Shown: piece by piece, positions 1 to 64,000 of the stretch
Position numbering within the stretch: position 1 is the stretch's first letter
Layout: the number at the start of each line of letters is the position of its first letter
Source: Flammeovirga sp. SJP92
Lineage (GTDB): Bacteria; Bacteroidota; Bacteroidia; Cytophagales; Flammeovirgaceae
DNA: 64,000 bases
NCBI RefSeq assembly: GCF_001583495.1
Contig: NZ_LQAQ01000046.1
Location: 1 to 64,000, forward strand
Direction of reading: 5' to 3'
Made by a program: the position numbers and the translations under genes
The notes under the pieces: generated by a model
Told to the model about the DNA's origin: nothing
Database searches by the model: none
What the model saw: only the letters and a program-made list of their open reading frames with translations

Positions 1-1
1 A

Positions 2-241
2 AGATCGATGTTGCAAACGGATCAACCAACACCTACTATTGGAAGTCAGTTGGCAAACATGAGAATGGAAGAGGATGGATCATATCTCATCTATTTCGGA
101 CCAAAAGCACCAAAAGGGTATGAAAATAATTGGTTGCAGACCATTCCAAATAAAAGTTGGTTTGTCATGTTGCGAATGTTTGGTCCAACTGAAAAGTGGT
201 TCGATCAAACTTGGAGGCCTAGTGAGATTGAACTGATTTAA
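2..241 (+). CDS. DUF1214-domain protein, C-terminal fragment (5' end outside window)
   Basis: The frame is open from the first base of the window, so this is the 3' end of a gene that starts upstream. The visible ~79 residues match the end of the DUF1214 domain, usually found after DUF1254 in secreted proteins of unknown biochemical function: a NWLQTIP segment, then WFVMLRMFGP, then a closing FDQTWRPSEIEL. The family assignment rests on these conserved words; the function is unknown. The protein precedes an AraC-sulfatase pair and could belong to the same catabolic region. No intrinsic terminator with a T-run follows the stop; the gap downstream holds a tandem palindromic array instead. Confidence 0.75.
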   Translation, partial: RSMLQTDQPTPTIGSQLANMRMEEDGSYLIYFGPKAPKGYENNWLQTIPNKSWFVMLRMFGPTEKWFDQTWRPSEIELI

Positions 242-287
242 TTATAAAAAAGAGCTTTAGTCCTCACAATTAATTGGGTGGGATGTT

Positions 288-425
288 CACCCTTATAAGG
301 GTGAGGTCTGCCACCTTATAAGGGTGAAGAGTGCCACATGGTAAGGGTGAAGCCTTTCCCCTTATAAGGTGATGATGTGTCACATTATAAGGGGACACAT
401 CATCACATAAGGCAGTGACGCCTAA
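288..425. repeat. Tandem array of ~5.7 copies of a 23-bp palindromic unit
   Basis: Units begin at 288, 311, 334, 357, 380 and 403, each exactly 23 bp apart, and diverge slightly. The first contains a perfect 16-bp palindrome, CACCCTTATAAGGGTG (288-303); most others keep CCTTATAAGG or a variant. Units 4 to 6 also form a 13-bp inverted repeat (369-381 with 394-406). The array fills the space between the DUF1214 gene and the 3' end of the AraC gene. Function unknown: it could act as a bidirectional transcription barrier or bind a dimeric protein at two helical turns per site. Confidence 0.85.
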
Positions 426-428
426 ACA

Positions 429-1397
429 TCATTTATTAAGCATTCTTTCTTTCAGGGGCGATATATCATATTCCTTAATATACAGTCGAGTGAGGTGAGA
501 AGAATGTGAAAAACCCAGCTCATCTGCAATTTCTGACATTGGCAGGTTTGTATTTAAAACCAGATTTCTTGCTCTGAAAACCCTTTCTTTCATAACATAT
601 TGATGGGGAGAGGCTCCAAATACAAGTTGAAAGCTTTTCCTGATTTTCTGAACATTCATTCCATATTGAACACTAAGTTCTTCTATACTTGGTGGCTGAA
701 CTAATTGTTCTGACAACTGATTTTTTATTTGGTAAATGGTATTTATTAATTCTTTAGAGAGGGTTATTTTTTGATTTAATATCCGATGCTTATAAAACTC
801 TACAAGAAAAAGGGCGACTAACTTGAATGAAACAGAAAAACTTAATCCTTGTTGGCCTAACTCTTGTTGCTGAATTTGAAATAATTCCTTGATGCAAAAA
901 TCCATTTCGGGAGTGATTTTTTCAAAGAACAACCAGTAATCATTTTGATTAATATGCTTTTCAAAAGCATTCCATTTTTCATCCTCCACATGCTGAATAA
1001 ACCTTTTATCTATTCTTATGGTCACACCCTTAAAAGGATTATTGGCTTTTAGGTGAATTTTTGAGGGGTGAGAAGAATTATACAAGACGGCTCCTTCTTG
1101 ATGATGCTTCCCAAACACATAATCCTCTTGTGTGATTTCTGAATCAGTAACAAACCGAAAAGTGAGCAATTCTTTGTTGATGGGTTTTTCCTCTAAAATC
1201 AAATCCTTTTCCATCAAAAAATCACCGATCATAATGTGAACTTGATGGTCAAATAAATCATAAAGCCATATATCTACTTTACCTTCACGATTATCTAAAT
1301 GAAAATGATTGTCCACCCATTTTCCTTCTTCAAAATGTGAAGTTGCTTCTACAATTTCCTTCGTGACTTCAGAATACTCAAATTGATAATGATTCAT
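429..1397 (-). CDS. AraC family transcriptional regulator (divergent paralog)
   Basis: This 322-residue protein has a long N-terminal region without a recognised sensor domain (about residues 1-215) and a C-terminal double helix-turn-helix DNA-binding domain (about 225-320) ending in the typical DISPLKERM segment. It is the most divergent of six AraC paralogs in the window: its first recognition helix reads VQKIRKSFQLVFG where the other five have SKLKRDFK, and its second helix also differs (SHSSHLTRLYIKEYD). It is transcribed away from the arylsulfatase at 1562, and the 164-bp gap holds a two-repeat operator and a promoter pointing at the sulfatase. It is therefore inferred to activate that gene. 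The inducing ligand cannot be told from the sequence. Confidence 0.9.
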   Translation of the reverse strand: MNHYQFEYSEVTKEIVEATSHFEEGKWVDNHFHLDNREGKVDIWLYDLFDHQVHIMIGDFLMEKDLILEEKPINKELLTFRFVTDSEITQEDYVFGKHHQEGAVLYNSSHPSKIHLKANNPFKGVTIRIDKRFIQHVEDEKWNAFEKHINQNDYWLFFEKITPEMDFCIKELFQIQQQELGQQGLSFSVSFKLVALFLVEFYKHRILNQKITLSKELINTIYQIKNQLSEQLVQPPSIEELSVQYGMNVQKIRKSFQLVFGASPHQYVMKERVFRARNLVLNTNLPMSEIADELGFSHSSHLTRLYIKEYDISPLKERMLNK

Positions 1398-1406
1398 AGG
1401 GTTGTT

Positions 1407-1472
1407 TTGTCGTTTTATGCAAATAAAACTCCTTTTTATGTCTTTATAGCATATTTAGTTAAAATAAATTTG
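1407..1472 (+). promoter_or_regulatory. AraC-type operator and promoter of the arylsulfatase
   Basis: Two 15-bp direct repeats at 1407-1421 (ttgtcgttttatgca) and 1428-1442 (actcctttttatgtc) start 21 bp apart. A TAAATTTG box (1465-1472), matching the Bacteroidota -7 consensus TAnnTTTG, begins 37 bp after the second repeat starts. The same 21/37 spacing recurs at nine other sites. The repeats lack the TGAnCT start seen at most others, in line with the divergent AraC encoded next door. Confidence 0.65.
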
Positions 1473-1561
1473 TGATTGAAATGATCAGGTAGAGGATTTC
1501 TAATACAAATAGATACGAAAAGAGAAATACTTTATCACCCATAATAGAAAAATTATCAATC

Positions 1562-3937
1562 ATGAAAAGTTTAAAATTACTAATAGGTTTACTTCTTGCA
1601 AGCTGTTCTGTGTTTGGACAAGAATCCACCTCAGAAATGAATGCCATCCCTTATCCATTAGAGAAGTGGAAAGGTGTGCAAGGGAAAACATTAAAAGAGT
1701 CAAAACCTGCATTTATAAGTTCTAAAAAAGCACCAAAAGATGCTCCCAATGTTTTGGTGATTATGCTCGATGACACAGGCTACTCTAGTGCTACATCATT
1801 TGGAGGTTCAATGAATACGCCAGCATTTGATCGTATTGGTGAAGAAGGTTTACGTTATACACACATGTCTGTCAATGCTATTTGCTCACCAACCAGAGGT
1901 TCTTTGCTGACAGGTTATAATATGCATCAAATAGGTACTGGCGTGATCAATGAGGCGGCAACAGGTTACCCAGGTTACAATTCGCAAATTGATTATACGA
2001 CACCATCCGTAGCCAAAATCCTAAAAGACAATGGATATGCTACTGCCGCATTTGGTAAATGGCATAATACCAAGTTGGAAGAAGCTTCTCCTGCAGGCCC
2101 TTTTGAAGGATGGCCAACAGGTATTTGGGGGTTTGATTTCTTTTATGGTTTTATGGGAGGAGAGACCAATCAGTTTTACCCATTGCTCTATCAAGGTACT
2201 ACACCAATCGACACACCTACTCAAAATGCGGACGGTTCTACCTATCACTTATCAGCAGATATGGCGGATCAAACCATAAAATGGCTAGATAACTGGAAAG
2301 GTTTAAGAGATGATCCTTTCTTTATATATTATGCTCCAGGTGCTGTACATGCGCCAATTCATGTTCCTGCAGATTGGAGAGGTAAATACAAAGGGCGTTA
2401 TGATGAAGGTTACGAAGCATTACGTTTGGAACAATTTGCTAAGCAAAAAGAAATTGGATTAGTGCCTCAAGATGCAGAGTTGGTAGATTGGCCAAGTTCT
2501 ATTCCAGCATGGGATTCATTTAGTGAAGAAGGCAAGAAATATTTACGCCGTCAAATGGAGGTAAATGCAGCGTTTCTTGAATACACAGACTTCCATATCG
2601 GGCGTGTAATTACTCACCTTGAAGAAATGGGAGAATTGGACAATACCTTTGTCATGTACTTGACCGCAGACAATGGCTGTAGCTCAGAAGGTACTCCAAC
2701 AGGATCTTGTTCTGAACTTTTAACCGTAAATGGTTTCCCTGAGTTTACCATGAAAGAGCAGTTGGATATGTTAGAAAAGTTAGGAGGATTAGAAGAATGG
2801 GGAGGTCCTAATATGGCAAACCATTATGCTGTAGGTTGGTCGTATGCTTCATCAACTCCTTTCCAGTGGACCAAACAAATGGCTTCTCATTTTGGTGGTG
2901 TAATGACTTCTACAGCAATTCGTTACCCGAAAGAAATTGAAGCAAGAGGAGAGTGGAGACGTCAATTCCAAAACGTAACGGATATTGTACCAACTATTTT
3001 GGATGTAACCGGCGTACCTGCTCCAGATTATGTAAATGGTCAAAAAAGAATAGACTATCCTGGTGTTTCTATGCGCTACGCTTGGGACGATGCTGAAGCA
3101 AAAACAAATCATACCACGCAATATTTTGAAACAGTTGGGTTCATTGGTATTTATCATGAAGGATGGAGTTTGGCGGCGAAGCCTTACCGTGTTCCTTGGA
3201 TGTTCGATGCACAAGCCTTGGCAAATATGGATCCTCTGGCTACTGAATGGGAGTTATATAACATCGACGAAGACCCTATTCAATCCAAAAATATCGCAGA
3301 CCAGCATCCTGAGAAAGTAAAAGAGTTAGAAAAATTATTCTGGGTAGAAGCCGAAAAATATAATGTTTTCCCAGTTGGAGGTGGATTGGGTACTTTGCTT
3401 CAACCTGAATCAAGTGCGGCAAAAGGAGCGAAGAAATATTGGGAGTTCACAACCAATACGTATAGAGTTCCTGAAATGGCTGGACCGGAATTGAAAACAA
3501 ATGATTTTGAGGTAAATGCTTTCATCACAGCAGACGAAACAACGGAAGGTATCATTTATGCTTTAGGTGAACACATGGGTGGACAATCTCTTTATATTTT
3601 GGATGGAAAGTTAATGTTTACCTACCAAACTTTAGGTTACTTTACCTATGAATCAGAAGGAGTTGAGATTCCCCATGGTGAGTTGAAAATTACTTTGAAA
3701 CATACCGTCAAGGAACGTAAAATTACCGGTGCATCTGAAGTTGAATTATTAATCAATGACAAATTGGTGGAGACAGTACAAATCGGTCATACTGTAAGTT
3801 TAATGTATGGAGGACACGAAACATTTGATATTGGTCGTGACGAAGGAATGCCAGTCAGTCATCATTATGAAGACAAAGGGAAATTTAAATTCACTTCAGG
3901 ACAGTTGAAGAAAGTTACTTTTGATATAAAGAAATAA
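1562..3937 (+). CDS. Type I sulfatase (arylsulfatase), secreted
   Basis: A 791-residue sulfatase of the formylglycine class. The N-terminus is a signal peptide ending near FGQ; a LASC at residues 12-15 could alternatively be a lipobox. The metal-binding LDD is at 69-71 and the sulfatase signature CSPTR at 108-112, where C108 would be converted to formylglycine by a maturase not in this window. The long C-terminal part includes the family segment NIDEDPIQ and then a ~150-residue beta-rich region. The overall form resembles large arylsulfatases of the S1_4 type (family knowledge; the subfamily is my estimate). It is a full-length paralog of the sulfatase at 16591, with C108 at the same position. 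It is transcribed from an AraC-type promoter about 90 bp upstream. The substrate is unknown; an aryl or alkyl sulfate ester is more likely than an agar chain. Confidence 0.93.
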   Translation: MKSLKLLIGLLLASCSVFGQESTSEMNAIPYPLEKWKGVQGKTLKESKPAFISSKKAPKDAPNVLVIMLDDTGYSSATSFGGSMNTPAFDRIGEEGLRYTHMSVNAICSPTRGSLLTGYNMHQIGTGVINEAATGYPGYNSQIDYTTPSVAKILKDNGYATAAFGKWHNTKLEEASPAGPFEGWPTGIWGFDFFYGFMGGETNQFYPLLYQGTTPIDTPTQNADGSTYHLSADMADQTIKWLDNWKGLRDDPFFIYYAPGAVHAPIHVPADWRGKYKGRYDEGYEALRLEQFAKQKEIGLVPQDAELVDWPSSIPAWDSFSEEGKKYLRRQMEVNAAFLEYTDFHIGRVITHLEEMGELDNTFVMYLTADNGCSSEGTPTGSCSELLTVNGFPEFTMKEQLDMLEKLGGLEEWGGPNMANHYAVGWSYASSTPFQWTKQMASHFGGVMTSTAIRYPKEIEARGEWRRQFQNVTDIVPTILDVTGVPAPDYVNGQKRIDYPGVSMRYAWDDAEAKTNHTTQYFETVGFIGIYHEGWSLAAKPYRVPWMFDAQALANMDPLATEWELYNIDEDPIQSKNIADQHPEKVKELEKLFWVEAEKYNVFPVGGGLGTLLQPESSAAKGAKKYWEFTTNTYRVPEMAGPELKTNDFEVNAFITADETTEGIIYALGEHMGGQSLYILDGKLMFTYQTLGYFTYESEGVEIPHGELKITLKHTVKERKITGASEVELLINDKLVETVQIGHTVSLMYGGHETFDIGRDEGMPVSHHYEDKGKFKFTSGQLKKVTFDIKK

Positions 3938-3981
3938 GTTGATTTTTTTGATGATGTAATTAAATGTAAGCATCCTATATC

Positions 3982-4013
3982 AAAAAGGGGAGTTCCATTC
4001 GTTTGGAACTCCC
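3982..4013 (-). terminator. Rho-independent terminator of the agarase
   Basis: A perfect 10-bp stem (3988-3997 with 4004-4013) and a 6-nt loop lie between the convergent sulfatase and agarase genes. On the minus strand the stem is followed by TTTTT (3986-3982), so it serves the agarase; it may also slow polymerase coming from the sulfatase side. Confidence 0.85.
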
Positions 4014-4045
4014 ATAAAACAAGATGCTATTTAAATACAATTTGA

Positions 4046-5560
4046 TTAATTGATTAGAAGTTTTTGAGCTTCTCCTGCTACTTTAATGATGTAGACTCCA
4101 GGAGAAAGATGTGTAGTAGAAAGGGTATTGGCTTCCTTATTGACTATTTGACTTGAAATCACATTGCCTTGTAAAGAAACAATAACCGCTTCGAAGTCAC
4201 CTTCTGCCAATCCTGAGATTCTTACAAAATTCTTAGCAGGATTTGGTGAAAGACTGATTCTCTCATAAGCAAGATTTTCTACCACTGCGTCCGAAATTCT
4301 TGAATTACTTCCACAGTTGGCAATATAATCCCATTGTCCATCAGAACGCTTTCGGTATAAAATACCTCCATTAATTACATATTGACCTGCTGAATAGCTA
4401 TTAGAATTACCATTATAGGAAGGAGCATCCGCACAAGTCGTTCCGTTAGAACTACCACTCCCAGAAGATGATTTAGGCTTATAAACTCTCACCCAATCCA
4501 CCTTCATTTGGTTTCTAGCAGAACTAGCTAAATCTGAATCAGAAGGAGTGTGGTTAAGTGCTAACCATTGTTGTGATTCTACATTGATAATGATATCCAT
4601 TGCTTTTGTAAAACCTCTTCCACCTTGGAAATTTCCTGGATCTACTACGCTGATACCATTAGAATTATTACTTGCCGCTTGAAGCGTTGAGAAGTTATAA
4701 TTCGAGCTTGTTGCATAGGTAGTTACCGCTGTATATCCGCTAGAATTATTTGTTGGAAATTGCCCAGACATTGAGTTGAAATACTGATATTGCCAAGTAC
4801 CATCTACCTTTGTAGCAGTAGCATTGTTGTACATCACTCTTACTAATTGCCCATCAATATAATATTCAAAGTGCTCTGGACCAACCCAATAGACACCCAT
4901 TCTCATATATCTTCTGTTGCCATTATTCCAGCACCAATCACCCCATCCATAATTACCATTCACTCGGCTATCTTGATACCAACTGTTCCAGTCTTTCGGC
5001 TGATAATCGGTAAATGGCGAACGAATAAACGAGTGGTGACTGATATGTGTAAATTGTTTAAACCAAGGCACATTACCATAGTTTTCAATAATATCAATTT
5101 CCTGTGTGTCATCAGGACTTAAAAGCCAAAAACAAGAAGCCAAAGAAATATTGGCCACACTAATGGCTGACTCCACATAAACAGGATAAGTTACTCGGTT
5201 GTTAGATGTTACACACCCAGATAAAACACCCGGAATTCCCATTTTTGTAGTGTTGTTTGTCTTTGCAACAGTAATAACGAGGTTATCACCATCCACTTTC
5301 ACTCTATTGTGTTTCCAATAGGTTGTACCTGGTCCATCCCAAGCATTATGATAGAAGTTATACCATTTCCCGTTACCAAAATTAGTTTTGTAATTTACTG
5401 CGTTGAAATTGTAGTTAAAGTCATCAGAGAGATTGCCCTGAAGTTCCCATGTGTTGCCTGGTCCTGCATAAGCTGGTACAGGAATGTTGCTCCATTCTTG
5501 AGCATTAATCTCATTTCCTAAAAAGAAGAAAAATAAGATTAATAGATAATTGTTTTTCAT
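4046..5560 (-). CDS. GH16 beta-agarase, type IX secreted
   Basis: A 504-residue secreted glycoside hydrolase. Residues 1-20 form a signal peptide ending INA. The catalytic domain (about 25-360) carries the GH16 signature EIDIIE at 154-159, giving E154 as nucleophile, D156 as helper and E159 as acid/base. A Ser/Gly-rich linker (about 365-377) leads to a small aromatic, two-cysteine module (about 378-420) like CBM5/12-type carbohydrate-binding modules, and the protein ends with a type A C-terminal sorting domain (SLSPNPAKNF ... GVYIIKV ... LLIN), the export signal for the type IX secretion system. Domain order and sequence fit beta-agarases that cut agarose in endo fashion; porphyranase or kappa-carrageenase activity is less likely but not excluded. 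The gene stands alone with its own terminator. A short hairpin lies just upstream of the start codon (about 5579-5595). Confidence 0.9.
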   Translation of the reverse strand: MKNNYLLILFFFFLGNEINAQEWSNIPVPAYAGPGNTWELQGNLSDDFNYNFNAVNYKTNFGNGKWYNFYHNAWDGPGTTYWKHNRVKVDGDNLVITVAKTNNTTKMGIPGVLSGCVTSNNRVTYPVYVESAISVANISLASCFWLLSPDDTQEIDIIENYGNVPWFKQFTHISHHSFIRSPFTDYQPKDWNSWYQDSRVNGNYGWGDWCWNNGNRRYMRMGVYWVGPEHFEYYIDGQLVRVMYNNATATKVDGTWQYQYFNSMSGQFPTNNSSGYTAVTTYATSSNYNFSTLQAASNNSNGISVVDPGNFQGGRGFTKAMDIIINVESQQWLALNHTPSDSDLASSARNQMKVDWVRVYKPKSSSGSGSSNGTTCADAPSYNGNSNSYSAGQYVINGGILYRKRSDGQWDYIANCGSNSRISDAVVENLAYERISLSPNPAKNFVRISGLAEGDFEAVIVSLQGNVISSQIVNKEANTLSTTHLSPGVYIIKVAGEAQKLLIN

Positions 5561-6077
5561 TTTGAATTAGTTAATACTGCCCATTTGGTATGGGCTTGAT
5601 TTAAGTTTACATGTAGATAAATAGCATCTCATTTCAAACCCAAATACGCGGTAAAGAATTACATCCCCAACAATCAACACTAGACAAAAACTGTATATTA
5701 TTTAATAGAAATATGATAATGATATCGTTTTGATTTTTCCTCCAATATTTCAATAATGATTAGTTATTTTGGCTGTTTTCAATACTTATAGTGTTTGTTT
5801 TACATTTTATGTCAAGTTTTTAGATTGAATAATAACCTATAGACAGACCACTCTATTTTCATAAAAATGCAATGTGTTACAGAAATAAGTGATTTCTTTC
5901 AATTCAATCTTTAGAAAGTAAAAATAATGACCTCATTTTAGTGAAATATTCTCTCACCTAAATCTGTCAAGGTCATTTTAGAAGCTAATTAAAAGTAGTT
6001 TTGATACACTTATGAACTTCTTTAATGTATAGCATTTTTATATTCTCTAAGCACGATAAATTATGTAGCTTTAACCC
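5561..6077. other. 517-bp intergenic gap
   Basis: AT-rich spacer between the divergent agarase and YcaQ genes. Apart from a small hairpin near 5579-5595 (GCCCA/TGGGC), in the probable agarase leader, I see no RNA gene, open frame, or convincing TAnnTTTG box on either strand. It presumably holds both promoters. Confidence 0.5.
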
Positions 6078-7229
6078 ATGAAAAAAATTGCAATTTCCAA
6101 AGCTGAAGCAAAACAAATAATCCTTGATCGTCAGTTCAATTTCCCATTAACTAATAATGAACTGAATTCTACTTTAAAGGTCATTGAGCATTTAGGTTAC
6201 ATTCAAATAGATACAATAGCTGTCATTCAAAGAGCCCATCATCATATATTTTGGTCACGTAACACAGACTATCAGACATCACATATTGATCAACTTATTC
6301 AAAATAAATCAGTATTTGAATATTGGTCACATGCCGCTTCTTATCTTCCAATGAAAGATTTCAGGTACTCTTTACCCAAGAAAAATGCTTTAAAAGCTGG
6401 GAAAGAGAAACATTGGCACCAAAAAAATAAAACGCTAATGAATGAGGTCAAGCGACGTATTCAGACTGAAGGACCATTGATGGCTAAAGATTTTAAATCT
6501 GAAGGAGCCAATTCTTCCGCTTGGAAATCTGCACCTTATAAGCAAGCTTTAGAAATGCTATTTATGGAGGGTGATTTAATGATCTCTGAAAGAAGAAATT
6601 TTCATAAAGTCTATGATTTGACTGAAAGGGTATTGCCAAACTCTGTTGATACTTCTACTCCAACGGATACTGAATATGCAAAGTACCTTACCCGAAGGTA
6701 TTTGAACAATCAAGGCATTGCCCAATTACCTGAAATTGGTTTCTTATTGAAGAAAAATATCAAATTAATCTTACAAGAAACACTTCATAATATGGTAGAA
6801 GATGGAGAATTATCTATCATAGAAATTGAGGGGGAAAGTTATTATACATTAACTTCAACAATTGATAACCTTGGTAATCATAAGCATTCACTAAAGGTTA
6901 AGATTTTATCTCCATTTGATAATTTCTTGATTCAACGCCAAAGAATAAAAGCCCTTTTTGAGTACGACTACCTATTGGAATGCTATCTGCCACAATCCAA
7001 AAGAAAATATGGTTATTTCACCCTGCCTATATTATGGCACGACAACCTTGTGGCAAGAATAGATTGTAAGGTGGATAGAAAAAAGGGTATTTTGAATGTA
7101 ATTAGTCTTCATTTAGAAGAAAACATGAACGACCAAAATGCATTTCATATTGATTTAATGGAGGAGTTAGAAAGATTTAAAGTATTTAATGGTTGCCAAG
7201 AAATTGTATTTTTGGATAAAATTAATTGA
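6078..7229 (+). CDS. ycaQ: YcaQ-family winged-helix protein (HTH_42 DNA glycosylase)
   Basis: A 383-residue cytoplasmic protein of the HTH_42/AlkZ-like superfamily, built of tandem winged helices. Characterised relatives such as E. coli YcaQ (AlkX) remove bulky alkylated bases and unhook DNA interstrand crosslinks. The catalytic motif of the AlkX branch, QxD, is present as Q43-I44-D45 within LGYIQIDTIAVIQRAHHH; the AlkZ branch has QxQ instead. Length is normal for the family. The gene stands alone: agarase upstream is divergent, and the downstream neighbour is a REP unit and the RAYT transposase on the opposite strand. Crosslink glycosylase activity is inferred from the motif. Confidence 0.88.
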   Translation: MKKIAISKAEAKQIILDRQFNFPLTNNELNSTLKVIEHLGYIQIDTIAVIQRAHHHIFWSRNTDYQTSHIDQLIQNKSVFEYWSHAASYLPMKDFRYSLPKKNALKAGKEKHWHQKNKTLMNEVKRRIQTEGPLMAKDFKSEGANSSAWKSAPYKQALEMLFMEGDLMISERRNFHKVYDLTERVLPNSVDTSTPTDTEYAKYLTRRYLNNQGIAQLPEIGFLLKKNIKLILQETLHNMVEDGELSIIEIEGESYYTLTSTIDNLGNHKHSLKVKILSPFDNFLIQRQRIKALFEYDYLLECYLPQSKRKYGYFTLPILWHDNLVARIDCKVDRKKGILNVISLHLEENMNDQNAFHIDLMEELERFKVFNGCQEIVFLDKIN

Positions 7230-7251
7230 TAAATACCACATCACGAACCAC

Positions 7252-7479
7252 GTAGGGGTAGACCTATGTGTCTACCCACCGAACCACAACACGGACCATA
7301 TTCATTTTCATAACGAACCATCTGTCAACTGAATTACAACACGTACCAAAATTAAATCCCATAAAGAGATATCATCTTACAAAATCCAATGATTGATTAT
7401 TGTATTGTGATCAATTACCTGATGTTTTTTTGTGTTTCTGATTGTGGTACAGTGGGCAGACACATAGGTCTGCCCCTAC
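7252..7479. repeat. REP-bounded repeat unit I (BIME-like)
   Basis: Two GTAG-hairpin elements face each other. The left one has GTAG at 7252-7255 followed by stem GGGTAGAC (7256-7263), loop CTATGT, stem GTCTACCC (7270-7277). The right one is its reverse complement form, stem at 7454-7461/7468-7475 with CTAC at 7476-7479. A GTAG foot plus hairpin is the classic target of RAYT transposases. The right-hand GTAG overlaps the last codons of the RAYT gene and supplies its TAG stop. Confidence 0.9.
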
Positions 7480-7976
7480 GGAAGGGTGACATTTAGTTTA
7501 TCATCAGCCCAACATAATGGATTATCGATGATATATTTAGCTATCTTTTCGTGCTCATACTCATTTCTGATGATATGTTCCCAATAATTACGTTGCCATA
7601 AACGTCTATCAAATGCTTTCCATTTCTTGGTTTTAACACCATGGATATAATCATTGGTTGTCATTGTCTTAAACCATTGAACAATTGAGCCAATAGGTAT
7701 GGAATTATAATCTTCTTTGATTTCAATAATACAATGAAAATGATTGGGCATAATGATCATTTCCTGACAAGCGATATTAATGAATTTACATTCTAGCTCC
7801 TGATACCATTGCTTGATCATAATACCAGCATCATTCAATATCATTTCATGGTTTTCAATTTTCCCAAATAAGTGCTTTTTATGCTGAACGCATATAGTGA
7901 TAAAGTAAAGTCCAGATTGAGAATAATCATAGCCTTTCAGACGTATAGAACGTCGAGATGTTAGTTGCTTTAACAT
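7476..7976 (-). CDS. REP-associated tyrosine transposase (RAYT, Y1_Tnp family)
   Basis: A 166-residue single-strand DNA transposase-like protein. It has the HUH motif as H79-F80-H81 inside MPNHFH, a probable nucleophile Y131 in the segment RNYWEHIIR, and the C-terminal IDNPLCWADD typical of RAYT proteins. RAYTs cut single-stranded REP hairpins next to a GTAG tetranucleotide and are thought to spread REP sequences without forming ordinary insertion sequences. Repeats with exactly such a foot and stem flank the gene on both sides (7252-7479 and 8046-8263) and recur to 22 kb. The TAG stop at 7478-7476 is part of the GTAG foot of the adjoining repeat. Length is full for the family, with no frameshift, so the gene may be active. 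Confidence 0.92.
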   Translation of the reverse strand: MLKQLTSRRSIRLKGYDYSQSGLYFITICVQHKKHLFGKIENHEMILNDAGIMIKQWYQELECKFINIACQEMIIMPNHFHCIIEIKEDYNSIPIGSIVQWFKTMTTNDYIHGVKTKKWKAFDRRLWQRNYWEHIIRNEYEHEKIAKYIIDNPLCWADDKLNVTLP

Positions 7977-8045
7977 GATGAATCGTTAAGATTAAATGAA
8001 TAGTTCGTTTCACATGACCGCAACAAATTTTATTCCAAGAACCAC

Positions 8046-8263
8046 GTAGGGGCAGACCTATGTGTCTGCCCGCCGAACCACAACACGAACCAAATTCATT
8101 TTCATTACGAACCACCTGTCAATTGAATTATAACGAAATATTATTAAATTCCATATTATACAATCCAAAACCCAATTGCATTTAATAGTTTCAAATCATC
8201 ATTTAATTGGTTTTTGTGTTTCTGATTGTGGTACAGCGGGCAGACACATAGGTCTGCCCCTAC
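8046..8263. repeat. REP-bounded repeat unit II (BIME-like)
   Basis: Left element: GTAG 8046-8049, stem GGGCAGAC 8050-8057, loop CTATGT, stem GTCTGCCC 8064-8071. Right element: stem 8238-8245/8252-8259 and CTAC 8260-8263. The unit lies between the 5' end of the RAYT gene and the 3' end of an AraC gene, so the RAYT is enclosed by units I and II. The interior of about 165 bp is AT-rich. Confidence 0.9.
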
Positions 8264-8289
8264 GGGCGGAATACATCCAATTATCCTAT

Positions 8290-9273
8290 TTAATGACTAG
8301 GAATCACTTCATGTGGACTTAGCCCTTTGATCTTTTTAAACATAGCCGAAAACTTGGAAGGATTTTCATAACCCATATCCATACTGATTTCGGTGATAGA
8401 CTGTTTGCCTTCTTTTAGTCTTCTATAGGCTTCCTCCATTTTTTCATTGAGGTGATACTGATAGATACTCGAATTGAAGAGTGTTTTAAAATCCCTTTTC
8501 AACTTAGAAACACTAACCCCAAACTCTTTTGCAAGGTCATCAATAACTATTTTCTGATCAAAATTACCGCTAAGTACTGTCCTTATCTTTAATAGTCTCT
8601 GATAATCATCATAATGCAGTCCATTCAAGTCGTCTTTATCTAGCATCCCGATAATAGATTGGAATAACAAAGCAAAAATCTCCAATGCACGTGCTAAAAT
8701 AAGAGGATTGGAACCAATCACTTTTTCTCTAAAATGAAATACATCATCCAATAAAGGGTTCAGTTCTATTGGAAGGAAAGTATAGTATGCCAAACCTTCT
8801 GTACCAGGAAACAACTGACGGAAAACAGATTTATGATCGGGCATTAATTGTGTAAATGCATTTTTGGAAACATAATAGCCCAAGGATTGGAAGTGTGTAT
8901 TGGCCTTAAAGAGCGTTTCGATAGGGTACATGCCGTTGTAAATCAATATTCTTTTTTGACTTTCGGCATCTAGATGTTTTTGGTCTTCTTCATCAACCAA
9001 TTCATGAGAAACATCTCCGATTCTGACAATATTGATAAAAATAAGATCGGGGTCATTATCAGGTAATCTCTGTGTATGAATATCCTCCTTGTATTTGCAA
9101 TTTGAGATAAAGACATCAAACCCTTCTATCAATTTATAGAAATAGAAGTGAATAAAGGAGTCTTCATGAGAGTAAAGAAAGTGATTTCCTTCTCTAGCAT
9201 CTCTTTTTAATTCCTTTGTCAATACTTCAAATAATTGTTCAATATTCGCTTCCTGATAGACTAATTCAAGCAT
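8290..9273 (-). CDS. AraC family transcriptional regulator
   Basis: A 327-residue regulator with an uncharacterised N-terminal region and a C-terminal AraC double helix-turn-helix (about 232-325). First recognition helix: VSKLKRDFKTLF; second: NPSKFSAMFKK. It is encoded divergently from the alkylsulfatase-like operon at 9479, and the gap holds a two-repeat operator. An operator of very similar sequence lies before the esterase at 13990, so both transcription units are inferred to answer to this protein. The gene ends PSH with its own TAA stop about 27 bp before repeat unit II, unlike two paralogs whose stop codon is donated by the repeat. Confidence 0.92.
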   Translation of the reverse strand: MLELVYQEANIEQLFEVLTKELKRDAREGNHFLYSHEDSFIHFYFYKLIEGFDVFISNCKYKEDIHTQRLPDNDPDLIFINIVRIGDVSHELVDEEDQKHLDAESQKRILIYNGMYPIETLFKANTHFQSLGYYVSKNAFTQLMPDHKSVFRQLFPGTEGLAYYTFLPIELNPLLDDVFHFREKVIGSNPLILARALEIFALLFQSIIGMLDKDDLNGLHYDDYQRLLKIRTVLSGNFDQKIVIDDLAKEFGVSVSKLKRDFKTLFNSSIYQYHLNEKMEEAYRRLKEGKQSITEISMDMGYENPSKFSAMFKKIKGLSPHEVIPSH

Positions 9274-9383
9274 AAAAAAGATAATAATGTTATGAATTAC
9301 AATATAAGCATTCCATTGTCTTCTTATTGTTTATAAGATGTAATAGTCCCTTTTTCTGTAAAGATTCAAATAAAATATCCTCT

Positions 9384-9449
9384 TGAACTTTTTGGATTGT
9401 CACATGAACTTATCAGAGTAGCTGACCGGCTATTCTTGCTCTACTTTTG
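9384..9449 (+). promoter_or_regulatory. AraC-type operator and promoter of the alkylsulfatase operon
   Basis: Direct repeats tgaactttttggatt (9384-9398) and tgaacttatcagagt (9405-9419) start 21 bp apart. A TACTTTTG -7 box (9442-9449) begins 37 bp after the second repeat starts; translation begins at 9479. The repeats closely match those before the esterase at 13990. Confidence 0.75.
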
Positions 9450-9478
9450 TATTATCAAATTACAAATAGAACAAGAAA

Positions 9479-11278
9479 ATGAAACCAACAAGAAGAAACG
9501 TATTAGCAGCCACTGTGCTTTCCGCTTTTGTATTTATGAACAATGTAAATGCCCAAGATAAAGAGGGGAAATTTAAAGATCCTTCTTTAAACTATGCAAT
9601 GGGAATAGATGTAGAATATGGTGAGGGAGCCAATGGAGGTAAAGCCCATAAGCAAGTATTCAGTGAATTAGAAGAAGTTTTTTATCAAAAGAAAGAGACT
9701 ATTGAAATTGCCAAAGACTTCTATGTAATTACTGGTGTAGGTCTTAATGCTTCATTTATCGTAGCCCCTGAGGGTGTTATTGTTTACGATGCTGGGGAAA
9801 ATAGCGAAGACGGCATCAGATATAAAGAAGAAATTCGTAAGGTAACCGACAAACCTATTAAAGCGGTAATTTATAGTCACTCTCATTATGTACATGGCAC
9901 AAAATATATTACTGATGGTGAAGAAGATGTAATGATCATCGGTCACCCAAAAGTAAACTACAACATGGCTAACAGTGGAGGAACAGGCGGTAGCTTCCCA
10001 GAGCTTCAGCCATTACAATGGGGTAGATTAATCCAGCAAGTACAAATGTACCTTCCAAAAGAAGGAGATGATAGTGCAGTAGGATTCTCATTAAATTATG
10101 AGCCAGGTGGATTCCAACCTGTTACGAAAGAAGTAGAGAATGGTGAGATGATGAACATCGCAGGACTTGATCTTCAGTTCTTTACTAAAGGTGGAAGTGA
10201 TACAGATGATTGTTTGACACTTTGGGTACCATCGAGAAATATTGCTTTCACAAACAATTTTGCTCCAATGATGCCTAACCTTTACACTCCTCGTGGTGCG
10301 GACTACAGAGATCCAGCATTCTGGGTAGAATCAATCGATGTTTTAGAGGAATTATCTCCTGAAATCTTGATCAACGTAAATGCGAGAGCAGTTGTTGGAA
10401 AAGAAGAGATTGCAAAGCGTTTGAGTGCTTATGGTGACTTCTTACGTTTGGTGATGGATCAGACATTAAGAGGTATGCTTCAAGGTAAAGGTCCTGAAGA
10501 GTTACGTGACTTTGTCAAATTGCCGGAGCACATGTTGAATACTCCTGAATTGTCTCAAAACTATGGTACATTAACTTGGTATCCTCCTTATATCGCTAAC
10601 ATTGCGATGGGATGGTGGAACGGAGATGCTTCAACAATATTGGCTCTTCCTCCAAAAGCTAGAGCAGAGCGTTTAGTACGTGCGTTAGGAGGTTATGATA
10701 AAGTAGTAGAATTAGCAAAAGAAGCACAAGAAAATAAGGAGTTGCTTTGGAGTATGGAGTTGATCAACTACTTGTTGGTATTGGATGAAAACAATCAAGA
10801 CCTTCTGAAGTGGAAAGGAGAATTAATGATCGAAACAGGTTATTCTCAAACCTCATCGATTGCTAGAGGATTCTTGTTATCTCAAGGTAGAGGTTTGACT
10901 GGTAAAGGTCCAATGCCTAAGAATATTGCTCCTCAACCATTTGAGATTGATAAAGATGCGAACAAGTTTATTGATGCTCTAAGAGTAAGAATCAATCCTG
11001 AAGCCACAGAGAACTGTGAGCATGTTATCGCCATCGAAATTACAGATAGTGACCAACAATTAGCAGGTTTCCATGTAAGAAAAGGAGTTTGTCAATATAT
11101 CGATAATATCAACGACTATAAGTTCTCTACAGAAACAACTTTGAAAATGGATAAGGAAACATTCCTAGCTTTCTTTACTAATCCTCAATCAATTGAAGAT
11201 TTAATAGAAGGCAATAAAATCCAAATAGAAGGTGAGCAATCAACAATTTCTTTATTCAAGAATTTTGATGCAATCTAA
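9479..11278 (+). CDS. Alkylsulfatase-like metallo-beta-lactamase-fold protein with altered metal motif
   Basis: A 599-residue exported protein with the domain order of SdsA1-type alkylsulfatases: signal peptide with an RR pair (possibly Tat) ending NAQ, metallo-beta-lactamase domain (about 75-330), alkylsulfatase dimerisation domain (about 340-480) and an SCP2-like C-terminal domain (about 485-599). Family members hydrolyse primary alkyl sulfates such as SDS using two zinc ions. Here the first metal motif reads H134-S-H136-Y-V138-H139, so the Asp of HxHxDH is replaced by Val, and the downstream SEAPAE-like and THTLHN-like segments also look changed. It may use one metal, act on another ester, or be a binding protein. 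It is first gene of an AraC-controlled operon with a porin and an epoxide-hydrolase-like protein. Confidence 0.82.
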   Translation: MKPTRRNVLAATVLSAFVFMNNVNAQDKEGKFKDPSLNYAMGIDVEYGEGANGGKAHKQVFSELEEVFYQKKETIEIAKDFYVITGVGLNASFIVAPEGVIVYDAGENSEDGIRYKEEIRKVTDKPIKAVIYSHSHYVHGTKYITDGEEDVMIIGHPKVNYNMANSGGTGGSFPELQPLQWGRLIQQVQMYLPKEGDDSAVGFSLNYEPGGFQPVTKEVENGEMMNIAGLDLQFFTKGGSDTDDCLTLWVPSRNIAFTNNFAPMMPNLYTPRGADYRDPAFWVESIDVLEELSPEILINVNARAVVGKEEIAKRLSAYGDFLRLVMDQTLRGMLQGKGPEELRDFVKLPEHMLNTPELSQNYGTLTWYPPYIANIAMGWWNGDASTILALPPKARAERLVRALGGYDKVVELAKEAQENKELLWSMELINYLLVLDENNQDLLKWKGELMIETGYSQTSSIARGFLLSQGRGLTGKGPMPKNIAPQPFEIDKDANKFIDALRVRINPEATENCEHVIAIEITDSDQQLAGFHVRKGVCQYIDNINDYKFSTETTLKMDKETFLAFFTNPQSIEDLIEGNKIQIEGEQSTISLFKNFDAI

Positions 11279-11294
11279 TAAATGATCTTCTCAA

Positions 11295-11327
11295 GTATGC
11301 GATGGTCGATCAAAGACTATCGCATAC
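11295..11327 (+). other. Intercistronic hairpin
   Basis: A 13-bp stem with one G-U pair (11295-11307 with 11315-11327) and a 7-nt loop sits between the alkylsulfatase-like gene and the porin gene. No T-run follows, so it is more likely to affect mRNA stability or read-through ratio than to terminate fully. Confidence 0.65.
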
Positions 11328-11423
11328 ATCTACTAAAATGTAAAGAGCCTTCGTCTACATTTATTCGGATAGCTTATTACATATAATATTCCTACAAAAT
11401 CAAAGATATAAACCAACAATAAA

Positions 11424-12827
11424 GTGAAATCTATTATAAAACCAATAATAAAGTCTCTGCTGATATCTGTATTCGTCTCAGGAACTTTTATCAATCAATC
11501 TTATGCTCAAAACAAACAAAAGGATATAAGATACGACTCAGATACTCTACCACATTATCCTAATCTTGATGGCTTAACACCAGAACAGCCTAGAGATATT
11601 AAAACAGATTTGAACCATAGTTTTCCGGAACCTGGTGCAATCGTTAATATGAAGATTGGGCCTTATTTTAAATGGAAAGAAGAGTTGTACGAAAAAACGG
11701 GAATTCAAATTGGAGCCAGTTATCACAATGTCTTCTCTATTGTTCCAAAGTCTCATTTAAAATTTCCTCAAATGGGTAACACTGCAGGTGCAGGAGTATT
11801 TGCCATGGATTTTAAATGGACTCCAATTAATAAAGGAAAAGATTGGGAAGGTAGCCTTAATGTGATTATGGATGTAAGACATGGTTATGGCGATATCTCA
11901 CCAATGTTTATTTTAGTATCGACTGGTGTTGGTGGTGGAGTTGACATGACTAACGTTTGGAACGGCGTTACTTTGCCTTTCGTGTTCTGGGAACAAAAAT
12001 TTAAAAAAGATCGTGCATGGATTAGAGCGGGTTATATTTCTCCTTTAGGCGTGTTAGACTTTAACCGATTCAAAGATAACAGGGTAGCCTTTTCGAATAG
12101 TGCCAATACAGTGCCTTGGCATGTTTTACCAATGGGAGCATCTTCAGTAGGTGTCGCTTTTAACTGGAAACCAATTGCAGATTCAGAACTTTATGTTTCA
12201 GGTATTGTCCAAGATAACAACCAGATTGGTGGTATCATCGACTGGGGTGGATTAAGACACGGAACTGTGGTGGCAGGTCTAGAAGTGGGTAAACATTGGG
12301 TGCGTGGAGCAAACGATTTTGATCACCTTCATGCTACAGTAATGTGGACTGATAGAGCTGCAGAAACACTATATTCAGATTTTTCTGAGCCAGGTTGGTC
12401 AGTGAAAGTACACGGTAGTAAGCAATGGGGAAATGTGGTAGGTTTTGCCAATGGTGCTTGGAGTAATATTACAGGTGGTGCAGCAGGTGCAGCCACTTTA
12501 TCAGATATCGTTGCGTCTGCAGGTGTTGCACTCTTACAACCTTTCAATATTCAAGGTGAGTTAAACTTTGCAGTGAACTATTCAAGAATTAACCCTAGAA
12601 ATGTAGATAAACTGAATAACCCTACAACAGAGGATGAGAAATTCTTAAGTACTTTGTTAGGACCTGTACGTTCAGAAGGTCAATGGCAAGCAGAGGTATA
12701 TTGGAAAATGTTACTTTTCCCAGATATGTGGTTAACGCCAGGAGCACAGTTTGTAATGAACCCATCGTTCAACCCCGCAAACAACTTTGTATTTGCTCCT
12801 ACGATCAAAGCGAGATACTTCTTTTAA
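11424..12827 (+). CDS. OprB-like carbohydrate-selective porin
   Basis: A 467-residue outer-membrane protein: signal peptide ending SYAQ, then a long beta-rich sequence with alternating aromatic residues and a terminal RYFF typical of outer-membrane barrels. The early segment YEKTGIQIGASYHNVF resembles the opening strand of OprB-type porins, which let sugars and other small solutes diffuse in. The exact family is my estimate. It lies between the alkylsulfatase-like gene and an alpha/beta hydrolase gene on the same strand and probably shares their promoter at 9442, so it may import the substrate or product of those enzymes. Confidence 0.72.
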   Translation: MKSIIKPIIKSLLISVFVSGTFINQSYAQNKQKDIRYDSDTLPHYPNLDGLTPEQPRDIKTDLNHSFPEPGAIVNMKIGPYFKWKEELYEKTGIQIGASYHNVFSIVPKSHLKFPQMGNTAGAGVFAMDFKWTPINKGKDWEGSLNVIMDVRHGYGDISPMFILVSTGVGGGVDMTNVWNGVTLPFVFWEQKFKKDRAWIRAGYISPLGVLDFNRFKDNRVAFSNSANTVPWHVLPMGASSVGVAFNWKPIADSELYVSGIVQDNNQIGGIIDWGGLRHGTVVAGLEVGKHWVRGANDFDHLHATVMWTDRAAETLYSDFSEPGWSVKVHGSKQWGNVVGFANGAWSNITGGAAGAATLSDIVASAGVALLQPFNIQGELNFAVNYSRINPRNVDKLNNPTTEDEKFLSTLLGPVRSEGQWQAEVYWKMLLFPDMWLTPGAQFVMNPSFNPANNFVFAPTIKARYFF

Positions 12828-12858
12828 CAGAAAACAATTTTTAAACCAAAAATATATC

Positions 12859-13695
12859 ATGATGAAATATCAAAAAAAGTCAGAAATTATTAATGGAATT
12901 AACCTTAAGTATGTTTATGAAGGAGAAGGGCCAGCAGTATTATTATTACATGGATTTCCGGACTCAGCAGAATTATGGGAAAATCAAATAGGACCTTTAG
13001 TAGATGCTGGTTATTCAGTAATTGCTCCAGATCAACGTGGATTTGGTGATAGTGAATTATTAGAAGGAGTTGAACATTATACTATAGATAAAATCGCAGC
13101 TGATGCTTTAGCATTGATGGATCATTTAGGGGTTCAAAAAGCAAGATTAGTAGGCCATGATTTCGGAGCATTTGTAGGCTGGTATTTAGCCACTGTTCAT
13201 GCAGATCGTTTTGAGTGTTATATGCCATTATCTGTTGGTCATCCAAACTCTTATGCAAAGGCGGGTATTCGTCAGAAACAATTAGGATGGTATGCATTAT
13301 TCTATCAATTCGAAGGAATTGCAGAAACCATGTTAGCGAAAGATGATTGGGCATTGTTCAGAGCCTTTGTAGAAAATCACCCAGGTGCTGAAACATGGAT
13401 CAAAGACCTTTCACGTCCAGGAAGAATGACAGCTGGTTTAAACTGGTATAGAGCCAATTTTATGGCAGCATTCTCAGGTGAGCTACCATTACCAAATGCA
13501 ACAATCCCCGTACAAGCAGTTTGGAGTACAGGAGACATGGCATTAGCTGAAGAACAAATGGCTGGAACAGCAGAATTTGTAAACGGCGATTTTAAGTATC
13601 ATACATTCGAAGGTGTAAGCCACTGGATTACAATGGACGCTTCTGATAAATTAAATCCAATTATTTTGGATTTCCTAAAAGACTATATTGGATAA
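12859..13695 (+). CDS. Alpha/beta hydrolase, epoxide hydrolase/dehalogenase-like
   Basis: A 278-residue alpha/beta hydrolase without signal peptide, so cytoplasmic. The oxyanion motif HGFP is at 31-34, the nucleophile is Asp101 in GHDFGA, and the general base is His255 in GVSHW. An aspartate nucleophile is the mark of epoxide hydrolases and haloalkane dehalogenases, not esterases. I place the start at 12859 (or 12862): the open frame continues upstream to 12787 but that part overlaps the porin gene and has no family match. The gap to the porin is 31 bp, so the two are cotranscribed. Epoxide hydrolysis is the likelier role; the substrate is unknown. Confidence 0.85.
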   Translation: MMKYQKKSEIINGINLKYVYEGEGPAVLLLHGFPDSAELWENQIGPLVDAGYSVIAPDQRGFGDSELLEGVEHYTIDKIAADALALMDHLGVQKARLVGHDFGAFVGWYLATVHADRFECYMPLSVGHPNSYAKAGIRQKQLGWYALFYQFEGIAETMLAKDDWALFRAFVENHPGAETWIKDLSRPGRMTAGLNWYRANFMAAFSGELPLPNATIPVQAVWSTGDMALAEEQMAGTAEFVNGDFKYHTFEGVSHWITMDASDKLNPIILDFLKDYIG

Positions 13696-13710
13696 TTAGT
13701 TGAATGATAG

Positions 13711-13744
13711 TGAACAGCTTTTACTTTCGAGTAAGAGTTGTTCA
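13711..13744 (+). terminator. Terminator-like hairpin after the alkylsulfatase operon
   Basis: A 15-bp stem with two wobble pairs and a TTCG tetraloop (13711-13725 with 13730-13744) lies just after the hydrolase stop codon. No strong T-run follows, so termination may need the second hairpin downstream. Confidence 0.6.
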
Positions 13745-13830
13745 GTTCATCAAAAAATAGTCAAAATAACATAGCATTTTCGTTCTACCTGTATAAAGGA
13801 TAAATTAATTTTGCAGGAATATAATATATG

Positions 13831-13867
13831 AATCACTATTTATGTTTTGCATAGATAGTGATTTTTC
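13831..13867 (+). terminator. Rho-independent terminator
   Basis: A 9-bp stem (13831-13839 with 13855-13863) followed by TTTTT-rich sequence ends just before the operator at 13888. It would insulate the esterase promoter from upstream transcription. Confidence 0.65.
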
Positions 13868-13887
13868 ATTTTACTGAGCACATATTT

Positions 13888-13953
13888 TGAGCGTTTTGGA
13901 TCATTGCATGAACTGATAAGAAGTAAATTATGATGCTTGGATATATAAATTTG
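13888..13953 (+). promoter_or_regulatory. AraC-type operator and promoter of the HSL esterase
   Basis: Direct repeats tgagcgttttggatc (13888-13902) and tgaactgataagaag (13909-13923) start 21 bp apart; TAAATTTG (13946-13953) begins 37 bp after the second. No AraC gene is adjacent on this side; the repeats resemble those at 9384, pointing to control by the AraC at 8290. Confidence 0.7.
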
Positions 13954-13989
13954 TAGCATCAATACAATCAAAAAAATCACAAATAGAAC

Positions 13990-15060
13990 ATGAGAAAAAT
14001 ATTTAAATCAATAGAACAATTGAAAGTATTAGTATTAACTTTATTTGCTTTAAATTTTGTTGCTATGATATCACATGGACAAGAATCAAAATCACCAGAA
14101 GTAGATATTAGAAATTATGCTGCTTCTACAGTTTCTGAAAGTTGGGGTAATATCTTTAAAAATACTCCTGATCCTTCAGCGGGACCTAATGCTCCAACTG
14201 CAGATAACATTGAAGGTTGGAAACAGTTGAATGCCATAATGTCTAAAGTTGCATTTGGACGAGAAGCAGATGTGAAGGAAAAGTATCAAATCACTGTTGA
14301 GGAACAAGAAATTGGTGGCGTTCGAGTTTTAGAGATTACTCCGAAAGGATGGAAAGAAGACGGAAAACGTTTGATTTACACTCACGGTGGTGGCTATACT
14401 ATGTTTAGTGCTGATAACACAATTACAAGTGCTGCCCTAGCTGCAAATGCAACAGGAATGAAAGTGATTTCTGTTGATTATACAGTCGCACCAAATGCTC
14501 AATGGAAAGAAATTACAGGTGAAGTAGTGAATGTGTTCAAAGGTTTGAATGCACAAGGATTCACTATGGAAAACATCGGTATTTTCGGTGACTCTGCAGG
14601 TGGAGGGCTTGTAGGAGGATCTGTTTTGAGATTAAGAGATGAAGGTCTTGGTATGCCAGCAGTTGTTGTCCTTTGGTCTCCTTGGGCGGATATAACTGAA
14701 ACAGGAGATACATACATGACGCTAAAACATGCAGAATCAAACTATGTTTATGAAAAGGTTTTAGGTCCTTCTGCTGATGCTTATGCAGCTCCTCAAGATC
14801 AAAAGCATCCTTATGTTTCTCCAGTGTATGGCGATTTCACAAAAGGTTTCCCACCTACATTAATCCAAGGAGGTACAAGAGAAATCTTCCTAAGTAACTT
14901 TGTACGTTTATACCAAGCGATGGATATGGCAGGTCAGACTGTAACTTTGGATATTTATGAAGGAATGCCTCACGTATTCCAAATTAAATCTACTGAATCA
15001 ACTGAAACTAAAGTTGCTGTAGAAAAGATGGCGAAGTATATTCAGAAACACATGAATTAA
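13990..15060 (+). CDS. Alpha/beta hydrolase fold-3 esterase (HSL family), exported
   Basis: A 356-residue exported esterase/lipase of the hormone-sensitive-lipase family. A signal peptide of about 30 residues (ending SHG) precedes the mature enzyme. Oxyanion motif HGGG at 132-135, nucleophile S202 in FGDSAGGG, and catalytic His328 in PHVF. The family hydrolyses short to medium acyl esters. It is preceded by its own AraC-type promoter and two terminators, so it forms a one-gene unit, and repeat unit III follows its stop codon within 15 bp. The physiological substrate is not evident. Confidence 0.9.
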   Translation: MRKIFKSIEQLKVLVLTLFALNFVAMISHGQESKSPEVDIRNYAASTVSESWGNIFKNTPDPSAGPNAPTADNIEGWKQLNAIMSKVAFGREADVKEKYQITVEEQEIGGVRVLEITPKGWKEDGKRLIYTHGGGYTMFSADNTITSAALAANATGMKVISVDYTVAPNAQWKEITGEVVNVFKGLNAQGFTMENIGIFGDSAGGGLVGGSVLRLRDEGLGMPAVVVLWSPWADITETGDTYMTLKHAESNYVYEKVLGPSADAYAAPQDQKHPYVSPVYGDFTKGFPPTLIQGGTREIFLSNFVRLYQAMDMAGQTVTLDIYEGMPHVFQIKSTESTETKVAVEKMAKYIQKHMN

Positions 15061-15072
15061 TTCCAATACCAC

Positions 15073-15253
15073 GTAGGGGTAGACCTATGTGTCTACCCGC
15101 TGAACCACAATACAAACCATAATTAAATCCCAATGAAATGATCAATAACAATCCAAAAATCCGATTGTCATTGATCATTTCACATAATAATTTAACTGAT
15201 TTTTTGTGGCCCTGATTGTGGTACAGTGGGCAGACACATAGGTCTGCCCCTAT
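15073..15253. repeat. REP-bounded repeat unit III (BIME-like)
   Basis: Left element: GTAG 15073-15076, stem GGGTAGAC 15077-15084, loop CTATGT, stem GTCTACCC 15091-15098. Right element: stem 15228-15235/15242-15249 with foot CTAT (15250-15253), i.e. ATAG in place of GTAG. The left stem carries the paired C-to-T and G-to-A change also seen in unit I. The right foot provides the TAG stop of the AraC gene. Confidence 0.9.
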
Positions 15254-16227
15254 GGGATAATATCTTTAGGACTAACACCTTTGATTTTCTTAAACATTGT
15301 AGAGAATTTTGAAGGAGTTTCATACCCTAAATCAATACTTACTTCAAGCACTGAATACTTACCGCTTTTTAATCGTTTATACGCTTCTTCCATTTTAGCT
15401 TGAATTCGATACTGCGTAATATTTGTATCAAAAAGAGTTTTAAAGTCTCTTTTAAGCTTTGATGTACTCACACCAAATTCTTCCGCAATTTCATTTAAAG
15501 AAATTTTCTGATCGAAGTTGGTGACCAATTTTTGTCTTATTTGTAATAGTCTTTGGTAATCACTAGAGTGAAGTCCTTTCAACTCATCCTTATGAATTAA
15601 CGAAATGACGTATTCTATTAAAATGGCCAATACCTCTATTCCTTTAGAGAGAAGGTAAGGAGTTTTGAGCTTTTGATTAGTTTTATAAAGGAACATTTGT
15701 TCAAGGAGTGAGATCAACTCTACAGGTAAAGAGGTGTGATACCCGATGCCATCATCATTGGGAAACATTTTTTCTATCTCATGATATATTTCCGGCATGA
15801 TTCCTTTGAATACTTGTTTGGTGATTCGTACACCCACTGATTGATAGTGTTTGTCAGCAGGTACATAGGCATCAATAGGGAATAAACCATTATGGATGAT
15901 CACGTTTTTGGCAGAGTCGGATTTTAATACTTCTTGCTTTTTATTAAATAATTGAACGACTTCACCTTTGATAATCATATTGATATGTATCAGGTCAGGG
16001 TCTCCATCTGGAATTCTATCAATGTTTGCATCAACTGGATTATAATAGTCAATAAGAATCACTTCAAACCCATTCCAAAAATTGAAAAAGTCAAACTCAA
16101 TCTTAGATCTCCCTTTTTTATATCTATACTGATGTTCATTGATCAGATTACCACCAATTTTTTCTAATAATGTTTCAACTACGCTAAAGGTCATCCCTTC
16201 CTTAAAAGTGAGTTCAAACTTCTCCAT
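15250..16227 (-). CDS. AraC family transcriptional regulator
   Basis: A 325-residue AraC paralog. The C-terminal DNA-binding domain (about 230-325) has the shared first recognition helix TSKLKRDFKTLF and a second helix TPSKFSTMFKK. It diverges from the sulfatase at 16591 across a 363-bp gap with a two-repeat operator at 16329, so it is the presumed activator of that sulfatase. The protein ends KDIIP; its TAG stop (15252-15250) lies in the foot of repeat unit III, three or so residues earlier than in the longer paralogs at 8290 and 33711. Confidence 0.92.
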   Translation of the reverse strand: MEKFELTFKEGMTFSVVETLLEKIGGNLINEHQYRYKKGRSKIEFDFFNFWNGFEVILIDYYNPVDANIDRIPDGDPDLIHINMIIKGEVVQLFNKKQEVLKSDSAKNVIIHNGLFPIDAYVPADKHYQSVGVRITKQVFKGIMPEIYHEIEKMFPNDDGIGYHTSLPVELISLLEQMFLYKTNQKLKTPYLLSKGIEVLAILIEYVISLIHKDELKGLHSSDYQRLLQIRQKLVTNFDQKISLNEIAEEFGVSTSKLKRDFKTLFDTNITQYRIQAKMEEAYKRLKSGKYSVLEVSIDLGYETPSKFSTMFKKIKGVSPKDIIP

Positions 16228-16328
16228 GCTCTGCTTTCAATTAGTTAGAGTATAAAGATATCTTATCCAAGTAGATTTTAAAACCTTCTGAAAGTTGTAT
16301 TTAAAGAAATTTTCAGAAAAAATAAACT

Positions 16329-16394
16329 TGATCTATCACGGATACTGAATGATCTGTGAGGGCATGAATTCCATTTTTTCACCCACTACTTTTG
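16329..16394 (+). promoter_or_regulatory. AraC-type operator and promoter of the second sulfatase
   Basis: Direct repeats tgatctatcacggat (16329-16343) and tgatctgtgagggca (16350-16364) start 21 bp apart; TACTTTTG (16387-16394) begins 37 bp after the second. The start codon is at 16591, so the leader is unusually long, about 190 nt, and includes a small hairpin near 16534-16551. Confidence 0.75.
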
Positions 16395-16590
16395 TATCAT
16401 AAAGTTTACAAATTGATAGTCGAATAATTACCCTCTATTAATTCTCATATCATTACAAAATTTATGTAGAATCTATACTAAGATACATTAGTTGTGGTAG
16501 GATTGGTACATCATGACATCAATTCAACAAAGATGAAAGCTCATCTTTCAACCAAAAAATATTTCTAAAAATTAACCTACAATCAGAAGA

Positions 16591-18972
16591 ATGAAAAAAT
16601 TAATTTTTATGTTATTCTCAGCGCTTTCAATTTCTTGCTTTGCACAAGAAGGCGCAGACAAAGAGTCGATTAGTATTCCTTACCCTCTTGGTGAGTGGAA
16701 AGGTGTTGCTGAAAAAACAATAGACAATTCAAAACCTTATTTTATTGAAACCAAAAAAGCTCCGGAAGATGCTCCGAACGTTTTAATTATTATGTTAGAT
16801 GACGTCGGTTACGGTACAGTTTCATCTTATGGTGGTCCAATTAATACTCCTGCTTTCGACCGTGTTGGTGATGAAGGTATTCGTTATTCACACATGGCAG
16901 TGAATGCGATCTGTTCACCAACAAGAGGATCACTTTTAACAGGATACAATATGCACCAAATTGGTACAGGTATCGTAAGTGAGTTCTCAACTGGTTATTC
17001 AGGATATAACAATGAGGTGGATTATACTACACCTGCATTAGGTAAAATCCTTGTTGAAAACGGTTATGCTACTTCTGCCTTCGGTAAATGGCATAACACA
17101 AAATTGGATGACGGTTCTGCTGCAGGTCCATTCCACAACTGGCCAGGTAGTTTCTGGGGATTTGAGTACTTCTACGGTTTCGTAGGTGGTGAGATGAACA
17201 TGTTCCACCCATTAGTATTCGAAAACAATACAGCAGTGGATATTCCAAAGAAAAATGCGGATGGCTCTGATTACCACTTCACTACTGATATGACTGACAA
17301 AGCGATCAAGTGGTTGGACAACTGGAGAGGAGTTAGAGACGAGCCATTCTTTATGTACTATGCACCAGGTGCTTGTCACGCACCAATCCAGCCACCAGCA
17401 GATTGGAGAAACAAATACAAAGGGAAATTCAACGAAGGTTACGAAGAGATGCGTAATCAAATGCTTGAGCATCAGAAAGAATTAGGACTTGTTCCTCAAG
17501 ATGCGAAGTTGGTAGATTGGCCTTCAGAATCAATTCCAGCATGGGATACTTTCAGTGAGAGAGGACAAGAGTACTTAAGCCGTCAGATGGAAGTAAACGC
17601 TGCTTTCTTGGAGCATACAGATTCACAAATTGCACGTGTATTTGATCACCTTGAAGAAATGGGTGAGTTAGATAACACACTAGTGATCTTCTTTACAGCA
17701 GATAATGGTACAACTGGTGAAGGAACACCAACAGGTAATATTCAAGAACTTTTCTTCCAAAATGGATACGAACCATTGACAATGGATGAGCAATTGGATT
17801 GGTTAGATCGTATGGGAGGTCTTGAAGAATGGGGTAATGAAGATATGAGTAACCACTTCGCAACAGGATGGGCTTACGCATTATCAACTCCTTACCAATG
17901 GACAAAACAAGTAGGTTCTCACTTCGGTGGTACAATGGCAGCAATGGCAATTCGTTACCCTAAAGGAATCGAAGCACAAGGGGAGTGGAGACGTCAGTTC
18001 CAATTCGTTACGGATATCGTTCCTACAGTTCTTGAAGTAACAGGTGTACCTGCTCCAGATTATGTAAATGGTCAGAAGAGAAGAGAATATCCTGGTGAAT
18101 CATTAACGTATGCATGGAATGATGCAGAAGCAGAAACAAATCACCCAACTCAATACTTCGAGTGTCTTGGTTTTATGGGACTTTATCACGAAGGATGGAG
18201 CTTAGCAGGTAAGCCTTACAGATACCCTTGGCAAATGAGTGCAGGTGCATTGGCTAATTTGAAGCCTCTTGATATGGAGTGGGAGCTTTACAACATCGAC
18301 GAAGATCCGATTCAATCAGTGAATATTGCAGATCAGCATCCTGAGAAAATCAAGGAGTTAGAGAAAATCTTCTGGGAAGAGGCTGAGAAGTACGATGTAT
18401 TCCCAATTGGTGGTGCTATGGGTCGTGTGATTCAACCTGAGTCTAATACTTCTATGGACGCAAAAACAAACTGGGTACTTACACCTAACGTGTACAGATT
18501 ACCAGAGAATGCAGCCCCTCAGATGAAGTCAAACGATTACGTAATCAACGCACACATCGAAGGAGCTGATAAAGATACTGAAGGTGTTATCTACGCCATT
18601 GGTAAAGCGATGGGTGGTCACGCACTATACGTTCTTGATGGTAAACTTCGCTACACAAACTCAGTATTAGGTTACTGGTTATATGAGAATGAAGGTGTTG
18701 ATGTTCCTACAGGTGATTATAAAGTGACGTTGAAGCACACAATTACTTCTGAGAGACGTATGAACGGTGCAGCAAAAGTTGAATTATACATCGATGACAA
18801 ACTTGTTGATACCATCGAACTAGAGCGTACAATGGGTATTTCTTACGGTGGTGATGTATTTGATGTAGGTAGAGACGAAGGTTGTATCGTTTCTAAAAAC
18901 TACAAAGACAAAGGTAAATTCATCTTTACACCAGGTAAATTGAAAAAGGTAACTTTCGATATTTCTAAATAA
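16591..18972 (+). CDS. Type I sulfatase (arylsulfatase), secreted; paralog of the one at 1562
   Basis: A 793-residue formylglycine sulfatase: signal peptide ending FAQ, metal-binding LDD at 69-71, signature CSPTR with C108, and the same C-terminal beta-rich extension as its paralog at 1562. The two proteins align along their whole length. Codon choice is noticeably more restricted here (many GGT, CGT, AAC and TTC codons) than in the paralog, which suggests strong expression once induced. The gene is controlled by an AraC-type promoter with a ~190-nt leader and is bounded downstream by REP unit IV. Activation needs a formylglycine-generating enzyme, absent from the window. Substrate unknown. 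Confidence 0.94.
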   Translation: MKKLIFMLFSALSISCFAQEGADKESISIPYPLGEWKGVAEKTIDNSKPYFIETKKAPEDAPNVLIIMLDDVGYGTVSSYGGPINTPAFDRVGDEGIRYSHMAVNAICSPTRGSLLTGYNMHQIGTGIVSEFSTGYSGYNNEVDYTTPALGKILVENGYATSAFGKWHNTKLDDGSAAGPFHNWPGSFWGFEYFYGFVGGEMNMFHPLVFENNTAVDIPKKNADGSDYHFTTDMTDKAIKWLDNWRGVRDEPFFMYYAPGACHAPIQPPADWRNKYKGKFNEGYEEMRNQMLEHQKELGLVPQDAKLVDWPSESIPAWDTFSERGQEYLSRQMEVNAAFLEHTDSQIARVFDHLEEMGELDNTLVIFFTADNGTTGEGTPTGNIQELFFQNGYEPLTMDEQLDWLDRMGGLEEWGNEDMSNHFATGWAYALSTPYQWTKQVGSHFGGTMAAMAIRYPKGIEAQGEWRRQFQFVTDIVPTVLEVTGVPAPDYVNGQKRREYPGESLTYAWNDAEAETNHPTQYFECLGFMGLYHEGWSLAGKPYRYPWQMSAGALANLKPLDMEWELYNIDEDPIQSVNIADQHPEKIKELEKIFWEEAEKYDVFPIGGAMGRVIQPESNTSMDAKTNWVLTPNVYRLPENAAPQMKSNDYVINAHIEGADKDTEGVIYAIGKAMGGHALYVLDGKLRYTNSVLGYWLYENEGVDVPTGDYKVTLKHTITSERRMNGAAKVELYIDDKLVDTIELERTMGISYGGDVFDVGRDEGCIVSKNYKDKGKFIFTPGKLKKVTFDISK

Positions 18973-18993
18973 TAGGAAACATTAAACAGTTCC

Positions 18994-19188
18994 GTAGGGG
19001 CAGACCTATGTGTCTGCCCACCGAACCACAATACAAATTATTGAAGTATTGTGGTTCTTGTTTTATCTATATGACCACAAAACCATATTTGTCATCGATA
19101 AAAAACAATGTTGATGATTATTTTATAGATACAGATTTTTGTGTTTCTGTTTGTGGTACAGCGGGCAGACACATAGGTCTGCCCCTAC
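18994..19188. repeat. REP-bounded repeat unit IV (BIME-like)
   Basis: Left element: GTAG 18994-18997, stem GGGCAGAC 18998-19005, stem GTCTGCCC 19012-19019. Right element: stem 19163-19170/19177-19184, CTAC 19185-19188. The interior contains another hairpin, about 11 bp, ACCACAATAC pairing with GTATTGTGGT (about 19024-19055), also found in unit VI. The right foot supplies the stop codon of the AraC gene at 19185. Confidence 0.9.
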
Positions 19189-20171
19189 GGGATGATGTTT
19201 TTAGGGCTAACTCCTTTTATTTTTTTAAACATGGATGAAAAATTAGGAATACTGGTATAACCTAAATCGTAGCCAACTTCCATTACAGAGTATTTACCGG
19301 ATTTTAATCTGCGATAGGCTTCGTCCATTTTAGCATGTGTATAATATTGGTATATGGATGTATCGTACAGCGTTTTAAAATCTCTTTTCAATTTCGATAT
19401 GCTAACACCAAATTCAGATGCCATGTCCTCAACTACTAATTGATCTTCCAGTTTTGATAAAATATAGCTTTTGATTTCCAACAATCGTTTATAGTCTTCT
19501 TGATGCAATCCATGAAGTTTATCGTTTTGAATAAGGGCTTTGATAGATAACATAATCTGAGTGAACAGCTCTAAGCCTTTTACCATTAGCATGGGTATAC
19601 GCTCAAACTTTGTATTTTCATAATGTAGAATATCATCAATAAGTGCTTCCATCTGAATAGGTAAACCTGTATGGTAAGCGATAGATTCATTATTAATTAA
19701 AGCATTTATCAGATCATATGAAGAATGAGGGAATAATTGGATCAATACATCTTTTGATAATTTTAATGAAATAGAATTATAGTTCGAACTTACAGGAAAG
19801 TGAGTGACTGTTGGAAACAACCCATTATAGATAAATACACTATTTATACTTCCCGCTTCCAACATCAGTAATTGGTCATTGTAATTTTGATTTACATTCC
19901 CTCTATATACAATATAGATATGAATTGTATCTGAATCGTTGTCAGGTTCACGTTCCATGATTAGAGGGTGACCAAATTTCGCTTGAGAAATAATCAACTC
20001 TAATCCTTGCATAATCTGGAGGGAAGACATTTTTAATTCGGTATGTTTCCCATGATATAAAAAAGAAGAGTCGGAATATTCACCTCCAAGTACATCATGT
20101 AAACTCTTAAAATAGTTCTTAGCATTCCCTTCTTTCAATTTGAAGGTTTTGATCTGTTCTTTCTCTTTCAT
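19185..20171 (-). CDS. AraC family transcriptional regulator
   Basis: About 328 residues from the preferred start MKEKEQIKTF at 20171; an in-frame ATG exists at 20198 but adds only nine unconserved residues. The C-terminal domain has first helix ISKLKRDFKTLY and second helix SIPNFSSMFKK, different from the paralogs. It diverges from the choloylglycine-hydrolase-like gene, whose operator repeats (20241) are likewise different in their second half. It ends KNIIP with a TAG stop (19187-19185) lying in the GTAG foot of repeat unit IV, as in the paralog at 15250. Shared ancestry of this junction with the one at 15250 is possible. Confidence 0.92.
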   Translation of the reverse strand: MKEKEQIKTFKLKEGNAKNYFKSLHDVLGGEYSDSSFLYHGKHTELKMSSLQIMQGLELIISQAKFGHPLIMEREPDNDSDTIHIYIVYRGNVNQNYNDQLLMLEAGSINSVFIYNGLFPTVTHFPVSSNYNSISLKLSKDVLIQLFPHSSYDLINALINNESIAYHTGLPIQMEALIDDILHYENTKFERIPMLMVKGLELFTQIMLSIKALIQNDKLHGLHQEDYKRLLEIKSYILSKLEDQLVVEDMASEFGVSISKLKRDFKTLYDTSIYQYYTHAKMDEAYRRLKSGKYSVMEVGYDLGYTSIPNFSSMFKKIKGVSPKNIIP

Positions 20172-20240
20172 CAATACAAAAGTAATGTAATGGTTCAATG
20201 TGGCAAAGTAAATCCTTTTTTGATGATTGGGAAAGAGAGT

Positions 20241-20306
20241 TGAGCTGATTCGATAATTGCTTGAACGTTGACGATACGTTGAAGCATGATCTAGTTTCTA
20301 CCTTTA
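20241..20306 (+). promoter_or_regulatory. AraC-type operator and promoter of the amidase gene
   Basis: Direct repeats tgagctgattcgata (20241-20255) and tgaacgttgacgata (20262-20276) start 21 bp apart and share the ending cgata. A TACCTTTA box (20299-20306), one base off TAnnTTTG, begins 37 bp after the second repeat. Translation starts at 20345. Confidence 0.68.
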
Positions 20307-20344
20307 CTTTATCATTCAAAGATCAACAAAAATTAAAAATTGAT

Positions 20345-21454
20345 ATGAAGAATATTTTAAAAACTATCGTATTATCTATTGCTATATTAATTTATGTATC
20401 TCCACTTTCACAAGCCTGTACAGGCATTAAGTTAAAAGCTGAAGATGGAAGTTATGTTTATGGTAGAACATTAGAATGGGGTGCATTTGACCTCAATTCA
20501 AAAATGGTCGTAGTTCCTCAAGGTCATCAATTCAAGGGACTTACTCCAGAAGGAAGAAATGGAAAAGATTATCAATCAAAATATGGTTTTATAGCAGTCA
20601 CTGCCTTTGGTGATGATGTGTTAGCTGATGGTATGAATGAAGCAGGATTAGCAGGAGGTGGTTTCTATCACCCAGGTTATGCAAATTATCCTGCTTATGA
20701 TAAAAAGAAAGCTGACAACACAATTTCAGCACAAGATATATTGACTTATATGCTCGGTAATTTTAAAGATGTTGCAGAAGTTAAAAAAGGATTATTAGAG
20801 GTTAATGTTACTGGTGTTATTCTAGAATCTGTAGGATTGGAACTTCCAGGGCATTGGATGATGTCTGATGCCACTGGAGCTACAGTTGTGATTGAGTTTA
20901 CAAACGGTGAATTGAAAATGTACGACTCAAATGTTGGAGTAATTACAAATGCTCCTAACTATGACTGGCATTTAACCAATCTTAGCAATTACTTAAACCT
21001 TACACCACATCCTCAAAATCCAGTTGAGATCAACGATATAGCGATCAAACCTCTTGGTGCAGGATCAGGTTTCTTAGGTTTACCAGGAGATAATACTCCA
21101 GTCTCAAGGTTTGTAAGAGCGACTGCCTATGCGCATACTTCTCGAAAAACAACAGATGCTAAGGAAGCCGTTTATGAATTATTCAGAATTCTAGACAACT
21201 TTAACCTTCCATTAGGTCCTGACGGCGGTGAGGGAGCAAATGCAGATCACTTTGACAATTCATTACGTTCAACTACGCTTTGGACTTCAGCAGCAAATAT
21301 CAATGATTTGCAATACAGCTATCATACACAGCACAACAGAAGAGTAAGAATGATAGACCTGAAAGAAATTGATTTTTCAAATATAGGAGAGGAGATTATC
21401 TATCTGGAATTGGACGAGAAGAAGGAACAAGATATAGAAAAAATTAAATTGTAA
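20345..21454 (+). CDS. Choloylglycine hydrolase/penicillin V acylase-like amidase (Ntn hydrolase)
   Basis: A 369-residue exported linear amide C-N hydrolase. I place the start at 20345 (MKNILKTIV), which gives a clean signal peptide; the open frame upstream to 20261 crosses the operator. Cleavage after SQA would expose C25 as the N-terminal nucleophile (CTGIKL). R41 sits 16 residues later, as Arg18 does in bile salt hydrolase, and E44 replaces the usual Asp21, as is common in Gram-negative penicillin V acylases (GRTLEW). Characterised relatives cleave conjugated bile salts, penicillin V or N-acyl homoserine lactones; which applies here is unknown. A single-gene unit, divergent from its AraC. 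A decayed copy of its 3' end follows at 21628-21696. Confidence 0.88.
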   Translation: MKNILKTIVLSIAILIYVSPLSQACTGIKLKAEDGSYVYGRTLEWGAFDLNSKMVVVPQGHQFKGLTPEGRNGKDYQSKYGFIAVTAFGDDVLADGMNEAGLAGGGFYHPGYANYPAYDKKKADNTISAQDILTYMLGNFKDVAEVKKGLLEVNVTGVILESVGLELPGHWMMSDATGATVVIEFTNGELKMYDSNVGVITNAPNYDWHLTNLSNYLNLTPHPQNPVEINDIAIKPLGAGSGFLGLPGDNTPVSRFVRATAYAHTSRKTTDAKEAVYELFRILDNFNLPLGPDGGEGANADHFDNSLRSTTLWTSAANINDLQYSYHTQHNRRVRMIDLKEIDFSNIGEEIIYLELDEKKEQDIEKIKL

Positions 21455-21482
21455 TTCGTTACATAAACACGTCACGAACCAC

Positions 21483-21560
21483 GTAGGGGTAGACCTGTGT
21501 GTCTGCCCACCGAACCACAACACGAACCATAATACAAATTATTGGAGTGTTGTGGTTTTA
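21483..21560 (+). repeat. Truncated REP unit V (left element only)
   Basis: GTAG 21483-21486 and stem GGGTAGAC 21487-21494 with loop CTGTGT and stem GTCTGCCC 21501-21508, so one position is a G-T mismatch (G-U in RNA), an intermediate between the two stem types. The typical flanking ACCACAAC segment follows, but no right-hand element: the unit is interrupted by a 242-bp duplication. Confidence 0.8.
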
Positions 21561-21627
21561 TTTTATTTAATTTATCCAGATACCGATCAAACCAGTGCAA
21601 AGCGATATTTGATGTTCAATAAAATCA

Positions 21628-21696
21628 ATGGGGATAATAATTTTGCAGATATTGATAGCTGAGAAAGAGCGAGATATAGAGAAAATTAAATTATAA
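21628..21696 (+). pseudogene. Decayed 3'-end copy of the amidase gene
   Basis: Positions 21658-21696 read AEKERDIEKIKL and a stop, close to the EKKEQDIEKIKL end of the amidase at 20345. The same bases follow both stop codons (AATTCGTTACA, then the REP left element), with a constant offset of 242 bp. This is a tandem duplication of the gene end plus REP, not a functional gene. Confidence 0.7.
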
Positions 21697-21724
21697 TTCG
21701 TTACAAAAACACATCACGAACCAC

Positions 21725-21977
21725 GTAGGGGCAGACCTATGTGTCTGCCCACCGAACCACAACAAGAACCACAATACAAATTATTGAAGTATTGTGGTTC
21801 TTGTTTTATTTATATGACCGCCAAAACCATATTTGTCATCGATAAAAATCAATGTGCTAATTATCTTATATGTTCAGATTTTTTGTATTCCTGATTGTGG
21901 TACAGTAGGTAGACACATTACTGATTTTTGTGTTTCTGATTGTGGTACAGCGGGCAGACACATAGGTCTGCCCCTAC
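21725..21977. repeat. REP-bounded repeat unit VI with a doubled right end
   Basis: Left element: GTAG 21725-21728, stem GGGCAGAC 21729-21736/GTCTGCCC 21743-21750. An internal 12-bp stem pairs GAACCACAATAC with GTATTGTGGTTC (about 21766-21800). A truncated right-hand element stops at about 21918 and is followed at once by a complete one (stem 21952-21959/21966-21973, CTAC 21974-21977). The unit ends 5 bp before the operator at 21983. Confidence 0.88.
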
Positions 21978-21982
21978 GGAAA

Positions 21983-22048
21983 ATCCCTTTTTATACAACA
22001 TCTGTACTCTTTTTTGCAAGCCTTCCCATTACCCTTCCACTACTTTTG
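21983..22048 (+). promoter_or_regulatory. Probable AraC-type operator and promoter of the small lipoprotein gene
   Basis: A TACTTTTG box at 22041-22048 lies 37 bp after a weak repeat at 22004-22018 (gtactcttttttgca), itself 21 bp after atccctttttataca (21983-21997). The repeats are degenerate but the first resembles actcctttttatgtc at 1428, so the AraC at 429 could act here. Confidence 0.5.
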
Positions 22049-22077
22049 TATCATAAAATAATCACAAATACTTATTT

Positions 22078-22686
22078 ATGATGATACGATATTTATTTCT
22101 CATTGCTCTTCTTTTTCCATTTTATTCATGTGTATTCAATGAGGATAGTCTAGAAATAGATTTTTTATCGATTAAAGAAGAATTGAACTTAACACCACAG
22201 CAAGAAAAAGCGTTTCAAGTGGTTGTTAAAGAATATATTATTAAAAGGAGAAAGCTGATTTATAAAAGTGATTTAAAGACAGATTCTGGAAATAGCCTAT
22301 TGTTGAGTAAAGTGAAAAATTCATACAAGAATCAAGAAAAAGACCTCTATTTTATGATGGATGAACGTCAACAGCAAATCACACATCAATTTATTAAAAA
22401 GCATATGCCTGGACAATTCCATTATGCAGATGACATAAGGGAAGAACTGTCTAAAACACTTTCTCTTGATTCCTATCAAAAAAGGCAATATAAATTAATT
22501 AATGCTACTTATGATAAGATCTATTCGAATATGAATGCTTCAGATTACGATTACAGACAGCATGTTACTGCTCATTGGAATCAGTTGTATATCGCTCGTA
22601 AAAATGCAATACAAAGGGTCTTTTCTGAAGAACAGTTCAAACAATATGAAGAAGTAATACAACGTGTTAATTATGAGCGTTCATGA
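22078..22686 (+). CDS. Small lipoprotein with LTxxQ-like segments (Spy/CpxP-like?)
   Basis: A 202-residue lipoprotein, lipobox FYSC at about residues 15-18. The mature part is helical and charged, with LNLTPQQE near the start and FSEEQFKQYEEV near the end, reminiscent of the LTxxQ motifs of Spy/CpxP periplasmic chaperone or metal-sensing proteins; that link is weak. It is a paralog of the lipoprotein at 31496, sharing HEF/HQFIKK-MPG, ASxYWNQ/AHWNQ and the closing SxEQ segments. Translation may begin at 22078 or 22081. Its promoter lies immediately after a REP unit. Function unknown. Confidence 0.75.
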   Translation: MMIRYLFLIALLFPFYSCVFNEDSLEIDFLSIKEELNLTPQQEKAFQVVVKEYIIKRRKLIYKSDLKTDSGNSLLLSKVKNSYKNQEKDLYFMMDERQQQITHQFIKKHMPGQFHYADDIREELSKTLSLDSYQKRQYKLINATYDKIYSNMNASDYDYRQHVTAHWNQLYIARKNAIQRVFSEEQFKQYEEVIQRVNYERS

Positions 22687-22697
22687 TATATGCTGCT

Positions 22698-23915
22698 TTA
22701 TATTAATTTATATACCCTTGTTGGAGTGCCAAAACCTTTGAGTTTTACTTCACCAAGGTCTTCAATTGAATCAGATTCACTTTTATCTATAGTTTCATAG
22801 ATACTTTTAGAGATAAGAAACTGACTATTGAAATCTTTATTAAGGGATTCAATTCTTGCGGCAATAATTACATTTTTACCCGTGAGGGAATACGCTTTTC
22901 TTTCTTCGTTACCAATATTTCCAGCTACGATATTTCCAGCATGTAACCCAATACCAATTTTAATAGGGGGAATCTTATCTTCTTCAATCAATGTATTAAT
23001 GCATTCTAGAATACCATAACCCGCTTTAACAGCATTTTTCTCATGGTTTTTATATTTAATAGGCGCCCCGAAAACGGCCATCAATCCATCTCCTAAAAGT
23101 TGTAATACAACCCCGTGTTTTTCACTAATAATCTTTATCAAAGCTCCAAAAACAATATTTTGGAATTTGGCAACTTCAGAGGGTTTTCTAGAGTCAGCAA
23201 ATACGGTGAAATCACGAATATCTAAAAACATAATGGAAACATGGAACTGAGTGGTTTTAATTTCTTCATAATTTTCCATGATATGTTTGGCTACTTTATG
23301 CGAAATCTGCTGACCAAACAAAGATTTAATTTTACTCAATAAGTTCTCCGTTACCTTTTGCTCTTCTAACAATTCATACTCTAATTTCTTAGTTGTTTTT
23401 GCATAAAAATTAATCAGAAGAGAAATAATTAAGATCGTACTCACAGCATTAGTCATATAGGAGAAGTGTTGCATTTCCTCCGATAAAGGGTATATTCCTT
23501 CTTGAAAAAGGTAAGAAATCGAAACATAGACAACACATATAAGGGCCAAAAATCCAAATTGTAGGAAACGATGCCAATTGGGGTTAAAGAAACTAAGCCC
23601 CGCTAAATAAATTAACCAAAAATGGGCACCAAAGCCCCAGCCAATAAAATAAGTACAAGCTACCTGATGAAACAGCAACTCAATACATGCAAGTGAAAAA
23701 GCACTGTTTTCGCAGGCAGATGAATTTAAATACAGTGCCAAACCAAAAACAGGTACACTAAAGAAAATATTGAAGTAAACCAATTCTGGAATATCTAAAT
23801 ACCAAAACAGAAATAATGCGTTGATGTGCCCAAAGAAACCTAGCAAATAAGCTCCTTGGGTAATCTGACGAAATTTTTTGATCTCTGACTTTGACTGAGT
23901 ATCCTTATTCTTCAT
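22698..23915 (-). CDS. Membrane-anchored class III nucleotide cyclase-like protein
   Basis: A 405-residue protein with about six transmembrane helices (residues 20-170), a short linker (175-220) and a class III cyclase homology domain (about 224-405). The two metal aspartates are present: D232 in FLDIRDFT and D276 in LLGDGLMAVFGAP, and so is the transition-state Arg354 in AARIES. Three substrate residues differ from canonical adenylate cyclases: Gln272 at the Lys position, Ala341 at the Asp position, Ile350 at the Asn position. It may make another cyclic nucleotide or be regulatory. Convergent with the lipoprotein gene before it (11-bp gap). Confidence 0.87.
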   Translation of the reverse strand: MKNKDTQSKSEIKKFRQITQGAYLLGFFGHINALFLFWYLDIPELVYFNIFFSVPVFGLALYLNSSACENSAFSLACIELLFHQVACTYFIGWGFGAHFWLIYLAGLSFFNPNWHRFLQFGFLALICVVYVSISYLFQEGIYPLSEEMQHFSYMTNAVSTILIISLLINFYAKTTKKLEYELLEEQKVTENLLSKIKSLFGQQISHKVAKHIMENYEEIKTTQFHVSIMFLDIRDFTVFADSRKPSEVAKFQNIVFGALIKIISEKHGVVLQLLGDGLMAVFGAPIKYKNHEKNAVKAGYGILECINTLIEEDKIPPIKIGIGLHAGNIVAGNIGNEERKAYSLTGKNVIIAARIESLNKDFNSQFLISKSIYETIDKSESDSIEDLGEVKLKGFGTPTRVYKLI

Positions 23916-24124
23916 TAAAACGAAATAGTAAAAGAGGGTTATTGATGATTCTAATTAAATATACAAATGATTTACGAGAAAGGATTGAAAGAGGTATTAA
24001 ACCGTTGTTTATTAAATGAAAAGGAATTAAAAACAAGAATATAAAGATTTTTTAAGAAATGAATTTTGAAAACATTTCAATTCAATGATAACTTAGAGTC
24101 CAATAACCATTTTAATTATTTAAC

Positions 24125-26275
24125 ATGAACAATAAAGTCGCATCGGCTCTCTTACTAACGAGTGTTGTTGCTGTTACTGCTTGTCAACAGCAAATGGATT
24201 ATAACTATCCGCAAACTAAAAAAGAAATAGTTGAAGATGAATACTTTGGAACTAAGGTAGCAGATCCATACCGTTGGTTGGAAGATGATAAATCAGAAGA
24301 AACTGCTCAATGGGTTACCGCAGAAAATGAAGCTACTCAGGCTTTTCTCTCAAAAATCCCTTTCAAAAAAGGAATTCAAGATCGTTTAACTGAATTATGG
24401 AATTATGAAAAAATCACTGCACCAAGAAAACATGGTGATTGGTTGTATTTCTATAAAAATGATGGTCTGCAAAATCAATATGTTTTATACAGAAAGAAAC
24501 CTAACTCTGAGTTAGAAGAGGTCTTCCTTGATCCTAATACCTTTTCTGAAGATGGCACAACTTCATTATCGACCATCAAATTTACACATGATGGAAAACT
24601 AGCCGCATATGCAACATCAACAGGCGGTTCGGATTGGAGAGACATTTATGTTATCGATACTGAAACAAAAAAGATCATTGAAGAACCAGTAAGAAATGCC
24701 AAATTTACGAATATTGCTTGGAATAAAAGTAAGGGTTTCTATTACAGTAAATATGATCAACCAAAAGACGGTTCTCAACTATCTGGCATGACACAGCATC
24801 ATAAATTGATGTACCATGAATTAGGTACTCCTCAAGAGAAAGATCAGCTAGTGTTTGGGGGTGAAGAAACACCAAGAAGATATGTTGGTGCTTATGTAAC
24901 AGATGATGAAAAATATTTAGTGATTTCTGCAGCGGTTAATACTTCAGGTAATGAATTATATATTCAAGATCTTACTAAAAAGGATGCTCCGATTGTAACA
25001 TTAGTTGACAATACAGAGAATGACCACAATATCATTTATTCTAATGAGAGTAATTTCTGGATTGAAACAAACTATAATGCTCCTAACGGTAGAGTAGTGG
25101 TTGCTCCGATTAACTCTCCACAAAGAGACAATTGGAAAGATTTAATTCCTGAGTCAGAAAACGTGTTATCTGTAAGTACTTGTGGAAAGAAAATCTTTGC
25201 TAAATACATGAAAGATGCGATTTCTCAAGTTTATCAATATGACTTAAAAGGGAACAAGGAAAGAGAAATCAAATTGCCTGGTGTAGGAACAGCTTCTGGT
25301 TTTTATGGAGATGATGAGGATAAAATATTATTCTATTCTTTCACTTCTTACACCATGCCTTCGACTACTTTTGAGTATACTATCGAAAGTGGTGAGTCAA
25401 AGGAATATATCCGTCCTAATGTGAAGTTCAATCCGAATGATTATACTTCCGAGCAAGTTTTTTATATTTCAAAAGACGGTACAAAAGTGCCAATGATCAT
25501 TACTTATAAAAAAGGTTTAGAAAAGAATGGACAGAACCCAACCATACTTTACGGCTACGGTGGATTTAACGTAAGCTTACAACCTCGTTTCTCTGTTGCC
25601 AATGTAGTTTGGTTAGAAAATGGTGGCATCTATGCCGTTCCAAACCTAAGAGGTGGCGGTGAATATGGTGAAAAGTGGCATTCGGCTGGTACACAAATGA
25701 ATAAGCAAAATGTTTTTGACGACTTTATTGCGGCCGCTGAATACTTGAAAAAAGAAGGTTATACTTCTTCCGAAAAGCTAGCGATCCGCGGTGGTTCAAA
25801 TGGTGGACTTCTAGTAGGTGCTACGATGACACAACGTCCTGATTTAGCTGCGGTGGCTTTCCCTGCCGTTGGTGTATTGGATATGTTGCGTTACAATAAA
25901 TTTACTGCAGGTGCAGGGTGGGCTTATGACTATGGTACAGCTGAGGACTCTAAAGAAATGTTTGATTATCTGAAAGGATATTCTCCTTATCATAATGTAA
26001 AACAAGGAGTAGCTTACCCATCTACTTTAATCACAACAGCAGATCACGATGACCGTGTAGTTCCTGCACACTCTTTTAAATTTGCAGCAGAACTTCAAGC
26101 AAAAGATGCCGGAAAAAATCCTGTTTTGATCAGAATTGCAACAAATGCTGGTCATGGTGCAGGAAAACCAACAAGTATGATCATTGAAGAGTATGCAGAC
26201 ATCTTTGGTTTTGCTTGGTACAATATGGATGTAACTCCGGCTTTAGATCATAAGATCAATAAAAAAACAATGTAA
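24125..26275 (+). CDS. Prolyl oligopeptidase family serine peptidase (S9), lipoprotein
   Basis: A 716-residue S9 peptidase with a lipobox VTAC at about residues 17-20, so probably anchored in the cell envelope. An N-terminal beta-propeller (about 80-430) precedes the alpha/beta hydrolase domain, which carries the nucleophile in GGSNGG, the acidic residue in DHDDRVVP and the histidine in NAGHGAG. The family cuts after proline in short peptides. It stands alone, with a strong terminator 50 bp downstream. Length is normal for the family. Confidence 0.93.
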   Translation: MNNKVASALLLTSVVAVTACQQQMDYNYPQTKKEIVEDEYFGTKVADPYRWLEDDKSEETAQWVTAENEATQAFLSKIPFKKGIQDRLTELWNYEKITAPRKHGDWLYFYKNDGLQNQYVLYRKKPNSELEEVFLDPNTFSEDGTTSLSTIKFTHDGKLAAYATSTGGSDWRDIYVIDTETKKIIEEPVRNAKFTNIAWNKSKGFYYSKYDQPKDGSQLSGMTQHHKLMYHELGTPQEKDQLVFGGEETPRRYVGAYVTDDEKYLVISAAVNTSGNELYIQDLTKKDAPIVTLVDNTENDHNIIYSNESNFWIETNYNAPNGRVVVAPINSPQRDNWKDLIPESENVLSVSTCGKKIFAKYMKDAISQVYQYDLKGNKEREIKLPGVGTASGFYGDDEDKILFYSFTSYTMPSTTFEYTIESGESKEYIRPNVKFNPNDYTSEQVFYISKDGTKVPMIITYKKGLEKNGQNPTILYGYGGFNVSLQPRFSVANVVWLENGGIYAVPNLRGGGEYGEKWHSAGTQMNKQNVFDDFIAAAEYLKKEGYTSSEKLAIRGGSNGGLLVGATMTQRPDLAAVAFPAVGVLDMLRYNKFTAGAGWAYDYGTAEDSKEMFDYLKGYSPYHNVKQGVAYPSTLITTADHDDRVVPAHSFKFAAELQAKDAGKNPVLIRIATNAGHGAGKPTSMIIEEYADIFGFAWYNMDVTPALDHKINKKTM

Positions 26276-26325
26276 TTTTTAATAGAACAATATCTATTTC
26301 ATAAGATAGATCTGCTAATTGTTTT

Positions 26326-26366
26326 GAACCCCGAAAAGTGATTCCATTTTTCGGGGTTCATTTTTT
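26326..26366 (+). terminator. Rho-independent terminator of the prolyl oligopeptidase gene
   Basis: A perfect 12-bp stem, GAACCCCGAAAA with TTTTCGGGGTTC (26326-26337, 26348-26359), is followed by A and six T. Confidence 0.93.
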
Positions 26367-26376
26367 GATTCAATTT

Positions 26377-26442
26377 TGACCTTTTTGGGCAAGTGGATGA
26401 CCTTTTTTAAAAAGAAATTTTTAAAATATACTACGACTTTTG
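26377..26442 (+). promoter_or_regulatory. AraC-type operator and promoter of the outer-membrane protein gene
   Basis: Direct repeats tgacctttttgggca (26377-26391) and tgaccttttttaaaa (26398-26412) start 21 bp apart; GACTTTTG (26435-26442) begins 37 bp after the second. They resemble the repeats at 27461 and 34815, so a common regulator (AraC at 33711) is plausible. Confidence 0.68.
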
Positions 26443-26571
26443 TAGTACAATTTGGAGTCGAGAATAAGCCTTGACAGCTTAGTGTTTTGATCCAAGCTAA
26501 ATCAATTAAATTATGAGGGTGAGGGCCTTAGTTTTCTAAGGTCTTCATTTCATAAAACTAAAAACCTAATT

Positions 26572-27300
26572 ATGAGAACTTTATTATTTTCATTGTTGTG
26601 CTTACTATTTAGCCAAAGTTTGATGGCACAAGAAACAAAATCACCTTTTACTTTTGGTGTAAAAGGGGGATTAAATACCACTGCAATTATGGTAGCGAAT
26701 CCTGATGAAGGAGGATTCCTTTTTGGTGGATTTGGTGGAGTATATACCAATTATAAAATCAATGACCGTTGGGCATTACAAGCCGAAATTCAATACGGCC
26801 AACACGGTGTATTCGGATTGTTGGACATGTATGAATCCATGTATGCTTCAGATCTTGATCCAGACTTAGGAGACGATAAATTTTCTATTGAGATGGATGG
26901 TCGATTAAATATTAGAACAGAATATTTATCTATTCCTCTTGTTGCTCAATACGCTATGGGTAAGAAAAGAAACTGGGTGTTAGAAGGAGGATTCATCGTC
27001 GGATTCTTTACCCGTTCAAATATTAACTTTGATGGAACTGCAACTTATAGAGAATATTTAGACGGATCAGTTTCTGCCGAAGTTGATGTTACAGATGATT
27101 TTAATGATTTAGTAAACCAAACAGAATTCAGACCTGTAGAAGTGAGTTTTACGATGGGATTGCAATACAAAGTTCCTAACTCTAATTTCCATGTTGGTGG
27201 TAGAACCATCTTAGGTTTAAGTAATATCAATGCTTCACCGATTGAAGAAAATTGGATGAGAAATCTGAACCTTCAATTAGGGGTTGGGTATACATTCTAA
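26572..27300 (+). CDS. Outer membrane beta-barrel protein (PorT-like)
   Basis: A 242-residue outer-membrane barrel protein: signal peptide ending LMAQ, then GVKGGLN and an end in LQLGVGYTF, typical of the small eight-stranded barrel family common in Bacteroidota. Exact role unknown. The leader of ~125 nt contains an 8-bp hairpin with a TTTT loop (26524-26543), 28 bp before the start, which could limit translation or mark an attenuator. It is one promoter unit upstream of the xus-like operon, with a similar operator, so the two may be co-induced. Confidence 0.8.
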   Translation: MRTLLFSLLCLLFSQSLMAQETKSPFTFGVKGGLNTTAIMVANPDEGGFLFGGFGGVYTNYKINDRWALQAEIQYGQHGVFGLLDMYESMYASDLDPDLGDDKFSIEMDGRLNIRTEYLSIPLVAQYAMGKKRNWVLEGGFIVGFFTRSNINFDGTATYREYLDGSVSAEVDVTDDFNDLVNQTEFRPVEVSFTMGLQYKVPNSNFHVGGRTILGLSNINASPIEENWMRNLNLQLGVGYTF

Positions 27301-27322
27301 TTCCTAAATAAACGAATCATTT

Positions 27323-27357
27323 CATCATCAGCCCACTAAAGTAGTGGACTGATGATG
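27323..27357 (+). terminator. Terminator-like hairpin after the barrel protein
   Basis: A 14-bp stem with one G-U pair (27323-27336 with 27344-27357), 7-nt loop. The top of the stem contains GCCCAC/GTGG around TAAAGT and resembles the small hairpins found in the following operon. No T-run follows. Confidence 0.7.
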
Positions 27358-27460
27358 AAGTTAATTTGATGTCGATTTAATTCACTACACACATATATAT
27401 TTGCTTTAACGGAGGAGAAACACTGTATTTCTTCTTCGTTTTTTTATGAAAAATAAAATG

Positions 27461-27526
27461 TGACCCTATTGGGAGTTGAGCTGATCTTTTCGGGAGAGAA
27501 AAAGGTAAGGTAACCATCGACATTTG
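27461..27526 (+). promoter_or_regulatory. AraC-type operator and promoter of the xus-like operon
   Basis: Direct repeats tgaccctattgggag (27461-27475) and tgatcttttcgggag (27482-27496) start 21 bp apart; GACATTTG (27519-27526) begins 37 bp after the second. Very similar to the operator of the DUF3604 gene at 34815. Confidence 0.7.
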
Positions 27527-27646
27527 TATTGTAATTAAAAACTACTGTTGTTTTTAAGATCATTGCTGAACATTTATAACATAAATGAAAATAATGTAAT
27601 GCAATAAAAATACGTCGATTGAATTAAACACAAAACTATCAGCCTT

Positions 27647-30043
27647 ATGTTACATCGATATTTGCTCCCTCTAGTAATGATATTTATTGTATCTCCCTTT
27701 GCTTTCGGGCAACGCAGGGAAGGGGTCACCATTCAAGGTGTAGTTATAGATCAGGAAGATATGCCTATTCCATTTTGTACAGTTGTAGTGAAAGGATTAG
27801 ATAAGGGGGGATATACTAAAGAAGATGGGAGTTTTGAAATCAAAAATATACATCAAAAAGAAGTTGAGTTAATCGTCAATCATATTGGGCATAAGACAGC
27901 TAATGTTAGTGTTCAACTTTCTAGGAATAACCATTCAGGTATTGTTATTCAATTAGAAGATGAGGATGTAAAATTAGATGAGGTAGTAGTTTATGGTGAA
28001 TCAGAGGCTACAAAGATGGAAAAAGAAGGATATTCTTCAACCTCTATTTCAACCGAAAAGTTTGAGATCCAATCCGTAGAATTGAACGCTATTCTTGACC
28101 AAACTTCTGGAATTAATGTAAGAAATGAAGGTGGTTTGGGTTCAAGAACACGATACAGTATTAATGGATTAAGTGGAAATTCAGTAAGGTTTTTCATTGA
28201 TGGTATCCCCATGGAATATTATGGAGCTTCCTATTCTTTAAACTCTATTCCTGTTTCCTTGATTGAAGAAATGCAAGTATATAAAGGAGTTGTGCCTGTC
28301 AATTTAGGAGCAGATGCATTGGGTGGAGCTGTAAATATTAAAACCAAAAATCAAGGACAAAATACACTTGATTTTTCTTATTCGATGGGATCATTTAATA
28401 CACATCAAGTGGCATTGAATGGAAATTATAGAAATAAAAATAATGGTTTAACATTTAGAGGGGCATTATTCTATAATTACTCTGACAATAATTATAAAGT
28501 TTGGGGAGATGATGTTTATGTCGTTGATCCAAATACAGGTCGTATCGACAGGTCTATAGTAGCAGAACGTTTTAATGACGGATTTGAATCCATGGGTACA
28601 AAATTGGACTTTGGCTTTACGGATGTGAAATGGGCGGATCAATTTATGGTAAGTTTTCTCTATTCTGATATGTATAAAGAAGTACAACATGGTGCAACAA
28701 TGAATGTGCCTTTCGGAGAAAGGTTTTATACTCAAGGGAATATTGTTCCAAGTGTACATTATAAGAAAAGTGATTTCCTTACTGAAGGTTTAGAGATTGA
28801 TGTCTTTACTTCCTATGCTATGAACTCAAGAACGTTAGTTGATTCTACAACCAATAAATACAACTGGCATGGAGATATCTGGGCACAAAATCCAAGTGGA
28901 GGTGAAGCGGGGACTCCTTTACATTCTACAACAGATGAAGGAACATTAATCAACCGTTTCAATGCAAGCTACAGTATCAATGATCAAAATAGATTTAATT
29001 TCAACGTAATCCATACAGATTACAAAAGAACAGCTTTCAACAGAAAGGCTCCAATTGGACAAGATACAAGTAATAATTACACCAAGATGTCTAAGAATTT
29101 GATGGGTTTATCGTATTCTAATTCTTCTTTCGACGATCGATTAAGAACTAACGTCTTCGGTAAAGTTTATAACTACAGTGTCAATATGTTGGATCATGAA
29201 TATATAAATGGTGAATATCACCCGGTTTATCATTCCAATTCGGATAATAATTATGGATATGGCTTAGCAATAGGTTATGATATCACTAAAGATATTACGT
29301 TACAATTATCTTCAGAACAAGCAGTAAGACTACCAGAACCTGATGAGTTGTTCGGTAACTTCTCAGAGAATATTCATTCAGCCATTGACCTTAAATCCGA
29401 AGTGAGTAAGAATGTAAATCTAGGTCTTCGATTTGGGGAATATTATTGGAATGAGCATTCAATGACATTTTCTACAACATTATTCCATCGCTCGGTGTCA
29501 AATATGATTCAGCAGAGCACTCAGGTAGTGGATGGTGTAGATATTTTTGTCAATGAAAACTTTGGTGAAATCATTTCAAAAGGGATTGATTTTCAAATTG
29601 ATTATGACTATAAACGTCAGTTTGAAATCACGCTGTCAGGTGCTTATAATGACACAAGGTATATGTCGCTTTATGATATCTATGGAAGGGAAAATATGTA
29701 CTATGGATCCCGTTTGAAAAACGAACCTTTCCTTCAGTTTAATTCCAGTGTAAGATATAGATTTAGTAGACAATGGATCAAAAAAGGGGAATTAACCATG
29801 TTTTGGAATATGCGCTATGTCTATGATTACTACAGACATTGGGAAAACATAGGAAGTGACAACAAGGATATCATTCCAAGTCAGTTGATTAATGATTTTG
29901 GTGTTTCTTACAGATTACCAAACAATAAATTGGCATTGAGCCTTGACTTAAAGAATATGTTTAATACACAGGTGTTTGACAACTTCGCCATTCAACAACC
30001 TGGAAGAGGAGTTTATTTCAAAGTAAACTACTCGATATTTTAG
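27647..30043 (+). CDS. TonB-dependent receptor (XusA-like)
   Basis: A 798-residue outer-membrane receptor. Signal peptide ending FGQ, a carboxypeptidase-regulatory-like domain (about 27-115), a plug domain (about 120-245; LDEVVVYGE then NVRNEGGLGSRTRYSINGL) and a 22-strand barrel ending in YFKVNYSIF. It imports a ligand too large for porins using TonB energy. The following DUF4374 lipoprotein and PepSY protein match the set described for Bacteroides XusABC, which takes up foreign siderophores, hence the name; an AraC-type operator instead of an obvious iron signal leaves room for another ligand. No SusD partner is present, so a polysaccharide is unlikely. Confidence 0.85.
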   Translation: MLHRYLLPLVMIFIVSPFAFGQRREGVTIQGVVIDQEDMPIPFCTVVVKGLDKGGYTKEDGSFEIKNIHQKEVELIVNHIGHKTANVSVQLSRNNHSGIVIQLEDEDVKLDEVVVYGESEATKMEKEGYSSTSISTEKFEIQSVELNAILDQTSGINVRNEGGLGSRTRYSINGLSGNSVRFFIDGIPMEYYGASYSLNSIPVSLIEEMQVYKGVVPVNLGADALGGAVNIKTKNQGQNTLDFSYSMGSFNTHQVALNGNYRNKNNGLTFRGALFYNYSDNNYKVWGDDVYVVDPNTGRIDRSIVAERFNDGFESMGTKLDFGFTDVKWADQFMVSFLYSDMYKEVQHGATMNVPFGERFYTQGNIVPSVHYKKSDFLTEGLEIDVFTSYAMNSRTLVDSTTNKYNWHGDIWAQNPSGGEAGTPLHSTTDEGTLINRFNASYSINDQNRFNFNVIHTDYKRTAFNRKAPIGQDTSNNYTKMSKNLMGLSYSNSSFDDRLRTNVFGKVYNYSVNMLDHEYINGEYHPVYHSNSDNNYGYGLAIGYDITKDITLQLSSEQAVRLPEPDELFGNFSENIHSAIDLKSEVSKNVNLGLRFGEYYWNEHSMTFSTTLFHRSVSNMIQQSTQVVDGVDIFVNENFGEIISKGIDFQIDYDYKRQFEITLSGAYNDTRYMSLYDIYGRENMYYGSRLKNEPFLQFNSSVRYRFSRQWIKKGELTMFWNMRYVYDYYRHWENIGSDNKDIIPSQLINDFGVSYRLPNNKLALSLDLKNMFNTQVFDNFAIQQPGRGVYFKVNYSIF

Positions 30044-30057
30044 AAACAACATCAATA

Positions 30058-30080
30058 GCCCATTACTTCAGTCTTGGGAC
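30058..30080 (+). repeat. Small GCCCA...TGGG hairpin between receptor and lipoprotein genes
   Basis: The segment around CATTACTTCAGTCTTG pairs GCCCA with TGGG, with the same ACTTCAGT centre as the perfect hairpins at 31386-31442. One mismatch in the stem. Probably a member of a second, shorter REP-like family. Confidence 0.5.
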
Positions 30081-30124
30081 CTAAGAATAGAAAAATAGAT
30101 AGGAAAATTATAACTAATTAATCC

Positions 30125-31369
30125 ATGTTTAAAATTAATACAACAAAAAAATTAGCCATCGGTGCAATGGCAGTTTTAAGCACGTTTGCATCTTGCTCTA
30201 AGGATGATCAACCTTATGAAGGTGAAAGACCAATTGATAAAGATGTATTTCATGTAGCAGCAGACGTAACTGACCCAGATGAAAATGTTTCTGTTTTTAT
30301 GCAACCGACATCTAATGTTACAGATACTACTTTAACGTTTATCAATAATGGTTATGAAATGGATGGTGAACGTTCTGCAAGAGTATTAACCGCAGGTGGT
30401 AGAATCTATAATTTGAATTATGGAACAGGTCAGATTTATGAGTTGGAACATAATGGAGCCTCAAGTTATAATAAAGTAAGTGAGATTGACATCAGCCATT
30501 TGGTAGGTACTCACCCAAGATATGCCGAAGTAAGTGATAATATGCTTTTGGCACATAATGTTGTTGAAACTTTTAATAATGAAAACACAGAAGTTACTGT
30601 AACCTTACAAATTGTAAAGATCAGTATTCCTGGTTTGTACTTTAATGTTGCTACAGATTTTGTAGAACATGATTTGGGAACTTATAAAATAGGAGATGCC
30701 TATATTAATAGAGTAGATGCTCCTGTAATTATGGGAAATAAACTCTTCTACGGAGCACAATACCGTTTGTTAGGCCAACCTAATAATGGTGAACCAAGTA
30801 CTGAACGCCCATCAGAAATGGCAACTTTAGTAGTTGATTACCCTAGTTTAGATGGTTTTAAAATCGTCACATCTGATGTATCAAGAGGAGATACTTACGG
30901 TTTTAGAGGAAAGTCAATGTATGTTCATAATCAACATGTCTATCAGGTGAATATGACTACAGAAGGTTCGGACGCAGTTATTGCAAGATTGAATAGAGAA
31001 GGAGAATATGATCAGGATTACGTCTTTAATATCTCCAATCAGTTAGGAAAAACAGTTGGAACGGTCAACTGGCATCATGTAGGTAATGGTAAAGGCTATC
31101 TCGCAATCGATGATATCAGCATTGACCACAACAATTCTTATAATATGGCTTATATAGATGTTGATAAACAAGAACTAGAAATACTATATGATGTACCAAA
31201 ATCAAATATGTGGTTCTATCAATCAGGAGCTGTTCATGAAGGTAAATTCTATATGGCAGTTAGCCCAATCGGTTCAGATGCCTACATTTGGGAATTTGAA
31301 GGAAATCAAGCTCAAAAAGGAGCAAAATTAGACGGAGGGAATATTTACGTCCAAGGAATTTATAAGTAA
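30125..31369 (+). CDS. DUF4374 lipoprotein (XusB-like ligand-binding)
   Basis: A 414-residue lipoprotein with lipobox FASC (C24) and a beta-propeller-like DUF4374 region. In Bacteroides thetaiotaomicron the DUF4374 protein XusB binds ferric enterobactin at the cell surface and passes it to XusA (established for that system). Here the gene follows the receptor by 81 bp, same strand, as expected. Ligand identity here is inferred only. Two perfect hairpins separate it from the next gene. Confidence 0.85.
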   Translation: MFKINTTKKLAIGAMAVLSTFASCSKDDQPYEGERPIDKDVFHVAADVTDPDENVSVFMQPTSNVTDTTLTFINNGYEMDGERSARVLTAGGRIYNLNYGTGQIYELEHNGASSYNKVSEIDISHLVGTHPRYAEVSDNMLLAHNVVETFNNENTEVTVTLQIVKISIPGLYFNVATDFVEHDLGTYKIGDAYINRVDAPVIMGNKLFYGAQYRLLGQPNNGEPSTERPSEMATLVVDYPSLDGFKIVTSDVSRGDTYGFRGKSMYVHNQHVYQVNMTTEGSDAVIARLNREGEYDQDYVFNISNQLGKTVGTVNWHHVGNGKGYLAIDDISIDHNNSYNMAYIDVDKQELEILYDVPKSNMWFYQSGAVHEGKFYMAVSPIGSDAYIWEFEGNQAQKGAKLDGGNIYVQGIYK

Positions 31370-31385
31370 AACAACAAAATACGAA

Positions 31386-31442
31386 GACTACACTTCAGTG
31401 TAGTCGGAGTTAGCATCACAAGCCCATGACTTCAGTCATGGG
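31386..31442 (+). repeat. Two consecutive 8-bp-stem hairpins with identical TTCA loops
   Basis: GACTACAC-TTCA-GTGTAGTC (31386-31405) and CCCATGAC-TTCA-GTCATGGG (31423-31442) are both perfect. They share the core ACTTCAGT though their outer stems differ, a sign of selection on structure. They lie between the DUF4374 gene and the small lipoprotein gene and may reduce downstream expression. Confidence 0.8.
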
Positions 31443-31495
31443 TATACGTCACAAAGACATTCAAATAACAAATTAACAATTCAAAATCAATCAAA

Positions 31496-32116
31496 ATGAA
31501 AAAGATACTTATTATACTTACTACGATCACGGTACTATTCTCGTGTACAGAAGAGAAAACTAAAAAGTCTGGAATGGACTTTGAAAAATTAAAATTAGAA
31601 TTAAATCTATCAGTCGAACAGACTTTAAAATATTATGAAATTATCAAATATTTTGAAGAAGATAGAGCGTCCTTATTAAAGGATTTAGAAGCTACTGGAA
31701 ATGATTCTAAGAAAGAGAAAAATAAGCTTTTGCAAATCTCTTATCAATACCAAGAGCACGTTTTAGAAAATATCTTGAATGAAGAGCAAAAAATAATTGC
31801 TCATGAATTTATCAAAAGATATATGCCAGGCGTAGTGGATTATTCTGATGAATTGAAAGCTGAAGTAATCGAAACATTAGCCTTAGATTCAGTACAGGTA
31901 GAACAATATTTAGCTATCAATAATGCATTTGTAAAAGCATTCCATGATTCGCATGACAAGTTCCACGGAAACAAACAAACAGCTTCAATGTACTGGAATC
32001 AATATAACGAATCAAGAAAGTATGCCTTGAAAAAGTTATTTTCACAGGAGCAATACGCTCAATATATTGAACTGACAACGAAGGAAAGTTATAGAGGACA
32101 ATTCTCATCAAAATAA
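31496..32116 (+). CDS. Small lipoprotein in the xus-like operon (paralog of 22078)
   Basis: A 206-residue lipoprotein with lipobox LFSC near residue 17 and a helical, charged mature part with repeated LxLxxxQ-type segments (LNLSVEQ, ALDSVQVEQY, FSQEQYAQY). It is a paralog of the lipoprotein at 22078. It is not part of the described Bacteroides xus set, so it is an addition to the system. Its TAA stop overlaps the ATG of the PepSY gene by one base, which suggests coupled translation and a joint role. Metal binding or chaperone work, as for Spy/CpxP, is a guess. Confidence 0.78.
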   Translation: MKKILIILTTITVLFSCTEEKTKKSGMDFEKLKLELNLSVEQTLKYYEIIKYFEEDRASLLKDLEATGNDSKKEKNKLLQISYQYQEHVLENILNEEQKIIAHEFIKRYMPGVVDYSDELKAEVIETLALDSVQVEQYLAINNAFVKAFHDSHDKFHGNKQTASMYWNQYNESRKYALKKLFSQEQYAQYIELTTKESYRGQFSSK

Positions 32117-33303
32117 TGAAACTCTCTAAATCTTTACTTCGAAAAAAGAGAAAAAACGAATCACTGTTAAAGTACTTTATGTCCTTGTCACATTTGTGGC
32201 TTGGACTACTTTCCATTGTCGTTTTGATCGTAGTCTGCTTAACAGGTGCAGTGTTTGCTTTTAAAAATCAAATCACTGAATTATTGAATTATGATGTTGT
32301 TTTCAATAAAGATAAGAGTGCTAAAGAATGGGTGAGTCCTGATGATATCAATAATAATTTCATAAGTAAAGGACTTGAAATTATTTCAATAGACTATCCT
32401 GCTGATTTTAAAAGAAATATTTTAGTTTCGTATCAAAATTCAACTCTTAATCAAAAAGGAAGCGTTTACATCCATCCATCAAACGGAGAGGTAGTAGGAA
32501 AACAGTATGTATCTACAGCTTCTTTTTTTCAAACAGTAAAAGCCTTGCACAAAAACCTCTTGTTAGGTGAAGTTGGAAAACAGATTGTTGGGGTTTCGGT
32601 ACTCATTTTTGTCTTTTTATTGTTGTCTGGAATTGTACTTTGGTTTCCAAAAAATAAGATACAACTAAAGAATAGTTTGAATATAAAATGGTCAGCAAAA
32701 TTGCCAAGAGTAATTTATGATCTACACAGAGTGATTGGATTCTATTTCTTATTCCCTTTAGTGTTTATTTCAATTACAGGTTTGTATGTTGCTTATCCAT
32801 GGATGAAAAGTGTAGTTTTGGTTTCATTGGGAGGTCAACCTGTATTAAATGAATCCAATAAAGAAGAGGTGCAAGAAGAGCTGTCAAATAAATTTGCATC
32901 CTTCTTAGAAGAATCATTGAATGTGCATCAAGAAGAAATGGCAGAAGTCGTTTCTATAGATCTACTTCTTAAAGATGTAAATCAGCGATTACCCTACAAG
33001 GGAAGCAGATCTATCGCATTAGCTATCAATGATAAAACAGAAATTGAGGTTACTAAAATCAATCAAGAGGGATGGTTAAATATTATCGCTCCAGACAAAA
33101 TCACTTATAACCAAAATGGAGAATTTAAAAAGGAAGTTTTGTTCTCTGATTTGACATTATCCGATCAATTTAAAGCAGTTTCTCTTCCTTTGCATACAGG
33201 TGAAATCCTAGGACTTCCTGGAGTGATATTCTATTTCATTGTGACTTTGATTGGATGTTCTCTACCGATCACAGGAATACTTATTTGGGTTAGAAAATTA
33301 TAA
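32116..33303 (+). CDS. PepSY-associated transmembrane protein (XusC-like)
   Basis: A 395-residue inner-membrane protein with four transmembrane helices (near residues 26-50, 155-178, 205-232 and 365-393) and PepSY-type periplasmic segments between them, including the histidine-bearing HLWLG and HRVIGFYF stretches. Members are found with siderophore receptors and are proposed to help reduce or release iron from siderophores. It overlaps the upstream lipoprotein gene by one base and is followed 11 bp later by a small membrane protein gene. Confidence 0.88.
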   Translation: MKLSKSLLRKKRKNESLLKYFMSLSHLWLGLLSIVVLIVVCLTGAVFAFKNQITELLNYDVVFNKDKSAKEWVSPDDINNNFISKGLEIISIDYPADFKRNILVSYQNSTLNQKGSVYIHPSNGEVVGKQYVSTASFFQTVKALHKNLLLGEVGKQIVGVSVLIFVFLLLSGIVLWFPKNKIQLKNSLNIKWSAKLPRVIYDLHRVIGFYFLFPLVFISITGLYVAYPWMKSVVLVSLGGQPVLNESNKEEVQEELSNKFASFLEESLNVHQEEMAEVVSIDLLLKDVNQRLPYKGSRSIALAINDKTEIEVTKINQEGWLNIIAPDKITYNQNGEFKKEVLFSDLTLSDQFKAVSLPLHTGEILGLPGVIFYFIVTLIGCSLPITGILIWVRKL

Positions 33304-33314
33304 ATACTACAATC

Positions 33315-33527
33315 ATGAGCTACTTACGTAATAAATATATATTGATTTTCAGTATTCTATTTCTTGTAGGAATTGTAAATATTGAGATGAATCAAAAAAA
33401 TGAAGAACAGAGAACAGAATGTTCACTAGAAGAAATTGAATCAACCAATAACGACAATTGGTCAACTATAAAGAAGACTTCAAAAAGCTATAAAAAGCAG
33501 AAGTTTGGGTTGATGGCAATGAAATAA
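33315..33527 (+). CDS. Small single-pass membrane protein
   Basis: A 70-residue protein with one hydrophobic helix (about 8-24) and a charged, lysine-rich tail. No family recognised. The 11-bp gap after the PepSY gene makes cotranscription very likely; it could be an accessory subunit. It could also be a chance open frame, as it is short. Confidence 0.55.
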   Translation: MSYLRNKYILIFSILFLVGIVNIEMNQKNEEQRTECSLEEIESTNNDNWSTIKKTSKSYKKQKFGLMAMK

Positions 33528-33618
33528 TAAATTCAAAATTTTGTGCAATATCACTCAAGTAATATCTCAGTTATAAAACCGAGAGACTTTAGTCTTGATA
33601 GTTTTATATATTACTTGC

Positions 33619-33708
33619 CCATAGTTTTAACTATGGTGCACGTTTAGGGTGTTCCATAAACCCTCATCCTCAAAAACCCATGAATTAATTCATGGGTTTT
33701 TGAGGATG
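33619..33708. repeat. Hairpin CCATAGTT/AACTATGG and a 44-bp perfect palindrome
   Basis: The first hairpin (33619-33626 with 33629-33636) has a 2-nt loop. The second is a perfect inverted repeat without spacer from 33665 to 33708: 22 bp read the same on both strands around its centre GAATTAATTC, with outer arms CATCCTC and GAGGATG. Both contain CCCAT-type arms like the hairpins upstream. The palindrome lies between the xus-like operon and the convergent AraC gene, whose stop codon follows 2 bp later, and probably ends transcription from both sides. Confidence 0.88.
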
Positions 33709-33710
33709 TG

Positions 33711-34694
33711 TTATTTGGATGGTAAAATCTCCTTAGGATTCACCCCTTTGATTTTCTTAAACATCTGCGAAAATTTTGAAGGTGTTTCATATCCCAAATC
33801 GAGGCTTATTTCTAAAATAGAATATTCCCCACTTTTCAATCTACGCATTGCTTCTTCCATTTTTACTTGAAGATGATATTGATAAACTGAAGTATTGAAA
33901 AGGGTTTTAAAATCCCTTTTAAGCTTAGAAACACTCATGCCAAATTCCTGAGCGAGGTCATTCAAGACAATTTTTTCACTGAGTTGATTGACCAGTTTTT
34001 TTCTAATTTCCAACAAACGTTGATAATCACTGATATGTAATCCATTCAAATCATCTTCCTTATTTAAGTAAATGACAGAGTCGAAAAGTTTACTTAGTAT
34101 TTCTATTCCTTTAGCAAGTATTAAAGGTGTTGGCTTAGTAGCCGATTCTTTGATGATGAACATTTCATCCATCAAAATAATAAGTTCAGCAGGAAGGGGA
34201 GTATGATAGGCTATACCTGTATCTTCGGGAAAAAGTTGGTTTATTTCTTCCAAATACTCAGGCATAATTTCATTAATTACTTTTTTAGAAACACGAAATC
34301 CAACAGTTTGAATTTTTGTATTGGCAGGAGCAAAATTATTGATCTCAAATAATCCATTGTGCATCAATACTCTTTTATTACTATCAGCTTTTAAAAACTC
34401 TTCTTTGTCATCAAAGAAATGATTGATTTCTCCATTTTTAATCAGATTAATATGCAATAACTCGGGATCTTCATCAGTGGTCCTAGAAGTAGTAAAGTGG
34501 AGGTCTGACAGAAAGTCAATTAATAGAATCTCAAACTTTTCCCAATACATATAAATATCAAGTTCAATTTTTGATTTGCCTTTATTATATCTGTATTGAT
34601 GATTATCGAGGAACTCCCCACCAAATTCTTGAAGTAGATTGTCTACTAAGTTAATGGTCATGCCTTCTTTAAAGTTGAGATTAAATGTATCCAT
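33711..34694 (-). CDS. AraC family transcriptional regulator
   Basis: A 327-residue AraC paralog with first recognition helix VSKLKRDFKTLF and second helix TPSKFSQMFKK (C-terminal domain about 230-325). It diverges from the DUF3604 gene at 34971 with a two-repeat operator between them. Operators of similar sequence stand before the barrel protein (26377) and the xus-like receptor (27461), so it may control all three. Ends KEILPSK, with a normal stop. Confidence 0.92.
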   Translation of the reverse strand: MDTFNLNFKEGMTINLVDNLLQEFGGEFLDNHQYRYNKGKSKIELDIYMYWEKFEILLIDFLSDLHFTTSRTTDEDPELLHINLIKNGEINHFFDDKEEFLKADSNKRVLMHNGLFEINNFAPANTKIQTVGFRVSKKVINEIMPEYLEEINQLFPEDTGIAYHTPLPAELIILMDEMFIIKESATKPTPLILAKGIEILSKLFDSVIYLNKEDDLNGLHISDYQRLLEIRKKLVNQLSEKIVLNDLAQEFGMSVSKLKRDFKTLFNTSVYQYHLQVKMEEAMRRLKSGEYSILEISLDLGYETPSKFSQMFKKIKGVNPKEILPSK

Positions 34695-34814
34695 ATTACT
34701 TATTATTTTGAATAATCTAATTTAGGCAATTACGATAGATTGTTCCTTAATAATGGAGACTATTTTTAGAACAAAAGTTAAACTATTTATGTAGCCTGAT
34801 CCATTAAAATAACA

Positions 34815-34880
34815 TGATCTTTTTGGGAGTTACACTGGTCTTTTTGGAAGAGAATTAGGGGTGTGCAGCTACTACATTTG
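34815..34880 (+). promoter_or_regulatory. AraC-type operator and promoter of the DUF3604 gene
   Basis: Direct repeats tgatctttttgggag (34815-34829) and tggtctttttggaag (34836-34850), 13 of 15 bases alike, start 21 bp apart; TACATTTG (34873-34880) begins 37 bp after the second. The clearest example of the shared geometry. Confidence 0.8.
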
Positions 34881-34970
34881 TAATATCAACATTGATAAAA
34901 AGAGATAAACGAAAATTTATTTATCATTTATAAATCGTGTTGAAAACTAATTATCAAAAACAAATAGATT

Positions 34971-36839
34971 ATGAAAAAATTATTGACACTTGTACTAGCT
35001 GCAGGTACGTTCTTGTCTAGTACAGCTCAAGAAGTACAGCAAGAGAAAGTTAAAGAATACTCTCCGTATATTGGTGATTTTGATCCAGGTCCACTTCCTG
35101 AAAATTATGATAAACCACTTTTTGGTGACACTCACTTCCATACATTTTGGTCGACAGATGCTGGTTTCTTAGGTATCGAGCCAGGTCCAGACATTGCATA
35201 CCGTGCGGCAAGAGGTGAAGAAGTGACAGCTCAGTCAGGATTTAAATTTAAATTAATTCGTCCATTAGACTTCGTTTTACTTTCTGATCATGCAGAAAAC
35301 TTAGGTCTTTCAGATTTTATCCGTAACGAAGATCCACTTTTACAGAAAAGTGAAGCGGGTAAGCGTTGGTTAGAAATGTTTAAAAATGGTGAAGGTTACA
35401 ATGCTTATTTAGAATGGGCACGTAATATCAATACCGATCAAATTAATGTACCAGAAATGGTAGAGACTATTTGGGGACGTGTGGTTGATAATGCTGAAAA
35501 ATACTATGAGCCAGGTAAATTTACTACATTCATTGGTTATGAATTTACGTCAGCACCAAACTCAAATAACTTACACAGAAATTTAATTTTTAGAGACGGT
35601 GCAGAGGAAGCATTGCAATACTTCCCTTATTCTGCTTTTGATTCTGGAAATCCAGAAGATATGTGGAAATTCTTAGCGGAGTATGAAGAAACAACTGGAG
35701 GTCGTGTTTTGGCTATTCCTCACAACCCGAACTTTTCAAACGGATTAATGTTTGATGATAAGACTTACGAAGGTCATGAGTTAACGAAAGAATGGGTAGA
35801 AACAAGAAGCCGTTTTGAAACGATTGTAGAAGTTTCACAGATGAAAGGTGATTCTGAAGCTCACCCTAATATTTCACCTGATGATCAGTTTGCTGATTTC
35901 GTGACGATGTCTCGTGGTAACATGATGGGTTCAGTTGAAAAAACGGATGACATGCTTTACAAAGAATATGCACGTTATGCTTACTTAGAAGGCCTTAAAA
36001 TCGAACGTAAAATTGGTGTGAACCCTTACAAATTTGGTATGATTGGTTCAACTGATGCCCACGGTGGTATCTCTTCTCAAAGAAATGAGAACTACTTTGG
36101 TAAAGGTGCTTTTATGGAGCCAAGTCCAGGACGTGGCGACGGTATTATGGTAAAAGGTTATAAAGAAGAACTTTCTATTTTCCGTGGCGAAAACGGTGCA
36201 GGTGGTCTTTGTGCAGTTTGGGCAAAAGAAAACAACCGTGAGTCTATCTTCGATGCAATGGAGCGTAAAGAAGTGTATGCTACTTCTGGTACTCGTATGT
36301 CAGTTCGTGTATTCGGTGGATTTGATTTCTCTGACAACGATCTTGATAACTTAGTAGATAACGGTTACTCTAAAGGTGTACCAATGGGTGGTGATCTTGA
36401 GGCAAATGGTCAAACTCCAGGTTTCATGATCAGAGCTCAAAAAGACCCTGACGGTGCAAACTTAGACCGTGTTCAAGTGATTAAAGGTTGGATCGATGCT
36501 GATGGTAACACTTTCGAGAAAGTATTTGATGCAGCAGTATCAGATAACCGTAAGATTAATAATGCAGGTGTTTGTGAGACAAATGTTGGATCGACTATCG
36601 ATTACGATAAGGCAACTTATACTAACGATATTGGAGCTGAAGAATTAACAACTTACTGGGAAGATCCTGAGTTCGACGCTTCACAAAATGCATTCTACTA
36701 TGTAAGAGTTTTAGAAATTCCAACTCCACGTTGGACACTTTATGACAAAGTATTCTTCGGTTCTGAAGTAGGAGAGGGTATTAAATTAGAAACACAAGAG
36801 AGAGCTTATGCATCGCCAATTTGGTACAATGCAAAATAA
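34971..36839 (+). CDS. DUF3604 domain protein (PHP-like), secreted
   Basis: A 622-residue exported protein: signal peptide ending STAQ, then a DUF3604 domain filling the rest. The segment FGDTHFHT near residue 55 and the later LLSDHAE and GSTDAHGG give metal-binding histidines and aspartates as in PHP-type phosphoesterases, so a metal hydrolase is likely. The biochemical role of DUF3604 is not established. It is co-located with sulfatases and DUF1214 here; a shared pathway is inference. Codon use is restricted (GGT, CGT, AAC), hinting at high expression. Controlled by the AraC at 33711. Confidence 0.88.
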   Translation: MKKLLTLVLAAGTFLSSTAQEVQQEKVKEYSPYIGDFDPGPLPENYDKPLFGDTHFHTFWSTDAGFLGIEPGPDIAYRAARGEEVTAQSGFKFKLIRPLDFVLLSDHAENLGLSDFIRNEDPLLQKSEAGKRWLEMFKNGEGYNAYLEWARNINTDQINVPEMVETIWGRVVDNAEKYYEPGKFTTFIGYEFTSAPNSNNLHRNLIFRDGAEEALQYFPYSAFDSGNPEDMWKFLAEYEETTGGRVLAIPHNPNFSNGLMFDDKTYEGHELTKEWVETRSRFETIVEVSQMKGDSEAHPNISPDDQFADFVTMSRGNMMGSVEKTDDMLYKEYARYAYLEGLKIERKIGVNPYKFGMIGSTDAHGGISSQRNENYFGKGAFMEPSPGRGDGIMVKGYKEELSIFRGENGAGGLCAVWAKENNRESIFDAMERKEVYATSGTRMSVRVFGGFDFSDNDLDNLVDNGYSKGVPMGGDLEANGQTPGFMIRAQKDPDGANLDRVQVIKGWIDADGNTFEKVFDAAVSDNRKINNAGVCETNVGSTIDYDKATYTNDIGAEELTTYWEDPEFDASQNAFYYVRVLEIPTPRWTLYDKVFFGSEVGEGIKLETQERAYASPIWYNAK

Positions 36840-36874
36840 CTTTTCAATCATTTTTGTTTAAGTGTATACTAAGG

Positions 36875-36905
36875 CAGCAGCTGAAGAAATTCGGTTGCTG
36901 TTTTA
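36875..36905 (+). terminator. Terminator of the DUF3604 gene
   Basis: An 11-bp stem with two G-U pairs (36875-36885 with 36890-36900), 4-nt loop, then TTTTATTT. The T-run overlaps the stop codon of the convergent AraC gene. Confidence 0.8.
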
Positions 36906-37892
36906 TTTCATTATAGTTACATCCGTAGGGCTTATTCCCTTCACTTTTTTAAACATCCTAGAAAAAGTAGCCAAGTTTTTATATCCCAAATCATAGGCAA
37001 TTTCACTGACACTATATTTACCAGACTGTAACCTTCTATAGGCCTCATCCATTTTTGCATTCATAAAATATTGATAGACGGAACTATTGAATAAAATTTT
37101 GAAATCTCTTTTTAGTTTGGATACGCTTATTCCGAATTCAGTTGCTAGCTCTTCCAAAACCACTTTCTGCTCAAAATTAGAAAGCAGTTTTTCTTTAATT
37201 TCAATCAGACGATTGTAGTCTTCAATATGTAAACCATATAATTCGTCACTTCCCTTTGATGCTTGAATGGATTGGATGACAAAAGTAAAAATTTCTAACC
37301 CTTTCGCCATCACTAATGGATTTTTCCAATCCTTTAAAGTCATAGAATGGAATATTTTTTCCATCAACATTTCCACCTCATTATTCTTTTTGAGGTGATA
37401 TCTCATTGGGGTGTTGCTTGGAAAAAGCTCTTCCAACAAAGCATCGGAATGAGGGAGTAACTGTGAAAAAGTACCTCTTTTTATTTTTATACCCACAGCA
37501 CTGTATTGATGAGTAGGCAAGTGGGCTTCAATAGGGAATAGACCATTAGAAATGAAAATATCTTTAGATTCTTGAGGTCCCAATACTTCAGAATCATCTT
37601 CAAATTGATGATGGATAACACCAGATTTAAAGATTCCAATATGTAAGTGATCAGTGTTGGCTTCTAATTCTCTTTCTACAACAGTTGATTGTTTCATATA
37701 CACATCACCAATCACTAATTGAAAACCAGGGATAAATTCATACAACAGCCAATCTATTTTTCCTTTAGAGTTATCCAGGATATAATGATTTCCCTTCAAA
37801 GTTCCACCTAGGTGCTCTAAAAATGAATCAATATAATTTCTAATATCACCCTCTTTTACCTTAAAGCGTATTTCTTTTTCCTTATTATACAT
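36903..37892 (-). CDS. AraC family transcriptional regulator without an adjacent target gene
   Basis: A 329-residue AraC paralog; C-terminal domain with first helix VSKLKRDFKILF and second helix NLATFSRMFKK. Unlike its five relatives it has no divergent gene: the operator and promoter at 37916-37981 point into a gap of about 130 bp that ends in a terminator and the convergent aldo/keto reductase. Its target may have been lost, may be a short RNA, or may lie elsewhere. The protein itself appears intact. Confidence 0.92.
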   Translation of the reverse strand: MYNKEKEIRFKVKEGDIRNYIDSFLEHLGGTLKGNHYILDNSKGKIDWLLYEFIPGFQLVIGDVYMKQSTVVERELEANTDHLHIGIFKSGVIHHQFEDDSEVLGPQESKDIFISNGLFPIEAHLPTHQYSAVGIKIKRGTFSQLLPHSDALLEELFPSNTPMRYHLKKNNEVEMLMEKIFHSMTLKDWKNPLVMAKGLEIFTFVIQSIQASKGSDELYGLHIEDYNRLIEIKEKLLSNFEQKVVLEELATEFGISVSKLKRDFKILFNSSVYQYFMNAKMDEAYRRLQSGKYSVSEIAYDLGYKNLATFSRMFKKVKGISPTDVTIMK

Positions 37893-37915
37893 ATCAACCT
37901 ATTTTCTTTCAATTT

Positions 37916-37981
37916 AGAGCTTTTGTGTAAACTCTTAAAGCTTTCGTGTAAAACATTTCCCTCTCAAAACTACTACTTTTG
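37916..37981 (+). promoter_or_regulatory. Orphan AraC-type operator and promoter
   Basis: Direct repeats agagcttttgtgtaa (37916-37930) and aaagctttcgtgtaa (37937-37951) start 21 bp apart; TACTTTTG (37974-37981) begins 37 bp after the second, the same spacing as at the other sites. No gene follows on the plus strand. Confidence 0.72.
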
Positions 37982-38088
37982 TACTATGGATAATGAGCAA
38001 ACAATTAGGTTGTTATGATAACATTAGATATAAATTTAGTAGTTTAAGTTATAAAAAAATCCACTTCAATATTTGAAGTGGATTTTTT
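37982..38088 (+). ncRNA. Possible short transcript (about 100 nt) from the orphan promoter
   Basis: The orphan promoter would start RNA near 37988, and a strong hairpin with T-run ends at 38088. Within it are only ten-codon open frames (MDNEQTIRLL from 37986, and an overlapping one), neither convincing. It may be a small regulatory RNA, or a scar where the AraC target gene was deleted. Confidence 0.3.
38054..38088. terminator. Bidirectional terminator (end of mannosidase operon)
   Basis: A perfect 16-bp stem (38054-38069 with 38073-38088), 3-nt loop, with T-runs on both strands. It ends the minus-strand aldo/keto reductase operon and any plus-strand RNA from the orphan promoter. Confidence 0.93.
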
Positions 38089-38109
38089 GTTATCAATCAA
38101 TATATTCTA

Positions 38110-38910
38110 TTAAAAGTCGAACGTTTCAGGATCTGGTCCCACACGTTTACCTTCGTTCATTTCAGCAATTTGATCCATATCTTCTTTTGATAATTCAAAA
38201 TCAAAGATCTGATAATTCGCTTCAATTCTTGATGGAGTAACGGACTTCGGCAATGCATTCACACCTCTTTGTAAGTGCCATCTCAACATCACCTGAGCAG
38301 TAGATTTATTGTACTTTTCACCAATTGCTGTTAGCGTTTCATCTTGGAATAAAGCCGCCTGCATCAATGGTCCCCAAGCCTGTACTTGAATTCCTCTTTC
38401 TTTACAGTAAGCAATCAAATCCGCTTGCTGTAATTTAGGGTGAATTTCAATTTGGTTGATGGCAGGAACAACTCCAGATTCCTCTAAATCTTTCAAATGA
38501 TGAGGGTTGAAGTTAGAAACACCAATAGATTTGATTAAACCTGATTTTTGTAATTCAATTAATTGATCCCATGCTTTCACATAACCTTTTGCAGGCCAGT
38601 GGATCAAATATAAATCGATATAATCTAACTGTAGTTTTTTCAAACTTAATTTTAATGCTTCTTCAGCATTCTCATTTCTAATATCCTCATTCCAAAGCTT
38701 AGTTGTGATAAACAATTCTTCTCTTGGAATACCAGATTCTTTGATCGCTTGACCCACACCTTCCTCATTTTCATAAATCATAGCGGTGTCAATGTGACGA
38801 TAACCTGCTTTTAAAGCTGCTAATACCGCTTGTTTTACTTCTTCGTCTTTTGATAAATAGGTACCAAAACCTAGGCTTGGGATTTGATTCCCATCATTTA
38901 GTTTCATCAT
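38110..38910 (-). CDS. Aldo/keto reductase
   Basis: A 266-residue NADPH-dependent oxidoreductase of the AKR superfamily, close in form to 2,5-diketo-D-gluconate reductases (AKR5). Catalytic tetrad visible: D41, Y46, K71 and H104 (DTAMIYENE, TTKLW, LIHWP). Cofactor segment LPKSVTPSRIEAN is near the end. No signal peptide. It is the last of three minus-strand genes (beta-mannosidase, AGE epimerase, reductase); the 20-bp gap suggests cotranscription with the epimerase, so it may reduce a released sugar, though a general detoxifying role is equally possible. Confidence 0.92.
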   Translation of the reverse strand: MMKLNDGNQIPSLGFGTYLSKDEEVKQAVLAALKAGYRHIDTAMIYENEEGVGQAIKESGIPREELFITTKLWNEDIRNENAEEALKLSLKKLQLDYIDLYLIHWPAKGYVKAWDQLIELQKSGLIKSIGVSNFNPHHLKDLEESGVVPAINQIEIHPKLQQADLIAYCKERGIQVQAWGPLMQAALFQDETLTAIGEKYNKSTAQVMLRWHLQRGVNALPKSVTPSRIEANYQIFDFELSKEDMDQIAEMNEGKRVGPDPETFDF

Positions 38911-38930
38911 TTTATTTATAGGTCTAATTA

Positions 38931-40175
38931 TTATTTCTTATTTAAAAATCGTATCATTTCTATTGTATGATAGGTAGATTTTCCTATGCTTCCTTTCAGC
39001 TCAGAAGTGATCGGTTGATCATCTTTTGAAGCATAAAAATACTCACCTCCATATTTACGGTCAACAAAGGTATCAAAGAAATATTGTTCAAACAAATGTT
39101 CTTCGTCACTATATTTTCCTTCATACAATGACAGTGCTATGATCGCTTCAGCATGTTGCCACCACGTCTTTCTGTCGTCCAATACTTTAGAAGTGTTCGG
39201 GTCAAATTCTGAATAAAATCCCTTTTGTATTTTTTGCTGATTAAAAATATCTTTCTTTAAAGTAATATCAATAATTTGTTGTCCAAGCTTCTTATAATGC
39301 TCTTGTGTTTCATGATCTAAAAATTCAAATTTTGAAGCTCTGAGTAATAAAGCGGATAGCTGAAAATTATGTCCTACAGTAACGGTAAAATCCATTGTCC
39401 CATCTTCCTTAATTTTTGGAGACCAATCATCATTGAGTTGCACATTTACCCATTCTGTATTTTGATTCCATCCGTATTGATACAAAAGAGATAAGTTTTC
39501 TTTAATCTGACCTTCATAAAGCTCTTTATGCTCTTGATCAGCTTCCCATAAGTTGATCATATAAGCCGTCAATGGATACATCAAAGATTGTAATGATTTT
39601 GAACCGGAAACTTGTCCTTTTTCAACATCATAATTTCCCCATAAACCACCTTTTTCTGTATCTCTAAATCGAGCAATAAACCCTTGATGAAGTTCATGAA
39701 GAATAGGCAATAATTCGGGATTTTTAGTTTGTCGGTATAACTCTGACAATCCGCATAATCCGTAGGCCTGTTGCCAAACATCTAAAGTACTTTGAATACC
39801 TGCTTTTTCTTCTTCAATAAATGAATGGGAGAAAGATCCCTTATCAGATTTTCCAATAAGATTTTGCTTTTGGAATTCGGCGACTTTTTGGGCTTTCTCC
39901 AAGTAGGCAGGATCATATTTTGATGCAAATGAAAGGCCGTAGATCAACCTACTTGTGGCTACTGTATATACTTTATTGGAAACTACCTTTCCTTCATTAT
40001 CAATTTCAGAATAATAGGTTCCTAGCTCTTCAGACCATGCATGATCATCAAAAAAGCCAATGAGTTGCTTGGCTTGTTGTTCATACAGATCCGTTACTTT
40101 TTCTTTTTCACTTGGTTTAGAACATCTAAAAAACAGGAGGGAAGTAAGTAAGATAGTGAAGTATTTAATTTTCAT
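38931..40175 (-). CDS. AGE family sugar 2-epimerase, lipoprotein
   Basis: A 414-residue (alpha/alpha)6-barrel protein of the N-acylglucosamine 2-epimerase/cellobiose 2-epimerase family, with a short lipobox-like FFRC near residues 15-18, so likely envelope-anchored. Active-site features of the family seen: histidines in VGHNFQLS and in KTWWQHAEAI, and the C-terminal YFYASKDD. Next to a beta-mannosidase it would most simply act as a mannobiose or mannose-oligosaccharide 2-epimerase. A GH130 mannosylglucose phosphorylase, its usual partner, is not in the window. Confidence 0.82.
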   Translation of the reverse strand: MKIKYFTILLTSLLFFRCSKPSEKEKVTDLYEQQAKQLIGFFDDHAWSEELGTYYSEIDNEGKVVSNKVYTVATSRLIYGLSFASKYDPAYLEKAQKVAEFQKQNLIGKSDKGSFSHSFIEEEKAGIQSTLDVWQQAYGLCGLSELYRQTKNPELLPILHELHQGFIARFRDTEKGGLWGNYDVEKGQVSGSKSLQSLMYPLTAYMINLWEADQEHKELYEGQIKENLSLLYQYGWNQNTEWVNVQLNDDWSPKIKEDGTMDFTVTVGHNFQLSALLLRASKFEFLDHETQEHYKKLGQQIIDITLKKDIFNQQKIQKGFYSEFDPNTSKVLDDRKTWWQHAEAIIALSLYEGKYSDEEHLFEQYFFDTFVDRKYGGEYFYASKDDQPITSELKGSIGKSTYHTIEMIRFLNKK

Positions 40176-40230
40176 ATTTCATTTTTTATTTATTGAGAGC
40201 CAAAGTTAAGAGGAGTTCTCTGAATCACAA

Positions 40231-40276
40231 AACCCACCAATAACCGATACTTTAGATTATAGGCTATTGATGGGTT
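40231..40276 (-). other. Long intercistronic hairpin
   Basis: A 15-bp stem with two G-U pairs (40231-40245 with 40262-40276) around a 16-nt loop lies between the beta-mannosidase and epimerase genes. On the minus strand TTTT follows, so it may partly terminate and lower epimerase expression. Confidence 0.6.
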
Positions 40277-40291
40277 GAATGATGGATGAAA

Positions 40292-42925
40292 TTATTTCAC
40301 AACCTCAACCATAGTTTGTTGAAGGTGCTTAAATCTCAAGTTATTCTTTGAAATTTTCTCGTTTTTGCGACTTGAAATTAATACCTCTACTTTTTGATTT
40401 GGTAAGACGTCAAAGTAGTTGTCCGTCAATTCTGCTTGTTCTTGATTTACTTCAATAAATAAATTCTTAACCAACTGATCAGATGAGACCGTCACTAACA
40501 AATCATTACCTTTCTCAGTAAATGCAAATTCTACTTTAGGTTGAGGTAAATTCAATTCTTTCTGCAATACAAAATAATGATAATCTGTATCTACTACCTC
40601 TTCTTTATTTTTTAGAGTAGTCACCAATAGGATTTCATCAGATTTACTTTGTTTTATGATTTCAGCTATAGGGTTTGAAAATACCTCAGCTGTATTATTT
40701 GCATTAATAGATTTGATTGTTTTCGAAATATCAAATAATATTTTCCCTTCAAAATTCATCAATTTGATATTCAATTCTGATTCATTTGCAACATCAATAT
40801 CAGAAGCAATTTTCACCGAAAGCTTTTCATCATCATGATTCACAATCAATGAAGTATTCTTATTTACGTCCTTAGCAAAATACTGTAAGGCTTTCCATTC
40901 ACCATAAAAATCCATGGAAGACCAAGAAGCTACAGGCCAACAATCATTGAGTTGCCAATACAAAGAACCCATACAATAAGGCATTTTTTCTCTATGTGCC
41001 TGTATTGCTGAATAAATACTTTCCGCTTGTAAAAGTTGCCCAACATAAAGGAAATCCTCAAAATCAGTAGGCACTTGATAATGATCTTCCATGTATTTTT
41101 TGATTCTCAAATTACCAATGCCACTTCTTTGGTGAGATGCCATCACTTCAGACTCAATATCATAATCCTCTGGAATAGTATATTTCTTCACCGATTTGAA
41201 TTCAGGGAAAGATTGGAAACCGTATTCACTCATAAAACGTCCAATGTATTTTCTGAAATCTGAGAAGGGATGTTCACCGTGCCAAACACCCCAATAGTGC
41301 ATATCTCCAGAACGATGCTCATAATGTGCTATTTCACCATCACCTCCAGTAGGAGAAGAACGCCAGTAGAATTGATCATCCGTATATTCAGCTACTACTT
41401 CAGGCAATAACTCATGGAACACTTTTTCATAATCACCCCAAATGTCTTTTCGTTGTACAGGAGTGTATTGTTGTTTCCAACCCCAACCCATATCTTCACG
41501 ACCTGGAGCCCAAGCCATTTCCATTTCATTATTACCACACCAAAGGGCAATACTTGCATGATTTCTCAATCGTTTTACATTATCAATCGCTTCCTGTTTC
41601 ACACTTTCTAAAAAGGCTTTGTCACCAGGGTACATCGAACAGGCAAACATAAAGTCCTGCCAAACTAAAATACCTTTTTCATCACATAAATCATAGAAAA
41701 TGTCATTTTCATAAATACCGCCACCCCAAACTCTAAGCATGTTCATATTGGCATCCAAAGTAGACTGAATCATATGATGGTAAGTAGAGTCTGAAACTCT
41801 AGGGAGGAATAAATCATTAGGAATATAGTTGGCACCTTTGGCAAATACAGGGCGACCATTTACTTCAAAATAGAAACTTTTCCCTTTGCCGTCTTCATCC
41901 GGTTTTTGCACAACTTTGATGGTTCTTAGTCCAATTCTCTCTTTGTGAATGTCTAATAATTCAGCATCTTCATAAAGCTCAATTTCCAATTGATATAAAT
42001 GTGGTTCACCCAAATTAGCAGGCCACCATAACTCTGGGTTTTCAATGGTAAATTGTTGAGAAATAGAAGTTGCATTAGCTTCAGATGTAGTTTCGTTCAC
42101 TACTTTACCATCAATTTTAGCCACTACTTTCAATGCCTTTTTTGAAGGTTGATCTAATGCCGTTATAATGGTTAAATCTGCTTTCTCTTGATTTGTGTTT
42201 TGATGTACTAATACATTGTCAATCTTATTATTATCCCATAACTGAACCGTTACATCTCTCCAAATACCTGAGGTAACTAACCTAGGACCCCAATCCCAAC
42301 CATAATGATAACCCGCTTTACGCGTGAAAATAGAAACTTGTTTATCACCTAATTCACCAATTTCAGATTGATCATTGACAGCAGGAAGGCCATAACCATG
42401 CTTTTCTAATTCTTCTAATCCTTTTTGAATAGGAGACTCCAACACCACTCTTAAAGTATTTTGACCTTCTGTAATAAATGGTTTGATGTCAAAATCCCAT
42501 TCTATAAACATATTGTCAGTTTCTCCCACTTTGTGATCATTGATATAGACAATGCCATACGTATCAATTCCATCAAAATGAAGATGGATATGTTGATTAT
42601 TTAAAGAAGATTGTTCAATGTTGAATGTCGTTTTATATTCCCAGTCTACTTTATCAATCCATTGTACATCTCTTTCATTCATGCGGTAATAAGGATCTTC
42701 AATTTTACCATTATTCATAAGGTCCGTGTGTACAGTTCCCGGTACCTCCGCTTTCATCCACTCTGACTTTTCGACTTGTTTAAATTCCCAATGATCCAAT
42801 AGGGAAATGGTTTGTTTATTCATTTTAGTATTTTGATTTACTTTATGACAAGAGGTTAAAAAAGTTAAGCTAATACTTAATATAGCTGTGATCAGTTGTA
42901 GTTGGTAGTATTTAGACATCGGCAT
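40292..42925 (-). CDS. GH2 beta-mannosidase, lipoprotein
   Basis: An 877-residue glycoside hydrolase family 2 enzyme: lipobox LTSC (C26), jelly-roll domain (about 40-225), immunoglobulin-like domain (about 235-340), TIM barrel (about 345-690) and C-terminal beta domains. The acid/base is E467 in WCGNNE and the nucleophile is E567 in FMSEYGFQSFPE, both fitting GH2 beta-mannosidases rather than galactosidases. It removes terminal beta-mannose from mannan or N-glycan fragments, probably in the periplasm or at the outer membrane. First gene of the three-gene mannoside unit. Translation may start at 42925 or, more likely, at the second ATG, 42919. Confidence 0.9.
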   Translation of the reverse strand: MPMSKYYQLQLITAILSISLTFLTSCHKVNQNTKMNKQTISLLDHWEFKQVEKSEWMKAEVPGTVHTDLMNNGKIEDPYYRMNERDVQWIDKVDWEYKTTFNIEQSSLNNQHIHLHFDGIDTYGIVYINDHKVGETDNMFIEWDFDIKPFITEGQNTLRVVLESPIQKGLEELEKHGYGLPAVNDQSEIGELGDKQVSIFTRKAGYHYGWDWGPRLVTSGIWRDVTVQLWDNNKIDNVLVHQNTNQEKADLTIITALDQPSKKALKVVAKIDGKVVNETTSEANATSISQQFTIENPELWWPANLGEPHLYQLEIELYEDAELLDIHKERIGLRTIKVVQKPDEDGKGKSFYFEVNGRPVFAKGANYIPNDLFLPRVSDSTYHHMIQSTLDANMNMLRVWGGGIYENDIFYDLCDEKGILVWQDFMFACSMYPGDKAFLESVKQEAIDNVKRLRNHASIALWCGNNEMEMAWAPGREDMGWGWKQQYTPVQRKDIWGDYEKVFHELLPEVVAEYTDDQFYWRSSPTGGDGEIAHYEHRSGDMHYWGVWHGEHPFSDFRKYIGRFMSEYGFQSFPEFKSVKKYTIPEDYDIESEVMASHQRSGIGNLRIKKYMEDHYQVPTDFEDFLYVGQLLQAESIYSAIQAHREKMPYCMGSLYWQLNDCWPVASWSSMDFYGEWKALQYFAKDVNKNTSLIVNHDDEKLSVKIASDIDVANESELNIKLMNFEGKILFDISKTIKSINANNTAEVFSNPIAEIIKQSKSDEILLVTTLKNKEEVVDTDYHYFVLQKELNLPQPKVEFAFTEKGNDLLVTVSSDQLVKNLFIEVNQEQAELTDNYFDVLPNQKVEVLISSRKNEKISKNNLRFKHLQQTMVEVVK

Positions 42926-43597
42926 ACTTATTAAATTAAAAAGTTAGAATTGTATCTATTACAAATCTATTCGAGAAGGATAGGAGGAATAGGTAAATTT
43001 TATTTTAAAAGCGGTATTTCAAAAGAGAAACGGTAAAAATGTATCTTTTAAATAGGTAATTATTTATCATTTTTGATAAATATGGCACTGCTTAGAGGAT
43101 GTTACTATTGAATGAAAAAGACTTTCAAATGAGTTAATTATTTGAAAGTCTTGTGTTTTGGAATTATATATAATTAACTGTATAGATAAATTATCGATCT
43201 CCATAATTGAGACCATACTAGCTTTCACCTAAACTAGCCCCATTTTCATTACAACTCTATTATTTACTTTAATAAAGCTCCAAAAGCTCTGTGCCTAAGT
43301 AAGATGAATTTGATTTTAAACAATAAACAAACCTTTACCTCAAGTAGGTCCATCCCTTTTAGTTTTATTTTTTTGTCTTTTTTTGACTAAAAGTGAGGTA
43401 AGTACACACTTTTATTACATACACAATAGGGATAATAAATTGCACTGATCTAATATTTTAATACTATTTCGAGGTTTCAATAACATTTTATATGGTAATT
43501 CACTGATTCAGTTTACATAAGTAATTTCTCTCTGATGAATTATTATTACTCAACTAAGGTTTTAGAGGTGTGTTCGATAATATTAGAAAATAACCTT
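42926..43597. other. 672-bp intergenic gap between divergent genes
   Basis: AT-rich; presumably carries the promoters of the mannosidase and LruC genes. I see one small inverted repeat (CTTTCAAATGAGTTAATT with ATTTGAAAG, about 43122-43151) that could be a short terminator-like hairpin without a gene before it. No TAnnTTTG box, RNA gene or array was recognised with confidence. Confidence 0.4.
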
Positions 43598-45604
43598 ATG
43601 AAGACCCAATATCTGAAATACCTATTACCACTGCTTCTCTTCTGGTCTTGTACAACGACCATCAACGAAGACGCACCCACAATAGTGGATGATGACGATC
43701 AAGATGCTAATTCAAGCTTTGCTGACGTAACTGTACCTGAAGGTTTCAATTATGAAACAAACAGAGACTTACATATTAAAGTAACATCACCAAACTATCC
43801 AAAAAAAAGTATGTTGCGTCTATATTATGTAGACAACAACGATCAAAAGGTCGAAATTCAAAATGCTGTTTCAAGTGATGAAGGAGCATTTCTTACAAAA
43901 ATCACAGTTCCCTCTTATGTAGAGAAACTTTACATGACAAAAAATGCTGTTGGTTTGATCTGGGAAGAGGAAGTAGATGTCGTTTCCAATTACTTGAGTT
44001 TTACTTTTGATGAAAATTCAAATGTGATAGATGCTTTTGCTTATGATCAATTTTCATCCAACCAAAGAACAAAAAATGCTTGTGAAGATTATTTGGTAGC
44101 TATAAATGGAAAAGGTAAAGCATTTACTATCCACCAAGAAAACGATTACAACCTCGTAGAATATCCTGATATCTATGAGAAAAGCTACGCAATGGCTTAC
44201 GATCAAGAAAATGACATCATGTATTATGACGTAAAAGGAAACCTTTACAGCCATACACTATCAACAGGTGTTTCTGTGTTGATCGATACAATGAGAACAA
44301 TTGATACAAATTTAAATAATGGTTACCCAAGAATGACACTAAAGGATGGCAAATTATACATAGGGACCAAAGGTGCATACGCTATTCTTGATCCAGCTAC
44401 CGGTGCTGTTCTTAAAAATATCACTGTTCAAAACCTTCCAGACAACAAAAATGCGGGTGGTGATTTAGTTTTTGACTCGAAAGGAGATTTATATCAAGCA
44501 TGTAGTGGTGGTTTATACAGATTAGATATGAATTCTGATACTACCGTTTATACAGCAACAAGAATCAGTGCTGATAATTTCCCATATTATTTAACAGGTG
44601 TAGCCATTGATCGCTTTGATAATATTTATGTTTCTACAAACGGAAAGAATTCCAAAATTATCAGAATGGATAAAAATGATGGCTCATATGCCATTGTAAA
44701 AAGGTTTACACGAAATATTAATGATTTAGCGGCATTTATCTGCTCTGAAGATGATTTTGTAAGTGATGATGCCGATGGTGATGGTATTAGCGATGGATTT
44801 GATGAATTTCCTAACGATTCAACAATGGCATTCAATAATTTCTATCCAGGTAGAAATGGTTTTGGCACATATGCTTTTGAAGATTTATATCCGAATGAAG
44901 GTGACTATGACTTCAATGATGTAATTGTCCACTACAGACATAATTATATTACAAATGCTAGAAATGAAGTAGTGAAGGTAAAAACAAAATATGTTGCTAA
45001 AAGTGTGAAAGCAGCTTTTAATTCTGGTTTTGGAATTGCCATGCCATTCCACATCGATTCTCTAGCCTCAGTAACTGGATCTGTAATAAACACCAACCTT
45101 GTATCATTGAATGGGAAAGGAACTGAAACAGGCGTGAGTGATGATCATCCTGTAATTATTGTATTTGATAATCAAAATGCCATTGTTAAAAATACAGGAG
45201 ACATCAAATTCAGCGACCCTATTGATATGGAAATGGTCTTTACTTCACCTATTTCAGTAGAAACATTAGGTTTTGCAGATTTCAACCCATTCATTTTTGC
45301 TCAAGAAAGAGCAAGGGAAATCCATTTACCTGGCCACGAACCAACCATCAAATTTAATACTGCTTACAGAACAGCCGGTGTTGATGCTGGTGACTATAGA
45401 ACTGGTTCAGGACACCCTTGGGGCTTAAGTATTACACACAAGTTTCATCCTCCAAAAGAGAATATAGACATCACAATAGCTTATAACAACTTTGTCAGAT
45501 TTGTTACTTCAAATGGTTTATCCTTCAGAAACTGGTATACCGATGATGAAGGGAATAGAAATACAGATAAAATGTATTTAGACCTTGAAGAAGTTGAAGA
45601 ATAG
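43598..45604 (+). CDS. LruC-domain lipoprotein
   Basis: A 668-residue lipoprotein from the ATG at 43598, which gives a clear signal with lipobox FWSC (the frame extends 21 codons upstream without a signal). A beta-propeller-like region covers about 150-380. A calcium-binding repeat, DADGDGISDGFDEFPND, near residue 390 leads into the LruC domain (NNFYPGRNGFGTYAFEDLYP, then YDFNDVIVHYRHNY) that fills the C-terminal third. LruC proteins are surface lipoproteins of unknown function first noted in Leptospira. The gene stands alone with a good terminator. Confidence 0.85.
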   Translation: MKTQYLKYLLPLLLFWSCTTTINEDAPTIVDDDDQDANSSFADVTVPEGFNYETNRDLHIKVTSPNYPKKSMLRLYYVDNNDQKVEIQNAVSSDEGAFLTKITVPSYVEKLYMTKNAVGLIWEEEVDVVSNYLSFTFDENSNVIDAFAYDQFSSNQRTKNACEDYLVAINGKGKAFTIHQENDYNLVEYPDIYEKSYAMAYDQENDIMYYDVKGNLYSHTLSTGVSVLIDTMRTIDTNLNNGYPRMTLKDGKLYIGTKGAYAILDPATGAVLKNITVQNLPDNKNAGGDLVFDSKGDLYQACSGGLYRLDMNSDTTVYTATRISADNFPYYLTGVAIDRFDNIYVSTNGKNSKIIRMDKNDGSYAIVKRFTRNINDLAAFICSEDDFVSDDADGDGISDGFDEFPNDSTMAFNNFYPGRNGFGTYAFEDLYPNEGDYDFNDVIVHYRHNYITNARNEVVKVKTKYVAKSVKAAFNSGFGIAMPFHIDSLASVTGSVINTNLVSLNGKGTETGVSDDHPVIIVFDNQNAIVKNTGDIKFSDPIDMEMVFTSPISVETLGFADFNPFIFAQERAREIHLPGHEPTIKFNTAYRTAGVDAGDYRTGSGHPWGLSITHKFHPPKENIDITIAYNNFVRFVTSNGLSFRNWYTDDEGNRNTDKMYLDLEEVEE

Positions 45605-45633
45605 ATTTCAAGTTTCATAATGTGTAATGGAAA

Positions 45634-45660
45634 GGCCATCATAATTTGATGGTCTTTTTT
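45634..45660 (+). terminator. Rho-independent terminator of the LruC gene
   Basis: An 8-bp stem with one G-U pair (45634-45641 with 45647-45654), 5-nt loop, then six T. Confidence 0.9.
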
Positions 45661-45688
45661 CATACCTTCTAATAAACTAAAAATATTC

Positions 45689-45729
45689 ATGCAGTACTAT
45701 AGTGCCAATATTATTCTATAGTACTGCAT
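45689..45729. repeat. 13-bp perfect inverted repeat in a gene-poor gap
   Basis: ATGCAGTACTATA (45689-45701) and its reverse complement (45717-45729), 15-nt loop, no T-run. It lies in a 536-bp gap (45605-46140) that otherwise shows only the two terminators at its ends. Could be a protein-binding site or a remnant of a small mobile element. Confidence 0.6.
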
Positions 45730-46074
45730 ATGATTTCACAACAAATAATACTTATTCTAGTATATTTATTGAAAGGCTATAGAAATACTATCCAATTACT
45801 TATCAGAAAGGCCATAGACATGCCAAGGTGTATCATCATTATACCACTCTTATTATTAGAGAGATAATAAAGGTATTAAAATATACTTACACCAATTATT
45901 GATTTATTAGTCTAAAAATAGATCATATGTGAAAAGTAATAAATCATGAAAATGTCTTTTTAAAAAAAAGTTATAGCACATTCAAAACCGTGATAATAAT
46001 AGATCTAATCTAACAGAATATCTTACCCATGCTAAAATGCTAAAGATCTACCTATGTTTTCCTCATTTTGGATT

Positions 46075-46109
46075 AAAAAAGCCCCGTTTTCTTTTTCAAA
46101 AACGAGGCT
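46075..46109 (-). terminator. Rho-independent terminator of the receiver-sugar transferase gene
   Basis: A stem of about 11 bp with one wobble (46080-46090 with 46099-46109) and, on the minus strand, six T after it (46080-46075). Confidence 0.88.
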
Positions 46110-46140
46110 GGTTCTCTATTTAAAATACATCAGTATTAAT

Positions 46141-47292
46141 TTACTCTTCCTTTTGCATCATAGCTGGTAATGTCTTAAATATCAATTTAAAATCCATAAT
46201 AGTATTTCGAGTTCCTGCGTATTTATTATCCAATTTCATACGTTTATCACTGTTCATAAATGGATCTACAGATTTTTGTATTTGCCAAAGTCCAGTAATA
46301 CCTGCTGGAGTACTGAATCTTTCTACAGTATTATCAGTCGTCAATTTTTCTGCCTCATACAATGGTAGAGGTCTGTTTCCTACAACTGACATTTGACCTA
46401 GCAATACATTGACCAACTGAGGCAGTTCATCCAAACTCGTTTTTCTTATGATAGATCCAACTTTTGTAATTCTTGGATCATTTTCTAGTTTGAAAAAAGT
46501 AGATTGATTTTTCTTTGCTTTGTAAATTTTTTCATCGATCATAAAACCGTCATCACCTGTGATCATAGTCCCAGATGCCGTAACTGTATTTGCATCAAAA
46601 GTATCAGTGTAGCTATTTTCCTTCATTAGTCCTTCAACCAATTGATCAGCATTCACCTTCATTGACCTGAATTTCAGAAATGGAATAATCTCATAATCTC
46701 TCCCTATTCTTTTTGAGACATAAAAGATAGGGCCAGGATTTTCAATGTAAATAGCAATGGCTATTAGAAGGTAAATTGGTAAGAGACAAATCATTAGTGA
46801 TAAAGAAAACACAATATCAAATCCACGTTTCCCTATCAGGCTTTTATTTTCATAAATAAAATTTAGAGTCTCAGCAAATGTTTTCCTTTTCTCTACCTCC
46901 ACTTTCACTTGTTCCTTGTACTTTCTGTAACGGTTCAGTACGTTTTTGATTCTGACATCTAGTTCAGATGGATTAAAGGGCTTGGAGATATAGTCATCAA
47001 CACCAAGGTTAAGTACTTGTATTTTTTTGGCCGATGCATCTTCTGCTGATAGTGTGATAATAGGTAAATGTGACTTAAGGGGATTATCTTTCACTGTTTC
47101 AATAAACGTAATTCCAGATTCATTTTTCAGATTAATATCCGTAATCACCAAATCAATCTGATGCTTATCCAAAATTGATAGTGCTTCTTCAATAGTACTT
47201 GAACAATAAACAGTGTATTTTTTAGACAATAGGTTTCTAACAAACTTTTGCATGAACCTGTCATCATCCAAAAGTAATATTTCGTTAAACAT
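46141..47292 (-). CDS. Response regulator receiver fused to a bacterial sugar transferase
   Basis: A 383-residue two-domain protein. Residues 1-125 are a CheY-like receiver with acidic pocket D10/D11, phospho-acceptor D52, T80 and K104. Residues about 150-383 are a polyprenyl-phosphate sugar phosphotransferase (PF02397 type): one membrane segment (160-182), the PFLKFRSM motif (205-211), TSLDELPQL with D288/E289, and GITGLWQI. Such enzymes start exopolysaccharide or O-antigen synthesis by placing the first sugar on undecaprenyl phosphate. An insertion of about 45 residues (215-262) interrupts the catalytic domain. Direct phospho-control of polysaccharide initiation is inferred. Two single-domain receivers follow divergently. 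Confidence 0.92.
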   Translation of the reverse strand: MFNEILLLDDDRFMQKFVRNLLSKKYTVYCSSTIEEALSILDKHQIDLVITDINLKNESGITFIETVKDNPLKSHLPIITLSAEDASAKKIQVLNLGVDDYISKPFNPSELDVRIKNVLNRYRKYKEQVKVEVEKRKTFAETLNFIYENKSLIGKRGFDIVFSLSLMICLLPIYLLIAIAIYIENPGPIFYVSKRIGRDYEIIPFLKFRSMKVNADQLVEGLMKENSYTDTFDANTVTASGTMITGDDGFMIDEKIYKAKKNQSTFFKLENDPRITKVGSIIRKTSLDELPQLVNVLLGQMSVVGNRPLPLYEAEKLTTDNTVERFSTPAGITGLWQIQKSVDPFMNSDKRMKLDNKYAGTRNTIMDFKLIFKTLPAMMQKEE

Positions 47293-47519
47293 ATTAGGTT
47301 ATTTGAGTTAATAAAACGCCTTATACCAGCTATTCGTTTCAACACAATCCTTCTAAAATAAGTTCTATTCTTACATCATTTTTCTGAGAGTTAACATTGG
47401 TATTCCACCTAGAATAATTGATAATAGCACTTTTTGTGAAATGTCTTGTATTTATATATTAAAGACACAACTATCATCAATTAAGATTGTTATATTCCCA
47501 TAGTACATTTTTTTACATA

Positions 47520-47969
47520 ATGAGAAAATCAATCTTAGTTGTAGATGATGATCTATTTATCAGAGACATCACTTCACATGTTTTGGGAGTAGACAATGAC
47601 ATTTTATTAGCTCAAGACGTGGAAAATGCAAGGAATATTATTGAGAATAAGAACGTTGATCTTATTCTATTAGATATAAAATTAGAGAAGGAATCAAGTG
47701 AATCTCTATTTGATGACATCCACCAAAAAAAAGAAAAAGAAATACCAGTTATTGTATTTTCAAGCAACCAAGACCCTATTATAAAGGACAATTATATTGA
47801 CCATGGAATAGCTGATTATATTCAAAAACCCTTTAACATGAACGAACTTGAAATCAGAATCAAAGATGTTCTCATACAAGACAACCCTCCTAAAATGCAA
47901 AAAAAGAAAGATACATTTCAATTTAGAAGGTGGCTCATCAACTTAATTAAGTTCAAAAAATCAGCATAA
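47520..47969 (+). CDS. Single-domain response regulator (CheY-like)
   Basis: A 149-residue receiver: acidic D10/D11, phospho-acceptor D52, S81 and K103, then a ~30-residue basic tail rich in lysine and ending in RRWLINLIKFKKSA. The start at 47520 is chosen because it puts the core strand directly at the N-terminus; the frame runs 11 codons further up without match. Close in sequence to the receiver of the fusion protein encoded divergently and to the receiver at 48063. No DNA-binding output domain, so it likely acts by protein contact, perhaps as a phosphate sink or partner in the same relay. Confidence 0.9.
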   Translation: MRKSILVVDDDLFIRDITSHVLGVDNDILLAQDVENARNIIENKNVDLILLDIKLEKESSESLFDDIHQKKEKEIPVIVFSSNQDPIIKDNYIDHGIADYIQKPFNMNELEIRIKDVLIQDNPPKMQKKKDTFQFRRWLINLIKFKKSA

Positions 47970-48062
47970 TTATCAATTTGTTAATATTAAAATTTATTGA
48001 ACTTATAAAATACTATTGATGTTCTAGAAGTAAAATAACCTCACAAACCCAAATCAGCATTT

Positions 48063-48554
48063 ATGAAGTACCCTATACTTATCATAGAAGACGATCAGTT
48101 TATGCGTGAATTAACAATTAACACGCTAAAAGATAAATATGAAGTATTTTCTGCTCAGACATTAGATGAAGCAAAGCAGATACTCAAAAAGGAATTAATA
48201 AAATTAGTGCTTACTGATTTAAACCTAGATCAGGAAACTACTTTTGACTTTATCCTCAACTTAAGAAAATCACCAAATTACACTGATATTCCAATTCTTG
48301 TTTATTCTGGACAATTTGATTTGGCTCAGAAAGGAGAATTATTGAACAAAGGAGTAGCTGGATTTATAGAAAAGCCAGTCTCACTAAATGAACTTCAAAT
48401 CAGAATTGATAACTCTATTACTCATTATGCGAAAATTTGCAGAATAAAAATGAGTAAGAAAAAGTTTGTACCTGTTCCTGAAGAAAAAACAAGTTCAATT
48501 GGAGAACGGGTGAATCTCTTAAGAAAAAATTTTTACAATACACTGTTCACATAA
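48063..48554 (+). CDS. Single-domain response regulator (CheY-like)
   Basis: A 163-residue receiver with acidic E9/D10/D11, phospho-acceptor D52, S82 and K104, followed by a basic C-terminal tail of about 35 residues without recognised domain. It lies 93 bp after the receiver at 47520, same strand. No histidine kinase is encoded nearby, so the phospho-donor is elsewhere. The trio looks like a local duplication series around the sugar transferase fusion. Confidence 0.9.
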   Translation: MKYPILIIEDDQFMRELTINTLKDKYEVFSAQTLDEAKQILKKELIKLVLTDLNLDQETTFDFILNLRKSPNYTDIPILVYSGQFDLAQKGELLNKGVAGFIEKPVSLNELQIRIDNSITHYAKICRIKMSKKKFVPVPEEKTSSIGERVNLLRKNFYNTLFT

Positions 48555-48605
48555 AATAGTACTAGAAGATTTTTCAATAACCCAATTACTATTAATTTAA
48601 ATCAG

Positions 48606-48642
48606 AAATGAGCTCTACGTAATTCGTAGGCTCATTTTTTTT
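48606..48642 (+). terminator. Rho-independent terminator after the receiver genes
   Basis: A stem of about 13 bp with one bulge (48606-48619 with 48625-48637) ending in eight T from 48635. Confidence 0.85.
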
Positions 48643-48863
48643 ATTCATTTTTAAATCTAAGTACAAATTCAAAATTATCTAATGCTATTTATTGTTTTGC
48701 GATTACTGCCTTCAAAAAACTTTTGTTAGAACGACTATTAATACGTTTTTTAGCGTTATGCTTACAAAAAATATATTAGAATTAACTATGATTTATTTTT
48801 TGACTTAGTACTTAAAAAAACAAATTTCTGTTTTAGATGTATTTAATGTAAATAAAGTAAGTG

Positions 48864-48871
48864 TATCTTTG
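48864..48871 (+). promoter_or_regulatory. Probable -7 box of the cysM operon
   Basis: TATCTTTG fits TAnnTTTG and lies 60 bp before the cysM start codon. The rest of the 376-bp gap (48555-48930) is AT-rich with only the terminator above. Confidence 0.5.
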
Positions 48872-48930
48872 TTCAAATTATTCAAAGATTACTTTGTATT
48901 TGATCTCTAAACTATCAACAAATATTAATT

Positions 48931-49809
48931 ATGTCATCAGTATTATCTCTAGTAGGAAATACTCCATTAGTAAAGCTTGAAAAGCTTAATCCTAATCCTA
49001 ACGTTACAATTTATGCAAAATTGGAAGGACAAAACCCTGGTGGAAGTGTGAAAGATAGAGCCGCTTTTAATATGATCAATGAAGCAATTAAAAGTGGTGA
49101 GCTCAAAAAGGGAATGAAATTGATTGAAGCTACTAGTGGAAATACAGGAATAGCATTGGCCATGATGGCTTCTCTTTTTGGAGTTGAAATTGAATTGGTA
49201 ATGCCTGATAGTGCTACAATTGAAAGAGTAAAATCAATGAAGGCTTATGGTGCAAAAGTAACACTCACTCCTGCTGCGGTTTCTATGGAAGGTGCAAGGG
49301 ATTATGCTTTGAATAAAGTTAGAGAAGGTGGTCATCTGATGTTGAATCAGTTTGACAATCCAAATAACTACATGGCCCATTATAAAACTACTGGTCCTGA
49401 AATTTGGAGAGACACCAATCAAGAAATCACACATTTTGTTTCAGCCATGGGTACGACAGGAACCATAATGGGTACTTCAAAATTTTTGAAAGAACAATCC
49501 ACTGATATCACAATTGTAGGAACACAGCCCGCTGAAGGTGCAAGAATTCCAGGTATTAGGAGATGGCCTGAAGCATATTTACCTAAAATATTTGATGCGT
49601 CAAGAGTAGATAAAACCATTGATGTGAGCCAGGAAAATGCAACAGCAATGACACGAAAGCTAGCACTTGAAGAAGGTATTTTTGCTGGAATGAGCAGTGG
49701 TGGTTCAGCGTATGCAGCAATTGAAACGGCTAAAACAATTGACAAAGGCGTCATTGTATTTATTGTATGCGATAGAGGAGACAAATATTTATCAAGCGAT
49801 CTATTTTAA
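48931..49809 (+). CDS. cysM: Cysteine synthase B
   Basis: A 292-residue PLP-dependent O-acetylserine sulfhydrylase. PLP lysine K41 in GGSVKDRAA, substrate loop TSGNTG, PLP phosphate loop GTTGT, and a short C-terminus ending CDRGDKYLSSDLF; these and the short length separate CysM from the longer CysK. It makes cysteine from O-acetylserine and sulfide or thiosulfate. A DUF3347 lipoprotein gene follows 15 bp later and probably shares the transcript. Confidence 0.92.
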   Translation: MSSVLSLVGNTPLVKLEKLNPNPNVTIYAKLEGQNPGGSVKDRAAFNMINEAIKSGELKKGMKLIEATSGNTGIALAMMASLFGVEIELVMPDSATIERVKSMKAYGAKVTLTPAAVSMEGARDYALNKVREGGHLMLNQFDNPNNYMAHYKTTGPEIWRDTNQEITHFVSAMGTTGTIMGTSKFLKEQSTDITIVGTQPAEGARIPGIRRWPEAYLPKIFDASRVDKTIDVSQENATAMTRKLALEEGIFAGMSSGGSAYAAIETAKTIDKGVIVFIVCDRGDKYLSSDLF

Positions 49810-49824
49810 TTATATTATAAACCT

Positions 49825-50340
49825 ATGAGAACAATAGTATTATCATTCATTTTAGGAGCGTTCCTAATGAGCTGTGGGGGAGAGCAAAAGTCTCATCAAA
49901 AGCAAGAAACGGCTAAAGAAGAAGAGAAATTAACAGCAGTAGTATATGATGCTGATAAAGCAAAAGCACCTCAGGCTTATATGAAGTTATCGGAGTGCTT
50001 AATTGCCAGCAATCCTACAGCTGCTCAAACATATGCAAAGCGATTACAATCTGTTATGCCTACTGAAGGCACTGAGGAAGTAATGAAATCTATTGAGGCA
50101 ATTGCGAATACAGAAGATTTGGCGGCACAGCGTAAAAGCTTTGAAGCAGTAACCGCTTATTTCCTTGATATTGCTAAAAAAGGTGAAGCAGGAATGGACA
50201 TTTACTTGGTACATTGTCCAATGGCTTTCAACAACACAGGGGCTGATTGGTTAAGTGCTACAAAAGAAGTGGTAAACCCTTACTTCGGTGATGAAATGTT
50301 ACACTGTGGTAGAGTAATGGAAACAATCAAAGGAAAGTAA
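49825..50340 (+). CDS. DUF3347 lipoprotein
   Basis: A 171-residue lipoprotein, lipobox LMSC near residue 17. It carries a DUF3347 domain, recognisable by HCPMAFNNTGADWLSATKE and NPYFGDEMLHCG. This domain also occurs in periplasmic metal-handling proteins, and the conserved Cys and Met residues could bind copper; that is inference. Cotranscribed with cysM, 15 bp upstream. The pairing with cysteine synthesis may reflect thiol or metal stress. Confidence 0.88.
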   Translation: MRTIVLSFILGAFLMSCGGEQKSHQKQETAKEEEKLTAVVYDADKAKAPQAYMKLSECLIASNPTAAQTYAKRLQSVMPTEGTEEVMKSIEAIANTEDLAAQRKSFEAVTAYFLDIAKKGEAGMDIYLVHCPMAFNNTGADWLSATKEVVNPYFGDEMLHCGRVMETIKGK

Positions 50341-50367
50341 TTAGATCATTGCTTTTTGGACCTTCTC

Positions 50368-50405
50368 AAAAGTCACATTCCAAAATATTGGAATGTGACT
50401 TTTTT
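50368..50405 (+). terminator. Rho-independent terminator of the cysM operon
   Basis: A perfect 16-bp stem (50368-50383 with 50388-50403), 4-nt loop, with the right arm ending in a run of T. Confidence 0.93.
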
Positions 50406-50454
50406 ATTATAACTTAGTCAGACTTTTACAGGGATAATATATCCCATTTTTTAA

Positions 50455-52653
50455 ATGACTATTTTATTTATGCGACTCTTAACTACAATATTACTACTTT
50501 TAAATATTAGTCTTGCATATTCTGAAAATGAAATCTTAATAGATGCTTCCACTACTGACATTGAAAATGTTTCTGAACATGTAGAAATTTTTTTAGACTC
50601 TAGTAATGCTATTCCCTTTGAGAAAATTCTCCAAGCGAAATCTTTTACACCTAATAATCAAGAGATTATAAATATTGGTTTTAATGCAGCATCTCTTTGG
50701 TTAAAACTTGATCTCGTAAATATGGCATTGGATGAAGACAAAGACTTCATATTAGAAATTGGCAACAGCAACCTTGATATCATTGAAATCTATGAAATAG
50801 ATGGAGGGGAACTATCGAATTATCAATTACTCGGAGATCAAATTCCTTTTTCTGAACGTATACTTCCATTCAGAACAAACCTGTTTCCATTTCATATTGA
50901 TGCTAACACTGAAAAATCATTATATTTAAAAATTCAGACCAATGGTGCATTGCAGGTACCGCTGAATATTTCTACACCTATTCAATTTTTTATAAATCAC
51001 TTAAAAACGGAAACAGCATACGGTATTTATATAGGAATAATGCTAGTCATGGTACTGTATAATATTCTAATATTTTTATCACTCAAAGACCTAAATTATC
51101 TGTACTATGCCTTTCCAATTTTAGCCAACTCTACCTTTTTCCTGTCATTAACCGGACATCATTTTCAATACCTATTTCCAAATTCACCTGCTGTCGCTAA
51201 CAATGTGACAGTGATATCTATAGCCGCTTGGATTTTGACTTCTTCATTTTATGCTAAATCTTCCTTACAGTCAAAAAAATATTCAAAGCCAGCTGATATT
51301 GCTTTAATTGTTACAATGATTTTGGGAGCTGTTGGAATACTTTTACCATTTATCAGCAGTTATGGATTTGCAGTGAGAGTCAATAGCAAACTTACTTTAG
51401 TGAATTCATTGGTAATGTTTGTTGCAGGCTTGATGATATGGTATAAGGGCAACAAATCTGCACGTTTCTTTATTCTTGCTTGGACCGCCTACTTGGTTGG
51501 AACCTTTATTTTTGCCTTAATGAAATATAACTTTATTGAACAAAATAATTTCACTAAAAATGTTTTGGCATACGGTGGTATTATTGAGGTAATATTCCTT
51601 TCATTGGCACTAAGTGATAAGTATAAACTCTATAAGCGAGAAAAAGAAAATGCTCAAAAAGAGCTTTTAGAGCAACAATTACAGGCCAATGCCCAACTTG
51701 AAGAAAAGGTAAATGAAAGAACAGCCGCATTACAAGAAAAGCAAGTTGAATTGGAATTCAACACCAATTCTTTGAAAGAAGCCTTTGAACAAATCAATAA
51801 TAAAAACATTGAACTGGAACAGCAAAATGAAGAAATTGCAAGTCAAAGAGACATGGTTGAAAAGCAAAAAATTCATCTTGTTGAATCAAAAGATAAAATT
51901 CAAGCTAGTATCAATTATGCAAAGCGTATTCAGGCGACTATGCTTCCTTCATTGTCCCATTTACAATCACTATTTCCCGATTCATTTTTAGTTTTTAGAC
52001 CTAAAGATATCGTATCAGGAGATTTTTACTGGTGTGCAAAAGTTGGAAACAAAAAGATATTAGCGGCTGTGGATTGTACTGGACATGGTGTTCCTGGTGC
52101 TTTTATGTCATTAGTGGGTTATCATCTGCTTCAAGATATTGTGGTAAAAACCAAAATCACATCACCAGAAATAATATTACAGGCTTTACATCAACAAATT
52201 CTAAAAAGTCTCTATCAAGAGAACTATCAACTAAAAGATGGTATGGATGTAAGTTTGATTGTTTTTGATGATGTGTCAAAGGAGTTGGAGTTTGCCGGAG
52301 CCCGAAACCCTTTAGTGTATACAGAAAAAGGTAGTTTCAAAATGATTAAAGGGGATAGAAACTCAATTGGCTCTACCAAACCGCAAGTCTCATTTACAAA
52401 ACATGTGATTAAAATAGAAGAGCCAATTACAATTTATATGTATTCTGATGGCTACCAAGATCAATTTGGTGGGCCTAAGGACAGAAAATTTGGATCAAAA
52501 AATTTCAGAGGATTGTTAGAAGAAAACACTGCTCTTGAACTTGATTTGCAAAAAGAAATTGTAGAACGTTCTTTGGATAATTGGATGAACGTTGATGAGA
52601 ATCATCACAAACAAACTGATGATATTTTAGTTATTGGTGCTAAATTGGGGTAG
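50455..52653 (+). CDS. 7TM receptor with SpoIIE-type phosphatase output
   Basis: A 732-residue membrane signalling protein: signal peptide, an extracellular 7TMR-DISM sensory domain (about 25-180), seven membrane helices (about 185-400), a coiled coil (about 400-490) and a PP2C-like SpoIIE phosphatase (about 495-732) with metal aspartates in DIVSGDFYW and DCTGHGVPGAFMS. Such proteins dephosphorylate anti-sigma-factor antagonists or similar partners on an outside signal. Translation could start at 50455 or 50470. A periplasmic-binding-like gene follows 23 bp later. Confidence 0.9.
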   Translation: MTILFMRLLTTILLLLNISLAYSENEILIDASTTDIENVSEHVEIFLDSSNAIPFEKILQAKSFTPNNQEIINIGFNAASLWLKLDLVNMALDEDKDFILEIGNSNLDIIEIYEIDGGELSNYQLLGDQIPFSERILPFRTNLFPFHIDANTEKSLYLKIQTNGALQVPLNISTPIQFFINHLKTETAYGIYIGIMLVMVLYNILIFLSLKDLNYLYYAFPILANSTFFLSLTGHHFQYLFPNSPAVANNVTVISIAAWILTSSFYAKSSLQSKKYSKPADIALIVTMILGAVGILLPFISSYGFAVRVNSKLTLVNSLVMFVAGLMIWYKGNKSARFFILAWTAYLVGTFIFALMKYNFIEQNNFTKNVLAYGGIIEVIFLSLALSDKYKLYKREKENAQKELLEQQLQANAQLEEKVNERTAALQEKQVELEFNTNSLKEAFEQINNKNIELEQQNEEIASQRDMVEKQKIHLVESKDKIQASINYAKRIQATMLPSLSHLQSLFPDSFLVFRPKDIVSGDFYWCAKVGNKKILAAVDCTGHGVPGAFMSLVGYHLLQDIVVKTKITSPEIILQALHQQILKSLYQENYQLKDGMDVSLIVFDDVSKELEFAGARNPLVYTEKGSFKMIKGDRNSIGSTKPQVSFTKHVIKIEEPITIYMYSDGYQDQFGGPKDRKFGSKNFRGLLEENTALELDLQKEIVERSLDNWMNVDENHHKQTDDILVIGAKLG

Positions 52654-52676
52654 CAATAACAATATTTTTTTGATTT

Positions 52677-53477
52677 ATGGACCATCAATATCCCAAAAGA
52701 ATTGTTTGCCTTACAGATGAAGTCACCGAATGGTTATATCTGTTAGGCGAACAAGACAGAATAGTGGGAATTTCTGCATTTGCAGACCGACCTGAAGAAG
52801 CTAAAAAAGAAAAACCAATGGTATGTGGTTTTACGGGTGCAAACTATAAGAAAATACTAGCCACTCAGCCTGATTTAGTCATTGGTTTCTCTGATCTTCA
52901 AGCAGATATAGCTTCAAGACTTATAAAAGAGGGAATCCCTACATTAATTACTAATCAACGTTCGATTTCTGAAATCATCAACACGTTAATGATGATTGCT
53001 AGAATGGTTGGAGCTGATGAAAAAGCTAAAGTCATTTTAGAACACATGAATAGTGCAATTGCGGAAGCGAAAAGTTTCAGTGCATCACTTCAAAGAAAAC
53101 CTAAAATCTATTTTGAAGAGTGGGATGACCCCATTATTACGGGCATTCAATGGGTATCTGAAATCATTACGCTTTGTGGTGGTGAAGATGCATTTATTGA
53201 ACATGCTGAAGAACAAGGTGCTCAAGGTAGAGTATTGGCTAGTTTCGAACCCGTTGTAAAGAAAAATCCAGACATTGGCTTGTTTTGCTGGTGCGGGAAA
53301 AAATTTGATAAAGAAGCTGTACTAAAAAGACCTAATATTCAATCCATTTCCTTTTTCAAAAATAATGAGATACATGAAGTAGATCCAATTTTCATGTTGC
53401 AACCTGGACCTGCCACTATCATAGAAGGAATTCCTTATATGATAGACATCATAAAGCAATGGAACAGTAAGAACTAA
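52677..53477 (+). CDS. BtuF-like substrate-binding domain protein without signal peptide
   Basis: A 266-residue protein of the periplasmic binding protein fold used for cobalamin and iron chelates: IVCLTDEVTEWLYLLG at the start, PDLVIG in the middle and a conserved tail with GPATIIEG. The first residues MDHQYPKRIVCL carry no export signal, so the protein would stay in the cytoplasm; the start codon is well placed and no upstream in-frame signal was found. It may bind a corrinoid inside the cell or be an enzyme-like relative. Follows the 7TM-SpoIIE gene closely. Confidence 0.8.
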   Translation: MDHQYPKRIVCLTDEVTEWLYLLGEQDRIVGISAFADRPEEAKKEKPMVCGFTGANYKKILATQPDLVIGFSDLQADIASRLIKEGIPTLITNQRSISEIINTLMMIARMVGADEKAKVILEHMNSAIAEAKSFSASLQRKPKIYFEEWDDPIITGIQWVSEIITLCGGEDAFIEHAEEQGAQGRVLASFEPVVKKNPDIGLFCWCGKKFDKEAVLKRPNIQSISFFKNNEIHEVDPIFMLQPGPATIIEGIPYMIDIIKQWNSKN

Positions 53478-53607
53478 TTCAATGTTTCTGGGGATGAAAT
53501 TAAAGATTACTTTTGCCTCTTTTTCTAACACTGTGTTTACCTCATATCATTAAGAAATACTTAAGATTTTATTTGATTTCAGTAATTAAAAACTGATATA
53601 TAATAAG

Positions 53608-53615
53608 TAAATTTG
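53608..53615 (+). promoter_or_regulatory. Probable -7 box of pflA
   Basis: TAAATTTG, an exact TAnnTTTG match, lies 24 bp before the start codon at 53639. Confidence 0.6.
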
Positions 53616-53638
53616 TTTAGAAAAAACGAAAATTATAT

Positions 53639-54418
53639 ATGAGCACTTTCCCACAACAAGATCCATCTATCTTAAATGATAAAGACCCTGAATTGTTAAG
53701 AATTCATTCCATTGAGACTTTCGGTACACACGACGGCCCAGGAATACGTTTTATTGTCTTTGTACAAGGCTGTCAATTTAGATGTCTTTACTGCCATAAT
53801 CCTGATACTTTTGATGTAAAAGGAGGAAAGCATATACAGTTAGATGAAATTGAGAAAAGAGTATTAAGACAACGTCCTTATTTTGGTGATGAAGGTGGAA
53901 TCACAGTTTCAGGTGGGGAACCATTATTGCATCGTAAAAAGTTAATTACACTTTTCAAAAGATTAAAAGAACAGGGTATCCATACTTGTTTAGATTCAAA
54001 TGGTCGACTTGTAAATAAGGAAGTGGAAGAGCTTTTGGAATACACAGATTTATTGATGTTGGATGTGAAGCATATCAATGACGATTGGCATCATAAATTA
54101 ACAACGGTATCTAACTCAGCAACTTTAAAACTTGCTGAAATGAGAGAGAAACAAGGTAAACCAATGTGGATCCGTTATGTTCTTGTGCCGGGTTGGTCTG
54201 ATCAAGAAGAGTACCTTCATGAGCTAGGACAGTTTTTCAAAGACTATAAAACAGTTGAGAAAATTGAAATTCAGCCTTACCACAAATTAGGTGTACACAA
54301 ATGGGAAGCTTTGGGCTTGAAGTATGACTTAGAAGGTGTCAATCCTCCAACAGCTGAAGAAATAGAAAAAGCAAAGAATATCTTTGCTCAGTATTTTAAA
54401 GAAGTACATGTCAACTAG
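53639..54418 (+). CDS. pflA: Pyruvate formate-lyase activating enzyme
   Basis: A 259-residue radical SAM enzyme. The 4Fe-4S cluster cysteines are C45, C49 and C52 (CQFRCLYC), followed by HNPDTF and the GGEP motif (VSGGEPL) that binds SAM. It installs the glycyl radical on pyruvate formate-lyase under anaerobic conditions. No pflB is adjacent, so it may act on a distant lyase; another glycyl radical enzyme is possible but the sequence and length match PflA well. Convergent with the NUDIX gene, 6 bp apart, with no terminator seen between. Confidence 0.9.
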   Translation: MSTFPQQDPSILNDKDPELLRIHSIETFGTHDGPGIRFIVFVQGCQFRCLYCHNPDTFDVKGGKHIQLDEIEKRVLRQRPYFGDEGGITVSGGEPLLHRKKLITLFKRLKEQGIHTCLDSNGRLVNKEVEELLEYTDLLMLDVKHINDDWHHKLTTVSNSATLKLAEMREKQGKPMWIRYVLVPGWSDQEEYLHELGQFFKDYKTVEKIEIQPYHKLGVHKWEALGLKYDLEGVNPPTAEEIEKAKNIFAQYFKEVHVN

Positions 54419-54424
54419 GCTAGA

Positions 54425-54943
54425 TTAACCTGCTGACTCAATATATTTAGATACAATAGCCTTTATGGACGTTAAGCCAATGGTTGTTGTATCTATTTTT
54501 TTGGGAGCGATAAATTCTACACTTACCACATCATCATTGGCTTGAAGAGGGGATAAGTCCTTTACCTTTGCTTTGAAAACCATATCTAAAGTATAGTAAT
54601 CAATTTCTTTATATGTATAAGTATTTGGAAAACTACAGAAATAATCTAGATCAGAAATTTCCAAATTCAATTCTTCCTTAATTTCTCTTATTGCTGCATC
54701 TTCAACCTTTTCATTAATATCAACAAAACCTCCAGGTAAGTCATAGGTTCCTTTGAAGGGATCAAATTTTCTAACCGTCAACAACAATTCTCCTTTTGGA
54801 TTTGTAATAAGAACCGCTACTGCAGCTGAAGCATTGATGTAAAAATCAAAACCACAATCTGAACAGACAAAATGTTTAGTTTGAAAGTGGATAGTGTTGC
54901 TTTGACATTTTGGACAAGTTTTAAAATGCTCCTTAATATGCAT
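54425..54943 (-). CDS. NUDIX hydrolase with N-terminal zinc ribbon
   Basis: A 172-residue protein from the ATG at 54943 (MHIKEHFKTC); the frame runs 26 codons further upstream but overlaps the preceding gene. A zinc ribbon CPKC ... CSDC (about 9-34) precedes a NUDIX fold with box G-x5-E-x7-REIKEEL (about 83-107, beginning GGFVDINE). This arrangement is seen in NUDIX proteins that act on NADH or related dinucleotides; the substrate is uncertain. Its ATG shares one base with the stop codon of the upstream gene, so translation is probably coupled. Confidence 0.9.
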   Translation of the reverse strand: MHIKEHFKTCPKCQSNTIHFQTKHFVCSDCGFDFYINASAAVAVLITNPKGELLLTVRKFDPFKGTYDLPGGFVDINEKVEDAAIREIKEELNLEISDLDYFCSFPNTYTYKEIDYYTLDMVFKAKVKDLSPLQANDDVVSVEFIAPKKIDTTTIGLTSIKAIVSKYIESAG

Positions 54944-56034
54944 TATATGATTAGTTTTAAGGTTCTTAAGATTGCAATTCCAAAAGTTACTGCAATAAAG
55001 AAAAATGCAAATGCAACCCAACCTGGACTCGCTAAAATTGTAAAAAGGATTTGAGTATTTTCTCTTTCTAATGCAATTTGTTTTTCCGCTTCCTGCAAAT
55101 TCGGAAGCTTAACATCTGTCAAGTGATTAGAAAGCTGATCAAGAATATTATTTTTAATTGCTCCTTCAAGACCGTAAATAATGATACTTTTATCGTATTG
55201 ACGGGCAAGCGTAATGTACTTGCAGGTTTCATCCCAATTCAAAACCCTGTCATTTTCAATATTACTTAATGGTTTTGTTTTATTTGCTGATCCAATGAGA
55301 ATTGTTGAAAAACCAGGTTGATATTCTTTTAACTGAGCAAGTGTCAAGGAAGATGAAGGTTCATAAGAATTAAAAATAGATAACACCTCTTGATCATTCA
55401 AAATGTTGAATGTACCCGTAATCTGCTTCCAAGTCTCTACATTTACTTCTCTGCTATCTACCTCATAAGGAGATATAATACTTACCAATTTTAGATTATC
55501 CCCTTTAGAAAGGGCTCTTAAGCGAGCGTAATTTAAATCTCCGTGTTCTTGTACTGAACCGCTAATCAATCTTTTAAGTATTACTTTACTAATCGAAAGA
55601 GGACCATTTTCTACAATTCTTGTATCTGTTCCATAAGGAGCTAAGCTTAATGTTAGAGACTCCCATGAAAGTTGATTGGAAAGTGTCCATTCTCTAAACT
55701 TTTCATAACGTTTCAGCACTGCCGATCCATTATGTGCATTAGGCCAATAGTGTTCTCCCTTGGACAATAGTAACCAGGCATGACAATTTATTCCATTATT
55801 TTGGAAGATTTTCAATGCTTCAACTCTCTCTGAAGAAAAGTCAGTCAAACCAATATAAATATTAGCACCTAATTCTTTTAACTTACTTATGTTAGTAGAA
55901 TCTTTGGCTAATTCTAGAAGTTTAAATCCTTGAATTTCTGTCATAAAATCAATCTGAATTGATTTTTCTGCGTGAGCGAAATTTAAAAGTAAACTAAGAA
56001 AATAAAGTAAGACTGTAAGTTTGATTTTTTGCAT
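54943..56034 (-). CDS. Exported membrane-anchored protein of unknown function
   Basis: A 363-residue protein with a signal peptide ending AHA (residue 22), a soluble region to about residue 330 and one C-terminal membrane helix (about 338-360). Repeated beta-alpha patterns (KLKELGANIYIGLTDFS, NNGINCHAWLLLS, LKLVSIISPYEV, SIIIYGLEGAI) suggest a barrel-like enzyme fold. I recognise no family. Cotranscribed with the NUDIX gene (one-base overlap). Confidence 0.8.
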   Translation of the reverse strand: MQKIKLTVLLYFLSLLLNFAHAEKSIQIDFMTEIQGFKLLELAKDSTNISKLKELGANIYIGLTDFSSERVEALKIFQNNGINCHAWLLLSKGEHYWPNAHNGSAVLKRYEKFREWTLSNQLSWESLTLSLAPYGTDTRIVENGPLSISKVILKRLISGSVQEHGDLNYARLRALSKGDNLKLVSIISPYEVDSREVNVETWKQITGTFNILNDQEVLSIFNSYEPSSSLTLAQLKEYQPGFSTILIGSANKTKPLSNIENDRVLNWDETCKYITLARQYDKSIIIYGLEGAIKNNILDQLSNHLTDVKLPNLQEAEKQIALERENTQILFTILASPGWVAFAFFFIAVTFGIAILRTLKLII

Positions 56035-56085
56035 AAGGGATTTAAAAAAAATTCAACATTAACTTACTAATGTTTTCACAAAGGA

Positions 56086-56577
56086 TCAAGGTAATTTTCG
56101 AATAGTTACATCCAATACCTGTGCCTGACTGTTTTTCCCTAGTTTATAATTTTTCCAGAAAAATGGACGCATTGCAAACGCCAAAGCCCAAAATGCAGCA
56201 CCTTGAATGAAATGTTGGGTTTGATCATATTGAGCATCACCTACAACAGGATGAACAGCTCCAGATATTAAGAAACCTGTACCAATCAAGCCAAAACCAC
56301 CAAATAGTACTCTTGGATAAGCTCTTGGAAATTTGATTACTTCCACTTCTGATAAAGGAATTTCTGTTCCAGATTTATATAATACAAAAGAAGAATCCTT
56401 CAGAGCATGAATCTCGTCTTTATACACCGCTTTTTCTCCTTTCATTTTAAAGATGATTCGCTCACCTTCATATATTTTTTTTCTATTGCGACCGTAATTA
56501 TCAACTGCCAAAAACTTTTGTGCAAAAAGTGGGGCAGTGGTTAAGAATAAGAAAAACAGAAGTATTGTCTTTTTCAT
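56086..56577 (-). CDS. Small exported protein of unknown function
   Basis: A 163-residue protein: signal peptide ending LFAQ, a beta-rich segment (about 25-85) and a hydrophobic stretch (about 90-112, GGFGLIGTGFLISGAV), then a basic tail. No family recognised. It lies 17 bp downstream of the putative porin gene and is probably in its operon. Confidence 0.78.
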   Translation of the reverse strand: MKKTILLFFLFLTTAPLFAQKFLAVDNYGRNRKKIYEGERIIFKMKGEKAVYKDEIHALKDSSFVLYKSGTEIPLSEVEVIKFPRAYPRVLFGGFGLIGTGFLISGAVHPVVGDAQYDQTQHFIQGAAFWALAFAMRPFFWKNYKLGKNSQAQVLDVTIRKLP

Positions 56578-56594
56578 GATTTGTTATTTTAGGT

Positions 56595-58703
56595 TTATTC
56601 GAACATCAACCACCTTACACCATAAGAAATACCAAAACCTGGTCCCATATATCCTGGTGTGGCCCAATATCCACTAGCTTGATTAATAATGTTGAAAATA
56701 TCTGCAACACGAACGAATACCATCGCTCTTCTCATTTTGAAGTTCACAAATAAATCCACGTTAATGTACCCTTCAGTTTCGTAATCATCCTGAATATGGT
56801 ACTGCTGTGTCACAGGGTTATATGCCATTCCGTAATAAGAAGAAATGAACCTTGTATCCAAACCAGTATAAACACTGATCATACCTTCGCGGAATTCTTT
56901 GAAATAAGAAATCTCATAAGTGGCGAAGATGTCTGGTGTTGGCATCACATCCTGATGTGAATTTTGAGTATAAATGATTTCAGCAATCTGTTGTAAACTT
57001 CCAAGTCTTAATTTGAATCGTGTACCATATCGGCTGTAAGTTAAAGCCTCATTATGCTGTTGTGGTCTAGCAAATTTATCGTAGTAAATATAGTTGTTGA
57101 TATTATTCAGCTCTCCAAAAATTTCCACATTTCCTCTTTCTCCCAATGGAAGTTGAGGAGCCACATATATCTGCTGTTTTGCAATAGGATCCTTTTTCTC
57201 ATTCCATGACATAAATACAGTAGTAAAATGCTGTGCCATAAGAGGAGCTAAAGTCCTTTCTAAAGTAAAGCCACCTTTTAAATACTTAGCATCTACCTTT
57301 GCATTAATGTTATAAGCATCCCCATTTAACATTTCAAATTCAGCATGACCTGTTACAGCTCCAAGGTTTTTCGGTAATAAAAATTCAACATCACCACCCA
57401 CAAAAAGTTGATTATCTACAGGAACAGGTAGGAAATCTTGAGCCGTTCTTTGTTGGTATTTCTGATACCTGTAACGCATAAAACCTGACCAGAATGTAGG
57501 TCCTAATCTACTTTTTACACCTAGTTTGTTATCAATGTATTGGTGTTCCAAACTTACATACGGCTGATCTCCGTAATCATAATCTGAAGCAATAGGTAGG
57601 TTAGCATCTGGATTATTCAAAACAGAATCCGGCAACAACCGTAGATTCTCTACTGTATAATCATTAAACTGATCATAGTAGGCTCGATTTGTTGAGATCG
57701 TTCCAGTTGTATTACTGTACTGATATCTATATTGATTTCTTGTGAATTCATGAAAGACTTGAAGCTTTGCAGTATCAACTAAAGCATATTGATGATAGAG
57801 GTGATAGTTATAATTCCATTTGAAAGAAGAAGCTCCTTCTGGAAAATAGTTGGTTAATTGACCTCTACCTAATCGGAATAAATCATCAAGAGTAGTTTCG
57901 TCATTTACAATTTCAGGTGTGTTAATACCACCTGTTTCAGCTCCTTCATGGAAGTATTGATAATAACTGGCTAGTGCTTTATATCTATTATTTTCACTTT
58001 CGTATCTTGTATTCAAACCAAACCCAGTATGCTGTTGAGCGTTGTAAGAATTACTGATCTTATCACGTCCAACAATATAGGGTTCACTATATCTCTGAAA
58101 GAGCATACCGACAGACCAATAAGGGTCAATGTTATTGGATACTTTACCACCAACTTTACCTCTGTTATCCTGACCCACAACACCGTTGAAGTCTGTAACT
58201 GGAACATAAGAATTATAATATTCCCAATCATAAATATCTTGAGCATATAAATCAAAACCTGTTATACCAACAGTTTGTCCCAATTCATTGACAGGGCTTT
58301 CCCAATAGCTCCTTAGAGGAGAACCGTTGTTGCCCAATGTTTGATATCTGTAGCCATTTTGGCCATGTACATCATATCGGTGTAAGTGTGTATAAGAAGA
58401 GTCCATCATGTGTTCCTCAAAATGGATTTTATACCAATCATCCTGTTTTATGTACCAAGTAGTCTGAGGGCCTTTTAACCAAGAACTATCCTGTTCCAAT
58501 ACCACACCTTCTTTGTTGGGTTCTTCTTTGCCTTTTTCTTTTTCTTCCTCTTGTGCTAAAGCGTAATTAGAAATACTAAGAAAAGATAATATTATAAATA
58601 AAAGTTTTTTCAAGGTAGATTTAGATCGTAGATAAAATAATCGAGTTACTTTTCTAAGCACATCAAAGTTAAATCTAATTCGTGATTTAAGATAATGTTT
58701 CAT
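56595..58703 (-). CDS. Putative outer-membrane porin (Bacteroidota putative porin family)
   Basis: A 702-residue outer-membrane protein: a basic N-terminal extension of about 30 residues before the hydrophobic signal core (LKKLLFIILSFLSISNYALAQ begins near 31), an acidic linker, then long beta-strand-rich sequence ending in FGISYGVRWLMFE. It matches the Bacteroidota putative porin family by overall pattern (DPYWSVGMLFQRY, LEHQYIDNKLG). No closer start codon precedes the signal core, so the long extension may be real. Substrate unknown. Confidence 0.8.
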   Translation of the reverse strand: MKHYLKSRIRFNFDVLRKVTRLFYLRSKSTLKKLLFIILSFLSISNYALAQEEEKEKGKEEPNKEGVVLEQDSSWLKGPQTTWYIKQDDWYKIHFEEHMMDSSYTHLHRYDVHGQNGYRYQTLGNNGSPLRSYWESPVNELGQTVGITGFDLYAQDIYDWEYYNSYVPVTDFNGVVGQDNRGKVGGKVSNNIDPYWSVGMLFQRYSEPYIVGRDKISNSYNAQQHTGFGLNTRYESENNRYKALASYYQYFHEGAETGGINTPEIVNDETTLDDLFRLGRGQLTNYFPEGASSFKWNYNYHLYHQYALVDTAKLQVFHEFTRNQYRYQYSNTTGTISTNRAYYDQFNDYTVENLRLLPDSVLNNPDANLPIASDYDYGDQPYVSLEHQYIDNKLGVKSRLGPTFWSGFMRYRYQKYQQRTAQDFLPVPVDNQLFVGGDVEFLLPKNLGAVTGHAEFEMLNGDAYNINAKVDAKYLKGGFTLERTLAPLMAQHFTTVFMSWNEKKDPIAKQQIYVAPQLPLGERGNVEIFGELNNINNYIYYDKFARPQQHNEALTYSRYGTRFKLRLGSLQQIAEIIYTQNSHQDVMPTPDIFATYEISYFKEFREGMISVYTGLDTRFISSYYGMAYNPVTQQYHIQDDYETEGYINVDLFVNFKMRRAMVFVRVADIFNIINQASGYWATPGYMGPGFGISYGVRWLMFE

Positions 58704-58734
58704 TAAAAAAGATAAAATAGACTATGAAAAATGA

Positions 58735-59193
58735 CTATTTCAACCATTCATACATATCGTAATGCTCTTTTGTCATTCCCATTGCTTTGTAGGTCTTTTG
58801 AGCTCTATCGTTATTTTTTTCAACATAAAGTCTTAGTCCCATAAGCTGATCAGATGATTCGACTTCTTGTTTCACAAAATCATACATATCTCTGAAGATC
58901 CCTTTACGTCTATATTCTTGAATCACGAACAAGGAATGTATCCAAATTACATTCCCGCAACGCCAGTCTGACCATTCATATAAATTAAGCATAGAAGCAA
59001 TACATTGTCCATTGTCTTCTACTATGACATATCTTCCGAGCGATTGGTTGTCAAAGATATGTTGAACTCCTTTTTTTACTGTCTCCAGATCAAGTTCAAA
59101 ATCCTCCGTTTCCATTGCCATTTTCACTTGAAACTCAGCAATAGTTTGAATTAAACTTCTATCTTTAGCGATCTTAATGGTATAATTAGACAT
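58735..59193 (-). CDS. GNAT family N-acetyltransferase
   Basis: A 152-residue acetyltransferase with the acetyl-CoA loop QEYRRKGI (motif A, about 93-100) and the C-terminal NDRAQKTYKAMGM of the GNAT fold. Substrate unknown. It overlaps the end of the YihY gene by 8 bp, so the two are translated from one message. Confidence 0.9.
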   Translation of the reverse strand: MSNYTIKIAKDRSLIQTIAEFQVKMAMETEDFELDLETVKKGVQHIFDNQSLGRYVIVEDNGQCIASMLNLYEWSDWRCGNVIWIHSLFVIQEYRRKGIFRDMYDFVKQEVESSDQLMGLRLYVEKNNDRAQKTYKAMGMTKEHYDMYEWLK

Positions 59194-60112
59194 CCTTATT
59201 TAATTTCTTTTGTTGAAGAATTCCATGCCCGTATTTGTGAGCATAGGCGTAGGTAAATTCTGCTCCATAAAACATCACCTGAACAGAATAAAAAGTCCAG
59301 GCCATTACTATAATAATAGGAGATCCAGCTCCCCAAGTAGAAGCCATTTCCATATGTGCTAGGTAATAACGTATACCGTATTGTCCTATTTGGAAAAGTA
59401 TAGTGGTTACAATGCCACCTACAAATGCATCTGTCAATTTAATTTTCACATCAGGGATGAATTTAAAGATCCCTGAAAATAAAGTGAATGAGATCGACAT
59501 GGTTGTTAAGAACCGTATGACAGAAATAACTTGTATTGCCGCCACAGGTAACCATTCTTTTAAATATGAAGAGGCGAAACTAATCAACGTATCGATAGCA
59601 ATCAGCATTAAAAAGATCATTCCGAGTCCTAAAACCATACAAAAAGCAATTAATCTATCCATAATTAATTGCTTGATTTTAGCTTGGCTCTGTGGTACTT
59701 TCCAAAATTTATTTAATGCTACTTTGAGCGTATGAAATGAAAGAGTGGAGGTAAAAATCAATGTCCCAATACTGATCAAAGTAGATACTGTATTGTCAAT
59801 TTCCAATGCTGTTAAACTGTTGATCATAGATTCCATATGTCCAGCAACAACATCACCTGTAATCAATTCTAACTCCTCAATCATATCTTCTTTGAGCCTA
59901 TTTTCATCAAAAAACAAGCTTAATGCAGAAAACAGCAAGTTTAAGGCGGCAGGTAAAGATATGATGGTATAATACGCTAATGAAGCTCCATAAATATAGG
60001 CATGATCTAAGTTAAATTCTTCCCATGCTTCAGTAATTAGCTCAAAAATTTCACTCAGTTTTCTCCAGATGAAGCTTTTTTGTAATATGTTAAAATATTT
60101 TTTGATACCCTG
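59186..60112 (-). CDS. YihY/BrkB family membrane protein, start codon unclear
   Basis: An inner-membrane protein with about six helices, typical of the YihY/BrkB family of unknown function. The conserved N-terminal part is present in frame: DHAYIYGASLAYYTIISLP is encoded at about 60006-59950 and matches the family's ALAYYTLFSLAP segment. However, between the stop at 60115-60113 and 59939 there is no ATG, GTG or TTG codon; the first is a TTG at 59938, inside helix one. Either translation begins at a rare codon such as ATC or ATA near 60106-60086, or a sequence error or mutation has removed the start. I give the maximal open frame. The GNAT gene follows with overlap. Confidence 0.7.
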   Translation of the reverse strand, partial: QGIKKYFNILQKSFIWRKLSEIFELITEAWEEFNLDHAYIYGASLAYYTIISLPAALNLLFSALSLFFDENRLKEDMIEELELITGDVVAGHMESMINSLTALEIDNTVSTLISIGTLIFTSTLSFHTLKVALNKFWKVPQSQAKIKQLIMDRLIAFCMVLGLGMIFLMLIAIDTLISFASSYLKEWLPVAAIQVISVIRFLTTMSISFTLFSGIFKFIPDVKIKLTDAFVGGIVTTILFQIGQYGIRYYLAHMEMASTWGAGSPIIIVMAWTFYSVQVMFYGAEFTYAYAHKYGHGILQQKKLNKDV

Positions 60113-60448
60113 TTATTTAAAAAGTGAAAAATTTAGTTTCAATTTATTCGACTGAAAATGAATTTTTTCTAATAAAAAGTATTTAAATCAACGTAAAAAT
60201 ACAATTCTTGATTAAATTAGCACGTAAGTTAATGTATTTTTATACTAGAGCATGTTTGAAACATCTTTTTTAATGAAAATTCCTGAACTATAGTACGTGA
60301 CTAAGATTATTTTGCTGATTATCGAAACAGAATTCAAGTTTAAATTATCTCTTCACTATCTTAGATTTAAGTTTTTTCTTAAACTGTTTACTTCAAATAA
60401 GCTTTTATCAGGTATGCTTTTTTGACTCAAACGAGAAAATTTACTCTT
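60113..60448. other. 336-bp intergenic gap
   Basis: Very AT-rich spacer between the divergent YihY and WD40-caspase genes. I see no RNA gene and no convincing TAnnTTTG box. Confidence 0.4.
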
Positions 60449-63355
60449 ATGAATAAAATTCTTATTACCCTTGTTATTTTTTTACTATGTATAGGGAACT
60501 CATATTCTCAAGAAAAGAATACTTACTTAGTGATTGATGCCAAAGGACATTCTTCTTTGGTTAGAAAAGTCTCGTTTACTTCCAATAATCAAAAAGTAAT
60601 TTCTGTCTCTGAAGATAAAACCATCAGAGTTTGGGATTTAAAATCAAATAGTTTAGTCAAAACCATTTGGGGAGAACATACCGAAGGCAAAGAGGGGAGG
60701 TATAATGCATTAGCACTATCTCCAAATAATGCTATTGTAGCTGTTGGTGGATTTTTACAGAATAATGAAATCAGAATTATTGATCTAAGAAGTGGAAAAC
60801 AAATTGCTTCTTTATTAGGACATGAAAATGTTATTTCGGATTTGAAATTTTCTTCTGATGGTCTTTGGCTCGCTTCTTCAAGCGCAGATAAAACAGTAAA
60901 AATCTGGTATATTCCTGATCTTTCTGACAATGGTTTTGAAGGTGAGCCTTATGAAAAACTCACGATCAGTGATCACTCTGATGTAGTATATAATATTGAT
61001 TTTTCTGAAGATGGAACAAAGCTAGTTACCTGTTCTTTTGACGGAAGTGTGAAACTCTATTCAATGGCCGTTGCTATGAGTAGTGCAAACCTTGCTAAGG
61101 TATGGGAGACAAACAACAAATTTACTAATGTAGATATTTCAAATGACAATCAATATGTAGTTGGCGGACAAACGAATGGAAAAGTCATTGTCTGGAATAC
61201 CAACGGTACTGAGGTTGCTACACTTTCTGATACCAAAGGTTTTATCAGTAGTTTGAATTTTTCAGAAGATGGTGAAAAACTGATGGTTACAGATGCTAAA
61301 GGCAACGTATTTTTCTACAGTACTGATGTATGGTTAAAGAGAGATGCATTCAATGTAAAAGATGGAGTGATTACATCGGCTTCATTTGCCAATAAATCTT
61401 CTGACTATGCTGTGATTGCTACAGGTTCTGAAGGTGTAATTAAAGTTTGGGACCTTAAAAACAAGAAAGTAATCCGTGAATTTAGAGGAGAAGGAATCTC
61501 TAATAAAAGAATTGGACGAAGTGAACAACTCAACTTTGCATTATCCATTACGCCTAAACTAAAGCAACCTTATAATAAGACATTCGATTTTGAAACACTT
61601 TCTATGGGTCTTCAAAAACCTATTCAATCTGCTTTCAAAATGCCTGAGATAAATCAAAATGGTATTCTTCTAAAGAAAATAAGTGCCTATGTGTTACAAT
61701 GTGGCACTGTAAAAATTGAGAATGATAAAAATAGAGACAAAGCCATCAATGCTTATTGTTTTACGCCAAAGGATGATATTGTTGTTGCCAGTGGCGGTTC
61801 TCTGAAACTCTATAATAAAGAAGGAAGCTTAATAAGCTCTTTTGAAGGACACAGTGGTTCTGTGACAACAGCTAATGTATCTGAAAATGGCAAATACTTA
61901 ATTTCATCAAGTACTGACCAAACTACCAAGCTTTGGAATTTACAGACGGGGGAGTTGCTCGTTTCGCTTTTTGTAAGCTCAACAAATGATTGGGTTTGCT
62001 GGTCCCCTCAAGGTTATTATCACGCTTCTGCTGGTGGGGAAAAATACATAGGATGGGTTAAAAATAATGGTATTGGAAATTTGGCCACTTATTATCCAGT
62101 AAGTTTTGCCGCACATGAATTCCACAAAAAAGATATCTTAATTAAAATCATTGAATTAGGTTCTTATGAAGAAGCTAAGAAAGAAATGATGTTTACTACC
62201 GTGGCGTTAGCTAACGTTGTGGCACAGCAACCAAAAATTGAATGGATCTCACCAACATTTACTAATAATGTTCATGAAATAGGAGGATTGGCAAAAGTGG
62301 AAGCTACAGTAGAAAGTAGTTCTGAACTTCAGTCCTTAAAAATCTTGGTTGATGGTAGACCTACTGTAATCTCTTTGGCCAGCCCAGTGCAACAAGGAGG
62401 TAATTTTATTTATACTGTCAACAAAGATATTAAGGTGGAAAAAGAGGAAATCAACTTCCAAATTTTCGCTGCCAATACAAATACTAAAATCACTTCAGAA
62501 CCAAGAAAGGTAATTTCGAAAAGGCCCTCAAAGACAAATTCATTGGATATGGATTTTGATCTAGAAGCAATGTTTAATACTCCAGAAAACGTAGCGTCAC
62601 ATAAAGCGGATATTTTCTTGCTCGCCATTGGTGTTTCAAAATATCAAAATTCAGAGTTAGACCTCACATTTGCTGACAACGATGCCAACGCAATTGCTGA
62701 TATCTATGTTAAACAAAAAAGTAGAGCTGTTTTCAATCAAGTGAATGTGAAAAAATTAACGAATGCAGAAGCTAACAAAGCCAATATAGTAGATGGTTTT
62801 AAATGGTTGTCTGAAAATGCTACGTCAAAAGACCTTGCTATTGTATTTATAGCTTCGCATGGATTGAATTATGAAGATAACTTTTATATCATTCCACATG
62901 ATGTAAAATTAGATGATGTAAAAAATACAGCAGTCAGTTGGTCCGATTGTTCTAATGTCATGTCGTCACTTCCATCACAAGTATTAATGTATGTTGATGC
63001 CTGCAATAGCGGACAATTAGGTAAAGACATTTCTAGGTCAGATAATACTGAAAGCATCCGTCAATTATCCTCAGATGAAAATGGAGTGGTTATTATGTCT
63101 GGTTCTACTGGTAATGAAAGTTCATTAGAATCTCCAGAATGGCAACATGGTGCATTCACTGCCGCTTTGATTGATGGGCTAGGAGAGGGTAAAGCTGATT
63201 ACTCAAGAGATAATATCATTTCATTAAGAGAATTAGATTTATTTATTGCCATGAAAGTGGATGAGTTGACAGATGGAAAACAACATCCTACTACTCAAAA
63301 ACCAAGCACCATCAGTTCCATGACAATTGGAGTTACAAATGGTGAAGGAAATTAG
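60449..63355 (+). CDS. Secreted WD40-repeat caspase-like protein (C14 family)
   Basis: A 968-residue protein from the ATG at 60449; the frame starts nine codons earlier, at 60422. Signal peptide MNKILITLVIFLLCIGNSYSQ. Residues about 30-560 hold seven or more WD40 repeats (GH...VWDLK pattern), residues about 590-690 an Ig-like linker, and residues about 721-968 a caspase-like C14 domain with catalytic His804 in ASHG and Cys852 in DACNSG. Bacterial caspase-like proteases cleave partner proteins, often in stress or cell death responses; WD40 repeats offer a protein-binding platform. Target unknown. No partner gene is seen next to it. Confidence 0.9.
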   Translation: MNKILITLVIFLLCIGNSYSQEKNTYLVIDAKGHSSLVRKVSFTSNNQKVISVSEDKTIRVWDLKSNSLVKTIWGEHTEGKEGRYNALALSPNNAIVAVGGFLQNNEIRIIDLRSGKQIASLLGHENVISDLKFSSDGLWLASSSADKTVKIWYIPDLSDNGFEGEPYEKLTISDHSDVVYNIDFSEDGTKLVTCSFDGSVKLYSMAVAMSSANLAKVWETNNKFTNVDISNDNQYVVGGQTNGKVIVWNTNGTEVATLSDTKGFISSLNFSEDGEKLMVTDAKGNVFFYSTDVWLKRDAFNVKDGVITSASFANKSSDYAVIATGSEGVIKVWDLKNKKVIREFRGEGISNKRIGRSEQLNFALSITPKLKQPYNKTFDFETLSMGLQKPIQSAFKMPEINQNGILLKKISAYVLQCGTVKIENDKNRDKAINAYCFTPKDDIVVASGGSLKLYNKEGSLISSFEGHSGSVTTANVSENGKYLISSSTDQTTKLWNLQTGELLVSLFVSSTNDWVCWSPQGYYHASAGGEKYIGWVKNNGIGNLATYYPVSFAAHEFHKKDILIKIIELGSYEEAKKEMMFTTVALANVVAQQPKIEWISPTFTNNVHEIGGLAKVEATVESSSELQSLKILVDGRPTVISLASPVQQGGNFIYTVNKDIKVEKEEINFQIFAANTNTKITSEPRKVISKRPSKTNSLDMDFDLEAMFNTPENVASHKADIFLLAIGVSKYQNSELDLTFADNDANAIADIYVKQKSRAVFNQVNVKKLTNAEANKANIVDGFKWLSENATSKDLAIVFIASHGLNYEDNFYIIPHDVKLDDVKNTAVSWSDCSNVMSSLPSQVLMYVDACNSGQLGKDISRSDNTESIRQLSSDENGVVIMSGSTGNESSLESPEWQHGAFTAALIDGLGEGKADYSRDNIISLRELDLFIAMKVDELTDGKQHPTTQKPSTISSMTIGVTNGEGN

Positions 63356-63405
63356 ATTCAACATATAATCAGAATGACCCTCAAATTTCTTTTTTAAGAG
63401 TTGAA

Positions 63406-63439
63406 TAGCAACCTGCAAGACAGGTTGCTATTTTTTTTT
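63406..63439 (+). terminator. Rho-independent terminator of the WD40-caspase gene
   Basis: A perfect 10-bp stem TAGCAACCTG/CAGGTTGCTA (63406-63415, 63421-63430), 5-nt loop, then nine T. Confidence 0.95.
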
Positions 63440-63493
63440 GCTCAAAATGATTAAATAAATGTAAATATAATAAAAGACTATTTTATCTTTTAT

Positions 63494-63501
63494 TATATTT
63501 G
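63494..63501 (+). promoter_or_regulatory. Probable -7 box of the yecH-like gene
   Basis: TATATTTG fits TAnnTTTG and lies 28 bp before the start codon at 63529. Confidence 0.6.
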
Positions 63502-63528
63502 TTGTATACAAAAACAAAATAGAATAAG

Positions 63529-63783
63529 ATGAATACTACACACATACACGAAGTAATATTTTTAGTTCAAGATAATGATGGTGTTTTCACTGAAGAAGGT
63601 TTAAATAATGCAATTGCTGAGAAGATGGGAGCTGATGTTCATTTTGTAGCATGTTCAGGTGTTCCATTTCCAAAAGAAGAAGCATTAGCATTTTTAATAG
63701 AAAGAGATAAAGTACTAGTCAACAATGAGGGAAAAGTAGAGGTGCATCCCACAATGAAGATGTGTGACTCACATACCAGATAG
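63529..63783 (+). CDS. YecH-like putative metal-binding protein (DUF2492)
   Basis: An 84-residue protein with the pattern of the YecH/DUF2492 family: IHEVIFLV at the start, a central FVACSG and a closing CDSH, giving a His/Cys set that could bind a metal ion. The family has been noted near metal-enzyme maturation genes; the role is unproven. It is a single-gene unit with its own promoter box and terminator. Confidence 0.82.
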   Translation: MNTTHIHEVIFLVQDNDGVFTEEGLNNAIAEKMGADVHFVACSGVPFPKEEALAFLIERDKVLVNNEGKVEVHPTMKMCDSHTR

Positions 63784-63793
63784 TGTTTATTTT

Positions 63794-63820
63794 AAAAAAG
63801 GGATTTATATCCCTTTTTTT
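63794..63820 (+). terminator. Rho-independent terminator of the yecH-like gene
   Basis: An 11-bp stem AAAAAAGGGAT/ATCCCTTTTTT (63794-63804, 63809-63819) with a 4-nt loop; T-runs lie on both strands. The remaining bases to 64000 show nothing recognisable. Confidence 0.9.
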
Positions 63821-64000
63821 TATACGATTATCTCAGTTTTCCAAACAATAATTTCATGAGCTAGAACTAGTCGATTGCTGTTGTATTTTTTTGAATACAA
63901 TTCATTAATGTACTCAATTATGTTCCAAGTTATCTCATTTTCAAGAAGGAGCAGTGCTTTAAAAAATCGTCTTTAATTTTAAAAATTCATCATCTTACCT

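Follow-up and report, generated by a model that had tools for sequence, protein, structure and literature searches.

At pBAD of the Escherichia coli araBAD operon, AraC has two direct half-sites, araI1 and araI2, that lie 21 bp apart, and the sigma-70 -10 hexamer TACTGT lies exactly 37 bp downstream of the start of the second half-site. We located the araI1 and -10 strings in the E. coli sequence record by searching for them; a blind scan of the araBAD record for 21-bp repeats did not rank I1/I2 first. In the proteobacterial XylS system, the repeats TGCAAGAAGCGGATA and TGCAAAAAATGGCTA at the Pm promoter of plasmid pWW0 are also 21 bp apart, and the -10, presumably TAGGCT, starts 36 bp after the second half-site. 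Two 15-bp direct repeats are described there, each with a box A (TGCA), 6 bp and a box B (GGTA) (PMC5481539). In the hybrid two-component systems (HTCS) of Bacteroides, whose DNA-binding domain is of AraC type, the predicted motifs are direct repeats spaced 21 bp on average, with the monomers on one DNA face; in the part of the article consulted, the distance from motif to -7 element is not given as fixed (PMC3878776). In Zobellia, a marine member of the Bacteroidota, the AraC-family protein CgrA is a positive regulator of a carrageenan catabolic cluster that contains sulfatases, and the portion consulted gives no operator geometry (PMC5698469). PMC12125979 concerns a Vibrio XylR-type regulator and was set aside as a comparison. 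Our search of the open-access literature found nothing on the Flammeovirga regulators described here, nor on AraC operators of Bacteroidota that keep a constant distance to the -7 element.

We analysed a 64-kb stretch of Flammeovirga DNA (the window) in which ten sites are very probably operators of AraC-family activators in class-II placement. The layout itself is not new but textbook geometry, since its spacings are 21/37 at araBAD, 21/36 at XylS/Pm and 21 bp on average in the HTCS motifs; we regard the sites as true AraC operators of class-II type, which add a new clade to a kind already known. The araI half-sites are 17 bp long and of other sequence, whereas those of the window are 15 bp long, and a TAnnTTTG box replaces the sigma-70 -10. 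T1 G2 and G11 G12 of the Pm half-sites are in register with the window half-sites, but the promoter box starts 37 bp and not 36 bp after the second half-site. Unlike the HTCS, which are hybrid sensor kinases, the window regulators are one-piece AraC proteins of 322-337 amino acids, and the distance to their -7 element is fixed. CgrA is likened to them by family and sulfatase context, homology to the clade-A2 regulators of the window aside.

Results

Geometry of the ten sites

The initial annotation listed ten repeat pairs, and we found each of them where it had been placed, with an exact 21-bp offset and a box starting 37 bp after the second repeat (Table 1). The box TAnnTTTG is the -7 consensus of the primary sigma factor of Bacteroidota. 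It is exact at seven of the ten sites and one base off at 20241 (TACCTTTA), 26377 and 27461 (first base G in both). A -33 TTG is present in 1 of the 10 window sites and in 2 of 45 aligned sites; at all ten, the proximal half-site stands at a fixed 37 bp from the core promoter, where a -35/-33 element would be.

The main type of operator would consist of two head-to-tail 15-bp half-sites, each with a box A (TGAnC) and a box B built around GG (positions 11-12). The two boxes are separated by roughly one helical turn and the half-sites by exactly 21 bp, or two turns, so that two AraC monomers would lie on the same DNA face. The second half-site ends 22 bp before the -7 element, at the place of the missing -33 TTG, and from there an activator, once bound, could contact RNA polymerase. 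By eye, the half-sites at 13888 are most like those at 9384, and those at 27461 most like those at 34815.

Table 1. Predicted operators, AraC-family regulators and candidate transcript of the window. Identity is that of the two half-site copies (of 15); rank is that given by the external model.
Feature	Position	Strand	Half-site starts	Box start	Identity	Rank	Predicted regulator	Context
Operator pair, -7 box	1407..1473	+	1407/1428	1465	8	133	AraC 429	Upstream of sulfatase 1562-3937; divergent from AraC 429-1397; own half-site type
Operator pair, -7 box	9384..9450	+	9384/9405	9442	11	3	AraC 8290	Upstream of alkylsulfatase-like MBL 9479-11278; divergent from AraC 8290-9273
Operator pair, -7 box	13888..13954	+	13888/13909	13946	7	5	AraC 8290	Upstream of Abhydrolase_3 gene 13990-15060
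Operator pair, -7 box	16329..16395	+	16329/16350	16387	10	6	AraC 15250	Upstream of sulfatase 16591-18972 (box to ATG, 204 bp); divergent from AraC 15250-16227
Operator pair, box TACCTTTA	20241..20307	+	20241/20262	20299	9	7	AraC 19185	Upstream of choloylglycine-hydrolase-family gene (ATG likely 20345); divergent from AraC 19185-20198
Operator pair, -7 box	21983..22049	+	21983/22004	22041	9	164		Upstream of 202-aa protein 22078-22686, family not recognised; cognate AraC uncertain
Operator pair, box GACTTTTG	26377..26443	+	26377/26398	26435	11	4	AraC 33711	Upstream of OMP beta-barrel gene 26572-27300
Operator pair, box GACATTTG	27461..27527	+	27461/27482	27519	11	1	AraC 33711	Upstream of TonB-dependent receptor 27647-30043
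Operator pair, -7 box	34815..34881	+	34815/34836	34873	13	2	AraC 33711	Upstream of DUF3604 gene 34971-36839; divergent from AraC 33711-34694
Operator pair, -7 box	37916..37982	+	37916/37937	37974	13	12	AraC 36903	Divergent from AraC 36903-37892; no downstream gene
AraC-family regulator	429..1397	-						Divergent member
AraC-family regulator	8290..9273	-						Clade A2
AraC-family regulator	15250..16227	-						Clade A2
AraC-family regulator	19185..20198	-						Clade A2; HTH2 residues PN replacing SK
AraC-family regulator	33711..34694	-						Clade A2
AraC-family regulator	36903..37892	-						Clade A2; HTH2 residues AT replacing SK
Short transcript candidate, gene-less	37987..38090	+						Terminator hairpin at end; possible small RNA

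An araC start codon lies 10-121 bp from six of the ten sites, and araC genes frequently autoregulate, so AraC bound at these sites might mainly repress or autoregulate the divergent araC gene, the rightward promoter being incidental. We consider this unlikely, because the rightward 21/37 spacing is kept at the four sites that have no adjoining araC and the rightward -7 box is kept despite a diverged spacer. Of the six sites next to an araC gene, 20241 and 37916 alone have a perfect leftward -7 box, and that of 37916 is not kept in the related genome G006. We infer that AraC would bind to activate rather than repress, and the transcription starts of the rightward promoters are likewise predictions.

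Chance controls

We asked how often such pairs arise in the window at other spacings. Repeat identity of at least 10 of 15 together with an exact box gave four matches at (21,37) on the + strand, against a grid mean of 0.14; with one box mismatch there were seven (grid mean 1.65). The cell (21,36) then held nine matches, partly because the same repeat pairs are caught there in a shifted register. Identity-only counts in 1-43 kb of the window and in a 41-kb control were 5 vs 2 and 4 vs 1, and with a box mismatch permitted they were equal (5 vs 5). Repeat identity was for this reason not used as the sole criterion, and the equal counts are what one would expect if the pairs came by chance from AT-rich intergenic DNA and a degenerate box.

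In leave-one-out tests, a matrix of the sites placed all ten at ranks 2-16 among 127,868 positions; the scores of 1407 (11.1 bits), 21983 (8.7 bits) and 37916 (10.4 bits) did not exceed 13.0, the mean best score of 30 first-order random sequences. Eleven positions of the window exceeded 18 bits, against a mean of 0.03 in the 30 random sequences, with a matrix trained on the same ten sites and with one shifted match among the eleven. We then used an external model, built from 28 operator sites of other genera that had been chosen with the window-trained matrix at fixed spacing. It gave the other seven sites ranks 1-7 of 127,868 positions (24.7-37.4 bits), and the next position scored 7.8. When the spacing was left free, (21,37) had seven matches on the + strand and any other of the 2,816 cells, on both strands, at most one. 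These results demonstrate that the shared geometry is real. Together with the recurrence across genera described below, they already contradict chance for the seven sites, and chance as an account of the whole set is scarcely credible; 1407, 21983 and 37916 have half-sites of other sequence, and the case for them as predicted operators comes from their being kept in two to four Flammeovirga genomes.

Whole-genome scan

A scan of the genome, which the initial annotation had proposed, did find strong matches, but they were almost confined to the window: the top seven in 8.49 Mb were all window sites, with a model that includes eight of the ten window sites. Site 37916 was reached only at E 0.019, and 1407 and 21983 were missed. 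Counts from this model are lower bounds, because 150 first-look candidates were scored per genome, of about 6,000-7,500. Two further matches were rejected: C93:66309 keeps a 21-bp pair but lacks a -7 box at the 37-bp distance, and C12:26380 is not readable as a clear 21-bp pair. Because of this confinement, the ten sites look like a local cassette family rather than the genome-wide regulon of one protein. At 46 other AraC loci of the same genome, the 21-bp offset led in every setting, and the distance of 37 was top or tied in only three of five settings. The genome has 106 HTH_18 matches, HTCS-sized frames included.

Regulators and half-site specificity

Each of the six AraC genes in the window adjoins a site. 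All six proteins carry a C-terminal tandem HTH (HTH_18) above the Pfam cut-off, and HTH_18 was matched by 38 of 38 aligned regulator proteins at E<=1. Matches were only to DNA-binding HTH-type or sigma-region families, and the HTCS make-up (sensor, kinase and receiver fused to an AraC domain) was not found in the window regulators. In the AraC/XylS family the N-terminal part is a regulatory ligand or dimer domain, and here it may respond to a ligand; none of the 28 PDB sequences that matched at E<=1 did so in this part, and ExsA_N was matched in 4 of the 38 aligned regulators (best 1.5e-5).

The proposal of parallel AraC-controlled modules stands in that tandem half-sites abut -7 promoters and each AraC gene adjoins a site. 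It has to be amended in that there are several half-site specificities and not one operator, that no gene follows 37916, and that genome G007 keeps the 21983 operator with no match to AraC 429 at E<=1e-30, which makes the cognate AraC of 21983 uncertain. AraC 429, the divergent member, and the five regulators of clade A2 would each recognise half-sites of their own, a preference determined mainly by the second helix-turn-helix, which would read box B. Every regulator would drive its divergent target, and some also a second nearby promoter; these non-adjacent assignments are putative, and 21983 has no assigned regulator.

Helix and box covary. In 28 regulator-operator pairs, GATA (positions 12-15), which is box B at 20241, was absent from all 48 half-sites of SK regulators and present in all 6 of PN regulators; the other 10 of the 38 aligned regulators, without a clear cognate site, were left out. 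Most of these sites had been chosen with the window-trained matrix, which favours GG, and the SK-GG link is therefore in part a product of selection; the three PN regulators may belong to a single orthologous group and hence stand for one event.

Conservation

We compared nine Flammeovirga genomes, G000 to G008. In that order, they have 5, 1, 5, 0, 0, 0, 3, 0 and 0 clade-A2 regulators (E<=1e-60) and 10, 0, 9, 0, 0, 0, 3, 1 and 0 operator matches (E<=0.01). The lone A2 regulator of G001 has an in-frame TAG, and an A2-like gene in G008 is present as broken frames only. Matching operators are thus present in three of the nine genomes, the same three that have intact clade-A2 regulators; the single G007 match belongs to another AraC type.

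G006 and G008 both retain the 1407 block together with its spacer, adjoining AraC 429 orthologs and followed in each case by a sulfatase ortholog, and the 21/37 layout adjoins three AraC 429-type genes of G008 (16.4-17.3 bits with the window matrix). The half-sites of 21983 are kept in G006 and G007, and the G007 copy has both spacings and diverged spacers. At 37916, the half-sites and box are kept in G006 and the spacer has diverged.

The layout was also found adjoining homologous AraC genes of other orders. Scored by repeat identity without a matrix, (21,37) occurred upstream in 11 of 36 such loci (grid mean 0.84, sd 1.24), and (21,36), (21,38) and (21,39) likewise gave 11 each. With the window-trained matrix, 18 of the 36 loci had the best site of the whole locus in the divergent upstream region (15 of 31 once the five from Flammeovirga are set aside); in the remaining 18 the best match was elsewhere or absent. 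In Saccharicrinis (locus L084), regulator type, operator and target are the same as at 20241. At locus L071 the site is 4854-4920, with a frame within 320 bp.

Recent duplication of one promoter could also give a common geometry, by copying and not by function: the five regulators are paralogs, and the 16591 sulfatase, which is related to the 1562 sulfatase, matches orthologs of the latter at 64-66 %. We find this very unlikely, because the spacers of the ten sites are unlike each other to the eye, the half-sites vary with the regulator and the spacing does not, and the spacing recurs in other orders and the 21-bp offset at other AraC loci of the genome. The modules behave as cassettes, and regulator, operator and target would be gained and lost together. 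One 10.9-kb difference has its breakpoint inside REP-like repeats.

The 37916 promoter

Downstream of the 37916 promoter there are about 100 nt and then a terminator. A 10-aa frame after the box was rejected as a coding gene, as it is not kept in G006 or G007. The candidate transcript has conserved blocks in G000, G002, G006 and G007, and its fold z of -5.45 is owed largely to the terminator hairpin. The window had no Rfam match at gathering scores, and the six further matches of the stretch that were read were rejected as generic terminator-like hairpins. It is a tentative possibility that AraC 36903 controls no protein gene at 37916 but drives a small RNA of about 100 nt, conserved in four of the nine genomes. 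This RNA would be a single output within a larger set of cassettes, whose regulator-operator-target modules would be shuffled by REP-like repeats and would all fit one exact promoter geometry common across phyla.

Discussion

AraC-type regulators are numerous in Bacteroidota, and in the literature searched we found few described operators for the one-piece kind. If the 21/37 rule is true, operators could be read from the sequence and regulators matched to non-adjacent targets, and the recognition residues of HTH2 (SK, PN and AT) could be linked to the bases of box B. Our data suggest that the activator-polymerase geometry of E. coli is preserved on promoters with a different core sequence. A row of cassettes with one switch layout in Flammeovirga, a marine member of the Bacteroidota, would be useful for reading regulatory wiring.

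Operators in the window

All ten repeat pairs and boxes claimed in the initial annotation were found, each consisting of two 15-bp half-sites 21 bp apart and a TAnnTTTG -7 box 37 bp after the start of the second half-site, an arrangement referred to here as 21/37 (sites are named by the start of the first repeat). The copies within a pair match at 7 to 13 of 15 positions, and the box is exactly TAnnTTTG at seven of the ten sites and one base off at three. Counting repeat identity alone is a poor test, because once one box mismatch is tolerated a 41-kb control scores the same as window positions 1-43 kb (5 versus 5); stricter settings gave 5 in the window versus 2 in the control, and 4 versus 1. 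A leave-one-out matrix placed all ten sites at ranks 2 to 16 among 127,868 positions, with the scores of 1407, 21983 and 37916 within reach of random sequence. A model trained on 28 operators from other genera put seven of the ten at ranks 1 to 7 (at least 24.7 bits, versus 7.8 at rank 8), ranks that are not fully independent because the window matrix, run at fixed spacing, had served to select the 28 training sites. The spacing grid of the window is the cleaner result: when spacing was left free, seven matches fell at (21,37) and at most one in every other of 2,816 cells.

The half-sites of 1407, 21983 and 37916 differ from those of the other seven, and the case for these three candidate operators rests on their conservation in other Flammeovirga genomes (G001 to G008; G000 is the window's own). 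The 1407 site is kept in G006 and G008, including its spacer, and 21983 is kept in G006 and G007. The 37916 site is kept in G002 and G006; in G007 its second half-site is degraded in box A (TGAnC in the main operator type) and the spacing to the box is 36 instead of 37.

The window belongs to an 8.49-Mb genome in 123 contigs. The six AraC-family genes of the window all lie on the minus strand; AraC 33711 (named, like the others, by the lower coordinate of the gene) has orthologs in F. aprica (95% identical) and Flammeovirga sp. OC4 (90%). The plus-strand genes encode two sulfatases, an alkylsulfatase-like metallo-beta-lactamase protein, alpha/beta hydrolases, a choloylglycine-hydrolase-family protein, a DUF3604 protein, outer-membrane proteins and a TonB-dependent receptor. 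The annotated TTG start of the choloylglycine-hydrolase-family frame (20261) falls within an operator, and the ATG at 20345 is the likely start. Neither of the proteins 22078-22686 and 31496-32116 has a Pfam family, and the latter matches homologs of the former at about 32%. The protein encoded at 60422-63355 combines WD40 repeats with a caspase-family domain.

A predicted promoter lacking a gene

We found no frame longer than a few codons downstream of 37916, where a terminator that also serves the convergent aldo/keto reductase gene lies within about 100 nt. Four genomes, G000, G002, G006 and G007, retain the box, the first half-site and two blocks within this short stretch; G000 and G002 are 97% identical at this locus. 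The fold score of the stretch (z -5.45) comes largely from the terminator. The stretch may be a small RNA, or it may be the remnant of a lost target.

Coordinates of features associated with the AraC modules
Feature	Position	Remark
REP-like palindromes	window 7454, 8062, 8238, 15228, 19010, 19163, 21499, 21741, 21952	several at cassette boundaries
AraC-type promoter and gene-less stretch	window 37974-38090	kept in four Flammeovirga genomes
21/37 sites beside AraC 429-type genes of G008	L234 (G008:C2) 1301943, 1307714, 1315829	half-sites resemble those of 1407
Further 21/37 operators beside another AraC pair	L194 (G000:C44) 72482, 74295, 74549	box B TTAAA or similar; same type at G007:C10:88318

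Distribution in the genome and the genus

A genome-wide scan, proposed in the initial annotation, returned, among the 150 first-look candidates scored, window sites as its top seven matches; 37917 came eleventh, and 1407 and 21983 were missed. The model was sequence-only and was built from 45 sites, 8 of them from the window, with 1407 and 21983 excluded. Elsewhere in this genome, 46 distinct AraC loci were scanned: a 21-bp offset came first at all five settings, and a box distance of 37 led or shared the lead at three of them.

Clade-A2 regulators, the clade of the five window regulators other than AraC 429, numbered 5, 1, 5, 0, 0, 0, 3, 0 and 0 in G000 to G008 at E≤1e-60. Operators at E≤0.01 numbered at least 10, then 0, 9, 0, 0, 0, 3, 1 and 0, counts that are lower bounds since 150 of about 6,000-7,500 first-look candidates per genome were scored. 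Seven of the ten in G000 are window sites, two adjoin another AraC pair on contig C44, and the tenth, C93:66309, was rejected as a full 21/37 site, with no box at 37. The single clade-A2 regulator counted in G001 (G001:C1:655941-656912) carries an in-frame TAG, and no operator matched at E≤0.01 among the 150 candidates scored there. The one match in G007, among the candidates scored, is of the C44 type. In G008 an A2-like gene is present only as broken frames, of 126 and 152 codons at the longest, and the candidates scored there include no A2-type operator match; 21/37 sites (16.4-17.3 bits) adjoin three AraC 429-type genes of this genome. In G000, a 199-aa open frame at C45:9045-9641 matches the C-terminal part of AraC 429 with 100% identity; it reflects either duplication or overlap in the assembly.

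The peptidase (24125) and reductase (38110) genes adjoin each other in G007, without the intervening block of about 11 kb. In G006, 8,266-19,138 is absent at this locus (a 10.9-kb difference from G000), and on both sides the alignment ends inside REP-like palindrome copies. The palindrome core, GTGTCTGCCC, occurs in nine exact copies in the window versus 0.05 expected, and two copies flank a Y1-type transposase gene (7476-7976). Recombination between these repeats is a candidate mechanism, and a natural one, by which whole modules may be gained or lost.

Relatives in other genera

We fetched 77 loci and scanned the first 36 (L061-L096), those with near-full-length matches. A matrix-free scan of the upstream region (repeat ≥10/15, box ≤1 mismatch) found a 21-bp repeat with a box at 37 in 11 of 36 loci, versus a grid mean of 0.84; box distances 36, 38 and 39 tie with 37 because the repeats slide. 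Scored with the window matrix, 18 of 36 loci had their locus-wide best site in the divergent upstream region, as did 15 of 31 once the five Flammeovirga loci were left out. Among the 18 are loci of Draconibacterium, Carboxylicivirga, Saccharicrinis, Maribellus and Tamlana; Flammeovirga is a member of Cytophagales, Carboxylicivirga of Marinilabiliales and Tamlana of Flavobacteriales. At 23 of the 31 relatives' sites tested, an open frame of 60 codons or more begins within 320 bp downstream; one of the eight others, L080:209, is only 208 bp from the locus end. The hydrolase of window 20261 is the target at three sites in two loci, L078 and L084 (53-74% identity), and further targets include an alkylsulfatase, a DUF1254/DUF1214 protein, an Omp85-type barrel and proteins of the beta-lactamase family.

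Regulator helices and half-sites

We aligned 38 regulators and used the 28 with a clear cognate site, dropping 10. In these 28 pairs the first-HTH helix S-x-SKLKRDF is nearly invariant, and so is box A. The second-HTH residues, which we place in a base-contacting helix by homology with MarA, are SK in 24 regulators, PN in three and AT in one. G at position 11 of box B (around GG, positions 11-12) occurs in 37/48 half-sites for SK regulators and 0/6 for PN, and GATA at positions 12-15 in 0/48 and 6/6, respectively. This apparent covariation is supportive but short of decisive, because most sites were picked by a GG-favouring matrix, several Flammeovirga rows nearly duplicate one another, and the three PN regulators may be one orthologous lineage.

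Promoter layout and known systems

A gap of 22 bp separates the proximal half-site from the -7 box. Of the 10 window sites 9 lack a -33 TTG, as do 43 of the 45 aligned sites. The missing TTG and the half-site position fit a predicted promoter dependent on an activator adjoining polymerase. In E. coli araBAD the second half-site starts 37 bp before the -10, the distance seen from half-site to box in the window. For XylS/Pm the distance is 36 bp, compared with 37 here, and the half-sites stand in a closely similar register (PMC5481539); Bacteroides HTCS motifs are reported to have an average distance of 21 bp (PMC3878776). The 21/37 layout is thus already known from other systems; what is added here is the regulator clade with its operators and proposed wiring, and a constant distance from the half-sites to a Bacteroidota -7 box. 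We infer that the AraC regulators would bind the half-sites and activate the rightward promoters in response to inducers.
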